Source of the DNA: a virus
Virus record (IMG/VR): IMGVR_UViG_3300034073_004613
Location: 1-41,834 of that record
Direction: 5' to 3' (one strand)
Length of the DNA stretch: 41,834 nt
Shown: positions 1-41,834 of the stretch, piece by piece
Numbering within the stretch: position 1 is the first letter of the stretch
Layout of the letters: each line of letters starts with the position of its first letter
Position numbers and translations under genes: made by a program
The notes under the pieces: generated by a model
Database searches by the model: none
What the model saw: only the letters and a program-made list of their open reading frames with translations
Told to the model about the DNA's origin: nothing

Positions 1-2
1 TT

Positions 3-1031
3 GTAACAGGGTTTGATGATTACTTTACCGTATCTTTTGAATTTGAAATCGAAACTGAAAGTCAAGATGATATAAAATTAAACTTTGAAGATTTAGATGA
101 TGAGATTGCTGAGGACATCATTGCCATAATTTTTAAAGATTTAGAAGTAAGAGGTAGAACTAATAAAAAGTTTGTTAGAGATTTAGTTTATTCACTTTTA
201 GACTATGTAGATAATGATGTTATTGATATAGAAACATATAATTCGATGTTTTCTGATGGAGTCGCTTCAAATAGCGAACAGATAAATATACTTAGACATG
301 CAAAGGCTGTAATATCTAGTTTTATCGGCATTGAGGATTTGACACATCTTAAAAAGATGGTAAAATTACATTTATCTGACTTTTATAGAAAATGGTACAG
401 AAGGATTGATTTTATTGGTGATGCTACCTTAGATAGGGGTATAGAAATTAAACCTAAAACATATCTAAAAAGTATTTCTGAATCTATTGAAATGTTGAAC
501 GACTTTTTTACAAATATGAAATCTCAGGATTATTGGGTTTTTTCGGAAAGAACTGGACTACATATAAATGTTGGAACAAATAAAAAAAGTGAGTGGAATT
601 CGATTAAAGGTCTATTGATTTTAAATGATATTTCAAAATCTGGAACACCTCTAGTATTTAAAGATATGACCTGGCGAATGAATAATAACTTTTGTGGATC
701 ACTTATATCTCAAATAAATAATATGAGTGATATTGAAAAATTAGATTTAAAATCTAAGATTGATTTAAATAATGTCAACTCAGCAGAAGATATACTAAAT
801 CAATTTTTAGTAGAAAGAATAAAACTATGGGGTGTCAAAAACTTTGGATTTAATATAACAAAACTAGATCAGAATTATGTTGAATTTCGATATGTTGGTG
901 GTATTATAAATTCAGAAGTTGTAATTGAAAAGCTTAAATATTTCTGTTTTTTGGTTTATTGTATGACAAATAAAGAATATAAAAGAAAAGAATATTTAGG
1001 TAAATTGTATAAGTTTGTTGATAATCTTTAA
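3..1031 (+). CDS. Amidoligase-like protein (5'-truncated by window edge)
   Basis: The reading frame is open from the first bases of the window, so the start lies upstream; the ATG at 246 is only an internal methionine. Four blocks match the putative amidoligase family (Amidoligase_2, the glutamine-synthetase/gamma-glutamylcysteine-ligase-like COOH-NH2 ligases). These are an N-terminal FEFEIE strand (around 45-65), a D-x-T-L-x-x-G-x-E-I-K-P block (around 420-455), the diagnostic G-L-H-I-N-V-G motif (around 555-575) and a V-E-F-R-x-x-G-G block (around 882-905). Family members are thought to form amide bonds between a carboxylate and an amine, often on peptides, but the substrate here cannot be read from sequence. 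The gene ends directly against the convergent hydrolase gene with no intergenic space. Family call fairly sure; function inferred. Confidence 0.72.
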   Translation, partial: VTGFDDYFTVSFEFEIETESQDDIKLNFEDLDDEIAEDIIAIIFKDLEVRGRTNKKFVRDLVYSLLDYVDNDVIDIETYNSMFSDGVASNSEQINILRHAKAVISSFIGIEDLTHLKKMVKLHLSDFYRKWYRRIDFIGDATLDRGIEIKPKTYLKSISESIEMLNDFFTNMKSQDYWVFSERTGLHINVGTNKKSEWNSIKGLLILNDISKSGTPLVFKDMTWRMNNNFCGSLISQINNMSDIEKLDLKSKIDLNNVNSAEDILNQFLVERIKLWGVKNFGFNITKLDQNYVEFRYVGGIINSEVVIEKLKYFCFLVYCMTNKEYKRKEYLGKLYKFVDNL

Positions 1032-1682
1032 CTACTTAATTGGACAGTGATTTGCGCTGTAAATATATTTCCAATTTCTTTTAATATTCACACCTATTTT
1101 TTCAGCGGTTGTTATTATATCCTCTAAACATTCAGAATCAGAACCACCAACAATAATAACTTCTTTTCCTTTCATACTTAGAAGAAGTTTATATAGTTTT
1201 ATAGGAACATGAAACCACCTATGATTATTTCCTATGTAAACAATTAATGTTCCTTCTTTTGTTTCAAAACATTCTCCCTTTTGAAGTGTTCCGTCTAATT
1301 CTTTGCTTTTGATTAGTTTGTAGGTTTTCTCATCCAAAATACCCTTATTACCATCACTATTTTTCATTTTTGTATTATAGAAGTCAGAATCAACATCATA
1401 GTTGTATCTCTTTTCAATTAAATCCTTTTGATTTGGAAAATGATATAAGTCATCGTGTATTGGTATCTCTGGATTTTCATCATATAAGTATTGTTTGTCT
1501 ACATCTTTGCCATCAACATGATTATCAAATATTTGATAGACATGTTGAAAAGTCTCACAGTATTTTTTCAATTCATTCAAATACATTTCTGAAAAGTACT
1601 TTCTAAAGGATTTCTGAACATCAACTACAATAAGAGTATCTCCTATCTGTTCAAAGTCTTCATATAGTTTAAGGTATCTCAT
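1032..1682 (-). CDS. Isochorismatase/nicotinamidase-like cysteine hydrolase with N-terminal capsid-targeting-like tag
   Basis: 216 aa. After a 10-residue leader MRYLKLYEDF, the protein shows the isochorismatase-like fold signatures. They are D21 in a V-V-D-V-Q-x-x-F strand, K91 in E-K-R-Y-x-Y-x-V-x-S-D-F, and C185 in V-G-G-S-D-S-E-C-L-E-D. Asp-Lys-Cys is the known catalytic triad of this superfamily, so the enzyme is probably active. Members hydrolyse isochorismate, nicotinamide, N-carbamoyl compounds or similar amides; the substrate is not predictable here. The leader matches the tag shared by other proteins in this window and is absent from ordinary cellular isochorismatases, so packaging into the capsid is inferred. 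A TTAATATATAA box ends only three bases before the ATG. The 3' end abuts the amidoligase-like gene. Confidence 0.7.
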   Translation of the reverse strand: MRYLKLYEDFEQIGDTLIVVDVQKSFRKYFSEMYLNELKKYCETFQHVYQIFDNHVDGKDVDKQYLYDENPEIPIHDDLYHFPNQKDLIEKRYNYDVDSDFYNTKMKNSDGNKGILDEKTYKLIKSKELDGTLQKGECFETKEGTLIVYIGNNHRWFHVPIKLYKLLLSMKGKEVIIVGGSDSECLEDIITTAEKIGVNIKRNWKYIYSANHCPIK

Positions 1683-1685
1683 TAA

Positions 1686-1696
1686 TTATATATTAA
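1686..1696 (-). promoter_or_regulatory. Late-promoter-like box TTAATATATAA
   Basis: Exact copy of the recurring AT box, on the minus strand, ending 3 bases before the ATG of the isochorismatase-like gene. If it acts as a T4-late-type -10 element, transcription would begin almost at the start codon, giving a leaderless mRNA. Function inferred from recurrence at many gene starts. Confidence 0.5.
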
Positions 1697-1703
1697 ATAA
1701 AAA

Positions 1704-1723
1704 ACCCATCATTTCTGATGGGT
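1704..1723 (-). terminator. Rho-independent terminator after the Q/G/E-repeat gene
   Basis: Perfect 8-bp stem ACCCATCA / TGATGGGT around a TTTC loop, followed on the minus strand by a T-rich run. It sits between the repeat-tail gene (1745-2374) and the hydrolase gene, and would end the upstream minus transcript. The same CCCATC/GATGGG stem recurs near 7725 and 20540. Confidence 0.8.
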
Positions 1724-1744
1724 CGATGATAATATATTTTAAGA

Positions 1745-2374
1745 TTATTCTTCTGGAAGTTTTTCTTCTCCCTCTTCTTGTCCTTCCTCTTTCTCTTCTT
1801 GTCCTTCCTCTTTCTCTTCTTGTCCTTCCTCTTTCTCTTCTTGTCCTTCCTCTTTCTCTTCTTGTCCTTCCTCTTTCTCTTCTTGTCCTTGACCTTGTCC
1901 CTGTGGTTCTTCAAATTCTTCTTCTTTTTGTCCTTGGCCTTGAGTTTGTCCTTGGCCTTGAGTTTGTCCTTGACCTTGAGTTTGTCCTTGACCTTGAGTT
2001 TGTCCTTGAGCTTGTGGTTGAGTTTCCGCTTGAGCTTGTGGTTGAGTTTCTGTTTGAACTTGAGTTTGACCTTGTCCTTGTGTCTGAGTCTGACCACCCA
2101 TTATCGCACCTCCTGGAATTTTCTCAACATCTAAGAAATTCATATTAATATACTTAACAATTTCTTCAGCGATATCAACATCTCCAAAAAACTGACGAAG
2201 ATTCTTACCAGTTGTATCTTTAACTTTTTTAACATAAGCATTAATCAAAGATTGAGGAATATCAATCATAGTTTTAACCTTATATATGTCGTTTACTTGA
2301 AGAACTGATTCTTTGATAATCTCTTCTCTGTTCTTCTTAACACGATATTTTTCGAATGTTCTAATATGCTTCAT
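1745..2374 (-). CDS. Tagged protein with long TQGQGQ / EEKEEGQ repeat tail
   Basis: 209 aa. It starts with the tag-like MKHIRTFEKY, followed by a basic segment and an approximately 80-residue predicted helical domain (V-N-D-I-Y-K-V-K-T-M-I-D-I-P onwards). From about residue 93 the protein is low complexity: first Q/T/G/A repeats (TQGQGQ units), then acidic EEKEEGQ heptads to the C terminus. The reading frame, not its mirror frames, is supported by the tag, by the upstream AT box at 2400-2410 and by the downstream terminator. Highly acidic or glutamine-rich tails occur on DNA-mimicking and virion internal proteins, but nothing here shows a specific activity. The long ORFs in other frames are by-products of the repeats. 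Confidence 0.7.
   Translation of the reverse strand: MKHIRTFEKYRVKKNREEIIKESVLQVNDIYKVKTMIDIPQSLINAYVKKVKDTTGKNLRQFFGDVDIAEEIVKYINMNFLDVEKIPGGAIMGGQTQTQGQGQTQVQTETQPQAQAETQPQAQGQTQGQGQTQGQGQTQGQGQTQGQGQKEEEFEEPQGQGQGQEEKEEGQEEKEEGQEEKEEGQEEKEEGQEEKEEGQEEGEEKLPEE
1777..1890. repeat. 21-bp tandem repeat (about 5 copies) inside the coding region
   Basis: The string CTTGTCCTT recurs at 1777, 1798, 1819, 1840, 1861 and 1882, a strict 21-base period. The unit encodes the acidic heptad EEKEEGQ on the minus strand. Near-identical DNA copies imply recent slippage or unequal exchange, so copy number probably varies between relatives. Confidence 0.9.
1927..2064. repeat. 18-bp tandem repeat, then a 24-bp repeat, coding for Q/G-rich units
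   Basis: Five 18-base units beginning TTTGTCCTTG follow each other from 1927 to 2016 and encode TQGQGQ-type hexapeptides on the minus strand. A related unit of 24 bases then repeats about twice to 2064. Together with the 21-bp array this gives three repeat registers in one gene. Confidence 0.85.
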
Positions 2375-2399
2375 TTTTTTTAAGTATATTTTTTATAGG

Positions 2400-2410
2400 T
2401 TATATATTAA
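2400..2410 (-). promoter_or_regulatory. Late-promoter-like box TTAATATATAA
   Basis: Exact recurring AT box on the minus strand, 25 bases before the ATG of the repeat-tail gene at 2374, a normal spacing for a promoter with a short leader. Confidence 0.5.
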
Positions 2411-2431
2411 CTCTAAAAAGTCATTTTTTTC

Positions 2432-2923
2432 TCATGGTTTCAATATTGTTGCTGTCACAAATCCGACTACTAAACCAATTCCTCCTCCAATTAAAATTTT
2501 ACCTTTTGTTCTTTTTATTTTATTAAGATGTAAGTCAATTTCCTTATTTTTATTCTCAATTTCCTTCTTGTACGTTTCTTCTGTTATTTTATAATTTGAA
2601 ACTTGTAAATTAAGATTATTGATTTCTTTATCTTTACCTATTATCAAACTATTTTTATTTTTTATCAATTTATCTTGAGAGTTGATTGTTTTATCCTTTT
2701 CCTCTATTGTTCTTATACAAGAAGAATCCACATTATTAATTTGAGTTGACATTTTTTCATAAAGTGGTAATAGATCTGTTTTATTGTCTAATGCCTGAGC
2801 TTGTTCGAGTGTTAGAACAACAAGTTTTGTTCCTACAGAATCCACTGTGAATAATGGATATTCAATCTGTGCAAAGATTTTTGATGATAAAATCATCATT
2901 AGTATTATTAAAATATGTTTCAT
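2432..2923 (-). CDS. Exported coiled-coil protein with C-terminal membrane segment (spanin-like)
   Basis: 163 aa. A clear signal peptide (MKH, a hydrophobic run of leucines and isoleucines, then S-S-K-I-F-A-Q) suggests cleavage after Ala by signal peptidase I. There is no lipobox cysteine. The middle (residues about 60-135) is a long coiled coil of I-x-x-K-D repeats. The last about 20 residues form a glycine-rich membrane helix (I-G-G-G-I-G-L-V-V-G-F-V). It overlaps the preceding gene by four bases (ATGA), so the two are translationally coupled. The pair resembles a two-component spanin, which joins inner and outer membranes at lysis, but the missing lipobox and extra C-terminal helix are unusual. 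Role inferred from architecture only. Confidence 0.55.
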   Translation of the reverse strand: MKHILIILMMILSSKIFAQIEYPLFTVDSVGTKLVVLTLEQAQALDNKTDLLPLYEKMSTQINNVDSSCIRTIEEKDKTINSQDKLIKNKNSLIIGKDKEINNLNLQVSNYKITEETYKKEIENKNKEIDLHLNKIKRTKGKILIGGGIGLVVGFVTATILKP

Positions 2924-3336
2924 TTTTTTGATTTAGATTTTAGTGAGTTTAATAAATCGTTTCCATCTCTATTTGCTGGATGTTTTTTTATTTCCTCTAT
3001 TTTGATTTTAGTTTCCTCTAATTCTTTTCTTAACTTATCCAATTCTTGTCTAGATAGGTTTGCTTTATTTTTTTGGTCTTTAACCTCTTTTTCTAATACA
3101 TTAGATCTATAGATTAGAGAGTCGTTATGTTTTCTTACAACTGTCAGGTCTAATTCTAATTTTTCTCTCTCTTTTAAGAGAGAGTCTCTTTTTTGTTGTA
3201 TCATTTTATTTTCCTCTCTTAGTTTTTCGAGTTCTTTTTTATATTGTTTATCTCCTTCATATAGACTTTTCCACACAAAAACACAACAAATTAGTGTTAA
3301 TACTAGTATCAAAATTGTTTTTAAATCTATTTTCAT
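2920..3336 (-). CDS. Membrane-anchored coiled-coil protein (Rz / i-spanin-like)
   Basis: 138 aa. It has an N-terminal transmembrane segment (residues 8-24, I-L-I-L-V-L-T-L-I-C-C-V-F-V-W) with a short basic cytoplasmic start, followed by a continuous charged coiled coil to about residue 118 and a basic tail. This N-in/C-out topology with a periplasmic coiled coil is that of Rz-type inner-membrane spanins. It is the first gene of a two-gene unit, overlapping the exported partner by ATGA, with an AT-box promoter (3354-3364) upstream. No holin or endolysin is recognisable next to it. A tail- or host-envelope-associated role remains possible. Confidence 0.55.
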   Translation of the reverse strand: MKIDLKTILILVLTLICCVFVWKSLYEGDKQYKKELEKLREENKMIQQKRDSLLKEREKLELDLTVVRKHNDSLIYRSNVLEKEVKDQKNKANLSRQELDKLRKELEETKIKIEEIKKHPANRDGNDLLNSLKSKSKK

Positions 3337-3353
3337 ATTATTTTCTATTTTCG

Positions 3354-3364
3354 ATATATATAAA
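3354..3364 (-). promoter_or_regulatory. Late-promoter-like box TTTATATATAT
   Basis: Variant of the recurring AT box on the minus strand, 17 bases before the ATG of the spanin-like pair at 3336. It is one half of the divergent spanin/clpS intergenic region. Confidence 0.45.
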
Positions 3365-3438
3365 AATTATTTTATCTTTCAATTGAAATTTATTATCTTT
3401 GAGAAAATAGATTATCAAACAAATAAAATTATAAATAT

Positions 3439-3449
3439 ATAATATATAC
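3439..3449 (+). promoter_or_regulatory. AT box upstream of clpS (contains TATAAATA and AATATATAC)
   Basis: The stretch from 3430 carries TATAAATA, identical to the T4 late -10 consensus, running into AATATATAC (3441-3449). The clpS ATG follows at 3471 after an A-rich leader without a Shine-Dalgarno sequence. Confidence 0.5.
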
Positions 3450-3470
3450 TTAAACATAAAATTTCAAATT

Positions 3471-3755
3471 ATGGCAACAATCACAAAAAAGAAGACACAG
3501 TCTAAAGCTGACGAAATACTCTCTAAGCCTTATCGATTGATACTTCACAATGATGATTATAATACCTTTGATTGGGTAATCACTTGTCTTATGAAGGTTT
3601 GTAACCATGAGTTCGAACAGGCCTCACAATGTGCACATATTGTCCATTATAAAGGCAAATGTGATGTGAAGTATGGAGACTTAGAAATCATTTCTGAAAT
3701 GAAGAATAAACTTGCTAGTGCTGGTCTTAGTGTTACTATGGAAGTAAACAGTTAA
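3471..3755 (+). CDS. clpS: ClpS-like N-degron adaptor
   Basis: 94 aa, full length for ClpS. After a basic, disordered N terminus (residues 1-19) comes the ClpS core. It has Y-R-L-I-L-H-N-D-D-Y-N-T (residues 21-32) with the N-D-D residues that line the N-degron pocket, then the helix L-M-K-V-C-N-H-E-F-E-Q-A, then A-H-I-V-H-Y-K-G-K with the pocket histidine. ClpS hands proteins with destabilising N-terminal residues to the ClpAP/ClpCP protease. A phage copy could redirect host proteolysis during infection, which is inference. The phrase F-D-W-V-I-T-C-L and the C-x-V-x-x-G pattern resemble Bacteroidetes ClpS, hinting at acquisition from the host. Its stop codon overlaps that of the convergent terL within the bases TTAA. 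Confidence 0.9.
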   Translation: MATITKKKTQSKADEILSKPYRLILHNDDYNTFDWVITCLMKVCNHEFEQASQCAHIVHYKGKCDVKYGDLEIISEMKNKLASAGLSVTMEVNS

Positions 3756-5890
3756 ATGTTTTTACCAAACCAATCAATGTTTCTTGAGTTTGGATTTTTC
3801 CTTTGATTCTGTTTTCTCAATCTTAATACTTGTCCATAATCTAGTGATTCAACATGATCCATCTGATTAAGACAATTATTTACGTAACTTACAAAGTCTT
3901 TTGGTAAAAATTTATTAAACCACTCTTCCACCATCTCTTTATATTCATATTTTTGAATAATTGAAGTCATGTTGACTACGGTCATTACGGTGTCATCATG
4001 TCCAACATCGGCAGCATATCTTATGTTACCAGAGGATGTTATGTGTTTAACAAATGTGGTTATCTCTCTTATGTTCTCTTCATTTGTTATTATAATGCTT
4101 TTTGATTGTAGAAGACCTTGATAATCTTTGACTAACAGGTTTTTATTTTCCCCTACTTTAAGACCCATTTTTTCCTCGGTTGAGTCAATTCTGTGTTTGT
4201 ATCTAACAAACACAGAGGAACCATAGTTGTTTCTTCCTTCAAAAACATGTGGTAGTTCAGCAAAAAGAGCATTTCCATAGTTGTTTAACTCGACAACGAC
4301 TTTTACATTTTCAGGATTTAGATATTCAAATACTATCATATAAAGTAATTCAGCAAGCTGTTTAACCGAAACCAAATTACTTCTGTAAATGCCTATCTGT
4401 TCTAATCTAAAGAAATCAACTATAGAAGTATATGATAATTTTTGAATTTCTATTAATTCAGTTGGTTTTGGAGAAATCTTAAAAATGTTTATAACAGAGT
4501 AATCTTGACCTAATCCCTCGGATATATCGACCGAAATAACTACTTTGTAATCTTTTCTCCTAAGAGGTATGAATATCTCATCATCATCAATCCATTTTAA
4601 TTCGTTATAACTGAACTTAAGTCTTGAATCAAATTCTGGTATTTCTTCAAATAAAAAATTCTTTTTACCCTTTAATAATTCATCAATTATTGACTCACTT
4701 AATAATGATTTACTTGAATTGATAAATCTTAATCCATATTCTTGATTAAAGGCATCTTCTCCTCCTATATCTTTAATTGCTTCTTCTTTCCAAGTGGTCG
4801 TCTCCGCAATCATTCTTATAGGAACCTCATGTCCTTTTTTGTCAATGAATGTCATAGATTTAACCTCTTCATCCGAACACATCTCATTATTATAAACATA
4901 GATTATATCTTTTTGTATATCAATATTGTATATCATCTCAACTTTTGTTTTACCTTCCCATCTTTCTTTCATCAGTTGTAGAATGTCTTCTTTTGTTACT
5001 CCATGTTCATATAATTTATGATTATTTAATCTTATGTAAGTTAGGAATCTACCTGGTACTTGATACCAGTATACCCTCATTGGTTTATAGTTATTTTTTT
5101 GAGGATCACCATCAGGCCTTTCAGCATCGGTTAGTAATCTATGAAATAAATTCATACCATTTGGGGTTGATGTGATAATAATCTTAGAGTTTTGAACAGC
5201 TGATACAGTCGGAAATGCTGCCGTATAGTATGGTTCTATGATATTAGATGGGATGTGTGCAAACTCATCTAAATAAAGAACATCAATGGTAAAACCAATT
5301 GCTGGTGTTTTAGTTCTTGCTGATGTTTTTATTCTACATCCATTTTCAAATGTTAACGACTTTTGATTCCAGGTTTTTATACCAGGTTTGAGAAAGAAAG
5401 GAAGTAGTGAGTAGATTGACTTTATTTTATCTACAATTTCTATTGCTGTATCACCCTTATTTGCTACAATCATTATGTTCTTATCATTGTTAAATAAGAT
5501 GGTATGTAACATGAAAATTGATGATGATATAGTTTTACCAACCTGTCTTGACGCCATCAAGATATTAAATCTACTATTCATAAAATTATCAAGTATCTGT
5601 TTCTGATACTCTCTTAGTTTGATATTATTAATAGATCCATCTTCTGTTTTAACTTTACAATACTTCTCTGTGAAATAATGAACATCAAGTGCACATCTAA
5701 CATATTCTTGTTGTTCATCTGGTGTCATTTTAAATGTAACACCTGATCTTCTTAGACCGACTTCACTTTTTAGCCAAGGATTTTGAAATTTCTTTACAAC
5801 AACACCATCATTTATCTTGTCTGTTGCCTCATCTACTAATTTAGTAGTGAAAATCATTTGTTTTTCTATGGGTTGTTTACCAAAGGACAT
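3752..5890 (-). CDS. terL: Terminase large subunit (T4 gp17-type ATPase-nuclease)
   Basis: 712 aa. This is the motor that packages DNA into proheads and cuts the concatemer. The ATPase domain shows Walker A S-R-Q-V-G-K-T (residues 114-120), Walker B V-L-Y-L-D-E-F (204-210) and the coupling motif T-S-T-P-N-G (240-245). The RNase H-like nuclease domain shows acidic residues at D454 (I-S-V-D-I-S-E-G), E533 (V-V-V-E-L-N-N-Y-G-N) and D627 with D631/D632 (A-A-D-V-G-H-D-D). All key residues are present, so the enzyme should be active. The length is slightly above T4 gp17 (610 aa). The gene runs opposite to the possible small subunit and converges on clpS. Confidence 0.96.
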   Translation of the reverse strand: MSFGKQPIEKQMIFTTKLVDEATDKINDGVVVKKFQNPWLKSEVGLRRSGVTFKMTPDEQQEYVRCALDVHYFTEKYCKVKTEDGSINNIKLREYQKQILDNFMNSRFNILMASRQVGKTISSSIFMLHTILFNNDKNIMIVANKGDTAIEIVDKIKSIYSLLPFFLKPGIKTWNQKSLTFENGCRIKTSARTKTPAIGFTIDVLYLDEFAHIPSNIIEPYYTAAFPTVSAVQNSKIIITSTPNGMNLFHRLLTDAERPDGDPQKNNYKPMRVYWYQVPGRFLTYIRLNNHKLYEHGVTKEDILQLMKERWEGKTKVEMIYNIDIQKDIIYVYNNEMCSDEEVKSMTFIDKKGHEVPIRMIAETTTWKEEAIKDIGGEDAFNQEYGLRFINSSKSLLSESIIDELLKGKKNFLFEEIPEFDSRLKFSYNELKWIDDDEIFIPLRRKDYKVVISVDISEGLGQDYSVINIFKISPKPTELIEIQKLSYTSIVDFFRLEQIGIYRSNLVSVKQLAELLYMIVFEYLNPENVKVVVELNNYGNALFAELPHVFEGRNNYGSSVFVRYKHRIDSTEEKMGLKVGENKNLLVKDYQGLLQSKSIIITNEENIREITTFVKHITSSGNIRYAADVGHDDTVMTVVNMTSIIQKYEYKEMVEEWFNKFLPKDFVSYVNNCLNQMDHVESLDYGQVLRLRKQNQRKNPNSRNIDWFGKNI

Positions 5891-5908
5891 AAGGGATGAT
5901 AATACTTT

Positions 5909-5919
5909 TTAATATATAT
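5909..5919 (+). promoter_or_regulatory. Late-promoter-like box TTAATATATAT (divergent terL/terS-candidate region)
   Basis: Recurring AT box, 19 bases before the ATG at 5939. Its core AATATATATT is self-complementary, so it may also serve terL, whose ATG lies about 20 bases away on the other strand. Confidence 0.5.
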
Positions 5920-5938
5920 TGTAAAAAACCACTCTTCT

Positions 5939-6565
5939 ATGTCAAAAACAGAGAATGAAAGAAATAGACTTCAAGATGAATTTGAACAAATACAATCACA
6001 GAGTAATGATTTTGATATATCTAAACATCTTGCTAAGCCTGAGGATTTACCTGAATTAGGAGAAATTCAGATTTATGACTATGAGTCAGATATGGATGTT
6101 TCTGGTCAGCAATCACTTGATGTATTGGAGTCACTTGTTGATTTATATTTAAGTGATGTTCCTCAATTAAAAGAACATCCGTATATCAAAAATAAAATGA
6201 AGGAGGATGCTCAAGTTTATGCTGAGGCTATTTTTCTTACAAAGATGACAAGAAAGAACTTTTTGAATCAATTAAAACAAGTTGATAATGGTGATAACTC
6301 TGCTAGAATGCACGAAGTCGTTAATCAAACAATTGGTCAAATTAGAGAAAATGCAAAGTTTCTTTCTAATCAAAGGACGGATTTAGAGAAGTTTTATAAA
6401 ACACTCAGAAGTGATATGGGTCTTAACAACATTGAGAATCCTGAGGTAATAAAGGCACAGGCTGCTACTCAAGTGGAGTCTAATCAAGAGGGTGATATAA
6501 TGAATAATAGACAACTTAATGATTTAATCAAAAATGCTATGATTAATAGAGATAGTAATAAGTGA
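5939..6565 (+). CDS. Helical acidic protein, possible terminase small subunit
   Basis: 208 aa, predicted almost wholly helical. The N-terminal 60 residues are charged and disordered; a helical core follows (about 65-165). It includes an R-M-H-E-V-V-N-Q-T-I-G-Q-I-R block that is loosely like the P-R-x-x-E-V-L segment of T4-type small terminases. Residues 175-208 form a polar tail. It sits divergently next to terL with only 48 bases between them. I do not see a clear helix-turn-helix, and the terS assignment is by position and weak resemblance only. It could equally be another head or packaging accessory protein. Confidence 0.4.
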   Translation: MSKTENERNRLQDEFEQIQSQSNDFDISKHLAKPEDLPELGEIQIYDYESDMDVSGQQSLDVLESLVDLYLSDVPQLKEHPYIKNKMKEDAQVYAEAIFLTKMTRKNFLNQLKQVDNGDNSARMHEVVNQTIGQIRENAKFLSNQRTDLEKFYKTLRSDMGLNNIENPEVIKAQAATQVESNQEGDIMNNRQLNDLIKNAMINRDSNK

Positions 6566-6567
6566 GT

Positions 6568-7425
6568 TTAATATTTAAATCTTGACCAAGAAAACGATTC
6601 AAATGTTTTGAAGAGATTGGGTAACTTTATATAAGTCGTAGTTTTTACAAATCTATTCAATTTATTTGGAGTTATAAGATTCACATATAATATTTTCTCT
6701 GTTTTCTTCAATTTATCTTTAATTTGTTCCATAATTTCTTTTTCGGTATTCGATAAGATAAATTGCAATATTTCTGTTGACTTTTTTGCCATTTCAACCG
6801 TATTTACTTCATCTTCGTAAAAGTTTATCTCATCATATTCTGTTAGTTCTTGATTAGTAAATTTATTAATATCGGTTTTAAATCCAACTATATGTTGAAT
6901 CAAAAGTCTAATTTTTTTATGAGAAATTTCATCTTCATCACGATTATAGAAAGTTTCAGAAATAAAATAGTATTTTTTAATTTTTAACCCATTCTCTTCT
7001 AATTTAGACTCTAACTTTTCTATGAAATATTCATAGTTATTTTTATTGTTTTTAGAACATATGATATAGATATCGTCAGTTGTGTTTTTTAGATGAATAA
7101 TGTTATCTAAATTAATTTTATGGTCTAAATTTTCTATTAATTCTTTATTGAAGAACTCTTGCATTGAAAAGGATAAATTTGATATGTTTGTTTTAGAATT
7201 TTTACATTTTATTTTAATATCATTCATCAAATATTCTGGTAGAAAATACTCTTCTCCTGAAAATTTTATTTTGAATCCATTATTTCTAAAAATACCTTTT
7301 TTAATCAAATTAAAATCCGATTTAGTTATTTTGATAATTGGTACATTAGGATACATCTTGTCCACCAACCAAACTTTAGATTCTGTTTTAATAAGTGTAT
7401 CTATGTCAAAGAAATGAGACTTCAT
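6568..7425 (-). CDS. HAD-superfamily-like phage protein
   Basis: 285 aa. The order of short motifs fits the haloacid dehalogenase fold. H-F-F-D-I-D-T-L (residues 4-11) has D7 and D9 placed as in the D-x-D-x-T nucleophile loop. I-Y-I-I-C-S-K-N (119-126) has S124 in the motif II position. A K-K pair at 170-171 could supply the motif III lysine, and I-N-F-Y-E-D-E-V-N (200-208) resembles the acidic motif IV. HAD proteins are mostly phosphatases or nucleotidases; the substrate is unknown here. Between motifs I and II lies a long insertion (about residues 15-115). Its start overlaps the zinc-ribbon gene upstream by four bases (ATGA). The HAD call is inference from motif order; overall similarity looks low. 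Confidence 0.5.
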   Translation of the reverse strand: MKSHFFDIDTLIKTESKVWLVDKMYPNVPIIKITKSDFNLIKKGIFRNNGFKIKFSGEEYFLPEYLMNDIKIKCKNSKTNISNLSFSMQEFFNKELIENLDHKINLDNIIHLKNTTDDIYIICSKNNKNNYEYFIEKLESKLEENGLKIKKYYFISETFYNRDEDEISHKKIRLLIQHIVGFKTDINKFTNQELTEYDEINFYEDEVNTVEMAKKSTEILQFILSNTEKEIMEQIKDKLKKTEKILYVNLITPNKLNRFVKTTTYIKLPNLFKTFESFSWSRFKY

Positions 7426-7700
7426 ATTCTGAAATTAGTTACTTTATATTTTATTTGATGTGCTGTGCCGTCGAATCTTGGACCATCATAAACCTTATCT
7501 TTCCATTCTACACCACCGCTAAGTTGAGTATTAAAACTTTTACACTTTGGACACTCACTGGGTATTTCCATACTTTGTTCCTTTCCAATAACTTTATTTT
7601 TACTATCAATCATTTCCTTTATAACGATCATATCCATTTCACTATATTCAAATAAAGCTTTGCACCAAGGATTTTTACAAACAGTTTTTTTTGCCTCCAT
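7422..7700 (-). CDS. Small zinc-ribbon-like protein
   Basis: 92 aa counted from the ATG at 7700. A GTG at 7706 is in frame but lies inside the AT box, so I prefer the ATG. Two cysteine pairs, C-K-N-P-W-C near the N terminus and C-P-K-C around residue 50, could bind one zinc ion as a treble-clef or zinc ribbon. The rest is rich in charged residues with a short beta-like C terminus. It is the first gene of a two-gene unit with the HAD-like protein (ATGA overlap). No enzymatic motif is visible; a nucleic-acid- or protein-binding role is possible. Confidence 0.65.
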   Translation of the reverse strand: MEAKKTVCKNPWCKALFEYSEMDMIVIKEMIDSKNKVIGKEQSMEIPSECPKCKSFNTQLSGGVEWKDKVYDGPRFDGTAHQIKYKVTNFRI

Positions 7701-7705
7701 ATACA

Positions 7706-7716
7706 CTATATATAAA
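7706..7716 (-). promoter_or_regulatory. Late-promoter-like box TTTATATATAG
   Basis: Variant AT box on the minus strand, 5 bases before the ATG at 7700. The very short gap suggests a leaderless transcript if this is a -10 element. Confidence 0.4.
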
Positions 7717-7721
7717 ATAAA

Positions 7722-7743
7722 AAACCCATCGTTTGATGGGTTT
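7722..7743. terminator. Bidirectional-looking rho-independent terminator
   Basis: Stem AAACCCATC / GATGGGTTT with a GTTT loop, with A-runs on the left and T-runs on the right, so it could work on either strand. On the minus strand it ends the 7749-8204 gene before the zinc-ribbon gene. Confidence 0.8.
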
Positions 7744-7748
7744 CTTTT

Positions 7749-8204
7749 TTATCCTAACATATTTTTACTTATTGCAAAATCATATAATGTCGGTAGATTT
7801 AAAAATCTCATAAATTTATCTCTTACGTCTTTTAATGTTTTTGATTTTTTTATAATATTCACTATTAACATGCCAAATTCTTCTTGAAAATCTAAATAAT
7901 ATTCACTCCATGGTTTATTATAGTGCTCTAAACTTTGCCATTCATCGTATCCTCCAGTTAACCAATATAAGGACTTCTCAGGTGAGATATCTTCCGTCAC
8001 TATGTCCTTAATTTCCAAGTTCCAAATTTCAGAGTTCCAATCAATTTTCCTCATTAAGATTGATACTGCTTCTGCAATATCATTTGTAAGTTGATTTCCT
8101 ATTTCAAAGAAATATTCTTCATTCTCTTTGCTTATGTTAATAAACTCACTTGAGTAAACTATCTTAGAACCTTTTGATTTGATTTCAACTTTTCTTTTTT
8201 TCAT
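7749..8204 (-). CDS. Hypothetical acidic protein
   Basis: 151 aa, soluble, mixed alpha/beta by eye, with a basic N terminus (M-K-K-R-K-V-E-I-K). The middle is rich in tryptophan and aromatic residues (I-D-W-N-S-E-I-W-N, Y-W-L-T-G-G-Y-D-E-W). I do not recognise the family. It lies between a terminator downstream and the MORN-like gene upstream, 33 bases apart, so the two may share a transcript. No signal peptide, membrane segment or catalytic motif is apparent. Confidence 0.65.
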   Translation of the reverse strand: MKKRKVEIKSKGSKIVYSSEFINISKENEEYFFEIGNQLTNDIAEAVSILMRKIDWNSEIWNLEIKDIVTEDISPEKSLYWLTGGYDEWQSLEHYNKPWSEYYLDFQEEFGMLIVNIIKKSKTLKDVRDKFMRFLNLPTLYDFAISKNMLG

Positions 8205-8237
8205 GATTTCTATTGTTTTTTTTATATCTATACTAGA

Positions 8238-8522
8238 TTACATTTTAATGCCACTTTGCCATTTTCCTGCGAAATTACCGTTTTCCCATATTCCATTTTT
8301 CCAATTGCCGTAAAATTTACCGTCTTTGAATATTCCATATTCCCAGTTACCTGAGAAAAAATCCCCGTTATTCCAAATAAGCGTGTTTTTTTCTATTTCG
8401 ATGTCTGCATTTTCTAGCTCTGAATCTATGAGCCAGTAGAACTTTAAATCCTTAAGAATCTGATTGATATCCTTTTGAGATTTATAGGTTTTATCCTTGT
8501 ATTTTAGTTGAACAAATTTCAT
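8238..8522 (-). CDS. Small MORN-like repeat protein
   Basis: 94 aa. The C-terminal half is built of short repeats of the type W-x-x-G-x-F-x-G-x-W-x-x-G: N-N-G-D-F-F-S-G-N-W, K-D-G-K-F-Y-G-N-W, E-N-G-N-F-A-G-K-W. This resembles MORN-type beta-hairpin repeats, which usually mediate protein or lipid contacts. The N-terminal half is a charged alpha/beta segment. An AT box (8546-8555) precedes the gene. No enzymatic role is suggested. Confidence 0.7.
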   Translation of the reverse strand: MKFVQLKYKDKTYKSQKDINQILKDLKFYWLIDSELENADIEIEKNTLIWNNGDFFSGNWEYGIFKDGKFYGNWKNGIWENGNFAGKWQSGIKM

Positions 8523-8545
8523 ATTATAAAATATGATTTAATGTA

Positions 8546-8555
8546 GTATATATTC
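8546..8555 (-). promoter_or_regulatory. Late-promoter-like box GAATATATAC
   Basis: Weaker match to the recurring AT box on the minus strand, 23 bases before the ATG of the MORN-like gene. The surrounding 8523-8684 stretch is very AT-rich and otherwise holds only the terminator at 8634-8662. Confidence 0.35.
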
Positions 8556-8633
8556 TTATTTTTTTTTAATTAAAAACTGACTTTAAAAAACCACCTAAAA
8601 AATGAATTAAAAAAATAAAAAATAATTTAAAAT

Positions 8634-8662
8634 AAAAAAACCGACTTTTTGGTCGGTTTTTT
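8634..8662 (-). terminator. Rho-independent terminator after the tandem paralogues
   Basis: Stem ACCGAC / GTCGGT, extended by A:T pairs on both sides, around a TTTTTG loop. It stands just downstream of the second paralogue (8685-9116) on the minus strand. Confidence 0.8.
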
Positions 8663-8684
8663 ACATTTAGTGAAAAAATAGATT

Positions 8685-9116
8685 TTATTTGAAGTTTTTT
8701 AGAAAATTTAATTCATCTTTAGAAAGCGAATCTAAACCTGTTTCATTAATTTTATCAAGTATTTTATCGAGATCTAAAACTATTGAAACTACTTTTTTAG
8801 ATTTATCTTTTGATTTCTTATCTTTACTTTTTGGAGTTTTAATTGGTTTAATTTTCAAAAGTTTTTGAGCTTCTTTCTTTGTTATTGGACAATATTTTTC
8901 GCAGATATACATTTGTTCAGGTCTATCTTCATCTATTGCTGCAATAACCCAATCACCCGCTGATTCTACCCATATCTTTATTACTCCTTTATTTTTTAGT
9001 TCTAAAAGAGATTCTAATGAAAGAACATAGGAATCAGCTATGTTATTTAACTGTTGTTCATTGTGTGACTTGAGGTTTATACAAATCACCTTTTCGATGT
9101 TGAATTTGAGTGCCAT
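8685..9116 (-). CDS. Paralogue B: unknown N-terminal domain plus Bacteroidetes-type C-terminal module
   Basis: 143 aa. The N-terminal domain (residues about 5-85) is nearly the same as in the adjacent gene: K-V-I-C-I-N-L-K-S-H-N-E-x-Q-L, K-I-W-V-E-S-A-G-D-W, M-Y-I-C-E-K-Y-C-P-I-T-K-K-E. A lysine-rich linker follows, then the C-terminal block L-D-K-I-L-D-K-I-N-E-T-G-L-D-S-L-S-K-D-E-L. That ending resembles the short module (DUF6576-like) found at the C termini of many Flavobacteria proteins. Two conserved cysteines (C-E-K-Y-C) might bind a metal. Function unknown. Confidence 0.68.
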   Translation of the reverse strand: MALKFNIEKVICINLKSHNEQQLNNIADSYVLSLESLLELKNKGVIKIWVESAGDWVIAAIDEDRPEQMYICEKYCPITKKEAQKLLKIKPIKTPKSKDKKSKDKSKKVVSIVLDLDKILDKINETGLDSLSKDELNFLKNFK

Positions 9117-9119
9117 ATA

Positions 9120-9611
9120 TTATTTATAATTTTTAAGAAAATCTAATTCTTCTTTACATAAAGAAGACATACCTGATATATTTATTTTATCTAAAATTGC
9201 ATCTAATTCAAGTATAACTTTTACTTTAGATTTGATAACTGGTTTAGTATCTGTCTTTACAATATCACTAGCATTTTTAACAACTTTTGGAATATTATTT
9301 TCAACGATCTTTTGAGTTGGTTTTTTCAACTTAGGTGTAGAAACTGGTTTGATGTTTTTAACAGACTCTCTTTCTTTTTTAGTCATAGGACAAAATCTTT
9401 CACAGATATAAAAATCATCAGGATTTGAAGTCTCTAAGGCAGCTATGGCATAGTCACCACCTGGCTCAATCCATATTTTGTAAGTGCCTCTTTGTTTACT
9501 TCTAAGTAATGCATCATAAGAAAGACGATAAACTTCAGAGATACTTCTCAATTGGTCTTCGTTGTGAGATTTTAGATTGATACAGATAACTTTGTTTATG
9601 TTGAATTTCAT
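9120..9611 (-). CDS. Paralogue A: unknown N-terminal domain plus Bacteroidetes-type C-terminal module
   Basis: 163 aa, first gene of the tandem pair, with three bases between it and paralogue B. It shares the N-terminal K-V-I-C-I-N-L-K-S-H-N-E and C-E-R-F-C-P-M-T-K-K-E motifs and the C-terminal L-D-A-I-L-D-K-I-N-x-x-G-M-S-S-L block. The linker between them is longer and has diverged, as expected for a disordered spacer. The C-terminal module is one I associate with Flavobacteria, supporting the host inference. The upstream promoter looks like a host-type promoter and not the AT box, so this pair may be expressed early. Confidence 0.68.
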   Translation of the reverse strand: MKFNINKVICINLKSHNEDQLRSISEVYRLSYDALLRSKQRGTYKIWIEPGGDYAIAALETSNPDDFYICERFCPMTKKERESVKNIKPVSTPKLKKPTQKIVENNIPKVVKNASDIVKTDTKPVIKSKVKVILELDAILDKINISGMSSLCKEELDFLKNYK

Positions 9612-9630
9612 ATGTTATTTATTTATAATA

Positions 9631-9660
9631 CAAATATAAGGATTATTTCTGAATTATCAA
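9631..9660 (-). promoter_or_regulatory. Bacteroidetes-type promoter (TTG, 19 bp, TATATTTG)
   Basis: On the minus strand, TTG (9658-9660) is followed after 19 bases by TATATTTG (9631-9638). This matches the published Bacteroidetes -33 TTTG / -7 TAnnTTTG pattern. The ATG of paralogue A is 20 bases further on. It would be recognised by the host primary sigma factor and so may be an early promoter. Confidence 0.45.
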
Positions 9661-9732
9661 GTAATTATTTTTATTTTATTATTTATCACATGTAAATATA
9701 CAAAAAATTTATAAAATTACGGGGATTTCAAT

Positions 9733-9743
9733 TTAATATATAC
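9733..9743 (+). promoter_or_regulatory. Late-promoter-like box TTAATATATAC
   Basis: Clean copy of the recurring AT box, 24 bases before the ATG of the 1042-aa gene. It heads the plus-strand virion block. The remaining bases of the 9612-9767 gap hold only this box and the opposite-strand promoter. Confidence 0.55.
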
Positions 9744-9767
9744 AAAAAATAAAATGCTTTCTAGTCT

Positions 9768-12700
9768 ATGAAGTATGTAAAGAAGAGAGATAGTTTCCTA
9801 ACGGGAATAAAAGAATATAAAGAAACCGACAGTTATAAAAACTTAGAACTAATACAGGAAGACGGTGGTCCCCTCCATAATGCTGTTGAATTTGGAGATT
9901 CTTGGGTGGGTAGATGGATCCATAATATAATGAGAGCTGCTAAAGAAAAAGTAGACAAAATGAGAATCGCTGGTCAAATCAGAAGGTTAAAAATGGCATT
10001 AGATGACATAATTCAGAATGATGAGGCTGTTAAAATGGAGATTATAAAAGTAAGTAAAAAGGATCCTGGTCAAGAGACAACAGATCCTCTTAAAGGAGAT
10101 GACCTACACGATAAGTTTCTAAAACTTCAATTGCATGTTTTTTTAGATGAATTAAATGCAGCTGTCGAGAAGGGACACAAAGTGAGTATTATAAAATCTC
10201 TTACTGATAATGCTATAGAAGAAGTAGAGAAAACTCCTGAGTTTGAGGGAAAGAAAGAATTATTGGAACAACTTAAAAAATTCAAAGAGTTCTTAAAAGA
10301 CTTTGATGATGATGAGGGTAAAGAAGATCCTGACTTCAAACAAGAAAAGGGAGAAGGAGACGATGATGAAGAGGGAGATGAAGAAGATGAAGAAAAAGAA
10401 AGTGGAGATAATGAAGCTAAAAAGCTCTTCACTATGATAGAATCTTTGAAGTATTTAGCTCTTATAATAGAAACATACAAAAGAGTTAAGATTGAGAGTA
10501 AGGCTACTCAAAAGGAAGTTTATACTTACATAACTAAACCTGGTGATACAGTTGAAAAGATTCAAAAAAGTCAAGAAATTAATAAAAAGAAATTACAAAT
10601 AGCAGATATTCGTAGCAAAAATGAAAAGACACTAAAAAAATATGCTAAAGATAATCAAACTTTGGCTCCTAACTTGAAATTAGTTATGGAAAATGTAGAA
10701 GTTCTTTTCGAGGATGAAGACTGTTTTTATATTTTGAATGGTGAAGATTATATAATTTTAGAAAAAGAAACATTCGGAACTGGTGGAAGCGCTGATAGAC
10801 AAACTATCAAAACTTCTAATCAGAAAGGTGAGCCATTAAAACAAGGAGAAGACCATTTGACTCAAGCTTTTGCTAAACTTAAAAAAGATATCGAAGTTTT
10901 AGAATCTGATAAAGAAAAGGGAATAGGTATAACTCCTAAGTTTATTAATGATATAGTGGCTGTTTATAAAGAGACTGAAAATAGAACTATAATTCGATCA
11001 TTATATTCTGAAATCAATAGGTATTTAGTAGGTGATAAAAAAGCTACTATACAGGAAAAAGATCCGCTTTACAAAGAAAGTATTGAAGTAATTAAAAACC
11101 TACCTAAAAGAGTAGTTGTTGCTGAGAAAATAGCAAGATTTACAAAAAGAGCTATTCAGTTTGATGGTGAGAATCTTTATGGGGGTCTTGGTGATTTAGG
11201 TAAAAATCTCAAAGGATACGTTGAGTCTATGAAAAAAATTATGACTTATAAAATTGGTGAATCTAAAGAAAAGGGAGAAACTAAGTTTAAAGTTGGTGAT
11301 TTAGTTACTTGGACTAATAAAGAAGGTAAAACAATCACTAAGAAAATTGAAAAAATTGAAAATGGTAAATATGTCTTTAAAAAAGAAAGTGGTGAAGAAT
11401 ATACCAAAAAAGAGGACACTTTGAAAAAGGCAGAGCCTAAAAAAGAAGAGGAACCTAAAAAAGAAGAAGAAGCAAAGAAAGAATCAAGACTATTAAGATA
11501 TGACAACTATTATAGACTTATAACAGAGGCTGACGATAAAGAGGGAGTTCTTTCTGAAGTTAGTAGAAAGATTTTAGAGTTTTGGAGAGCAAACGTAGAA
11601 GTAAAAGCATATATTTTAAATAAAGAAGAGTTTGAAAAACTATTAAAAGAATTAGAAGATGCTGAACTTAATCAAGAGGTAGAGATGCCGGTTTCCGAGG
11701 GTGATCCTAAGGCTGACAAATTGCCTGAACCTAAGAAAAAGAAAGTCAAGTTAGACGGTCTTGCATTTACTATCGATCCAGTTCTTCGTATTGTGAAGGC
11801 ATTCAACAAAGCTTATAAATTACATACTACAGAAGTTATTCCTTCTGGTAGAACAAGTGGTGCGGTGTCTAATAGAATCTTTAGACAGTATACCTCTCTC
11901 GGTAGTGGTAGTCCAGATAGTGCTGGTAAATCTGGTGGTCCTTATAGAAATAATGCTGTATTTAATAAGTGGGAAGAAGCTGTATTGGATGTAATGGGTG
12001 AGAGTAAATATCAAAAGATTTTTTCACCATCTACCGTTCTATTGAGAGGAGAAGATTTAGTGGAAAAGGCTGGTGCTAACTTAAGATTATTCATGTCAGA
12101 TCTTTTGGATGGCGATAAACTTTATAAAGGAAGTGGTAGTTCTGGTGAAAAAGGAGCTCAATCTCAATTTTTAGATAAGTATTTTGGTTGGAAAGGAGAT
12201 GATAAGGTTCTTTATGATGGTGGATCGAATGAGCAAAAAGAAACAGGTGCTGTAGCGACAGAAGTTGATAAAAAGACCAATGAACAAATTGTGTCATTTA
12301 CAAAAGATGATATCAAATTTACACAAGTTTCTGAGTTAGTTGGTACTATGTTCAAATTAGAAGATGCTGATGGTGATAAGTCTTATTATTTCTATATACA
12401 CGAGGTATCTGGTGATTATTTCTATGTGACTTATACTAGAGGTTATAAATTCTATCATGATTTGATTCATAAAGAAGGTAAATATGGATTTCCAGATCTT
12501 TCTAAAATAAAAGGTGATGGTAAAACACCTAATGATAGCTACAGTTCGGGTGATGGTGAGTGGGTTATTAGAGCAACAAAGATTGCGACTAGAAATTTTG
12601 ATACTAAGACTGGAAAATTGAAACCAGCGACTTATGAGTCTGTTTATATTAGAAAGAAGGATAAAAAGCCTTTTACAAATAAGCAGGATGAAGTTGAAAA

Positions 12701-12896
12701 GTCATCGGAAAAAGACAAATTAACAGCAAAGGCGGGTAAAATATTTATATTGTCAGTTAAAAAGGATAAAGATGATAAAGAACCTAAGTTTGCTACTATT
12801 GAGAAAAAAGATAATCTTAAGGAAAAAGGTATATTCCCCGCTATAAAGAACACTAAAGGTATTGGTGATAGCGATGTGATTTTCAAAATTCAATAA
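9768..12896 (+). CDS. Large tagged candidate internal/core virion protein with LysM-like segment
   Basis: 1042 aa, strongly charged and lysine/glutamate-rich. It begins with a divergent tag, MKYVKKRDSF, and an L-I-Q-E stretch at residues 28-31. Residues 175-220 are an extremely acidic stretch (D-D-D-E-E-G-D-E-E-D). Residues about 250-308 resemble a LysM peptidoglycan-binding unit (Y-I-T-K-P-G-D-T-V-E-K-I then L-A-P-N-L-K-L). Residues 506-555 contain an F-K-V-G-D-L-V-T-W segment like a small beta barrel. At 574-588 a second tag-like stretch, L-L-R-Y-D-N-Y-Y-R-L-I-T-E-A, could be a protease site. The C-terminal half looks globular. I infer a prohead core or packaged protein processed by the prohead protease. 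One base separates it from the next gene. Confidence 0.6.
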   Translation: MKYVKKRDSFLTGIKEYKETDSYKNLELIQEDGGPLHNAVEFGDSWVGRWIHNIMRAAKEKVDKMRIAGQIRRLKMALDDIIQNDEAVKMEIIKVSKKDPGQETTDPLKGDDLHDKFLKLQLHVFLDELNAAVEKGHKVSIIKSLTDNAIEEVEKTPEFEGKKELLEQLKKFKEFLKDFDDDEGKEDPDFKQEKGEGDDDEEGDEEDEEKESGDNEAKKLFTMIESLKYLALIIETYKRVKIESKATQKEVYTYITKPGDTVEKIQKSQEINKKKLQIADIRSKNEKTLKKYAKDNQTLAPNLKLVMENVEVLFEDEDCFYILNGEDYIILEKETFGTGGSADRQTIKTSNQKGEPLKQGEDHLTQAFAKLKKDIEVLESDKEKGIGITPKFINDIVAVYKETENRTIIRSLYSEINRYLVGDKKATIQEKDPLYKESIEVIKNLPKRVVVAEKIARFTKRAIQFDGENLYGGLGDLGKNLKGYVESMKKIMTYKIGESKEKGETKFKVGDLVTWTNKEGKTITKKIEKIENGKYVFKKESGEEYTKKEDTLKKAEPKKEEEPKKEEEAKKESRLLRYDNYYRLITEADDKEGVLSEVSRKILEFWRANVEVKAYILNKEEFEKLLKELEDAELNQEVEMPVSEGDPKADKLPEPKKKKVKLDGLAFTIDPVLRIVKAFNKAYKLHTTEVIPSGRTSGAVSNRIFRQYTSLGSGSPDSAGKSGGPYRNNAVFNKWEEAVLDVMGESKYQKIFSPSTVLLRGEDLVEKAGANLRLFMSDLLDGDKLYKGSGSSGEKGAQSQFLDKYFGWKGDDKVLYDGGSNEQKETGAVATEVDKKTNEQIVSFTKDDIKFTQVSELVGTMFKLEDADGDKSYYFYIHEVSGDYFYVTYTRGYKFYHDLIHKEGKYGFPDLSKIKGDGKTPNDSYSSGDGEWVIRATKIATRNFDTKTGKLKPATYESVYIRKKDKKPFTNKQDEVEKSSEKDKLTAKAGKIFILSVKKDKDDKEPKFATIEKKDNLKEKGIFPAIKNTKGIGDSDVIFKIQ

Positions 12897-12897
12897 T

Positions 12898-13452
12898 ATG
12901 AAACATTTACTAACTTTTGGTCTTTTTTTAGAAAAGGTGGATATTAAAGATACTGATCCAGCTCATATTAGACTTGCTAAAGACAAATTAAATTCAACTG
13001 AAGATTATTTGACTCAATACCCTAATTTAAAGGCAAAGATAGATAGTATCTATAAAGCTAATAAAGATAAACCTGAGTCAGAGGTTTATAAACAAGTTTT
13101 GGATTCTTTGGGTAAAGATGCTAAGTTAAGAAATCCCTTCGCTGTAACTTATGCTGAAGTAGCAAAATTAGAAATAGAAATTAAAAAAATGACAGATAGT
13201 ATTTTAGTTGATGATACTGGAATGAAATTATCTTCTCAAAATCTTTCATTGGCAACTTCTGAAGATACTAAGAAAAAAATGCAAACAGATTTGATTCAAA
13301 TGAAGAAAAATCTTGATACAAAAAAGAAAAAACTCGAAGATAGTTTAAAACAAGTAGATAAGTCAAAGCAGCAAGTAAATACTGAAATCACGAAAACACA
13401 GAAAGAAATTGCTGAGGCTTCTAAAAAATTAGCCGAAAAGGAGAAAAAATAG
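12898..13452 (+). CDS. Tagged lysine-rich coiled-coil protein, candidate internal/scaffold protein
   Basis: 184 aa. It starts MKHLLTFGLFLEK, a clear copy of the shared tag with F7 and F10 and an F-L-E stretch. The rest is helical and polar; residues about 95-184 form one long lysine-rich coiled coil ending A-E-K-E-K-K. The start lies one base after the stop of the 1042-aa gene, so the two are co-transcribed and probably coupled. T4 core and internal proteins are likewise small, basic and helical with a removable leader, which is the basis for the role proposed. No enzymatic motif is present. Confidence 0.65.
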   Translation: MKHLLTFGLFLEKVDIKDTDPAHIRLAKDKLNSTEDYLTQYPNLKAKIDSIYKANKDKPESEVYKQVLDSLGKDAKLRNPFAVTYAEVAKLEIEIKKMTDSILVDDTGMKLSSQNLSLATSEDTKKKMQTDLIQMKKNLDTKKKKLEDSLKQVDKSKQQVNTEITKTQKEIAEASKKLAEKEKK

Positions 13453-13473
13453 AAAAAATATGATTTTTTAGAT

Positions 13474-13484
13474 TTTATATATAC
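13474..13484 (+). promoter_or_regulatory. Late-promoter-like box TTTATATATAC
   Basis: Variant AT box 29 bases before the tail sheath ATG. The leader after it is A-rich and has no Shine-Dalgarno sequence. Confidence 0.5.
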
Positions 13485-13513
13485 TTCATAACATAAAAAA
13501 TTAAAACAAAAAT

Positions 13514-16500
13514 ATGGCAATTCAAATTGGAAAATACAAAAGACCAGGAATCTTCATAGAAGAATTTGACAATTCAGTTATCTCTTCTCCTATTGTAGAA
13601 GGAATAACTAACATGGTTATCGGGGTTTCTAAAAAGGGTCCTGTTAATACTCCTATTAGATTGACTACAACCGGAGATTTAGAAGCGGTTTTTGGTCAAC
13701 TTGACAGAGGGCTAGAAAGAAAAGGTTCTTATTTCCACAGAACTATTACTAAGATGTTGGAAACAAGTCCTATATTTGCTATCAATCTTTTATTAACAGA
13801 TGATACATTAGATGTGATTGAGTATAAATCTCTTTCATCATCTTCTGGATATATGAATGATATAAAAAGAGAAGGTCCTTATAGAAGATTTTTTGATACA
13901 ACTGGTTTCTGGAAGAGAGACACTGAGTCTTTTATCAATTTAACAAAAAACAACACTGGTTATACAGAGAGAGCATTCAATATAACAAATTTATCTGATA
14001 AGACTATTTCAGTTTTTATTATCAAGTCTCCTATTTCTGGTTTTGATAGAACGTTAATTGAATGGTATGGAACTATTGATAAAATGCCTCCTTATGTTAA
14101 TCAAAATGATTTTGCATCTGACTATTTAGTAGATGTGGTTGTTGTTGGTGGTGACTGGTCAAACTACCAAGAGCTAGCTGTTGATAACAGATGGAGTGCT
14201 TACTTCAACGCTTCTGGTTTGAGAAAAGACCAATTAAGAAATTTTGCCAATGATAGAAATGTTTCGCTTTTAGCTTATTATGAAGGTCTTTCTTTAATTC
14301 CTTATTTCAGAGATGGAAATGGAAGAAATATATTTATTGAGACTACAATTAATAGAGATACTGATAGAACTGGATTATTCTGTTCATTTAACACAGATTT
14401 AGTTGAAAAAGACTACTATACTGGTATGTTAGATTTACTTGGTAATACTATTGTTGATCAATCTGAAACTGATATAGATTTTCTTTCTTACAAAGAAACA
14501 ATCGCTGAGTCAGTTATGTTTGAGGCTGTTCCTCTAGATTTACCAGGTAATGTTACTGCTATGTTAAGTAGTGCAACATTTGGATATAATGGTGGTTATT
14601 CCTCACCAACAGGTCACGCTTTTGAATCAGCTCTTAGTAATCCACAAACATCTGGTGTATTAGTAAATGAGAATAATAGAACACCTTGGTTCGCTGAGGG
14701 TTATGTTCATAATGTTGAAAGAGCTTCTTCTGTGGCTTCTTCAACCTCTTCTATAACTGTTACTTATAATGTTTCAGCAGAAGCTTATTGTGTTATAGGT
14801 GATACATATATACCTGTTTCAGCGACAACTTCTCTAACAATTGATTCATTAGACTATCCTGTTTCTGCTTCAACTCAGGTTTATTTCTCAGCATTTGTTT
14901 TAGATGCATCTGGAGAAATTAGTGAAGTAAAAACAACAACTGCAAATACAAGACCAACTGTTGATCCAAGTGATATCGTTTTAGGATATGCTACATTTTC
15001 AGTTGCATCTGGTCAATTTGTAGGTAGTCCTTTTGTTAAAAATGTTAGTGTTAATACAAGTGGATTTAATGATTTCGTATTTGGAACAAATTCTGCAACT
15101 GATGATTTCTTTGTTACAAATTTAGGTAGTGGTTCTATTAAAATTGAATTTATTGGAACAAGTGCAAAAGCTTCTACCGCTAATTATGAGCAATATAGAA
15201 GAATTAAACAATTCAATAGAATGATTGATCTTATTGATAGTCCAAATAAAAATAAAATGAGTCTTTTATTAGGTCCTTCTTCTGGATATAGAAAGGTTAG
15301 TATGAGTACAATGACTATTTCAAATATCGTTACATCAAATGTTCTTAATAAATCCTTTACTATTAATACAGGACTTACTACAGCTGAGTTAGTTGATGTT
15401 CTACAGGGTTATCTTGTTTTCTATACAGAGGATAATGAAATGCTAATTGGTTCTTTAGGTATGGATACAACTGAACAAGTTCATGGTGGAACTTATGGTG
15501 TTGTTGGTAAGTATTCTAAATTTTATGGAAGATTTTTTGATGGTATTATTAGCACAAAAGATTTCTTTTATGATAATAGATTATATGTTTATTCAGATGG
15601 GGATGCTAATACAATAGCAACTCTTGGTAAATCAGTTAACATTACATTTGTTGATGGTGAGACTGTAACAAGTGCTACATCTTCTTACGCTGGTTATGAT
15701 TACATTGTATTCGAGTATGATTCTAGTAATTTTGATACACAAATAGAGTTAGAAACATTTGAACAACTTGTATTTCCGGATTCAGATTTGAATAAAGGTT
15801 CTTTTACAATAGTGACAAATACTGTTGAGCCTTTAGATTCTCCTTCGGCATTAGCTTCTAACTTGGGATTCGTTAATACTGCTACTCAGTTTTATTTCGC
15901 TTACCAAGTAAATGAAGAGGTAAACTATGAATATTTAACAGAAGTAACTACTGTTCAAGATTACTTAACTAAACATTACTTAAAAATGTATTTAGAGAAT
16001 AATGGTGATTTGAATGTTAGATTTACAGATGTTTTATTAGAATCAGATGAACCAGCAGACTTTGTTGCAAATGCTAAGTTTATGGTACAATCTGAAAAGA
16101 GTAATCTTAAACAAACAATCGAAGTTGAACTTCCATCTGGATATACTAGAGTTCCTAACAAAGTTTTGATAAATGGTACTCGTTATACTGAAGTAAAAGT
16201 AGGTGACTTCTTAGAAGCTTATGTTGATACAACATTACTTCAACCAGGAGAAGCTCCTAGAAAACTTACAAGAATTTTAAGTAAGAGACAATATGCGGGT
16301 GACCCAACTCTTACAGAAGTTACTTGTGATGCTAGAATTAACACTTATAGTTTTGATGGTGATTTACAAACTACTAGATTTGTATCAGTTGATCAATATG
16401 CTACTACTTATAAAGCAATATCACTTAAAGGATTTAGAATTAGACAAGCTTCTCTTCCTGATGGAACTGAAGAAAGACAAAATCAAATATTGAATCTTGT

Positions 16501-17455
16501 CGCTAAAGGAACTCCTTTATTCAAAGCGATTACAAATAAAGAGGCTATTGACTTCAGATATTTAATTGATTCTTTTGGATTAGGTTTAACTGAAAGATCT
16601 AAACAACAATTGGTTGACATTTGTGGTGATAGATTAGACGCATTTGGTTTCATCAATATGCCATCAATGAGACAATTCAAAAACTCAAGTGGTCCATCTT
16701 TCGTAAATGCTGAGGGTGTATTACAACTTGAATTTGTAGCTAAAGGTGGTGACCCAGAAAGTAATCCTCCATTCTTATATTCATTCGGTGATGGTGCAGG
16801 AAGCACTTGTGTAGGGTACTTTATGCCTTATGTGATTGGTAATGATAATGGTAGACCAGTTGAACTTCCACCAGCAATGCATGTGGCGACAACTTATATG
16901 AGAAAACATATCTCTAATGTTACATCTATCACACCTTGGACAATCGCAGCGGGTGTTACAAATGGTAGAGTTACTAATATTCCAAGTACTGAATTGGATT
17001 TCACACTTTCTGATATTGAATATATCAATCAGGCACAGATGAATCCTATAGTATTCAAAAGAAATAGAGGATATGTAATCGAGACTGAAAACACAGCTCA
17101 AACTCTTTATAGGTCAGCTCTTTCTTACATACATGTTAGAGAGGTGTTGATTGAACTTGAAAGAGAATTATCAAGAATGTTATTAGATTTCCAATGGAAA
17201 TTCAATACTCCTGATATCAGAGCTGAAATTAAGTTAAGAGCAGATGTAATCTGTGAAACTTATGTAAGTAAAAACGGTCTTTACAACTACTTCAACAAAA
17301 TGGATGAAGAAAACAATACAAATGAGATTATCGATAATCAAATCGGTGTTCTTGATACCTATGTGGAACCAATTAAGGGTATGGGTATTATTGTTAATAA
17401 CATTACCATCCTTAGAACTGGTGCTATCAGTGCGGGTGGATTCATCAATCCATAA
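13514..17455 (+). CDS. Tail sheath protein (T4 gp18-like, enlarged)
   Basis: 1313 aa, about twice T4 gp18 (659 aa). The N terminus (I-G-K-Y-K-R-P-G-I-F-I-E-E-F-D-N-S, then V-I-G-V-S-K-K-G-P-V-N-T-P) is the classic sheath start. The C terminus is also typical: N-T-A-Q-T-L-Y-R-S-A-L-S-Y-I-H-V-R-E, then F-N-T-P-D-I-R-A-E-I and the final strand I-V-N-N-I-T-I-L-R-T. The protein polymerises around the tail tube and contracts during infection. The extra length lies in the middle: about residues 395-560 are Ser/Thr/Val-rich and look like an Ig-like beta domain, and more beta-rich sequence follows to about 1000. These probably decorate the tail surface. A strong terminator follows the gene. Confidence 0.93.
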   Translation: MAIQIGKYKRPGIFIEEFDNSVISSPIVEGITNMVIGVSKKGPVNTPIRLTTTGDLEAVFGQLDRGLERKGSYFHRTITKMLETSPIFAINLLLTDDTLDVIEYKSLSSSSGYMNDIKREGPYRRFFDTTGFWKRDTESFINLTKNNTGYTERAFNITNLSDKTISVFIIKSPISGFDRTLIEWYGTIDKMPPYVNQNDFASDYLVDVVVVGGDWSNYQELAVDNRWSAYFNASGLRKDQLRNFANDRNVSLLAYYEGLSLIPYFRDGNGRNIFIETTINRDTDRTGLFCSFNTDLVEKDYYTGMLDLLGNTIVDQSETDIDFLSYKETIAESVMFEAVPLDLPGNVTAMLSSATFGYNGGYSSPTGHAFESALSNPQTSGVLVNENNRTPWFAEGYVHNVERASSVASSTSSITVTYNVSAEAYCVIGDTYIPVSATTSLTIDSLDYPVSASTQVYFSAFVLDASGEISEVKTTTANTRPTVDPSDIVLGYATFSVASGQFVGSPFVKNVSVNTSGFNDFVFGTNSATDDFFVTNLGSGSIKIEFIGTSAKASTANYEQYRRIKQFNRMIDLIDSPNKNKMSLLLGPSSGYRKVSMSTMTISNIVTSNVLNKSFTINTGLTTAELVDVLQGYLVFYTEDNEMLIGSLGMDTTEQVHGGTYGVVGKYSKFYGRFFDGIISTKDFFYDNRLYVYSDGDANTIATLGKSVNITFVDGETVTSATSSYAGYDYIVFEYDSSNFDTQIELETFEQLVFPDSDLNKGSFTIVTNTVEPLDSPSALASNLGFVNTATQFYFAYQVNEEVNYEYLTEVTTVQDYLTKHYLKMYLENNGDLNVRFTDVLLESDEPADFVANAKFMVQSEKSNLKQTIEVELPSGYTRVPNKVLINGTRYTEVKVGDFLEAYVDTTLLQPGEAPRKLTRILSKRQYAGDPTLTEVTCDARINTYSFDGDLQTTRFVSVDQYATTYKAISLKGFRIRQASLPDGTEERQNQILNLVAKGTPLFKAITNKEAIDFRYLIDSFGLGLTERSKQQLVDICGDRLDAFGFINMPSMRQFKNSSGPSFVNAEGVLQLEFVAKGGDPESNPPFLYSFGDGAGSTCVGYFMPYVIGNDNGRPVELPPAMHVATTYMRKHISNVTSITPWTIAAGVTNGRVTNIPSTELDFTLSDIEYINQAQMNPIVFKRNRGYVIETENTAQTLYRSALSYIHVREVLIELERELSRMLLDFQWKFNTPDIRAEIKLRADVICETYVSKNGLYNYFNKMDEENNTNEIIDNQIGVLDTYVEPIKGMGIIVNNITILRTGAISAGGFINP

Positions 17456-17476
17456 ATTGAAATTAAATTCAATAAT

Positions 17477-17503
17477 AAAAAAGAGGGTTATCCCTCTTTT
17501 TTT
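17477..17503 (+). terminator. Rho-independent terminator after the tail sheath gene
   Basis: Stem AAAAAAGAGGG / CCCTCTTTTTTT with a TTAT loop, ending in a T-run, 22 bases after the sheath stop codon. Confidence 0.88.
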
Positions 17504-17524
17504 ATTCAACATAGATAGGTGTGT

Positions 17525-17535
17525 TTAATATATAT
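17525..17535 (+). promoter_or_regulatory. Late-promoter-like box TTAATATATAT
   Basis: Recurring AT box 17 bases before the homing endonuclease ATG, so the mobile gene has its own promoter. Confidence 0.45.
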
Positions 17536-17552
17536 CTAAAAAGGTATGTAAT

Positions 17553-19259
17553 ATGAATTTTGAGATTTTTAAAAGTCCAGATCCTTCAGGAAGGTTATCA
17601 AAAGAATCTTTTATTTCTAATAATTATCCAGAAGAATATATTTATATTATAGACTTTTGTAGTAAAAATGGAATGAATGATTTACCATTCAAAGAAAAAG
17701 TTTATTTAAGTGTTAATAAAATTAACAGATTACCAGTTTGTAAAAATCCTAATTGTAGTAGTTTGGTTTCTTTTAGAAATTCTACATTGGGTTATCGAGA
17801 ATATTGTTCTACTAAATGTTTGAGCTCGGATCCGGATATTAAAAAAATAAAACAACAAAAATCTATACAAAAGTATGGCACAAACACACCCGCTCAATCT
17901 CAGGTTATCAAAAATAAAATTATTAAAACTAATTTAGAGAAATGGGGAGCTAATTCACCAATGTGTGATGATGGCGTTCGAAAAAAATCTAAAGAAACTC
18001 TAATTAAAAATTGGGGAGTTGACAATCCTTCAAAATCTGAAGAACTTATTGAAAAAAGAATTGAATCTTTTAAACTAAGTGATTTCAAACAAAACTTCAA
18101 AAAAACATCTATTGAGAAATATGGAGTAGAACATCCTTGGATGAATGAAGATATACACAATAAAACAATCGATTTCTTTTATCAAAACTATAGACAAAGA
18201 ATTGAATCAAAGATAGATGGTGATTATAAGTTTGTCGGATTTGCCAAAGGAACGTCTACCTATTTAAACTTCTATTGTAAAAAGTGCGAATCAGATTTTG
18301 ATATACTGACTTATCAGTTTTACTATCGAATTAATTCTAAGATAAGTATATGTACAAAGTGTTTCCCTATTTCTGAAAGTTCATCAGTATCTCAAATTGA
18401 ACTTTATAATTTTATTAAAGAGAATTATGATGGTGAAATACTTTTAAATACTAAAGATTTTATTAATCCTTATGAGATAGACATTTATTTGCCCGAACTT
18501 AATATAGGATTTGAATTTAATGGTGTTTGGTGGCACAGTAATAAATTCAAAAAACAGAATTATCATCAAAGTAAAATACAAATAGCTGAAGATAAAGGAA
18601 TAAAACTAGTAATGATTTGGGAAGATGATTGGCAAATTAAAAGAGAAATTTGTAAATCTTTTATTTTAAATAAATTAGGAAAAACAAAAAGTAGAATTTT
18701 CGCAAGAAAATGTTTAATACAAGAAGTCAATTATATGGAATCAAAAAAGTTCTTAGATGAGAACCATTTACAGGGAGATTGTAAGTCATCTATTAGAATT
18801 GGATTATTCTTCAATGATGAGATTGTTAGTCTAATGACTTTTTCAAAACTTAGATTACCTCTTCAAAGATTTGAAAAAAATAGAAATAGAAAAGATCATT
18901 TTGAATTAACAAGATTCTGTAATAGAATTGATAGTAATGTAATTGGGGGAGCTTCTAAAATGATTAAATATTTTATAGAAAAGAATAATCCAAAACAAAT
19001 AGAAACCTATTCTGATAATTTAATATCCTCTGGTCACTTATATGAGAAAATAGGATTCGAATATACACATACATCAAACCCTGGATATTGGTATGTTGTA
19101 AATGGAATAAGACAGCATAGGTTTAACTGGCGAAAACAAAAGTTAATTAAAATGGGACATGATCCAAGTAAATCAGAGGAGGAGATTATGAATGAATTAG
19201 GATATTGGAGAATATATAATGCTGGTAATAAAAAGTGGATACTAAATCTCGAAAAATAA
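17553..19259 (+). CDS. Free-standing homing endonuclease (VSR-like EDxHD type)
   Basis: 568 aa, modular. Residues 60-95 hold a cysteine-rich zinc finger (C-K-N-P-N-C ... Y-C-S-T-K-C). Residues 105-215 carry four DNA-binding repeats of the form K-Y-G-x-x-x-P / N-W-G-V-D-N-P, as in nuclease-associated modular domains. A C-x-x-C pair precedes the catalytic core at about 295-365: Y-E-I-D-I-Y-L-P-E-L, then F-E-F-N-G-V-W-W-H-S, then a lysine helix and M-I-W-E-D-D-W. This is the very-short-patch-repair-like fold used by I-Bth0305I-type homing enzymes. The C-terminal 190 residues look like a GNAT-type fold. It is inserted between the tail sheath and the gp26-like gene, flanked by its own promoter, and interrupts the structural block. 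A selfish element is the best reading. Confidence 0.87.
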   Translation: MNFEIFKSPDPSGRLSKESFISNNYPEEYIYIIDFCSKNGMNDLPFKEKVYLSVNKINRLPVCKNPNCSSLVSFRNSTLGYREYCSTKCLSSDPDIKKIKQQKSIQKYGTNTPAQSQVIKNKIIKTNLEKWGANSPMCDDGVRKKSKETLIKNWGVDNPSKSEELIEKRIESFKLSDFKQNFKKTSIEKYGVEHPWMNEDIHNKTIDFFYQNYRQRIESKIDGDYKFVGFAKGTSTYLNFYCKKCESDFDILTYQFYYRINSKISICTKCFPISESSSVSQIELYNFIKENYDGEILLNTKDFINPYEIDIYLPELNIGFEFNGVWWHSNKFKKQNYHQSKIQIAEDKGIKLVMIWEDDWQIKREICKSFILNKLGKTKSRIFARKCLIQEVNYMESKKFLDENHLQGDCKSSIRIGLFFNDEIVSLMTFSKLRLPLQRFEKNRNRKDHFELTRFCNRIDSNVIGGASKMIKYFIEKNNPKQIETYSDNLISSGHLYEKIGFEYTHTSNPGYWYVVNGIRQHRFNWRKQKLIKMGHDPSKSEEEIMNELGYWRIYNAGNKKWILNLEK

Positions 19260-19306
19260 TAAACTATTAATAAAATAATTCTATAATACAGAGGACTTAA
19301 TAGATC

Positions 19307-19317
19307 TCAATATATAA
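19307..19317 (+). promoter_or_regulatory. Late-promoter-like box TCAATATATAA
   Basis: Variant AT box 21 bases before the gp26-like ATG, restarting transcription of the virion block after the homing endonuclease. Confidence 0.42.
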
Positions 19318-19338
19318 TAAAAAATAATCAAAAAAACA

Positions 19339-20295
19339 ATGTCGAAGAATAATAAAAATGAAATGTCAGAAGAAGATTACTTAAAAAGACATCTTAATGA
19401 TATAGATGGAAATAAAAGGAATAGTTCTTTTGATATGAATAGTGATATACCACATGTTCAACCTCAAGTCGAACAAAATAAGGTATCTGATATGCAGTAT
19501 TTTAATTTTGATATAAAAGAATTACCTTGTGGTCAGTTTTATCCAACTGGTACTCTATTTATGATAAGACCAGCTCAAGTAAAAGAAATTCAAGCCTATT
19601 CAATGGTTGATGATAACAATTTTTATGACATTGTTGAAAAGATGAATGATATGATGCAGGCTTGTATCAGGATAAAATATCCAGATGGTAGAATCGGTTC
19701 TTATCTTGAAATAAAAGACCAGGATCGATTATTTTTAATATTCATGATTCGTGAGTTAACTTTTCAACAAGGAAATTACTTAGCTACTAAGAAAAGTTGC
19801 ACCTGCGGTGCGGAAACATCTTTAGAGTTAAAGAGAGGAAATTTTGAATATCACCCTATTGATGATAAATTAGGAAAATATTTCAATCTATCTACTAAAT
19901 CATTCAATTTTAGAACAGTTAATGGTAAAGAATTTGAATTAACCCCACCAAATATTGGATTACAAAAAGCTTTTTCTGAATATATCTTAAAAGAAAATAA
20001 CGAAAAAAGAACTCCTAATTTGGCCTTCTTAAAAATTATTCCATTTATGATGAGTGGAAAAACATCAATTAGTTATGATGGTATCAAAGCTAAATTGAAA
20101 GATTTTGAAGAAATCGATGACATTTCTTTTCAATTCTTAAATGCAGCTGTTAGTAAAATGACATTTGGTATTAAAGAACTAAAGAAGAATTGTGGTGCTT
20201 GCGGCGAGGAGGTCCGTGCAGAAATGCAATTTCCCAACGGAGCGTCAGGTATTTTCGTTGTTCATGATGCCTTTGAAGCATATATTAAAGAATAA
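19339..20295 (+). CDS. T4 gp26-like baseplate hub assembly protein
   Basis: 318 aa. The first 60 residues are polar and disordered. The body fits the T4_baseplate family (gp26 type): L-P-C-G-Q-F-Y-P-T-G-T-L near residue 59, then R-P-A-Q-V-K-E-I-Q, then the D-R-L-F-L-I-F-M-I-R-E-L-T-F segment at about 130-143. Two C-x-C / C-x-x-C pairs (C154/C156 and C285/C288) probably bind zinc, as in homologues. In T4 this protein takes part in building the central baseplate hub but is not clearly in the finished particle. Its last 32 bases overlap the start of the next small gene in another frame. Family call good; exact T4 equivalence less certain. Confidence 0.75.
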   Translation: MSKNNKNEMSEEDYLKRHLNDIDGNKRNSSFDMNSDIPHVQPQVEQNKVSDMQYFNFDIKELPCGQFYPTGTLFMIRPAQVKEIQAYSMVDDNNFYDIVEKMNDMMQACIRIKYPDGRIGSYLEIKDQDRLFLIFMIRELTFQQGNYLATKKSCTCGAETSLELKRGNFEYHPIDDKLGKYFNLSTKSFNFRTVNGKEFELTPPNIGLQKAFSEYILKENNEKRTPNLAFLKIIPFMMSGKTSISYDGIKAKLKDFEEIDDISFQFLNAAVSKMTFGIKELKKNCGACGEEVRAEMQFPNGASGIFVVHDAFEAYIKE

Positions 20296-20518
20296 ACTTC
20301 TTTTACAAAAACACTTTCATCTTCAGGAATGGGCCATGGATCAATGGCCATTCTGGATGTTCGAAGAGAATATTAATCTTGTTAACGAAATTCAAGAAGA
20401 AGAAGAAACTAAGCGTAAAAAAGATGAAGAGGCACAACAAAAAGGTATGCCAAACTTCGATGCTAACGGTATGATGAAGAGTGCATCCAATATGACAAAT
20501 AACATACCAAAATACTAA
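20264..20518 (+). CDS. Small helical protein overlapping the gp26-like gene
   Basis: 84 aa from the ATG at 20264; a second ATG follows at 20267 and a third possible start at 20336. The N-terminal half holds W-A-M-D-Q-W-P-F-W-M-F-E-E-N-I-N-L-V-N-E-I. A charged helix (E-E-E-E-T-K-R-K-K-D-E-E) and a polar, asparagine- and methionine-rich tail follow. Such an aromatic/helical peptide after the baseplate protein looks like a tail assembly partner or a C-terminal extension of it. Because it overlaps the upstream gene by 32 bases in the +1 frame, either translational coupling or a rare frameshift fusion is possible; I favour coupling. A bidirectional terminator follows. Confidence 0.6.
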   Translation: MMPLKHILKNKLLLQKHFHLQEWAMDQWPFWMFEENINLVNEIQEEEETKRKKDEEAQQKGMPNFDANGMMKSASNMTNNIPKY

Positions 20519-20533
20519 TTATTGAATAAAATA

Positions 20534-20561
20534 AAAAAACCCATCAATTGATGGGTTTTTA
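20534..20561. terminator. Bidirectional terminator between the virion block and the tail tube gene
   Basis: Inverted repeat CCCATC / GATGGG with an AATT loop, flanked by an A-run on the left and a T-run on the right. It lies between two convergent genes and can end both transcripts. Confidence 0.88.
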
Positions 20562-20579
20562 GTTTTAAATATTTTACTA

Positions 20580-21200
20580 TTAGTATCCGGAAACTAAAGG
20601 TGGATTAATTGTAAAGTTTTGGTCGATATACTCATCAATGAAGTAATCATATAAGAAATCAGCTTGTGAGTTCTCAATGATGTTATTACCTGACCAATCA
20701 AGATCATAACCTTGTAATTTGGTAATTTGAACATTTTGATATGTAACCCTTCTTAATACAACACCCTTTTTATCATGTTGATTTACAATGATAGTTCCGA
20801 TGATATCACTCTTGTAATGTAATGATCCATTTTGAGAGTTAAATACTAAGTCATACCAAGCTTTCATAGTGTTCCAAGTTTCCATAGAACCTTGATTATT
20901 AACATTCACCTGAATAGGAATAGAAAGTGTACCATCAGTTTTTGTAGGAGTTGATAAAAACATTCTTGTTGAATACTTGAATCTTTGAGTTTTTGCTGCA
21001 ACGTCAAATTCAGTAGTCTGCATACCTATCTTTGTTGCATTTTGTAACAACAAAATTGGATCTCTTCCTTGTGCTTGTAAGATAACTGGTAAAATAAAAG
21101 TTATCTCAAATAAGTTTAAGTAAACTACTTCATCTGGTAGTGTACCTGGTCCCCCAGGGGAACCTGAATTTATGACCTGGGTAAAATGAGGTAATGGCAT
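20580..21200 (-). CDS. Tail tube protein (T4 gp19-like)
   Basis: 206 aa. The segment V-V-Y-L-N-L-F-E-I-T-F-I-L-P (about residues 25-38) is the gp19-family signature, followed by a beta-rich body and an acidic, aromatic C terminus (D-F-L-Y-D-Y-F-I-D-E-Y). The length is near T4 gp19 (163 aa) with a proline/glycine-rich N-terminal extension. The protein forms hexameric rings that stack into the inner tube through which DNA passes. It lies on the strand opposite to the sheath, separated by a shared terminator, whereas in T4 the two are adjacent and co-directional. A baseplate-tube (gp54-like) paralogue cannot be excluded. Confidence 0.75.
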   Translation of the reverse strand: MPLPHFTQVINSGSPGGPGTLPDEVVYLNLFEITFILPVILQAQGRDPILLLQNATKIGMQTTEFDVAAKTQRFKYSTRMFLSTPTKTDGTLSIPIQVNVNNQGSMETWNTMKAWYDLVFNSQNGSLHYKSDIIGTIIVNQHDKKGVVLRRVTYQNVQITKLQGYDLDWSGNNIIENSQADFLYDYFIDEYIDQNFTINPPLVSGY

Positions 21201-21224
21201 ATATTTTTTAATTATTTTTTATAA

Positions 21225-21235
21225 TTTATATATTT
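21225..21235 (-). promoter_or_regulatory. AT box upstream of the tail tube gene
   Basis: AAATATATAAA on the minus strand, 24 bases before the ATG; a loose match to the recurring box. The remainder of the 21201-21320 divergent gap shows no other feature I can name. Confidence 0.3.
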
Positions 21236-21320
21236 TCTCCGTTATTATCTTTAGCTGTTTTCACACATAATATGTTGTAAATAATGCCTTTTCCACTTTT
21301 TAGACTTAATAGATACCACT

Positions 21321-21656
21321 ATGAACTGTAACTATAGGTATTGTGGTAAAGATATAAGATATGGTAGACCAGATCGTAGATTTTGTAATAAAGACTGTAA
21401 ATCTAAAGAAAAGTCTATAATTAAAGAGTTAAAAGCGCTTAATAGAAAATCTAAAAAGAGTAGAGATTTTATACAAAAATCAAGAAAGAAACATAAAAAT
21501 AGATATAACTATGATTTAGTATTGTATGAAAATTGCAGAACTAAAGTTAAAATAATTTGTCCAGTGCATGGTGTCTTTGAACAAACACCAGACGCTCATC
21601 TTTATTCAGGTAGAGGTTGTGAAAAATGTGCCAGAGAGGCAAGAAGAAAAGATTAA
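21321..21656 (+). CDS. Small zinc-finger / DUF723-type protein
   Basis: 111 aa. The N-terminal 30 residues hold a four-cysteine finger (C-x-x-x-x-C-G-K-D ... F-C-N-K-D-C). A basic helix follows. The C-terminal 55 residues show N-R-Y-N-Y-D-L-V-L-Y, K-V-K-I-I-C-P-V-H-G-V-F-E-Q and G-C-E-K-C-A-R, the pattern of DUF723-type zinc modules that often accompany phage homing nucleases. No nuclease core is present, so it may be a remnant or a stand-alone DNA-binding protein. It lies 34 bases ahead of the gp47-like gene on the same strand. Confidence 0.65.
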   Translation: MNCNYRYCGKDIRYGRPDRRFCNKDCKSKEKSIIKELKALNRKSKKSRDFIQKSRKKHKNRYNYDLVLYENCRTKVKIICPVHGVFEQTPDAHLYSGRGCEKCAREARRKD

Positions 21657-21690
21657 TTCAACCATACTGAATTTTACAATATAATACTAT

Positions 21691-22830
21691 ATGAGTAAAA
21701 TTTACATGATCGGAGATAGTCACATTGGACTTGGATTTCCAAATAGCGTAGATAAATGGTTTAAAGTTCATAAAGAGTATTTTAGTGAATTTTTGATACC
21801 TTTATTAAAAAGAGAAGTTAAATCGGGTGATATAATTGTTCATTTGGGTGATTTGTTCGACAATAGAAATGTGATTCCTATCAATTTACTTAACTATGGA
21901 ATGGATATTGTAGAAGAAATATCTAAAATTGCACCATTTCATATTATAGTTGGTAATCATGATCTTTGGTCTAAAAGTGCAAGTGAAGTTAATAGTATTC
22001 GTCCATTCAAATGGATTCCAAATGTTTTTGTACATGATACTGTTACAAAGATAGATTATAATGGTTTGAAACTTTTATTGATGCCTTATGTTGAGAAGAG
22101 AGTCGAACAGATTAAATGGATACAAGATAATAGAGATTGTCACTATCTTTTTTGCCACTCTGATTTAAATGGTGCTAAAATGCATTTAACATCTGTTGCT
22201 CATAAAAATCCTGATAAAATTGATGTCGAGGAGTTTTCAGCATTTAAAAAGGTTTACAGTGGTCATATTCACATTGTCTCTGATAACAGTCAGAAAAACT
22301 TCAAATTTGTTGGTTCCATTTTTCAAATGGATAGAAATGACACCGGAGACCAAAAAGGTATTTTTGTTTTAGATACTGATACCGGTGAAGAAACATTCTT
22401 CCCAAATAAGATATCTCCTATTTTTAAGAAATTTAGAGTTGTTAAAGAAGAAGATGTGGATAGATTAGATGAGATAAAAGATACCAAAGACTATGTTGAC
22501 TTACAAATTTCTAATAATCTTTTAATTAGTAACAGAAAGCTTCGTAGAAAACTTGAAGTGATGTTAGAAAAAGGTAACTTTGCCTCTGTTGAATATATTG
22601 ATGATATTACAAAAGAGTTAGTTGATGGTGAAGAAGTGAATGAATCTTCAACAGTCGAAGTTGATGAGAATGGAATTGAAATCTCAGTTCAATTAGAATA
22701 TGAAGACTATATAAAAGAGTATATTCTTAAACAGAAATACGACAATGATAAATTTAAATCAGGTGTTATTTCTGAATTTGATGAAGTGATAAAAATTTAC
22801 ACTGACAATTACAAGTCTTCAACAGATTAA
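21691..22830 (+). CDS. SbcD/Mre11-type recombination nuclease subunit (T4 gp47-like)
   Basis: 379 aa. All metallophosphoesterase motifs are present: G-D-S-H (8-11), G-D-L-F-D (53-57), G-N-H-D (88-91), C-H-S-D with H156, and G-H-I-H (191-194). Together they bind two metal ions. T4 gp47 pairs with the gp46 ATPase to resect DNA ends for recombination-dependent replication and host DNA breakdown. The C-terminal 130 residues are acidic and helical, as in gp47 homologues, where they contact gp46. No gp46 gene lies in this window. The final four bases overlap the stop of the convergent P-loop gene. Confidence 0.9.
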   Translation: MSKIYMIGDSHIGLGFPNSVDKWFKVHKEYFSEFLIPLLKREVKSGDIIVHLGDLFDNRNVIPINLLNYGMDIVEEISKIAPFHIIVGNHDLWSKSASEVNSIRPFKWIPNVFVHDTVTKIDYNGLKLLLMPYVEKRVEQIKWIQDNRDCHYLFCHSDLNGAKMHLTSVAHKNPDKIDVEEFSAFKKVYSGHIHIVSDNSQKNFKFVGSIFQMDRNDTGDQKGIFVLDTDTGEETFFPNKISPIFKKFRVVKEEDVDRLDEIKDTKDYVDLQISNNLLISNRKLRRKLEVMLEKGNFASVEYIDDITKELVDGEEVNESSTVEVDENGIEISVQLEYEDYIKEYILKQKYDNDKFKSGVISEFDEVIKIYTDNYKSSTD

Positions 22831-23768
22831 AATTTCAATTCACTCACATCTTTTGCTCTACCTGTAGAAGGATCTCTTGAATTAATAATTTTATTCGGAT
22901 TGATTCCTGGTCTAGTTGTTAGATAAAAACCATTTTCTAATTCTCCCTTTACACCTAGTAGATTTAGTATTTCTTTAGGACTATTGTGCTTTGAACTAAT
23001 CAACATTTGCTCAACATTTTCAGCCGTATACATCTTATTATCTAAATCCGGTTTGTCTGTAGCTTGAAACCATCTGCAATACTGATACATTCCAGAATCC
23101 TCATTATTAACATCTATTCGTTCGGATTTATTTTCACTATTTACTCTACTATCAATATTTTTCAGATACCAATCTAATGGTGTGAATATTAGATAATCTT
23201 CGATATTACCAAACACTTTGAATTCTTTTATTCCTGTATCTACATCATCAAATACTATCGTTTTGGCTTTCGAAAAGTAAGCAACCCATGCCATTCCAAA
23301 TCTTCTACCATCATGGCCATCTTTTTGTTTGCTTTTTGCTTTTGGATCTGGATCAGTTAAATATCCTATATGTGGTCTTATTTCTTCATATTTCTTTTTT
23401 TCCTCATCAGAAGCAATTTCTTGCCATTTTTTGAAATCGTCTTTGTAGATTTCTATCAACCAAGGATTATCTTTAAAGCTATTAGCAGAAAGTTTGGCTA
23501 ATTCAGGCAAACCATTTTCTGATATCATCTCCATTAATTTTTGAAAAATTAAATCGTTGCCTTGAAAATTATCTGTACCTGTTAAGACCTTATCTGCCTC
23601 TGGATTTTGATACCAATGGACAATTTTAGTTGGCGCTAAACTTTTTGAATCGGTTGCTAAATAAGTTTTACCAGAAGCGCTTGGTCCAGATAGCAAAATA
23701 AACTTTTTACCTTCAACTCCTTCTTTTAGTAGTTTAATAAAACTTTCGTATAACTTTAAGTATTTCAT
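22827..23768 (-). CDS. Tagged P-loop NTPase
   Basis: 313 aa. The first 12 residues, MKYLKLYESFIK, are the clearest copy of the shared tag; L-Y-E-S could be a protease site. A Walker A motif follows at once (L-S-G-P-S-A-S-G-K-T, residues 26-35), and a Walker B-like strand T-I-V-F-D-D-V-D is at 170-177. The spacing of the motifs and lack of AAA+ second-region features suggest a small-molecule or nucleotide kinase-like or zeta-toxin-like P-loop fold, but I cannot name the substrate. An AT box (23792-23802) stands 23 bases before the ATG, giving the gene its own promoter at the end of the tagged island. It converges on the gp47-like gene with a four-base overlap. Confidence 0.72.
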   Translation of the reverse strand: MKYLKLYESFIKLLKEGVEGKKFILLSGPSASGKTYLATDSKSLAPTKIVHWYQNPEADKVLTGTDNFQGNDLIFQKLMEMISENGLPELAKLSANSFKDNPWLIEIYKDDFKKWQEIASDEEKKKYEEIRPHIGYLTDPDPKAKSKQKDGHDGRRFGMAWVAYFSKAKTIVFDDVDTGIKEFKVFGNIEDYLIFTPLDWYLKNIDSRVNSENKSERIDVNNEDSGMYQYCRWFQATDKPDLDNKMYTAENVEQMLISSKHNSPKEILNLLGVKGELENGFYLTTRPGINPNKIINSRDPSTGRAKDVSELKF

Positions 23769-23791
23769 AGTTTTGTTTTTTTTTTTCTGTA

Positions 23792-23802
23792 TTATATATT
23801 AA
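23792..23802 (-). promoter_or_regulatory. Late-promoter-like box TTAATATATAA
   Basis: Exact recurring AT box on the minus strand, 23 bases before the P-loop NTPase ATG. Confidence 0.5.
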
Positions 23803-23837
23803 TTTTTATCCTATAAATTTTTCTAAATATACCAAAC

Positions 23838-24557
23838 CTAACTTATTACTTCGATTCCTTCCTGGCCGAAGACGAAGACTTCTCGACCCCTGAAGATGAT
23901 AGCAGTGTCTTCCGAGATGCCCAATCCTATCTTCCCAGAAGTAAGACCGACTGCTATCTTCAGGCGAGAGATTCTACCTCTTTCTCTAAAATGAGTGTCT
24001 ACTACGATGTCTGGCAACATAGATAGACCCTTTTTCATGAGGGGTATACTTTTGCCACCTGCTATCATCTCTCCGGATAGGGCCATAGCACCAGCAGAAG
24101 TACCTACCACAGCCATTCCTTCTGAAAATCGTTGCTTCATTCTACTCAGGAAGGAAGTTCCCAGGTAACATTCAGTTATTCTCGATTGATCTCCTCCCAC
24201 GAAGAAAATTGTATCAGCAACATCTAGCTTTTTCAAGTTCTCTTCGGTGTCAACCTCGGAGGCAGTTGAAGTGTGTAGAAAAGTTGTGATGCATCCCAAT
24301 CGGTTAAAAATAGGGAGGTATTTTCTTTCAGCATCTTCTTTGTGGGCAGTGGCTGTAGTCACGACCAAAAGATTAGCAGAACCCAGTCCATTGATAACAA
24401 GCTCTAAGCACTTCTCGGATTCAGATCCACCCACTAGAGCAAATGTCTGACCATTTCTCAAGTACGGTGCGATCATGTCTTCGTACTTCAGGTTGAAGCT
24501 CTCCACCAACCAGTCACCAAAGTTTTTAATAAGCATTCTTGAGGTCTTTCTTTTCAT
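23838..24557 (-). CDS. Cyanophycinase-like peptidase (S51 family), compositionally foreign
   Basis: 239 aa. The S51 signatures are complete: L-V-G-G-S-E-S-E-K (residues 41-49), F-F-V-G-G-D-Q (118-124), the nucleophile elbow G-T-S-A-G-A (152-157, serine 154), and D-T-H-F-R-E-R-G-R (187-195). Later, G-L-G-I-S-E-D-T-A matches the conserved G-x-G-I-x-E-x-T-A. S51 serine peptidases cleave cyanophycin or aspartyl dipeptides. By eye the gene is near 50% G+C, while neighbours are near 25-30%, which points to recent transfer. An alternative start at 24536 (M8) would give M-L-I-K-N-F-G-D-W-L-V-E-S, which again has an aromatic-x-x-aromatic leader followed by V-E. The protein may therefore be tagged, though less clearly than its neighbours. 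Confidence 0.88.
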   Translation of the reverse strand: MKRKTSRMLIKNFGDWLVESFNLKYEDMIAPYLRNGQTFALVGGSESEKCLELVINGLGSANLLVVTTATAHKEDAERKYLPIFNRLGCITTFLHTSTASEVDTEENLKKLDVADTIFFVGGDQSRITECYLGTSFLSRMKQRFSEGMAVVGTSAGAMALSGEMIAGGKSIPLMKKGLSMLPDIVVDTHFRERGRISRLKIAVGLTSGKIGLGISEDTAIIFRGREVFVFGQEGIEVIS

Positions 24558-24580
24558 GTTCTATATCGTACCTTTTGTGT

Positions 24581-24619
24581 CTAAAACCTGATTGTGTCAA
24601 ATAGTTTTAAGTACCTCAT
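24581..24619 (-). pseudogene. 12-codon orphan tag ORF (remnant of a tagged gene)
   Basis: On the minus strand an ATG overlaps the stop of the cupin-like gene as ATGA, the usual coupled-start arrangement. It reads MRYLKLFDTIRF before TAG. MRYLKLFD is the same tag as on the hydrolase at 1682 (MRYLKLYED). The S51 peptidase begins 23 bases after this stop, in another frame. The simplest reading is that a tagged gene, or a tagged version of the peptidase, was broken when the GC-rich peptidase arrived. A functional mini-leader is the alternative. Confidence 0.6.
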
Positions 24620-24876
24620 AACTTCTGTAATTTTATTTTCAAATCACCGGTTCCTTTTATTAGTCTATGATAAATACCCATTGGTATAAAAACTTCTCCC
24701 CTTATTTGTTTAGGTAATTCATTATCAATTTGAATCATCCAATCTGTTTCACCGATAGATTCAATTATACGATTTTCAAAATCTCGATGCCACATAAATT
24801 CACCAGAATCTGTATCTTGTTTGAACTCTCTGATAAATGTATTATCACTTAATTTAGTTTCTTTAAATGGTAACAT
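24616..24876 (-). CDS. Small cupin-like phage protein
   Basis: 86 aa. The pattern F-M-W-H-R-D-F-E-N-R-I-I-E-S-I, D-W-M-I-Q-I-D-N-E-L-P and V-F-I-P-M-G-I-Y-H-R-L-I-K-G matches a short beta-barrel, cupin-like protein often found in marine T4-type phages. The two histidines (H30 in W-H-R-D and the later Y-H-R) are placed like cupin metal ligands. The reaction is unknown. It has no tag, unlike most of the island. It starts four bases after the metallopeptidase stop, and its own stop overlaps the orphan tag ORF, so it is part of the minus-strand operon. Confidence 0.65.
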   Translation of the reverse strand: MLPFKETKLSDNTFIREFKQDTDSGEFMWHRDFENRIIESIGETDWMIQIDNELPKQIRGEVFIPMGIYHRLIKGTGDLKIKLQKL

Positions 24877-24880
24877 ATTT

Positions 24881-25669
24881 TTATTTATTATATAAACCTA
24901 GATAGTATTTTAATTTCTGAGGAAATTCCGTTCCCGCTGCTTTTATCTTTTGATACAATTCATCAGACATATCTTTATGTCTTTTACGAAACTCATCAGG
25001 AGACATAAACCATAAATATAAATTCAATTTTTCTTTGGATCTTTCTACCATGTCTATTTCACGAAGTTTTTTCAAATCCATTTTGGTTTCTCCTGGGTAT
25101 TTTTTTGAGTATAAATAAGCGAATTGTTTTGCATGAGAATCTACTTCCTTTTTTGATGCTAAGTATGAATATCCTTCATCTTCACCTGATTTAAATCCTT
25201 CTTTTTCTATATTTGCAATATGTTGAACCTCATGTTGTAAACTCGATTTTAGGGCATCTACTGGATAATTAAATAATTTAGTAGTTCCTATTTCAATGCC
25301 TTCGGTTCTTATAGGATCATTTTTTGATTTTATTGCAGCTCCTTCACTCTTTGGTATCAAACGTATAAAGAAATCTTTTTGCAGAGATTTAAATGATTTC
25401 TTAATAATTGGATCAATCTGGTCAAAATCAGTTAATAAAGTAGCTGGCTCTGATGATAATCTTATATTTTGATAAGGTTTATAATGTTTTTTTATAAACT
25501 CACTTATACTTAAATTTCCTGGATTTTTTTGATAATAAATTGAAATTTGAGACTTGAAATCTAAAAGCACATCTCTAAGGAATTTATAAATCAATTTTAT
25601 AGATTTATTTTCATCTTCACTTAAATATTCAGCATTTTCGAATAGACTGTATGTTTTTAGATACTTCAT
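24881..25669 (-). CDS. Tagged zinc metallopeptidase (HExxH)
   Basis: 262 aa from the ATG at 25669. A longer frame to 25717 would overlap the upstream gene and hide the tag, so I reject it. The leader MKYLKTYSLFENAE is a clear tag with an L-F-E stretch. At 146-150 is H-E-V-Q-H, preceded by S-L-Q. It is followed at 169-180 by Y-L-A-S-K-K-E-V-D-S-H-A, placing E175 as the likely third zinc ligand of a gluzincin-type peptidase. The N-terminal 130 residues are helical. If packaged, it could act on the prohead, on host proteins after entry, or on the cell envelope; none is proven. The spacing to the upstream gene is 14 bases. Confidence 0.72.
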   Translation of the reverse strand: MKYLKTYSLFENAEYLSEDENKSIKLIYKFLRDVLLDFKSQISIYYQKNPGNLSISEFIKKHYKPYQNIRLSSEPATLLTDFDQIDPIIKKSFKSLQKDFFIRLIPKSEGAAIKSKNDPIRTEGIEIGTTKLFNYPVDALKSSLQHEVQHIANIEKEGFKSGEDEGYSYLASKKEVDSHAKQFAYLYSKKYPGETKMDLKKLREIDMVERSKEKLNLYLWFMSPDEFRKRHKDMSDELYQKIKAAGTEFPQKLKYYLGLYNK

Positions 25670-25683
25670 AACCAATTTATTTT

Positions 25684-26643
25684 TTACCAGAATCCCGGAT
25701 AAGTTTTTCCGCCCCACAAATGTCCATATTTATTTATGCGACATGCCCAGTATCCAGCCTTTGTCTTATCCTTCTTTGTAGAACATTTATGACGAGCAGC
25801 AAATGACTTTCTTGCCTTAGGATTGCTCACCTTAGCAGTTAATCCACCGTGAACATCACCAAAAGAAATCTTTTTAACCTTACCAGTTTTAGGATTCTTT
25901 ACATAAACTTGATATTTTTTAGTACCACCACGCATTGGATAATTTAACTTAACTTTTTTACCCTTATATTCCGCCTCATTTACTTCTTCTATATTTTCCA
26001 TAGGTAAATCCAAAGGAACCTTTTTCCCATTAAAATAACCAAAGTTACCTATCTCGGTCTCTCTGTATAATGATTCATCAATACTACAAAGTTTTATTTT
26101 ACCAGAATCATATAATCTTCTAGCTTCTGTTAAAACATTAAAGAAAGATTTTGAACCAGGTCTAAAAATACTTTCTGTTATTGGTTTGTTGTTGGTTAAG
26201 TGCCATTTTAAGTTCTCCGATACTTCAGGCATTGAGACAAATTGAACTTGTAAGTCACCACACTGACAGTCATCACATCCACAATCACACTCAGAGTCTC
26301 CTGTGCAATCATCACAACAACCACATCCTTCACCTTCTTCATATTCTGATTCAAATTCATCATCATCATCATCATCTTCATATTCACCGATTTCAAATTC
26401 GTTTTCACATTCCATATTTTCAACATTATCAATATTGATGGTTATGAATGATTCAAATTTTTCAACTTTATTTTTCTTAAGATTATTTAATTCTTTTTCA
26501 TCGTGTTCAACAGGTTCAGTTTTGATACCTAATCCCATGATTTCTTCTTTCTCATTTTCTAAAGATTTAGCTGAGAATCCAAAGTCTTCTTCTTTAACTT
26601 TTTTTTCTTTCTTCTTTTCGTTGAATTTTCTGAGATGTTTCAT
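25684..26643 (-). CDS. Tagged acidic/Cys-rich protein with DUF5872-like C-terminal domain
   Basis: 319 aa, at least four parts. It starts MKHLRKFNEKKKEKK, a tag copy with F7 but lacking the second aromatic. Residues about 85-130 are an acidic run (D-D-D-D-D-D) followed by a dense cysteine cluster (G-C-G-C-C-D-D-C, then C-D-C-G-C-D-D-C-Q-C) likely to bind metal. Residues about 150-225 form a small domain with N-F-G-Y-F-N-G-K-K-V-P-L-D. The C-terminal about 95 residues (R-K-S-F-A-A-R-H-K-C ... G-Y-W-A-C-R) resemble DUF5872, a small basic module of T4-like phages. Its function is not known to me. Its stop is two bases... 14 bases before the metallopeptidase start, and it begins two bases after the AAA+ gene ends. 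Confidence 0.65.
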   Translation of the reverse strand: MKHLRKFNEKKKEKKVKEEDFGFSAKSLENEKEEIMGLGIKTEPVEHDEKELNNLKKNKVEKFESFITINIDNVENMECENEFEIGEYEDDDDDDEFESEYEEGEGCGCCDDCTGDSECDCGCDDCQCGDLQVQFVSMPEVSENLKWHLTNNKPITESIFRPGSKSFFNVLTEARRLYDSGKIKLCSIDESLYRETEIGNFGYFNGKKVPLDLPMENIEEVNEAEYKGKKVKLNYPMRGGTKKYQVYVKNPKTGKVKKISFGDVHGGLTAKVSNPKARKSFAARHKCSTKKDKTKAGYWACRINKYGHLWGGKTYPGFW

Positions 26644-26645
26644 AG

Positions 26646-28004
26646 TTATTTTTTAGTTTTTATAAGATATTTCTTTATAAGTAGTTTCCAAACAGGTTCT
26701 TCTCTATCACCAATTCTCATTATTTCTTCGTTTCCAGCTCTTAAGTTTATTGAGTGAATTAGAGTTCTGATGTTGAGGTCAAATTTCACCGGATAGTTAT
26801 CAGTAACATAAATTAGGTATTCTAAAGCTTCTTCTTTTAGTTTCATATCTAATTCTGGTGATATTCTTGACATAATCTCTTTCATTCTTGAAATGATTTC
26901 TTCTTTGTTAAGATTTACATCAACATGTAGAGACCTAGAAAGAATTGCGTCATCGAATTTCTCTTCTGCTAAATTAGAAATGAAAATCACCTGACCTGAA
27001 AATTCGAATCTGTTAGGTAACATTCTTCCCTCTTTTTCTTCATATTCTTGTTGAATTTCTAAATCACTCATACCTGTTGAGTCAAAAGTGTTACCTTTTG
27101 TCAGTTTAGATAGTTCTCTTACTGGATAAGTATCTAAAGCTCCTTTAAGTAAGTTTACTGAATCGGCATCTTTTAGAACAGCATCACAATCATCAAAGAT
27201 GATTAACTTATTTCTGTGTTTGAATAGGACTTCAAATAGACCAGCTGTTGTAATGGTGCCTGTTGATTTATAATAGTGAACATCTGGTTGCATTCCAATA
27301 GATCTTAGCGTGTCTGTTACAACTGAAGTTTTACCAACACCCGCTTGTCCACTTACAATTAGAGAATTACTTTTACCTCTTGCAACTTGTATTGTGTATA
27401 ATTCAATAGCTTTGAAAATATCAATTTTAAGATCTTGAACAGTTATTTTATCTGATTCTTTTTCAGCCTTGTCTGTGGTTGCAACAATTGCTCTTAGTTG
27501 TTCAATTCTTCTTTCAATTTTTTCAACGCTAGTTGGAGACTTTGCTCTTTTTCTTTTCTTTTCCCACTCTTGGAGCTCTTCTTTTGGATCATAAGTTTCT
27601 TGTAGTTCTGTTTCTTCTACCTTTTGAATCATTGATTCCGGATTATTGAAGAAGTCTACTACAAAAGGTAAATGTTTAACAATTGATTCATCTTTAGGTA
27701 TAAAGAGAGTAAATTCTGGATTCTTCTCAAATTCAAAATTCAACCATAAATCTATTGAATGTATTACATTTCTAATGTCATCTTCTTTCCAATTTATTCT
27801 AATGGCCTTTGTTGTTTTAAGAGAAATAAATAATTGACCTCTTAGAAAGTCCATTCCTTTTTGAATAAAGAATATTTCGTTATATGGATATAAATCATTT
27901 CCAGTCTTTCTTTCGATAAATTCTGTTATTTTTTGTATAGCATCTTCTTTATCCTTGGATAGAAATGCCTCTAAAAATAGTTCGTATTTTTTTAAGATTT
28001 TCAT
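26646..28004 (-). CDS. Tagged AAA+ ATPase
   Basis: 452 aa. The leader MKILKKYELFLEA is a clear tag with Y7, F10 and an F-L-E/A site. Residues 20-125 form an N-terminal alpha/beta domain; 130-185 are charged helix. The AAA+ core shows Walker A G-Q-A-G-V-G-K-T (219-226), Walker B K-L-I-I-F-D-D-C-D (266-274), sensor-1 asparagine in F-I-S-N (344) and a probable arginine finger in I-L-S-R-S (357). A helical lid follows to the end. The class cannot be fixed; it resembles phage AAA+ proteins of unknown role. It is the first gene of the minus-strand island, with an AT box 6 bases before its ATG. Confidence 0.85.
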   Translation of the reverse strand: MKILKKYELFLEAFLSKDKEDAIQKITEFIERKTGNDLYPYNEIFFIQKGMDFLRGQLFISLKTTKAIRINWKEDDIRNVIHSIDLWLNFEFEKNPEFTLFIPKDESIVKHLPFVVDFFNNPESMIQKVEETELQETYDPKEELQEWEKKRKRAKSPTSVEKIERRIEQLRAIVATTDKAEKESDKITVQDLKIDIFKAIELYTIQVARGKSNSLIVSGQAGVGKTSVVTDTLRSIGMQPDVHYYKSTGTITTAGLFEVLFKHRNKLIIFDDCDAVLKDADSVNLLKGALDTYPVRELSKLTKGNTFDSTGMSDLEIQQEYEEKEGRMLPNRFEFSGQVIFISNLAEEKFDDAILSRSLHVDVNLNKEEIISRMKEIMSRISPELDMKLKEEALEYLIYVTDNYPVKFDLNIRTLIHSINLRAGNEEIMRIGDREEPVWKLLIKKYLIKTKK

Positions 28005-28010
28005 ATGTTC

Positions 28011-28021
28011 ATATATATTAA
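28011..28021 (-). promoter_or_regulatory. Late-promoter-like box TTAATATATAT (tagged island)
   Basis: Exact AT-box core on the minus strand, 6 bases before the AAA+ ATG, driving the tagged island. The short gap suggests a leaderless or nearly leaderless mRNA. Confidence 0.5.
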
Positions 28022-28045
28022 TTTTGTGGACTAAGAAATGTAAAA

Positions 28046-28056
28046 TTAATATATAA
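28046..28056 (+). promoter_or_regulatory. Late-promoter-like box TTAATATATAA
   Basis: Exact AT box 22 bases before the ATG of the 1943-aa gene, divergent from the AAA+ promoter 24 bases away. Confidence 0.52.
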
Positions 28057-28078
28057 TGAAAACTTGTAGATTAATTAG

Positions 28079-31000
28079 ATGTCTAACCATAAAAACCTTG
28101 TATTCTTTAACAAAGAAGGAGATTACTTAAATTTCAATTATAGTGAAGCTAATGATAGATTTGAAGGTGATATTCTCTTTCATGAAAGTTCATCAGACAC
28201 ATACAAAACTGCTGGACTTTATATGCTTGAAAGCGTTCCTTCTATTGATTATGAAGTTCCGGGTGAATTAGGATTATTAAAATTTCAATTATTTAATGAA
28301 TATGGATTGCATTTTTATGCAGCAAAATCTTTCACACAGTCGATTACAAAAATTGAACCAATCAACAATGACTCTTCTTTTTATTCTAAATGGATTTATG
28401 GTATTGATTTTGAATCAAAATTTCCTATAGGAAGTATCATCAAATTTGATTCTGTTTATTTAGAGTTCACCGACCTCAACAAAACTTATTGTGTAGTTGG
28501 TTCAAAGAAAAATGCTATCATGATTATCAGTGAAATTGATAATGCTAGCTTTGAAAGTTTATATTATACTACATATACTGATGTGACTACTTATGTTAAT
28601 AAAACCATTTCAGGTGCTAATTTAGTCGGTGTTTATAATTATATTGATAATTCCTTTAATAATAATTTATCTGGATGGTCTGAACCTGATTTTTATGATA
28701 AGTATTATATTGGGAAAAAATTAAATATAGTTGGTAGTGAAAACAATGATGGAATTGTTACTGTTACAAATGTCGATGTTACTGACCAAGTTCATTTTGA
28801 ATATTTTGTGTCGGATTCTAGCTTGCCAATTGGAACTGACATATTGATAGAAGTTATCACTAAAACCGATCTTCCTAAAATTTATGAGTCTGGAATTACA
28901 ATTACTGGTGATAATAAGATAAAGTTTGACACTGCTTATCTTTTTCCAAGAATTCTCAAACCAGGAACCGAATTTAAAATTACAGGATCTGTATTCAATG
29001 ATATCTTTTTTACGGTTTCTGATGTGACTGTATTTGAATCAGTAAATGTTACCAAATTCTATAGCTTAGGTGAACAGGTTTATTATAATAATTTACTTTT
29101 TCAATGTATTCAGGCTTATACACACAGTCATTCTTCTGACCAGACAAGAAATGTTACTCCTTATAATACAAATTATTGGAGTAAACCGGATTATGTAACT
29201 GTTGACCAGTCAACAACCTCTGAAACAATACTTAATGGTCAAGTTTATCTTACATCCGATAGATATTATTTTGCATATGGTTACACATATAGTCAATCGG
29301 TTACTTTGGCTTCTGCTGCTGAAAAGTTCAAAAATGATTTATTAGCTTTCAATATAGATTTATTTTATTTAAATGGAAAATTAAAGGCAGACTTAAAGTA
29401 TCCATCAAAATATAGTGAGGTTAATTTTTATCATACCCAAAAAGGCCCAACTTATTCGATTGGTGGTTATTTTCAAACTAACGAAAGAATGGTTCAGGTT
29501 AGAGAAAATTTAAATTATGAATTAAACTATAATTACAGTAGTAATTTTAAATACAACATAGTTTTCACAGATATAGATGAGTTTGGTATAAAACTTATAT
29601 TGAATAAACAAGTTTATGAGGAAGAAATCTCTTATGTTTATACTGGATTAGTAATTGATATGCCAAGAACTATAGATAGGACTTTGAGAAATTGGCTATC
29701 TAGAAATTATATCAGGTTATATGTTCTCGGAATAGAAGCTGAACTGGCTTATATTGGTAGTTTTTATTCGCCTTTTTATAATGCTATAAAATTAAAAACA
29801 ACCTATCCTAATGTTCCTCTAAATATCAATAATGTGTTGGTTGGATCAACCGCTGATTATCATATTGAACACTCAAGAGTTATGTTTTATGATTTGGGAC
29901 CTTATCTCAATCTTAACATAAACGGAGATGATTATGGTATATCTACGGTTTATGGTACTGGGTCTATTCCAGATGTTTCCTCAACTCTTACTAATTGGGT
30001 AAATGAACATGGTGAAATACTTGCTGAGTATAAAATTATAGTTAAAAACTATAATAATCTTTTGAAGTTTGATGTAAAAGAAATGGATAGAAGATTAGAT
30101 TATACAATCAGTACTGGTAAATTGAAAATTCCTGGAATCAATGATTATGTAATTACTGATAAATTACCAGGTAGTCTTGGTATGTTAATATCTTCTAATC
30201 AGATTACATTGACAGGTACTGGAGACTCATCTTTTGAACTAGATGGATTTGCAACTGGTATGGTGGTTACTATTAATAATACTTTTTATCCTTATAATAA
30301 TCAACAATATAATATTCAATTTTTAGATCCTCTTGTTATGGATTTGAGCTATGAGGGTCCTTTTTGGTCAATTGGTGATGCAATTTGTAACTCATCAGCT
30401 TTTGTTACTTTGGCTTTCAATTTAGGATTTGGTCAAACTGGTTGTCAACCCATAGTTGGTCCAACTGGTGGTACTGGTTCTGGAGGACCTTTTGATCCGA
30501 CTATGTTTAGTCTTTCAATGTTTAGTTTGAGTTATAATCCAAATGTTTATACACTAAATACTTATAATTTGAATGCTTATCCGGGTGTTACAGGATTGGT
30601 TGATATAATCTATATTCAGTTATCTGAGTCAATTTATGGATTTGGAGACAATGTTGTTGTACTAGATTCGTATAGTGGTGATTATATAACGACTGTAAAT
30701 CTTCCAGGAAATACACAAAGTATAGAAATAGAATTTAACACTGTAAATAATTATTTGTATTGTCTATCTGAACAACAAATAAATGTTGTGGATCCATTAC
30801 TCAATACTTTAGTTACTACTATTTCTCTTACAAGTTCTAATCCATCAGCTCAAGCATTTGATATGTTGGTCAATCCATTGAATGGTGATGTTTATGTTAC
30901 ATATAAGAATTGGGCTAGAGTAGATATTTTTGCATCTAATAACCTAACTAGTTCTCCATCGGATTTTCTTTCTACATCCTCTGTTAACTTTCCTGTATCC

Positions 31001-33910
31001 GCGACTCGAACCGGTAAGATGGTTTACAATGAGTTTGAAGTTGATATTTATATTACTACGGATGTTGATACTGTTTTGAGAGTCAATGGTGGTGGTGTTA
31101 GTAATGGAACAAATAGAACTATACAGACTACGTTTGGTATACCTGGATTAACACATTCTATTTTTTATGAGCCTGTGAATGAATCAATCTATGTTTATGG
31201 TGGTTCTAGTTTATGGAAAATTGATAATGGTGTCACACAATCTATACCTTCTATATCTACTTATGGTTTTAATGATATACTTTTCAACAATCTAACAGGT
31301 GTGATGAATGTGTCTGATACATCTACTAACTTTTCTAGATTAGACCTTAATACTAATGTTGCTAATCAAACATCGGTCTCAAATTATGGTTACATAGAGT
31401 TGAATCAGTTTGATGGTGATGTTTATTTATCATCTCAATCTTTAAATAACATCATTGTTGTAAAATCTACTGATGGTACTGTAATTCAAACACTACCAAT
31501 GGCCGCACAAACAACAAGATTAGTTTATAATCCTGATAGAAAATCAATATGGGCTATTCAACCATCATTAAATAGTGTTATTGAGGTTCAAGTTCAGTTG
31601 AACAGTTTGATTAATATTTTGCCTGCTACTTATTCACAGCTTGAGGATAATCAATATGGTACATTATCTCCGGATTATGTTCCTAGACAAAATCTTTGGT
31701 TGAAAACCGATGAGTATCTTAGAAGACCGAGAGAAAACTTTGAAGGGGAAGTTTCTGTTAAATACTATTATAAATGGTTATCTGATAATATTCCTATGTT
31801 TTTCCTTTATGATATAAGTGGAGAACAATTGCCAACTACAGGACCTTATGCGTATACTGGTCAGAAACCGCTCGAAAATCCATCACTTAATAGATTGCCT
31901 AATAAAGATGTTGAGAAAACTGGTGATTCAGAGTATCAACAAACAATTTTTGATAAAGTTGAGTATACTTTAAGTTATCTTGATGATGAAGATGATGTTA
32001 CTATTGAAGTAACACCTATAGAGACTTTTATTGGGTTTAAATCAGATGAGGAAGGAGCTTTTAGATCGATTCTTCAATTATATAAAAAAGAGGATATTGA
32101 AATAAGTTTTACTGCTAGCGCTACTACTTATTTAAAGTTTGAAACGGTTGATATAGAAAATTTAACCGGTGATAAAAAAGGAATTATCACTTTGGTTTCT
32201 GATTCAGAGACTTTTACTGGTAAGGGACTTAAAAACGGTCAGTGGATTGCTATCTATGTTAAAGATACGATTAATGTAAAAAATCAATATATTTCTGAAA
32301 ATAATGGTATTTTAGTAAAAATACGTGAGATATATACAAAGTATATTATAATAGATTTTTTCAACAACTCTGTTGATTTTCTTGTTAGTGAAAATACTAG
32401 AGTTTTGGATTATCCATCTATATCAAATACTACGTATTTGATTACGACAATTAAAGTTATTGATAAGGAAATAGGTAGATTCTTCACTTATGGACAGACA
32501 GAGATAGAAGATCCTAGATTTAAAATTGAGCTATCAAATGTTGGTAAATTAATCGCTCCAAATGAAGTATTTATTTTCAAAGATTATGATATATTTGAAG
32601 GTGCTACTGACTGGACTTTCTTAAATGCTAAAAGAAAAGAGATGTTGATGATGAAAAATTTAATTTTTCCATATATCGGCGCTTACAAATCTCTTATAAA
32701 TTCTATAAACTATTTTGGATATAATGATCTTCAATTAAATGAGTATTATAGAGATATAAATACAAGTTCTCCAAATTTTGGTAAGTTATTTAAGGTTGAA
32801 ATTCCAGATATCTTTGATAATACTGTTGAAGGTTGGAAAGAGACCGATTTCATAAAAGGATTCTCAACAGATAACTATGAAGTTACTAATTCATTCAACC
32901 TAACTTATTTTATAACTGATAAGGACGGTAATAATATATTGACATATAGCTTAGATGAAATAATTATAAAACTCCAGGGACTAAAGTATTGGTTAAAGAG
33001 AAATATTATACCAATAACTCATAAAATTTTAGATATAACTGGTAGAGCATATAACAGTGGTTCTAACTACATCAAACATCGTGTTCAGGAGATTAGAGTT
33101 GTTAATATGAAAGATAGTATGACTCCTATAACTTTCAACATGAATGAGACATACTTAATGCCTGTAAATAGCGGATCAACAGTTTATAATTGCGTTGTTG
33201 ACTTCTATAGTATAGTTCCTTTGCCTATGACTCAGAGTCTATATGATGTAATGGATTCAAGAAATTCACCTATTTACAACTCACCACGAGAAAATAAAAT
33301 AATACCTAAGCCTTATTCTGGTCAATCTGTTGATTATCCTGATTATTTCAATCTTAAAATAAGAACATATAAAACATATCCGGAGTGGAATCCATTTCAA
33401 ACATATGATTTTGGAGAAAATGTAACTTATTTTGGTTCTGTTTATCAGTCTGCTACACAATCTAATAAACTTAAGAATCCTCGAAAATATGATGATGTTC
33501 AAACATTTCAGTCAACAAATAGATATACCGTTGCTGAAGTTGTAAGGTATAGTGATGAGGTTTATGTTTTTTCTGGACTTGGTTCTACATATTCTGCTAC
33601 TCAATCAGCTCCTACGCCACTTATAGACTCATCTAATTGGTTAAGAATTACTGAGTGGAAAAAGATTAATTTACAACCGGTTCAATATATAACTGAATAT
33701 AGAAAAGGAAATGATTTGAGACCATTTAATTTTTCAATAGATTCTAATATTGACCCTTTTTGTGTTATAGAATTGACTACTGATAATGGTTATGGATGTG
33801 TTTACACACAGAAAAAGAACTATGAAATAAGAGGTCTTAAAGATATTACTCAATCACTTAATCCAGTTGATCCAATTGGTCCATTTTCTCCAATCGCACC
33901 TGTTTATTAA
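28079..33910 (+). CDS. Giant tail/baseplate structural protein with beta-propeller and carbohydrate-binding-like modules
   Basis: 1943 aa. The N terminus (N-L-V-F-F-N-K-E-G-D-Y-L-N-F-N-Y, then I-L-F-H-E-S-S-S-D-T-Y-K-T) resembles baseplate-wedge proteins of marine T4-like phages. Around residues 326-373, G-E-Q-V-Y-Y-N-N-L-L-F-Q-C ending Y-W-S-K-P-D looks like a CBM5/12-type chitin-binding fold. Residues about 800-835 form a Gly/Pro/Ser linker. Residues 835-1185 contain repeats of the N-x-x-N-N-Y-L-Y / V-x-N-P-L-N-G-D-V-Y type, consistent with a YVTN-like propeller of about seven blades. Two more CBM-like units lie at about 1764-1855. A late region (Y-I-G-A-Y-K-S-L-I-N-S-I-N-Y-F-G-Y) is also structural. 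I infer a baseplate or receptor-contact protein. It has its own promoter and terminator. Confidence 0.75.
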   Translation: MSNHKNLVFFNKEGDYLNFNYSEANDRFEGDILFHESSSDTYKTAGLYMLESVPSIDYEVPGELGLLKFQLFNEYGLHFYAAKSFTQSITKIEPINNDSSFYSKWIYGIDFESKFPIGSIIKFDSVYLEFTDLNKTYCVVGSKKNAIMIISEIDNASFESLYYTTYTDVTTYVNKTISGANLVGVYNYIDNSFNNNLSGWSEPDFYDKYYIGKKLNIVGSENNDGIVTVTNVDVTDQVHFEYFVSDSSLPIGTDILIEVITKTDLPKIYESGITITGDNKIKFDTAYLFPRILKPGTEFKITGSVFNDIFFTVSDVTVFESVNVTKFYSLGEQVYYNNLLFQCIQAYTHSHSSDQTRNVTPYNTNYWSKPDYVTVDQSTTSETILNGQVYLTSDRYYFAYGYTYSQSVTLASAAEKFKNDLLAFNIDLFYLNGKLKADLKYPSKYSEVNFYHTQKGPTYSIGGYFQTNERMVQVRENLNYELNYNYSSNFKYNIVFTDIDEFGIKLILNKQVYEEEISYVYTGLVIDMPRTIDRTLRNWLSRNYIRLYVLGIEAELAYIGSFYSPFYNAIKLKTTYPNVPLNINNVLVGSTADYHIEHSRVMFYDLGPYLNLNINGDDYGISTVYGTGSIPDVSSTLTNWVNEHGEILAEYKIIVKNYNNLLKFDVKEMDRRLDYTISTGKLKIPGINDYVITDKLPGSLGMLISSNQITLTGTGDSSFELDGFATGMVVTINNTFYPYNNQQYNIQFLDPLVMDLSYEGPFWSIGDAICNSSAFVTLAFNLGFGQTGCQPIVGPTGGTGSGGPFDPTMFSLSMFSLSYNPNVYTLNTYNLNAYPGVTGLVDIIYIQLSESIYGFGDNVVVLDSYSGDYITTVNLPGNTQSIEIEFNTVNNYLYCLSEQQINVVDPLLNTLVTTISLTSSNPSAQAFDMLVNPLNGDVYVTYKNWARVDIFASNNLTSSPSDFLSTSSVNFPVSATRTGKMVYNEFEVDIYITTDVDTVLRVNGGGVSNGTNRTIQTTFGIPGLTHSIFYEPVNESIYVYGGSSLWKIDNGVTQSIPSISTYGFNDILFNNLTGVMNVSDTSTNFSRLDLNTNVANQTSVSNYGYIELNQFDGDVYLSSQSLNNIIVVKSTDGTVIQTLPMAAQTTRLVYNPDRKSIWAIQPSLNSVIEVQVQLNSLINILPATYSQLEDNQYGTLSPDYVPRQNLWLKTDEYLRRPRENFEGEVSVKYYYKWLSDNIPMFFLYDISGEQLPTTGPYAYTGQKPLENPSLNRLPNKDVEKTGDSEYQQTIFDKVEYTLSYLDDEDDVTIEVTPIETFIGFKSDEEGAFRSILQLYKKEDIEISFTASATTYLKFETVDIENLTGDKKGIITLVSDSETFTGKGLKNGQWIAIYVKDTINVKNQYISENNGILVKIREIYTKYIIIDFFNNSVDFLVSENTRVLDYPSISNTTYLITTIKVIDKEIGRFFTYGQTEIEDPRFKIELSNVGKLIAPNEVFIFKDYDIFEGATDWTFLNAKRKEMLMMKNLIFPYIGAYKSLINSINYFGYNDLQLNEYYRDINTSSPNFGKLFKVEIPDIFDNTVEGWKETDFIKGFSTDNYEVTNSFNLTYFITDKDGNNILTYSLDEIIIKLQGLKYWLKRNIIPITHKILDITGRAYNSGSNYIKHRVQEIRVVNMKDSMTPITFNMNETYLMPVNSGSTVYNCVVDFYSIVPLPMTQSLYDVMDSRNSPIYNSPRENKIIPKPYSGQSVDYPDYFNLKIRTYKTYPEWNPFQTYDFGENVTYFGSVYQSATQSNKLKNPRKYDDVQTFQSTNRYTVAEVVRYSDEVYVFSGLGSTYSATQSAPTPLIDSSNWLRITEWKKINLQPVQYITEYRKGNDLRPFNFSIDSNIDPFCVIELTTDNGYGCVYTQKKNYEIRGLKDITQSLNPVDPIGPFSPIAPVY

Positions 33911-33919
33911 ACAAATAAA

Positions 33920-33947
33920 AAAACCTCTGATTTTTATCAGAGGTTTT
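33920..33947. terminator. Bidirectional terminator after the 1943-aa gene
   Basis: Stem AACCTCTGA / TCAGAGGTT with a TTTTTA loop and A/T runs at both sides, lying between convergent genes. Confidence 0.88.
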
Positions 33948-33959
33948 TAAAGTTTTGAA

Positions 33960-34646
33960 TTAAACTTCTTCTTTTTTCTTTGATTTAGAAACTTTTGCCT
34001 CTATAACTTCTTCAGAGTTTTCGATACGTCCTTCGATAGTGACATTGTTATCAAAAGTTGAAACCCAATCTTGGATATCTTTAGAAAGTTCTTTTCCAGC
34101 GTTATCATAGTAATTAAATATTTTACTTATGGATCCTATTCTTTTTAGAATATTTGCGAATGTGTATGCATCTCTTGTAAGACCTTTGATTTTATGCTTA
34201 GAAATTAAGTGATAGATATAAGTGATTTCGGTTGCATCAACTGGTACAATGATTAAATCTTTATCATTTGTGAACTTTAAACTTTTCATACTACCCATTA
34301 AGTTTGTTAACTCTATTGCGAAGAAAACAGTGTTAACATCATATTCTAATTTAGAGATGATTAGGTCTGTTATAAACTTAAATTGTTCTTTATTTAAATG
34401 GAAATTGTATTTTGTATCTCTCAATTCAATGATGAAATTTCTCCATAACTCTTGAGCGTTTTTATAAAGTTCGTCTTTTTCTTTATCTGATTTATTTTTA
34501 CCGCTGTTTTCTTTCATATAATTATCAATCTCTTGAATTTTTGTATCCAATGAAATTTCATAATTTGCGTTTATTATAAGATGATTAATTTCATCTTCGA
34601 TGAAAGATACTTCTGGTTTTACTGTATTAGTTTCAATTTTTGTCAT
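33960..34646 (-). CDS. Hypothetical protein of the tape-measure operon
   Basis: 228 aa, mostly helical, soluble, with a lysine/glutamate-rich C terminus (S-K-S-K-K-K-E-E-V). A central block (H-L-N-K-E-Q-F-K-F-I-T-D-L-I, then I-I-V-P-V-D-A-T-E-I-T-Y-I-Y) looks well folded. I do not recognise the family. It is the last of five minus-strand genes that start with the tape-measure-like gene, so a tail assembly or baseplate role is likely by context. It ends next to a terminator shared with the 1943-aa gene. Confidence 0.65.
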   Translation of the reverse strand: MTKIETNTVKPEVSFIEDEINHLIINANYEISLDTKIQEIDNYMKENSGKNKSDKEKDELYKNAQELWRNFIIELRDTKYNFHLNKEQFKFITDLIISKLEYDVNTVFFAIELTNLMGSMKSLKFTNDKDLIIVPVDATEITYIYHLISKHKIKGLTRDAYTFANILKRIGSISKIFNYYDNAGKELSKDIQDWVSTFDNNVTIEGRIENSEEVIEAKVSKSKKKEEV

Positions 34647-34664
34647 ATTGTTGTTTATTATTTT

Positions 34665-34910
34665 TTATCCGTTAATTTTTGTTGGTTGTTGTTCGTATAA
34701 GCTTATCAAAGTTTCTAACTTATCTTTAGCATCGGTGTATTGTGAAATCCATTTATCATGTTCAGTTAATAGGTCTGAGTGTTCTCCGATAGCAGCTAAA
34801 TTTGTATTTGAAAAGTAAAGTGTGAGATTTGCTTTGGCTTCTTCCATTTGAAATTCATATTTCTTTTTAAGCGCTGAAATATAATTTTGTCCGTGATTTG
34901 GTAGGTTCAT
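34665..34910 (-). CDS. Small helical protein of the tape-measure operon
   Basis: 81 aa, predicted as two long helices (residues about 8-35 and 45-72) with a proline-containing end. The start is chosen at the ATG following an AT-rich 17-base gap. By size, helical nature and position next to the tape measure it could be a tail assembly chaperone or minor tail protein. No family is recognisable. Confidence 0.6.
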   Translation of the reverse strand: MNLPNHGQNYISALKKKYEFQMEEAKANLTLYFSNTNLAAIGEHSDLLTEHDKWISQYTDAKDKLETLISLYEQQPTKING

Positions 34911-34927
34911 ATTAATTTAAATTATTT

Positions 34928-35359
34928 TTATACAATAAACTCTTCATCTTGAGCTGCATCTTTTTGTTGTTCTTTATATAATTCCTCTACTTTATTAGCT
35001 CTTGCTACCTTTTCTACTCCGTATTTATTAACTAATGAGGAGAAAGTGTTAAGGTCGGTTTTTACTAATTTTATTTTACCGGTCTCAATATTCATATTGA
35101 TTTTATCAATTTCTTGCTCGAAAAGAATTGTAATTGATTCTTCATCAAATGCTGCCAATATATCCTCATTTATTGTTACTAATAAGTCTTTCTGTGTTAT
35201 GAAACAGTAGTTTGGTGCAATTAATTTAATTTTGATTAGTTCCTTCTGTTTTTCATCGCCAAGAAATTGAAATTTAATTGAAACTGGAAACGTTTTTTTG
35301 TTAAAAATCTCGTAAAATGTAGAGATAGTGTCTTCCGACAATTGATAAAAATTATCCAT
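34928..35359 (-). CDS. Hypothetical protein of the tape-measure operon
   Basis: 143 aa. An alpha/beta domain (V-S-I-K-F-Q-F-L-G-D-E-K-Q-K-E-L-I-K-I-K, then L-L-V-T-I-N-E-D-I-L-A-A-F-D-E-E-S) is followed by a helix and an acidic tail. The block I-T-I-L-F-E-Q-E-I-D-K-I sits where phage metallopeptidase-like proteins carry H-E-x-x-H, but both histidines are missing, so no activity is claimed. It lies between the tail-anchored membrane protein and the small helical protein, suggesting a tail-related job. Confidence 0.62.
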   Translation of the reverse strand: MDNFYQLSEDTISTFYEIFNKKTFPVSIKFQFLGDEKQKELIKIKLIAPNYCFITQKDLLVTINEDILAAFDEESITILFEQEIDKINMNIETGKIKLVKTDLNTFSSLVNKYGVEKVARANKVEELYKEQQKDAAQDEEFIV

Positions 35360-35402
35360 TTTATTTTTTTTTATTTTTATACGATTAAGATGATGGTAAG
35401 TT

Positions 35403-35834
35403 TTACAATATTATTAAAAATAAAATAGTAAGAATCATTAATAATGTTGGAATTACTTTATAGTAAATATTGCTATAGTATTTGTGGCTTTTGAATTGTG
35501 AAAATCCTATAACTATTAAGTATGAAAATTTATCTACCTTTTTTATTTCATAAACTTCATACAATTCTAATAATTTTTTCGCATCTAAGAATTGAGATAA
35601 CTCTTGAGTATATTGTCTAGTAAAATTCTCAGATATTCTATCAATATCTGACTTTTTAAGCGAATATGATTCTCCAATTAAAAATTCAGGTATGTTGAGA
35701 ACAGTATATAATCTATATGATCTATCAATCCTTATATTAAATTGCTTTGATAATTCGTCTTCAGAAGATTTTACAACTTTTTTGAATTGTCTGAAAAGTT
35801 TTATTTTTTTTAATAAAGATATATTTTTCATCAT
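35403..35834 (-). CDS. Tail-anchored membrane protein
   Basis: 143 aa; two adjacent ATGs (35834 and 35831) are possible starts. The N terminus is basic and helical (L-L-K-K-I-K-L-F-R-Q-F-K-K), the middle is soluble, and the final 17 residues (V-I-P-T-L-L-M-I-L-T-I-L-F-L-I-I-L) form one membrane helix that ends the protein. It follows the tape-measure-like gene by 22 bases. Such a hydrophobic end may insert into the host inner membrane or pack with the similarly hydrophobic tape measure. No family recognised. Confidence 0.65.
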   Translation of the reverse strand: MMKNISLLKKIKLFRQFKKVVKSSEDELSKQFNIRIDRSYRLYTVLNIPEFLIGESYSLKKSDIDRISENFTRQYTQELSQFLDAKKLLELYEVYEIKKVDKFSYLIVIGFSQFKSHKYYSNIYYKVIPTLLMILTILFLIIL

Positions 35835-35856
35835 TTACTTATATCTTTTTAATTAA

Positions 35857-38800
35857 TTAAAGTTTAAGAGTCATGTCAGGACCAAAATTTTGACTTGCTA
35901 ACCATTCGTCTATACCACTAGTATTATAATTGATAGCTTTTAACTGAGTAATAATTTGATCTAGTTGGTCTTCTGTCTTACTTTTCTTCACTACTCCTCC
36001 AGTTACTGCTGACTTTTTTTCTCCTTGTTCTCCACCTTTTTTGTCACCTACCGATGGTCTCGCCTTTTTATCCGCTTCTATTAATTTAGAGAATACCGAA
36101 GCTTTGGATTCCAATACCGACATCACCCTATCGAACATCTCTGCGTCCATACTGGCTAATACCGCTATGTTTCCTGTTAATCTTCTTATTATTGAAACTT
36201 TCTCACCATCAATTGAAGATAAAGCATTTCCAAATCTTTGTAATGATCTTGCTAAAACGTCATAAGCCATAGCGATTTTTACCATACCATCTGCCATCTG
36301 AGATATTGGATCTTGACCCACTAGTCTTTTTAACATTCCTCCAATACCACCACCTTGTTGCATCTTTGAGAATTGTTGAGCTATATAAGCAAAGGCTAGA
36401 ATGTTAGATCCAACATTTTTCATATAATTTGGATCGATTTTCATTTCGAAGAACTTTCTTCCTGTATAAAGAATTTTTGCAGTTTGAACTAAAGACGCTA
36501 CTGTTCTCGCTACAATACCCACATCAGTTTCTTTTGTAACTGTTACTTGTTCTGTCACTTTACCACTCAATAATCCTCCTAATCCTGCAACTTTTGTTTT
36601 CTTTTCTGTTGTCGTTAGTAAAGCCTCGAGTTGTTTTACTAAAATCGCATATCCTATTGCCGTTACTGATATATTACCTATCCACGTTGCTGGGATCGTA
36701 GCTTTGAATGCTTGTTCGGCCTTCTTTATCATCAATGCGATATTTGTAACTGATAAAAACACCGCGTTCATAAGTGATGCTGATAATGTGAATCCTGCAA
36801 TTCCTCCTTTTTGTTTTGATAGTAATCCAAATAAAGAGTTAAATTGTATTACTGTCGTTCCTATAGCTTGGCCCCATTCTTTGGTCGGATAGTTTTTGAA
36901 ATCGGGTTTAGATTTACCTGGTATTAAAACTCCACCAGCTCCTAATGTATATCCATTAAGTAACTGTGCTGTTTTAACTATAGCATCAGACATTTGTAAG
37001 ATACCCATTTTCATTTCCGCGATGACTTCTTTTCCACTTGTGAACCATCCCTTTCCTTGTAATGCTGCAAATACCGGAGCGAATGCATTTAATGCCGCAC
37101 CTACACCCTCACCCCATTCTTTTGCTGGATAACTTTTACTCCAAACAACACCTTTTAGTTTAGTTGGGTCTCCAAAGTATCTTGCTGCCTCAACTATACC
37201 TTCACTGATTGCAATTATTGCGCCTTTCATTGCTGCCGCATCTACTCCTTTACCACCAAATAAACTTATTATTGATCCTTGTGATAGTATTGATAATACT
37301 GGAGCGAATGCTCCTATTGCTGTTCCAACACCCTCAGCCCATTCTTTTGTTGGTGCTTTCTTCCAAACTCCTTTATTTTTTGGACTTGCAAATAGTTCAG
37401 CTGCGGTCATAATACCTCCTGATACGGTAACTATTGCCTTGGCAAAATCATCTGGTCCAATACCGCCACCACCGAATAATTTCATTACACCATTTGCCAT
37501 TAACATACCATAGATTGGTGAAAATGCTCCTAAAGCGATTGCGATACCTGTCGCCCATTCAACTGTTGGTCCTTTCTTATATTGACCTTTTGCTAAAATA
37601 AATGAAACTCCCACTATTGTCGCAGCTATCTGAAGCATCATTTTCTGAGCTTTCTCAAATGGATCTTCCGCTCCAAAGAACTTCATTACACCACCTGCTA
37701 ATCCTAATACACCTAATGCAATTATAGCAGGTACAAATGCTCCGTATAATAAAGCTACTGACATTGCCCAAGGAAGCATTCCCTGAACATTATATTTTCC
37801 TTTTATTAAGATGTGTGATGCAGCTACTATTGTTCCTGCTACAACAAGTATTGCACCGAGACCCGCTGCAAAAATTAAGGCCTGTGGTCCAAATACAGCT
37901 AATCCTAATACAAATGCTGCAATACCAAATGCTGCTAAAGAGGCACCTACTCCTAACACCCACTTAAGACCTGGATAATTACCATATTTTCCAGCGTTTA
38001 GTATGTGTGATGCCACTGTTATTACTGCGGCGATAATTAGAATTGCTAGTCCACCTTTTAGATATGTCATTGGACCACCCAGTGTGTTCAATATCTTAGC
38101 TACTACTCCTATTACAACTGCAGCTATGCCTAAAATTACACTAAAGAATAAAAGTTTGAATAGTCCCGCAAATGACATACTTTCAAAAAACTTCATAGCT
38201 TTCGATAGAATAAGTGCTGATATTGCTAAGGTTATTGCTAATATTGTAAAGAATACAGGCATTTTTATAATAGCTCCCCAAGAAACTTTTTCAATAATTT
38301 TACTTGCAATTCCGAATATTATACCTAAAATTCCAAGAACCGCACCTAAGACTAAAATTCTTAACATAGTAATGAAGTCTATTTGAAAAAATGCTTGACT
38401 TTTATATAAAATAAACGCCGAAGCAGCTATAGATAAAGTTATTAATGTGAAGAATAATGGTAGAAGTAAGACGTTTTTCCAAGTTATATTTCCTATAATT
38501 TTAGTAGCGATTCCAAATATTACACCTAAAATACCTACTACAGCTCCAAGTGCTAAAATTCTCAACATTGTAATCCATTCTATATTAAAAAATTCTCTCG
38601 ATATCCAGAAAATATACGCTGATGCTGCTATAGCTAATGATATCAGTGTAAAGAATGCTGGAATTTTCGGAACATCTTTCCAATCCATCTTTCCAAGTGC
38701 AGTAGCTATTCTTTTTATAGAAAATGATAGAACAAAGAATAAAGCCGCTATCATTATAGAACCTATAAATGCTTGAATTCCTATTGGTTGAACCATTCCT

Positions 38801-40002
38801 AAGAATTTAGATGATGCCCACATTGCTATTGAAAATGCAACAAATACGAATGGCATCATAAATGATGCTATCATTGCATCTTTTGGACTTAATCCTTCAA
38901 ATGATTTAAGGATTTTTCTTAATCCAAATGCAGCCACTGTAAATATTGCAGCAATCATTATTGATGATATTGCTTGCATTAGTCCTATTGGTTGAACTTT
39001 ACCCAATATCATTGATGACCACCATATACTAACTGATAATGAAAGAAATACAAGAGGTAACAATAAAGCTGTTTTCAAAACGGTACCCATGCTTAGTTTT
39101 TCTTTTTCAAACATACCGACTATTTTAACTAACGCTCCGCTCGCGACTGCAAATACACCCGCAATTACAATTGCGGTCAATGCTTGAGTAATTGATATTG
39201 GTGTTATCATTGATAAAACCTTAGAGGATAATGCAATACCTATAGACATACCTATCATAATAAGTGGAAGAGCTACTGATGCTTTTAAAATCATACTCCA
39301 TTCAAGAGAAGTTGTCTCAATTACTTTACCATCTGGCATTTTAACCTTGGTTGGTTTTGTCATTGCTGCTATCATATTTCCCAATGATGGTCCAATAAAC
39401 ATAAACATGAAACCTATAAATATAGCAGTCATTCCTTGTTGAATTGTTATTACTGATGTTTTTGATAATAAGAATGATGATAACATTACAGCTCCTGACA
39501 TTAATACCATTGCCATTGATGTGTCTATAGCTTCTTTTCTCGTTATTTTCAATTTTGCAATTTTTTCAAATGCTACTCCAATTAATACTATGGCTATTCC
39601 TAATCCAATTACAGATATAAAATCAATTTTACCAACAAGTTTGAATGCCATTCCTATAGCCAATACTGCAACTGCAATCAATAAAATGGTCGCAACTCCC
39701 TTTTTAATAGAACTTTCCTTTTTAGGATCACTTTCTAAATCACCGGTTTTCTTATCACTTTCTTTCTTCTTAGACATTTCTAAGATAGTTTTCTGTTGCT
39801 TTAAGATTTCCTCTGTATCTTTTTTGATACCTTTTACTCCAATATTAATTTCTTTGATTTCTTCGATGAAGTTTCCACTCTGAAGTGCTTTAGTGACATC
39901 AGAATTTTTTTCACCGCCTTTTCCTTTTTCCGCCATTAACTCACCAATCTTTTCAAGAGCGGTCGAAAGATTGTCAAGTGCTTTGAGTAGTTGCTTATCC
40001 AT
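35857..40002 (-). CDS. Probable tape measure protein with hydrophobic and P-x-E-W internal repeats
   Basis: 1381 aa. Residues 1-100 are a charged coiled coil. Residues about 100-790 are strongly hydrophobic with many predicted membrane helices arranged in units of about 70-80 residues (compare M-L-R-I-L-A-L-G-A-V-V-G-I-L-G with M-L-R-I-L-V-L-G-A-V-L-G-I-L-G). Residues about 800-1090 hold four to six units of the type P-T-K-E-W-A-E-G-V-G-T-A-I-G-A-F-A-P. A polar C terminus ends the protein. A very long protein with a coiled coil, hydrophobic repeats and position beside tail genes is typical of tape measures, which set tail length and can enter the host membrane. Using the common rule of about 1.5 angstrom per residue, the tail would be near 200 nm. 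An integral membrane protein is the alternative. Confidence 0.75.
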   Translation of the reverse strand: MDKQLLKALDNLSTALEKIGELMAEKGKGGEKNSDVTKALQSGNFIEEIKEINIGVKGIKKDTEEILKQQKTILEMSKKKESDKKTGDLESDPKKESSIKKGVATILLIAVAVLAIGMAFKLVGKIDFISVIGLGIAIVLIGVAFEKIAKLKITRKEAIDTSMAMVLMSGAVMLSSFLLSKTSVITIQQGMTAIFIGFMFMFIGPSLGNMIAAMTKPTKVKMPDGKVIETTSLEWSMILKASVALPLIMIGMSIGIALSSKVLSMITPISITQALTAIVIAGVFAVASGALVKIVGMFEKEKLSMGTVLKTALLLPLVFLSLSVSIWWSSMILGKVQPIGLMQAISSIMIAAIFTVAAFGLRKILKSFEGLSPKDAMIASFMMPFVFVAFSIAMWASSKFLGMVQPIGIQAFIGSIMIAALFFVLSFSIKRIATALGKMDWKDVPKIPAFFTLISLAIAASAYIFWISREFFNIEWITMLRILALGAVVGILGVIFGIATKIIGNITWKNVLLLPLFFTLITLSIAASAFILYKSQAFFQIDFITMLRILVLGAVLGILGIIFGIASKIIEKVSWGAIIKMPVFFTILAITLAISALILSKAMKFFESMSFAGLFKLLFFSVILGIAAVVIGVVAKILNTLGGPMTYLKGGLAILIIAAVITVASHILNAGKYGNYPGLKWVLGVGASLAAFGIAAFVLGLAVFGPQALIFAAGLGAILVVAGTIVAASHILIKGKYNVQGMLPWAMSVALLYGAFVPAIIALGVLGLAGGVMKFFGAEDPFEKAQKMMLQIAATIVGVSFILAKGQYKKGPTVEWATGIAIALGAFSPIYGMLMANGVMKLFGGGGIGPDDFAKAIVTVSGGIMTAAELFASPKNKGVWKKAPTKEWAEGVGTAIGAFAPVLSILSQGSIISLFGGKGVDAAAMKGAIIAISEGIVEAARYFGDPTKLKGVVWSKSYPAKEWGEGVGAALNAFAPVFAALQGKGWFTSGKEVIAEMKMGILQMSDAIVKTAQLLNGYTLGAGGVLIPGKSKPDFKNYPTKEWGQAIGTTVIQFNSLFGLLSKQKGGIAGFTLSASLMNAVFLSVTNIALMIKKAEQAFKATIPATWIGNISVTAIGYAILVKQLEALLTTTEKKTKVAGLGGLLSGKVTEQVTVTKETDVGIVARTVASLVQTAKILYTGRKFFEMKIDPNYMKNVGSNILAFAYIAQQFSKMQQGGGIGGMLKRLVGQDPISQMADGMVKIAMAYDVLARSLQRFGNALSSIDGEKVSIIRRLTGNIAVLASMDAEMFDRVMSVLESKASVFSKLIEADKKARPSVGDKKGGEQGEKKSAVTGGVVKKSKTEDQLDQIITQLKAINYNTSGIDEWLASQNFGPDMTLKL

Positions 40003-40023
40003 ACAAAACTTTTTACTTAAGGA

Positions 40024-40034
40024 GTATATATAAA
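40024..40034 (-). promoter_or_regulatory. Late-promoter-like box TTTATATATAC (tape-measure operon)
   Basis: Variant AT box on the minus strand, 21 bases before the tape-measure ATG; drives the five-gene operon. Confidence 0.5.
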
Positions 40035-40050
40035 ATAAGGCTATGTTTCT

Positions 40051-40061
40051 TTAATATATAC
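40051..40061 (+). promoter_or_regulatory. Late-promoter-like box TTAATATATAC
   Basis: Exact AT box ending 4 bases before the ATG at 40066, again close enough to give a leaderless mRNA. Confidence 0.5.
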
Positions 40062-40065
40062 TAAT

Positions 40066-40527
40066 ATGAAACTAACTAAGATTATTAAACATTATTTGTT
40101 GGGTAAATCCGTAAAAGAAATGGAAATGAATAGAATTTTAGAAAAAATATCAAGCAAAAAGAAGTTAAGTGACAGAGAGAAAAATTTCTTAGAACTTTAT
40201 CAATCAACTCGTGATGAAGATTTAAAGGATTATGTTTATCTTTCTAAAAACTCTACTTTTTCTAAAGTAAGTCAATTACTTGAGAATGAAAAGAAGGTTA
40301 TATGTGATTTGTGTGATAAAAACGGTAAAATTGGTCTACAAATTATTTCAATAGAAAATCAATTCGAAACCGAAAAGTGTATTTTAACATTCAAAAACAA
40401 AGAAACACATTTCTTACATGATAAGTTTCTTTATAATTTAATTTACAATGTTAAAAAAGACGAGTATTCACTTCAAGAGCAAGATGAATATTTCGAAAAA
40501 ATAACAACCAAAAGTGATGAAGATTAA
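40066..40527 (+). CDS. Hypothetical charged protein with C-x-x-C
   Basis: 153 aa, basic N-terminal helix (M-K-L-T-K-I-I-K-H-Y-L-L-G-K) then a helical charged half, then a beta-rich half from about residue 75. It has one C-D-L-C pair near residue 83 that might bind a metal only if dimeric. No family recognised. The leader looks partly like the shared tag but lacks the aromatic spacing, so I do not count it. The next gene starts 11 bases before this one ends. Confidence 0.62.
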   Translation: MKLTKIIKHYLLGKSVKEMEMNRILEKISSKKKLSDREKNFLELYQSTRDEDLKDYVYLSKNSTFSKVSQLLENEKKVICDLCDKNGKIGLQIISIENQFETEKCILTFKNKETHFLHDKFLYNLIYNVKKDEYSLQEQDEYFEKITTKSDED

Positions 40528-40840
40528 AAGATTCGGAGAGTTTAATGAAGCTATTTCTGGAACTGAACTAGTAGGTAATATATCTATGGGTCCTGCTTAT
40601 GGTGAAACTAGATTGCAGAATAAAACGGTTGGTAAAAGACATACAACTGCTGAATATTCAAAAGATTTGAATAATCCTGATTCTGGTAATACACTTACTA
40701 GTGATATTTTCTTTGATGATCAATATTCGGATATCTATAATCAATATCTTAAGAGTGGTGGTTCACAATCTGAACTTACGGATGATAGAGGTTTAAATAT
40801 GAAAATTATGATGGATTTTTTACGAACATCCAATAGTTAA
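40517..40840 (+). CDS. Small tagged protein
   Basis: 107 aa from the ATG at 40517; a GTG directly before it is in frame but unlikely as the start. The leader MKIKRFGEFNEA is a tag copy with F6 and F9 (one residue shorter) and a possible F-N-E/A cleavage site. The rest is polar and looks partly disordered (G-N-I-S-M-G-P-A-Y-G-E-T-R, then D-I-F-F-D-D-Q-Y-S-D-I). It overlaps the upstream gene by 11 bases. Its small size and tag fit a packaged internal protein. Confidence 0.6.
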   Translation: MKIKRFGEFNEAISGTELVGNISMGPAYGETRLQNKTVGKRHTTAEYSKDLNNPDSGNTLTSDIFFDDQYSDIYNQYLKSGGSQSELTDDRGLNMKIMMDFLRTSNS

Positions 40841-40847
40841 TATATAC
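40837..40847 (+). promoter_or_regulatory. Late-promoter-like box TTAATATATAC
   Basis: Exact AT box overlapping the stop codon of the tagged gene, 25 bases before the ATG at 40873. Confidence 0.5.
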
Positions 40848-40872
40848 AAATTGATAAAAACAAAAATCAAAA

Positions 40873-41834
40873 ATGAGTAAATTAATTACATTAAATGGAA
40901 TAGAAGATGATTCTCTTTTAAATGAAATCTTTAACGATGAAATTATTGTTATAGAGGATATTCAAGGTAGTAAAATTTGGGTTAATTGGAATGGTAAAGA
41001 TTTTATAATCAAGCCTAAATCTATACAAAATGAGGCCATCAATTTGGTTGATTTGGCTATGCAGAATTATTACAATCCTGCTATAAAATATTTTAATTCA
41101 TTAGATGATAGAATAAAAGGCCTTTTAAATAAAAAATGGTGGTATTGCTTTGAATATTTTCCAGATAATCAACCAGCAAATATTGAATATAGTAGAGTTC
41201 CAAAAAATAACTTAGTATTGACCTTTATAAATAAAGGTGGTGGTAAATATGAGTTCAATTATGAGGAACTAGATGAATATTCTCGACTTTTTGATGTTGA
41301 TATGATTCCTATTGTTTTTTATGGTAAATTATCAGATAGAATGATAGAGGCAATAAGATACTTTATTAATACTAGCGAGGGTGATTTAGAATATGTCTTT
41401 GGTGAAAAGTCATTCGCCTTTTTCTTCTATAAGATTTTGAATCCAAATACCAAAAACTCTTTTTTGATGGATGAAGAGAATTATCAAAAAAATGTTGAGA
41501 AGTTGATTATCAGATGTAAATCAAAAGAACTCTCTTTTGAAATTCTTAATCCTCTTTATAAAAGAATTAGTGAGAAAACTTCAACCGAATTTGTTGAAAT
41601 ATACACTCTTATTTTAATAAATTTTCTTAACTTCTGTCAATCTGTTAATTTAGAACAGATTAAACTTAAAGGTCAAAAAAGAGATGAACTTTATCTATTT
41701 CTTATATCTAAGCTTTATAATATTTATGTTTCTGAAATAAAAACAGACCTTTTACAGTTTGAATTTTCTGTTCCTGAATTCTTTGATAAAGAAAAATTCA
41801 AAATTAATAAAGAGTTGATATCAAATAAACTAAC
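40873..41834 (+). CDS. Large phage protein of unknown function (3'-truncated by window edge)
   Basis: The frame is open for 320 codons from the ATG at 40873 to the end of the window. The sequence K-K-W-W-Y-C-F-E-Y-F-P-D-N-Q-P-A-N-I-E-Y, then P-K-N-N-L-V-L-T-F-I, recalls the E-x-x/I-x-Y segment of nucleotidyltransferase-type RNA ligases. A second conserved-looking block is Y-V-F-G-E-K-S-F-A-F-F-F-Y-K-I. No K-x-D-G lysine nucleophile motif is evident, so a ligase call is not made. It has a clear upstream AT box and an A-rich leader. Confidence 0.65.
   Translation, partial: MSKLITLNGIEDDSLLNEIFNDEIIVIEDIQGSKIWVNWNGKDFIIKPKSIQNEAINLVDLAMQNYYNPAIKYFNSLDDRIKGLLNKKWWYCFEYFPDNQPANIEYSRVPKNNLVLTFINKGGGKYEFNYEELDEYSRLFDVDMIPIVFYGKLSDRMIEAIRYFINTSEGDLEYVFGEKSFAFFFYKILNPNTKNSFLMDEENYQKNVEKLIIRCKSKELSFEILNPLYKRISEKTSTEFVEIYTLILINFLNFCQSVNLEQIKLKGQKRDELYLFLISKLYNIYVSEIKTDLLQFEFSVPEFFDKEKFKINKELISNKL

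Follow-up and report, generated by a model that had tools for sequence, protein, structure and literature searches.

The internal proteins of phage T4 are variable, anti-restriction proteins that have only their leader in common (PMC12373910). Two of them, IPII and IPIII, start with MKTYQEFIAE/A (here and below, a slash marks the known or putative cut position). Targeting of IPIII depends on residues 4 and 7 and its cleavage on residues 8 and 10, and the gp21 protease cleaves after L/I-x-E (both PMC9026906). In phage P1, the first 30 residues of DarB direct a reporter into the capsid (PMC9024508). Here we report that a huge-phage fragment and its complete relatives encode many unrelated proteins sharing one N terminus (hereafter the tag), which is likely a T4-type capsid-targeting sequence (CTS), an interpretation inferred from sequence alone.

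The window, that is, the whole 41.8-kb stretch of DNA that was analysed, is part of a huge-phage genome. Its TerL is 76% identical to those of LR745206 (W01; 634,780 bp) and LR756502 (W02; 642,428 bp), and 41-44% identical to those of LR756504 (W03; 636 kb) and LR756501 (W04; 735 kb); the terminases of Tenacibaculum phage PTm1, phage PAU and T4 are further away than these four. We take W01-W04 to be genomes of the Mahaphage clade, which includes 634-, 636-, 642- and 735-kb genomes with predicted Bacteroidetes hosts (PMC7162821), and because of its TerL we place the window among the Mahaphage-type huge phages. The sequences of W01-W06 and T4 were complete, and half of LR756500 (W08) was used. 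As genes were called with our own script, all gene totals are approximate.

The first-pass annotation had named nine proteins on the window with one shared start pattern, and all nine N-terminal peptides are present at the coordinates and strands listed below. The pattern also held: a position-specific tag model, built from W01 and W02 alone (window excluded) and calibrated on 6158 internal-Met peptides, detects eight of the nine, each at the floor of the internal-Met control (p = 0.0003). The ninth (40517), MKIKRFGEFNEA, is a shorter tag variant (p = 0.006).

1032..1682, minus strand: tagged protein, MRYLKLYEDF (tag codons ~1647-1682; p = 0.0003)
1745..2374, minus strand: tagged protein, MKHIRTFEKYRVKKNREEIIKE/S, with a low-complexity, Q/G/E-rich body (p = 0.0003)
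3752..5890, minus strand: TerL, no tag (terminase comparison)
9768..12896, plus strand: tagged 1042-aa protein, MKYVKKRDSFLTG (p = 0.0003)
12898..13452, plus strand: tagged protein, MKHLLTFGLFLE/K, adjoining the tail sheath gene (p = 0.0003)
13514..17455, plus strand: tail sheath, no tag, structural control (phrog_34521, 3e-90)
20580..21200, minus strand: tail tube, no tag, structural control (phrog_45, 1e-13)
22827..23768, minus strand: tagged P-loop protein, MKYLKLYESF, with Walker A GPSASGKT (p = 0.0003)
23838..24557, minus strand: cyanophycinase, likely with a short-class tag (TIGR02069, 148 bits vs cut-off 126.6)
24881..25669, minus strand: tagged metalloprotease-like protein, MKYLKTYSLFE/N, with an HExxH motif (HEVQH; highest tag score, 21.8 bits)
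25684..26643, minus strand: tagged protein, MKHLRKFNE/K (p = 0.0003)
26646..28004, minus strand: tagged AAA ATPase-like protein, MKILKKYELFLE/A (p = 0.0003; phrog_1250, 9e-35)
40517..40840, plus strand: protein with a short-class tag, MKIKRFGEFNE/A (p = 0.006)

Eight of the 35 window genes reach p<0.002, compared with an expected 0.07 (binomial 6e-15). Seven of the 35 match the regex form, against expectations of 0.3 from internal Met and 0.65 from shuffles. The cyanophycinase gene, which the first-pass annotation did not include, likely encodes a tenth tagged protein, with an in-frame alternative ATG at 24536 giving MLIKNFGDWLVE/SF; this tag rests on the core pattern alone, because the tag model (PSSM) scored the gene poorly.

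Several of these genes have tagged counterparts in the relatives. The orthologues of 1745..2374 are tagged in both W01 and W02, the W01 positional counterpart of the 9768 gene (172579-174963) starts MKYLSKRSEYLKSAKYKVINE/S, and the W01 orthologue of the 12898 gene starts MKYLKKYKIFLE/A. The W02 orthologue of the 26646 gene starts MKIKKYQAFYE/A, and a scan of viral sequences returned no relatives of this gene. The orthologues of the 40517 gene are likewise short-class (MIKKFYQFINE/I in W01, MAIKSFKSFNE/E in W02). Some window genes are untagged although the relative's orthologue is tagged. All homologues in the 1032 family (7-8) have retained the tag, and their linkers vary. An AlphaFold (AF2) model of the 1032 protein, for which the alignment rows were restricted to the window and IMG/VR sequences, has residues 1-13 unordered and the body starting at residue 16. 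Sequence and fold searches of the PDB gave no significant match for this protein, and a cysteine-hydrolase/isochorismatase-like fold is merely a possibility, based on a weak resemblance.

A motif search over all N termini, as the first-pass annotation had proposed, was run on the relatives and found the motif far above chance. A strict anchored mixture model places the tag on 122/878 genes in W01, 139/870 in W02, 67/810 in W03 and 30/251 in the LR756500 half. Counting both tag classes and choosing the starts anew gives 158 in W01, 175 in W02, 63 in W03, 28 in the LR756500 half and 73/928 in W04, at a chance rate of 0.04-0.3% per internal Met. Regex hits number 66 in W01 (3.2 expected) and 89 in W02 (5.8 expected), and a reversed-pattern control gives 0-1 per genome. 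The consensus is M-K-[YH]-[LI]-K-x-[YF]-x-x-F-E in W01/W02, MKYIKEYEEFLNES in LR756500 and M-[EN]-N-L-K-x-Y-x-x-F-x-x in W04. F and Y together make up 0.78-0.90 of position 7 and 0.52-0.74 of position 10, with the short class at least one residue earlier. Applied to other phages, the W01-trained tag found no excess in T4 and few matches in PTm1, and revealed a different tag in PAU (MK[ST][LI]xxLYExKLNE[AS]).

The tag is restricted to gene starts, and it is specific to phages. Its exact form MKYLKxYxxFE occurs in 75 viral stretches, with 75/79 matches at plausible gene starts, and bacterial and archaeal genomes totalling 257 Gb contain it in six stretches, one of them at a plausible start. Selection acts at the protein level, with KYLK encoded in 15 ways among 31 W01 genes. 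The N-terminal extensions of phage ribosomal protein S21 have been described as basic and aromatic (PMC7162821); the tag is absent from the three phage S21 proteins examined. The first-pass annotation had also claimed that the bodies belong to different families, with no common descent of the whole genes. This held, since the bodies of the 122 W01 tagged proteins form 117 BLAST clusters, and whole-protein paralogy is rejected.

The tag is instead a detachable module added to protein bodies. In W01 and W02, a T4 Rnl1-like RNA ligase carries the tag, and in W03 and W04 it lacks the tag and begins at the domain; in one orthologous pair, the bodies are 85% identical and the tags differ.

Many tags end in what resembles a gp21 cut site. 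Relatives' tags such as MKYIKEYEDFINEA (LR756500), MENMLKYQEFINEA and MIKKYLDFIKES have the spacing and cut site of the T4 IPIII signal, and others (MKYIKEYEDFINE/A, MENMLKYQEFINE/A, MIKKYLDFIKE/S) likewise have aromatic-x-x-aromatic followed by (I/L)-x-E and S/A. The [ILVM]xE pattern peaks at E11 in W01/W02, where it is present in 23-27% of tagged vs 2-4% of untagged proteins, and at E13 in LR756500 (57% vs 3%). At the residue following the peak site, S or A is enriched 2.4-6-fold relative to other such sites. A strict [ILVM]xE lies within residues 9-20 in 43-80% of tagged proteins (about half in W01/W02, more elsewhere), and some of those without it have F-x-E instead. The earlier claim that a hydrophobic-x-E follows the pattern therefore held only in part, as a statistical tendency and not in each protein.

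The protease gene of the window lies beyond the ends of the fragment, and hence all protease evidence comes from relatives. An S77 (gp21-type) domain was found in all nine full records searched; five of these pass the Pfam cut-off, and the four nearest relatives score below it. The T4 triad H85/S140/D168 is conserved and could be aligned in eight of the nine. In the huge-phage proteases, [LIV]-N-E-[SA] immediately follows the protease domain and is likely a self-cut site, cleavage itself being inferred.

In each of W01-W04, protease and scaffold-like region form a single fused protein, with about 11-13 tandem 14-residue repeats (KNIAYSEYIAENLD) in the scaffold-like part. Each repeat contains aromatic-x-x-aromatic-[ILV]-x-E (as in YSEYIAEN), the same core as in the tag. 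No other protein in any of the four genomes has as many internal copies of the core as this protease-scaffold. A further 79 IMG/VR loci contain 10-15 copies of the repeat KNIAYSEYIAEN, and the protease-scaffold profile is matched by 10/16 large tag-bearing contigs, including all four above 300 kb. The structural model has an overall pLDDT of 48, and its sole usable part is the repeat region (residues 236-446), which forms one long helix. When scored on the repeats, the full tag profile stands out in W04 only and not in W01-W03, so the mimicry between tag and scaffold is supported for the shared core only; as a mechanism, the resemblance is a hypothesis. The PAU tag genes are interspersed among genes for portal-like, protease, scaffold-like and MCP-like proteins, two of which (the portal-like protein and the protease) have a similar LYESIK motif at their C termini.

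No tag is carried by the genes for TerL, sheath and tube or by the portal-like and MCP-like genes. Only 17 PHROG families were matched by 120 tagged W01 proteins, vs 98 by 120 random untagged ones, whose families include helicases, methyltransferases and translation factors. Replication and translation families are nearly missing from the tagged set, one weak Toprim match excepted. Tagged proteins have a median length of about 160 aa, and many are without known domains. The recognisable ones include NUDIX hydrolases, an RNA ligase, a methyltransferase, a guanylate cyclase-like protein, an M15 peptidase and a lysozyme; in the window, they are the AAA ATPase, the P-loop protein, the HExxH protein and probably the cyanophycinase. 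Tagged genes also turn over more quickly and are mostly orphans: 37% of tagged vs 54% of untagged W01 proteins have homologues in the sister genome W02, and 9% vs 27% have homologues in W03. Such turnover fits variable anti-restriction cargo like the T4 internal proteins, and together with the NUDIX and RNA ligase domains it hints at an injected anti-defence role, which remains only a possibility since entry into the host is inferred. The lysozyme, tagged in W02, would be odd as injected cargo and counts against the delivery reading.

One copy each of the W01 tagged proteins amounts to ~34,000 residues, or roughly 3.7 MDa by arithmetic, and the head protein mass of SPN3US exceeds 40 MDa (PMC7411985). 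The load is thus physically plausible, as ten copies of each would approach the SPN3US head protein mass. With roughly 120-175 tagged proteins per complete relative (W01/W02), a large protein cargo would probably be packed, and maybe injected.

In the mechanism we propose, the short amphipathic leader would dock on the prohead core during head assembly, probably because it resembles the 14-residue repeat of the protease-fused scaffold. The shell would close around the docked cargo, and the gp21-type protease would then cut after (I/L/F)-x-E, removing scaffold and leader. The mature proteins would remain in the head with the DNA and probably be ejected into the host. Docking, packaging, cleavage and ejection are all inferred. 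Packaging in the capsid is likely even in the absence of virion data; ejection is a less secure inference, which we favour by a small margin. The capsid-targeting reading of the first-pass annotation is thus supported, as each sequence-level prediction that could be tested held, and its suggestion that the proteins are packaged and may be injected stays an inference. We found no virion proteomics for these phages.

The best-surviving alternative is that the tagged proteins are sacrificial core or scaffold parts like T4 gp67/gp68, which would enter via the tag and be degraded and expelled rather than delivered. The small size of many tagged proteins, their lack of known domains and the likeness of the tag to the scaffold repeat core all speak for this. 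However, 120-175 different, quickly exchanged genes are unlike a core, and several tagged proteins can be recognised as enzymes (NUDIX, RNA ligase, methyltransferase, lysozyme), so we consider this explanation unlikely.

Less plausible still, the tag might sort proteins to a site other than the capsid, such as a membrane, a phage-made compartment or a replication site. Short basic/aromatic amphipathic N termini can act as localisation signals. However, such sorting leaves unexplained the position of the cut site with its S/A, the protease-scaffold repeat, the PAU head cluster and the match to T4, and the near lack of replication and translation families (barring the weak Toprim match) also argues against it. 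We therefore regard it as very unlikely.

Less likely again is a nucleic-acid feature without peptide function, either an early-codon translation enhancer or DNA spread by recombination. In its favour, contigs G009 and G013 have near-identical 30-nt tag DNA in many genes, and genes in these genomes commonly have lysine-rich, AT-rich starts. Against it, the W01 tag is encoded by many synonymous forms, the spacing of the conserved residues is that of a helix and a protease site, only part of the genes are tagged, and the tag is nearly absent from bacterial and archaeal genomes. Finally, although these proteomes are rich in Lys, Tyr, Phe and Ile, chance or AT-rich composition bias is all but excluded by the internal-Met, shuffle and reversed-pattern (0-1 per genome) controls; together with codon diversity, these controls reject chance, composition and a DNA-level origin.

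If the capsid-targeting reading is true, sequence reveals what the heads of the largest known phages contain: in each genome, a tag of 10-13 residues identifies well over 100 probable capsid proteins, nearly all without a known function and likely to include many counter-defence factors. The tag would also offer a modular way to load proteins into very large capsids, and suggests that cargo is chosen by resemblance to the scaffold repeat core. In a bolder reading, 15-20% of Mahaphage-type genes would be injected effectors, with a modular N-terminal zip code that mimics one repeat of the protease-fused scaffold, so that any gene gaining ~12 codons would be packed, clipped and delivered; we find this as easy to doubt as to believe.

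No earlier description of such a tag system was found in the open-licence papers searched. What appears new is the scale, the longer leader, the fusion of protease and scaffold with the same core, and the occurrence in the largest known phages. Among known systems, phiKZ and SPN3US (with S80 proteases) likewise have huge heads with many matured, ejected proteins cut after Glu (PMC5694885). However, their propeptides are mostly >100 residues long and SPN3US cuts at A-x-E, whereas the leaders here are ~8-22 residues with (I/L/F)-x-E; these phiKZ-type features are thus not met. The Dar proteins of P1 have N termini without a consensus, unlike the one common consensus here. All sequence features of a T4-type CTS are met, namely a shared leader, spaced aromatics, (L/I)-x-E and an S77 protease (the latter in relatives only). 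As here, the T4 CTS (IPI/IPII/IPIII) is a short N-terminal leader on unrelated bodies, with aromatics three apart and (L/I)-x-E followed by A/S, and T4 has a gp21-type protease with the same triad and variable accessory cargo (PMC9026906, PMC12373910). The huge-phage leader differs in being 1-3 residues longer before the first aromatic, usually as M-K-[YH]-[LI]-K. A further difference, in the four nearest huge phages, is the fusion of the protease to a scaffold in which the core recurs in tandem. While T4 has three IPs and Alt, W01 and W02 have 120-175 tagged genes, and we consider it likely, again from sequence alone, that this is a T4-like capsid-targeting system enlarged at least tenfold.

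The DNA that encodes the tag (a short shared N-terminal peptide, read as a T4-like capsid-targeting sequence) is almost the same, ATGAAATACTTAAAATTATTTGAAAACTTT, across many genes in G009 and G013, the IMG/VR contigs behind loci L335 and L352, whereas the tags of the huge-phage relative W01 (LR745206) are codon-diverse. This near-identity suggests that the tag itself was copied recently. The following features of the window and of other tag-bearing genomes were also seen:

Window 24581-24619, minus strand: 12-codon ORF, MRYLKLFDTIRF followed by a stop, directly upstream of the cyanophycinase gene
Window 3471-3755, plus strand: ClpS-type Clp protease adaptor (PF02617, 2e-19)
Window 8685-9116 and 9120-9611, minus strand: tandem paralogues
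IMG/VR contig G016 149472-149714 (locus L386), minus strand: second frame, 214 aa, matching the protease-scaffold profile in the scaffold repeats only
LR756501 (W04, a huge-phage relative) 11386-11787, minus strand: second, weak S77 protease match, in addition to the scaffold-fused S77 protease

The start of the 12-codon ORF overlaps the stop of the gene at 24616-24876 as ATGA. The ORF could be a tag stranded by gene loss or exchange, or else a product of chance. The huge-phage cyanophycinase itself (23838-24557, minus strand; TIGR02069 match of 148 bits against a cut-off of 126.6) appears to bear the tag.

The first of the tandem paralogues has a below-threshold match to DUF6576, a family matched once in each of the tagged sets of W01 and W02 (LR756502), and a gene similar to the ClpS-type adaptor adjoins the W01 terminase gene.

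In Prevotella phage Lak-B1 (MK250020), several proteins encoded near the S77 protease, at 480-520 kb, start with an LYES/LFES-like core (for example MSVYNTIPRNLKQRLYESI and MINKLFESLD). It is therefore possible that a tag like that of phage PAU, MK[ST][LI]xxLYExKLNE[AS], serves Lak phages.

Follow-up and report, generated by a model that had tools for sequence, protein, structure and literature searches.

The window analysed here is the whole 41,834-nt virus record IMGVR_UViG_3300034073_004613. Its open reading frames include one at 9768-12896 (+) that encodes a 1042-aa protein and lies between the large terminase and tail sheath genes (Table 1). No tRNA was found in the 41.8-kb window. Two paralogs lie in tandem at 8685-9611 (-), and the C-terminal part of each matches DUF6576 weakly, below the Pfam cut-off. 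A 568-aa ORF downstream of the tail sheath (17553-19259, +) was judged by eye to be a possible homing-endonuclease-like gene, and similar ORFs adjoin the sheath in LR756504 (L004) and LR756500 (L006). The 1381-aa product of the ORF at 35857-40002 (-) is rich in hydrophobic segments, matches no PHROG and may be a tape measure or membrane protein.

The tail sheath is closest to those of LR745206 (634.8 kb, 72%) and LR756502 (642.4 kb, 64%), all metagenomic huge phages; lower matches were obtained with 735-kb and 636-kb records, the Lak phages were more distant, and the terminase similarity agrees with that of the sheath. The 2020 huge-phage paper assigns its five genomes larger than 634 kb to the Mahaphage clade and predicts Bacteroidetes as their hosts (PMC7162821). 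The sheath and terminase similarities therefore identify the window as a fragment of the genome of a Mahaphage-type huge phage, an assignment made by similarity with no tree behind it. As a single tblastn query, the 1042-aa protein matched two phage records (LR756502 and LR745206, 32% identity), and a single-sequence search of IMG/VR returned no relatives. Profile searches of IMG/VR yielded 11 loci with an alignment of three sequences and 80 loci with an alignment of 11, giving 75 distinct homologs and 50 representatives after redundancy removal. These homologs are approximately 22-45% identical and occur in synteny: the tail sheath gene is present at 48 of 49 homolog loci, with terL on the opposite side in most of the loci that reach far enough. 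The terminase and sheath encoded at these loci mostly share 45-80% identity with their window counterparts, compared with approximately 22-45% for the 1042-aa homologs. A profile of the C-terminal domain had no match in LR756504, LR756501 or LR756500.

Table 1. Features of the 1042-aa protein and of the neighbouring genes; coordinates are those of the window, and cut sites are predictions.
Feature	Residues	Position	Strand	Basis
Large terminase gene (terL)		3752-5890	-	phrog_5989, E=8e-49
N-terminal propeptide ending I-Q-E31, predicted cut E31/D32	1-31	9768-9860	+	E31 conservation, aliphatic P3
N-terminal helical domain	32-180	9861-10307	+	Model, conservation; invariant N38, G48, R56
Very acidic, low-confidence linker	~178-218	10299-10421	+	Sequence; low pLDDT 189-213
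LysM-like module	246-311	10503-10700	+	Family profile against PDB, beta-alpha-alpha-beta model
Candidate third cut site	E315	10710-10712	+	Family form ESFIFE/A; degenerate here (ENVEVLFE/D)
Middle helical domain	360-495	10845-11252	+	pLDDT mostly ~80-90, low-confidence loop 425-436
Small SH3/Tudor-like beta barrel	504-559	11277-11444	+	VIA-align Z 5-6, rmsd ~2.5 A over ~55 residues
Lysine/glutamate-rich linker, start overlapping barrel end	549-572	11412-11483	+	Sequence; low pLDDT 557-594
Internal tag SRLLRYDNYYRLITE, predicted cut E587/A588	573-587	11484-11528	+	Profile, shuffle, conservation
Predicted C-terminal globular product	588-1042	11529-12893	+	Most conserved family part
Downstream gene, 184 aa, tagged MKHLLTFGLFLE, coiled-coil-like		12898-13452	+	tblastn: adjoins many homologs too
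Tail sheath gene		13514-17455	+	phrog_34521, E=3e-90

A structure model of the protein, based on 41 sequences in an alignment of the window and IMG/VR sequences only (mean pLDDT 69, pTM 0.36), consists of separate domains connected by low-confidence linkers, and the relative placement of the domains is not reliable. The helices of the N-terminal domain are modelled over residues 46-176, and its family consensus is GPFANDIxWGDSLLGRLINSxIRKA. It is followed by the very acidic segment already pointed out in a preliminary description of this sequence, while another low-confidence stretch, 310-360, lies downstream of the LysM-like module. The SH3/Tudor-like barrel, as modelled, is a generic fold. 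The C-terminal part, which the same description had considered globular, is indeed modelled as a globular domain over residues 597-1042 (mean pLDDT 74). For this domain, no PDB sequence match was found under E 1 and no PHROG match was found for the window sequence; Foldseek gave none under E 0.001 (best E 0.03 in the PDB and 0.06 among viral models), and the best VIA Z of 5.3 is not interpretable. The missing match is no evidence of a new fold. An ADP-ribosyltransferase, as in T4 Alt, was a candidate for this domain, and nothing in the analysis supports it. Pfam scans of the 1042-aa protein, as well as the families listed for 40 relatives, included no peptidase family.

The LysM-like segment, originally proposed at residues 250-308, stands on two lines of evidence, even though the window sequence scores below the Pfam cut-off (PF01476, E=0.1, 13 bits against 20.9; best family member, 1.7e-4). 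A profile of ten family segments searched against the PDB had LysM proteins as its best matches (4s3k, E=3.6e-5; 4b8v, LytE, SafA and MltD), and the structure prediction of the 240-310 region gave the beta-alpha-alpha-beta order of LysM (beta 249-255, helices 262-267 and 278-284, beta 304-311; block-mean pLDDT ~81-94), as read from predicted secondary structure with no superposition. LysM was absent among the VIA structural matches listed, a list filled by the SH3-like barrel. Because the module is present in 13 of the 50 representatives (about a quarter) and is replaced by other sequence elsewhere, it is an accessory part and only a candidate peptidoglycan binder.

The two glutamates after which cleavage had been suggested, E31 and E587, turned out to be the most conserved of the 115 glutamates of the protein (98% and 95% identical in 41 aligned sequences, ranks 19 and 27 of 1042 residues). 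The leader postulated at the N-terminus reads MKYVKKRDSFL...LELIQE31/D32, where the slash indicates the predicted cut. The second tag-like stretch, given as L-I-T-E/A within residues 574-588, is correct in letters and coordinates (KES-RLLRYDNYYRLITE587/A588), and the flexible lysine-rich linker described upstream of it is confirmed as rich in both lysine and glutamate. Both I29-Q-E31 and I585-T-E587 fit the L/I-x-E motif recognised by prohead proteases of the T4 gp21 type; T4 gp21 cuts after L/I-X-E (PMC9026906). The P3 position is aliphatic (I/L/V/M) in 36 of 40 family members (90%) at E31 and in 97% at E587, and P1' of the internal site is alanine in 29 of 39. The linker around E587 varies in length and sequence, and its other residues are mostly not conserved. 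E31 and E587 are both located within low-confidence linkers of the model, a position as expected for exposed cut sites. In addition, the internal tag contains two aromatic residues three positions apart, Y578 and Y581, and [YF]xx[FYW] is found in 36 of 39 members. The N-terminal leader (MKYLxxRxxFL...IxE) has the YxxF spacing beside the cut site in just 7 of 40 members; because this spacing is missing in most of them, the leader, divergent in form, may target differently, and the canonical tag of the protein is the internal one.

A third candidate site, which the preliminary description missed, was found in about half of the relatives. The canonical form ESFIFE/A, located after the LysM-like module or its replacement, is present in 21 of 45 relatives, compared with a null value of 4.5 (maximum 12 of 500). 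The site is real in about half of the family, but its counterpart in the window protein, E315, is not canonical.

We searched for the internal tag as [LIVM]xx[YF]xx[FYW]x0-4[ILVFY]xE within the 190 aa upstream of the C-domain core and found it in 43 of the 50 representatives, whereas shuffled segments contained it in 1.5 cases on average and in at most 7 over 1000 trials, a figure that is not a probability, given that related sequences are not independent. One more relative, L120, has an internal tag with a methionine at -2; L036 and L109 have none, and a few other relatives have a degenerate tag or have lost it. Internal tags of seven relatives, all from outside the genomes to be searched, were then used to derive a position score, with the tag of the window left out, and the score was applied to every ORF of LR756502, LR745206 and the window. 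Of the 29 hits of at least 14 bits, 24 were located at protein N-termini, a 96-fold enrichment per position, including MKLHRYNSFINE/S and MKHLSKYNEFSINE/G; one of the five internal hits is the internal tag of the LR756502 homolog. Because a profile made from internal tags only picks out N-termini in this manner, the internal and N-terminal tags are, in terms of sequence, one motif. An HMM from a MAFFT alignment of the tags was too blurred, and the gapped position score was used instead. An earlier position score, built from N-terminal tags, placed the internal tag of LR745206 high (11.5) and did not list that of the window, as it rewarded a K-H/Y start.

An N-terminal census of two complete relatives scored 202 of 946 ORFs in one and 170 of 920 in the other as tag-like at the start, compared with approximately 41 and 44 after shuffling, that is, ~14-17% of the ORFs beyond the shuffled expectation; the ORFs are mechanical calls, and the counts are rough. 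For the window, the census gave 10 of 38 ORFs against 1.5 shuffled, one of the 10 being the sheath, a probable false positive. The Y/F-xx-F...I-x-E motif is also present at the propeptide junction of the Gp23-type major capsid protein (EYAEFHQINE/NA; Pfam Gp23, E=4e-28), whose propeptide region ends WMAEYAEFHQINE/NAY, where a cut would be expected. LR756502 encodes a head-maturation protease (phrog_207, E=6e-28). The protease is a single ORF with a long tail of about ten YSEYIAE-NLDKNI-type repeats, both in LR756502 (225272-227371) and in LR745206 (198546-200669), apparently a protease-scaffold fusion whose repeats bear the cut motif. The protease was also found in the contigs, which are fragments, of four of six IMG/VR relatives with a homolog; Peptidase_S77 matches, mostly weak, occur in all five huge phages searched. 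It is not in the window, itself a fragment. In the T4 IPIII capsid-targeting sequence (CTS), residues 4 and 7 act mainly in targeting and residues 8 and 10 in processing (PMC9026906), and the internal tag of most members keeps both kinds of residues, the aromatic pair and the I-x-E end. The aromatic pair could serve targeting, protease recognition or both, roles that sequence does not separate, since the capsid site and the scaffold repeats have the pair too.

Based on these results, we propose, with a probability of about 0.68, that the 1042-aa protein is a head-internal precursor of a T4-related huge phage that is cut at E31 and E587 into cargo pieces. The earlier suggestion of a processed polyprotein, which the conservation of the cut sites and the identity of the tags support, is likely overall. 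The precursor would enter the scaffolding core of the prohead by means of T4 CTS-type tags; a gp21-type maturation protease would then remove the leader by cutting after E31 and would cut within the internal tag after E587. At least two mature pieces would result. The first, residues 32-587, would comprise the helical domain, the acidic linker, the LysM-like module, the second helical domain, the SH3-like barrel and, at its C-terminal end, the spent tag; the second would comprise residues 588-1042. In approximately half of the relatives, the first piece would itself be divided at the third, short site, which follows the LysM-like module or its replacement. The pieces would be retained in the virion and ejected, and any function of theirs is putative. 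More tentatively, Mahaphage-type phages may use copies of their own capsid-targeting and cutting tag as separators of packaged modules, so that one gene delivers several cargo proteins in a fixed ratio to the head and then to the host; the tag would here imitate one of the YSEYIAE scaffold repeats.

Other readings of the same sites were considered. The cuts at E587 and E31 could release an N-terminal part of 587 residues that is degraded or expelled, with the C-terminal product alone staying in the head. Such a fate for the N-terminal part is suggested by SPN3US, for which the detected cuts, the protease's own excepted, all remove N-terminal propeptides, these being up to 254 residues long and cut at several sites in head proteins (PMC10052503); the C-domain is also the most conserved part of the family. 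Nevertheless, 587 residues is far longer than the SPN3US propeptides described there, and this region has several confidently modelled domains (helical, LysM-like and SH3-like) as well as the invariant N38, G48 and R56, which makes a discarded N-terminal part unlikely, if the most serious of the competitors. It is quite improbable that the protein is instead a component of the prohead core like T4 gp22 or gp67, chopped at its tags, with most of the fragments leaving the head. T4 core proteins are cut by gp21 into several fragments (PMC9026906), a like motif is repeated in the protease-scaffold fusion, and the 1042-aa protein has acidic and K/E-rich linkers; however, its 1042 residues hold just two strongly conserved sites (three in some relatives), placed between modelled domains, unlike the approximately ten closely spaced repeats of the scaffold.

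The internal tag could also be left uncut, as a docking helix or as a mere trace of two tagged genes having fused. The ORF at LR756502 22663-23577 looks like two tagged units joined in frame, with an internal methionine, and some relatives have lost the tag; yet a relic would not maintain E587 at 95% and an aliphatic P3 at 97% in a fast-evolving linker among distant proteins, and we regard this explanation as highly improbable. Alternatively, tag-like N-termini could reflect the context of translation starts, the internal copy being an internal start that gives a separate protein, since MK-rich starts are common in these A+T-rich genomes. An ATG is near the tag in none of 44 family members, with GTG or TTG in seven, and the conserved glutamate and P3 residues lie 12-15 residues downstream. 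With no ATG at the 44 internal tags, internal initiation as a conserved mechanism is largely excluded, and this account of the tag is scarcely credible.

The internal tag is genuine and conserved, and it is best explained as a variant of the targeting and processing of T4-type head proteins. The likeness to the CTS of T4 IPI-III, cut by gp21, comprises a short tag with paired aromatics followed by I/L-x-E, a gp21-type protease in the relatives and the recurrence of the motif at the propeptide junction of a Gp23-type capsid protein. The T4 CTS occupies the N-terminus, where 10 residues are enough; in the window protein a complete copy is found within the chain, between domains, and is conserved at that position. 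The head-protein propeptides of phiKZ and SPN3US, cut by gp175 and gp245 respectively, likewise belong to large phages in which internal head proteins are processed after a glutamate, in some cases at several sites, by a protease of the gp21 type; however, the cuts detected there remove propeptides, no two-cargo precursor is described in the part of that literature available, and motif and sequences differ from those of the window protein. Polyvalent proteins such as P1 DdrB (PMC5512222) are also large multi-domain phage proteins, for which processing and delivery together with the genome have been proposed, but many have a peptidase domain of their own; none was detected here, where the predicted cutter is the prohead protease. 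Residues 246-311 resemble the LysM domain (PF01476) in sequence motif and in the predicted beta-alpha-alpha-beta fold; the window module differs in lying below the Pfam cut-off and in being restricted to about a quarter of the family. Both T4 and phiKZ-like phages are already known for capsid-targeting tags at protein N-termini and for cuts by the prohead protease. If a conserved internal tag does divide a single gene product into separate head proteins, this would resemble the polyprotein strategy of other viruses, and no description of an internal tag splitting a head polyprotein was found among the open-access papers searched. Moreover, the tag singles out proteins of huge phages that are candidates for head cargo and can be tested even though they have no known role.

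Double-tagged proteins plausibly arise by the fusion of neighbouring tagged genes, as is suggested, though no more than that, by two further examples with two tags each in LR756502. The 304-aa ORF at 22663-23577 has two complete tags, the second with its own methionine at approximately residue 125, and a 758-aa protein (91808-94084), DHH-phosphoesterase-like by eye, has an N-terminal tag and an internal tag at approximately residue 605. The LR745206 homolog of the latter (105634-107625) ends where the internal tag of LR756502 would correspond.

Other tagged genes are present in the window. A run of them at 22827-28004 (-) encodes a P-loop-like protein, a peptidase S51 family protein (Pfam E=3e-17) and an AAA-like ATPase, which are possible head cargo enzymes. 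A tagged protein encoded at 1745-2374 (-) has long GQGQ/EEKEEGQ repeats, and similar QGQGQ repeats occur in the linkers of several homologs of the 1042-aa protein (L138, L126 and L117).

Follow-up and report, generated by a model that had tools for sequence, protein, structure and literature searches.

An orphan N-terminal tag between a cupin-like gene and an S51 peptidase gene: a probable relic of a tagged gene in a huge-phage fragment

Why should a reading frame of only 12 codons, resembling the N-terminal tag of other genes in the same DNA, stand alone between a small cupin-like gene and the gene of an S51 peptidase? The window analysed here, a whole virus record of 41,834 bases, in all likelihood represents part of a huge-phage genome: its terminase shares 76% identity with the terminases of LR745206 (634,780 bases) and LR756502 (642,428 bases). 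The orphan lies on the minus strand, where codons 24619-24584 read MRYLKLFDTIRF and are followed by the stop TAG at 24583-24581. Its ATG (24619-24617) overlaps the TGA of the cupin gene (24618-24616) to form an ATGA at 24616-24619, an overlap that recurs in relatives, and 23 bases separate its stop from ATG 24557 of the S51 reading frame, which is offset by 2. Position, overlap, 23-base gap and frame offset had all been given in an earlier note on this DNA and agree with the sequence. The peptidase start which that note placed at 24557 holds in part: the frame is open there, but the likely start is the in-frame ATG 24536, which widens the gap to 44 bases.

The orphan and the cupin junction in relatives

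A tag profile derived from LR756502 gives the first eight residues of the orphan a score of 16.8; on a 10-residue profile the orphan scores 10.3, and the four standard tags of the window reach 15.3 to 26.3. Reading frames of fewer than 45 codons at a score of 16.8 number three in LR756502 against 0, 0, 2, 1 and 0 in five simulated genomes. With zero to two short frames per 642 kb scoring at least that high in simulations, chance resemblance to a tag has something to be said for it, and the score alone is not decisive. The orphan begins, however, on the exact base, and with the same overlap, at which a tagged gene starts in 17 of the 80 cupin relatives; for this reason we regard it as a real tag, and the likelihood of a chance match as next to negligible.

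The untagged anchor gene (24616-24876, minus strand, 86 codons) has no Pfam match. Five models of its fold were predicted with pLDDT values of 47.5-88.8, and cupins are numerous among the best PDB matches of the predicted model (E about 2e-4 to 1e-3, TM about 0.6-0.7), so that the description of this neighbour as cupin-like is borne out by a predicted fold matching solved cupins. Its relatives were examined in the best 80 of 102 viral-contig stretches. In the 17 loci in which the cupin stop and the ATG of a tagged gene overlap as ATGA (L017, L023, L031, L035, L036, L038, L041, L045, L046, L047, L049-L053, L074 and L080), the tag is strict in 15 and looser in two, L023 (MKYKYLKRFNES) and L074 (MIKNWLQFNE); the strict pattern, M[KR].[LIVM]..[FY], was run on 12 of the 17, the other five being judged from their gene starts. 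In seven further loci (L029, L060-L064, L079) a tagged gene starts 8 to 39 bases after the cupin gene. Once L031, L038, L049, L050 and L052 had been left out as near copies, the 12 representatives of the 17 loci fell into eight body families, and into 11 when L029, L060 and L079 were added, a family being defined by the lack of BLASTP cross-hits at 1e-2 after removal of 15 residues, a test that distant kinship may escape. The gene upstream of the cupin gene is also tagged, and variable, in nine of the 11 junctions compared. The earlier proposal of a standard tag with exchangeable bodies behind it thus finds its counterpart in eight unrelated families at the cupin-ATGA junction, and the search that it suggested for another tagged gene at the same place succeeded in these 17 loci. 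As side observations, the named isolates immuto and Melnitz (L270, L271) carry cupin relatives at 46% and 38%, which lie among genes whose starts, such as MKKFSEIIEA or MKKSELVKLIKEEL, do not resemble the huge-phage tag.

Junctions that seem to have lost most of a tagged gene occur elsewhere. In L149 a cupin relative (80.5%) is followed, through the same ATGA, by a tag that ends after 21 codons and then by a gene on the opposite strand; the tail of this second orphan differs from that of the window. In L017 a reading frame of 47 codons joins the first 30 residues of an L036-type protein to 17 residues that, apart from one change, correspond to its end, which appears to be an internal deletion of a tagged gene. 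Among 45 sequence-distinct cupin junctions (matches less than 300 bases from a locus end dropped, identical 34-base stretches merged, by a pattern that missed the tags of L023 and L064), an ATGA tag is present in 11, with L023 counted by eye, and two of the 11 are orphans. A wider scan yielded 66 distinct KL-ATGA tags (89 matches merged by their first 45 residues), 62 of them in closed reading frames, of which 56 have at least 80 codons and two, in L149 and L183, fewer than 45. With only these two of 62, orphan tags as a frequent general class were not established.

The same counts bear on the idea that the 12 codons are a functional mini-gene, either a leader or a device that carries ribosomes over from the stop of the cupin gene to the start of the peptidase. 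The ATGA overlap would permit re-initiation and the spacer is short; yet a second 12-codon tag reading frame was found at none of the 45 distinct junctions, the opposite-strand gene behind the L149 orphan makes coupling impossible as a role there, and 56 of the 62 closed KL-ATGA tags head genes of full size, all of which makes such a function improbable. No close relative of the window phage, in which the same 12 codons might have been sought, was found. That tag and peptidase are really one intact fusion, split in the record by an assembly or base-call error, is a still poorer explanation and in our judgement very improbable. It draws on the fact that a single contig carries the junction, which in its exact form was found in no other viral contig. 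The tag frame, however, ends at its own TAG and the peptidase frame is closed by a TAG at 24563-24561, two codons before ATG 24557, and therefore no single small insertion or deletion could join the two; moreover, the GC content changes at the peptidase and not at the tag stop. For the same reason, and because the peptidase probably has a tag of its own (see below), the suggestion that a tagged fusion was broken by a small indel in the phage has to be given up.

The reading that we prefer, with a probability of about 0.64, is that a tagged gene formerly stood behind the cupin gene and that the orphan is what remains of it, the scar of a replacement or deletion, the tag itself being a putative capsid-targeting propeptide. 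The leftover tag of the earlier note fits in here, with full tagged genes at the same junction in relatives and a second orphan in L149. The spacer behind the orphan (24537-24580, minus strand) holds no recognisable body; another of its frames reads GFRHKRYDIEHEKKDLKNAY, with a stop that overlaps the peptidase start at 24536. A trace of the lost body was not found there when the spacer was compared with the fetched loci (best tblastn E 0.98 for its reading frames, short blastn 0.13 for its DNA). The L041 body, examined as a source of the spacer, looked suggestive in a hand comparison and was supported by no search.

The place at which similarity between junctions ends was followed through 45 pairs from 10 junctions (L017 and L053 dropped, L149 added). 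Pairwise DNA identity is 0.71-0.78 over the last 75 nucleotides of the cupin gene, 0.69 over nucleotides 1-15 of the tags (0.61 without the ATG, which is common by choice), 0.43 over nucleotides 16-30 and 0.31 in the next stretch, against a background of 0.29; a separate set of 52 pairs from 10 relatives, with homologous-body pairs dropped, gives the same picture. Randomly paired tagged genes of LR756502, as a control, give 0.71, 0.63 without the ATG, 0.52 for nucleotides 16-30, and 0.31. Any two tags are thus as alike as those of the junctions, and the border of exchange may therefore be the cupin end or lie inside the tag; a border shown to be inside the tag was not borne out by this control, which also indicates that tags offer similar DNA stretches throughout such a genome.

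The S51 peptidase and the variable island

The peptidase gene (23838-24536, minus strand, in a frame open from ATG 24557) matches PF03575 at 2.7e-17 with 63.6 bits, against a curated cut-off of 23.9, and its nearest PDB relatives are cyanophycinases (7uqv, 2.5e-29, with homology from residue 40). The eighth residue of the open frame is the methionine of ATG 24536, where the protein likely starts (MLIKNFGDWLVES...). A short tag (MLIKNFGDWLVES, 24498-24536, minus strand) probably occupies this start, as judged from a short-tag regex and from a step in GC content. The regex, written after the peptidase start had been seen, matches 12 of 924 gene starts in LR756502 against one of 3209 internal methionines, and on the standard profile the MLIKNF start scores -24.2. 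From 24536 onward the first 21 nucleotides have a GC content of 0.24 and the next 39 of 0.51, as would be seen if the tag were directly followed by the foreign body. The gene as a whole, at 0.44, has the highest GC content of the 36 genes listed for the window, and its GC3 is 0.44 against 0.17-0.23 in four others; the body therefore looks foreign, as had been proposed. The peptidase body is the one of the S51/cyanophycinase family, in front of which the window protein has about 30 extra N-terminal residues that begin like a tag. Most of 24 listed Bacteroidota S51 proteins begin near G-[TIV]-L-I-P-[IV]-G-G without such an extension, their starts being taken as the first ATG, so that some of them have longer in-frame starts.

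A bacterial source was sought in two genome scans; the first found nothing, and the second returned 38 S51 loci, labelled Bacteroidota in the tree. Plasmid cyanophycinases are 32-39% identical to the peptidase in 10 listed of 26 rows. Among viruses, a single-sequence search found no direct relatives of the peptidase, a PF03575 search matched one of 40 records (the window excluded), and an alignment search found three contigs, L220-L222, which are identical over 8.5 kb and represent one phage. In this phage an in-frame, GTG-started VIYLEKYLDF stands directly before the MSKGILIPIGG of the S51 protein. The in-frame tag-peptidase fusion that was to be looked for in relatives does exist, then, but in a different neighbourhood and not behind the cupin gene. 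By eye, the same frame ahead of this tag (L220, about 3842-3886) reads NKYLK, like a second tag that lost its ATG.

The arrangement in this phage suggests a more specific origin of the scar, in which the orphan once tagged a previous S51 gene at this very place, whose body was replaced by a GC-rich relative that brought or acquired a short tag of its own and so displaced the older one. Behind S51 in L220-L222 stands a relative (51-55%) of the next tagged gene of the window, a P-loop-like protein (22827-23768, minus strand; MKYLKLYESF, with GPSASGKT and a weak Pfam AAA match, E 0.07), and the S51 gene there has a GC content of 0.28 as compared with 0.44 in the window, both of which are consistent with such a succession. 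Against it, the gene upstream of S51 in L220-L222 is not a cupin gene, the three elements cupin, tag and S51 occur together in no relative seen, and in the S51 tree the window copy sits on a very long branch whose placement the tree does not settle. We hold this succession to be rather unlikely; as a special case of the scar reading, it overlaps with it in probability.

The junction lies within an island whose content turns over between the window phage, LR756502 and LR745206. Its left border is a gene at 21691-22830 (plus strand), which from its sequence we take to be metallophosphoesterase-like and which is conserved in both LR756502 and LR745206; its right border is a tagged AAA ATPase-like gene (MKILKKYELFLEA; phrog_1250; 26646-28004, minus strand), kept in LR756502. 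Between these borders two different genes stand in LR756502, their starts, MKHLKRFSELNE and MRIRRFNENMKSD, being tags or tag-like; LR745206 has more tagged genes close to its left border gene. In a tblastn search of the whole of LR756502, the five island proteins of the window had no match at 1e-3, the border gene being matched as a positive control. Upstream of the cupin gene the island holds a tagged gene (MKYLKTYSLFENA; 24881-25669, minus strand) recognised by its profile score, with an HEVQH motif suggestive of a metallopeptidase role and no Pfam match, and then a gene with a tag-like start (MKHLRKFNEK; phrog_7595; 25684-26643, minus strand) that ends in TYPGFW. The gene upstream of the cupin gene in L041 ends in TYPGYW, and genes of this type (ending TYPG[FY]W), which also stand upstream of the cupin gene in L041 and L045, may be a second anchor. 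The stretch RKNLSGILV, out of frame, stands ahead of tagged genes both in the window and in L045.

Elsewhere in the window, the profile score identifies tagged genes at 1032-1682 (minus strand; MRYLKLYEDF) and 12898-13452 (plus strand; MKHLLTFGLFLEK), and a gene at 40517-40840 (plus strand; MKIKRFGEFNEA) carries by eye a short-type tag that scores -10.1 on the standard profile. Three further genes drew attention. The 111-codon gene at 21321-21656, with a relative of 218 codons in L089 and a DUF723 match just under the cut-off, is possibly truncated; the tagged protein at 1745-2374 contains a long Q-, E-, K- and G-rich repeat, and its relatives match only its first 92 residues; the 568-codon DUF7487 protein at 17553-19259, possibly a mobile endonuclease, is matched in the 50-kb stretch of LR756504 and in neither of those of LR745206 and LR756502.

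The tag across a huge-phage genome

The tag, with the profile consensus M[KR][HY][LI]K.[YF]..F, is carried by 147-150 of 818 LR756502 genes of at least 80 codons, depending on which of two slightly different scores is used. A simple tag regex matches 94 of 924 gene starts (genes of at least 60 codons) in this genome against two of 3209 internal methionines. The 150 tagged genes belong to 118 body families by BLASTP, and they cluster, with 72 adjacent pairs as against 27.2 expected (sd 4.4). Positions 2 and 3 of the tag vary as K/R and H/Y, a variation that looks like conservation at the protein level. Short tags at a score of at least 12 number 15 in LR756502 versus 2-8 in simulations, and the reversed genome contains 10 tags, whatever their length. 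Among the remaining fetched loci a raw count gives 345 distinct tags at that score, 29 of them of fewer than 30 codons and some strong.

Possible function and meaning of the tag

The likeliest function of the tag, by analogy, would be that of a T4-like capsid-targeting propeptide. In T4 the internal proteins IPI, IPII and IPIII (and Alt) share a capsid-targeting sequence, a short N-terminal tag joined, as here, to accessory proteins that have nothing else in common; the T4 ip hotspot, like the cupin junction, holds unrelated tagged genes at one place in relatives; and both T4 and the huge phages related to the window have a head protease in the genome, the head maturation protease phrog_207 being encoded in LR756502 and LR745206 (5e-22 and 5e-27). 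PF03420 was matched in seven of eight records, always below its curated cut-off. The T4 head protease cleaves at a hydrophobic-x-E site. A motif of this kind, [LIVF]xE[ASGN] within residues 8-22, is present in 45 of 150 tagged genes versus 63 of 668 untagged ones (16.1 in shuffles, sd 3.7), with the E mostly at residue 11; at 30% of the tagged genes this is an enrichment and not a proof, and the orphan is without such a site. The likeness to T4 is one of form and not of family: the T4 N-termini, MKTYQEFIAEA in ipIII and MKTFKEF in ipI, score -4.8 and -2.0 on the 10-residue huge-phage tag profile. The systems differ further in that about 150 tagged genes with another tag consensus stand in LR756502 against the handful of T4, in the untagged cupin anchor with its ATGA overlap, and in the orphan tags left behind; packaging, moreover, is here a prediction. 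In the giant phages SPN3US and phiKZ, head proteins with N-terminal propeptides are cut by a protease like T4 gp21 (PMC7411985, PMC5694885); there, several propeptides exceed 100 residues and a few head proteins carry them, as compared with tags of 10-15 residues on many varied proteins here.

A tag that is real and modular could also serve another purpose, as a translation-enhancing start or as an address for an intracellular phage compartment. The negative scores of the T4 tags on the profile leave room for such a purpose; on the other side stand the head maturation protease, the enriched cleavage-like site with its preference for residue 11, and the protein-like variation of positions 2 and 3. 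We consider a purpose outside the capsid possible but doubtful; it concerns only the function of the tag and overlaps with the odds given for the origin of the orphan.

If the orphan is indeed a relic of a tagged gene and the tag a capsid-targeting propeptide, recombination over short shared stretches, either the cupin end or the tag itself, would replace the bodies, and in the window a replacement or deletion would have been joined imprecisely, leaving the old tag as a scar. The tag would carry varied accessory proteins into the head, where the head protease would remove it, and the bodies would enter the host along with the DNA. The broader proposal, put forward tentatively and as somewhat less probable than not, is that some 150 proteins per huge phage of this group may bear an exchangeable capsid-targeting tag, that recombination at the tag may swap effectors, including host-derived enzymes, and that orphans may be the scars of failed or imprecise swaps. 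Cassette-like evolution of this kind is already known in principle from the T4 internal proteins, with one tag and unrelated bodies; new here, as far as we have seen, are the large scale, a tag unlike that of T4, the cupin gene as anchor, and orphan tags. No description of such a tag in these phages was found in the open-licence literature, which is weak evidence of absence, and a literature search by the letters of the tag gave nothing relevant among the matches listed. Should the tag be a capsid address, the sequence alone would list the proteins that are probably injected early, about 18% of LR756502 genes, and orphan tags would be fossils of body exchange through which its unit and border become testable; if some 150 proteins are truly targeted to the capsid, such phages would inject a very large arsenal into their hosts.
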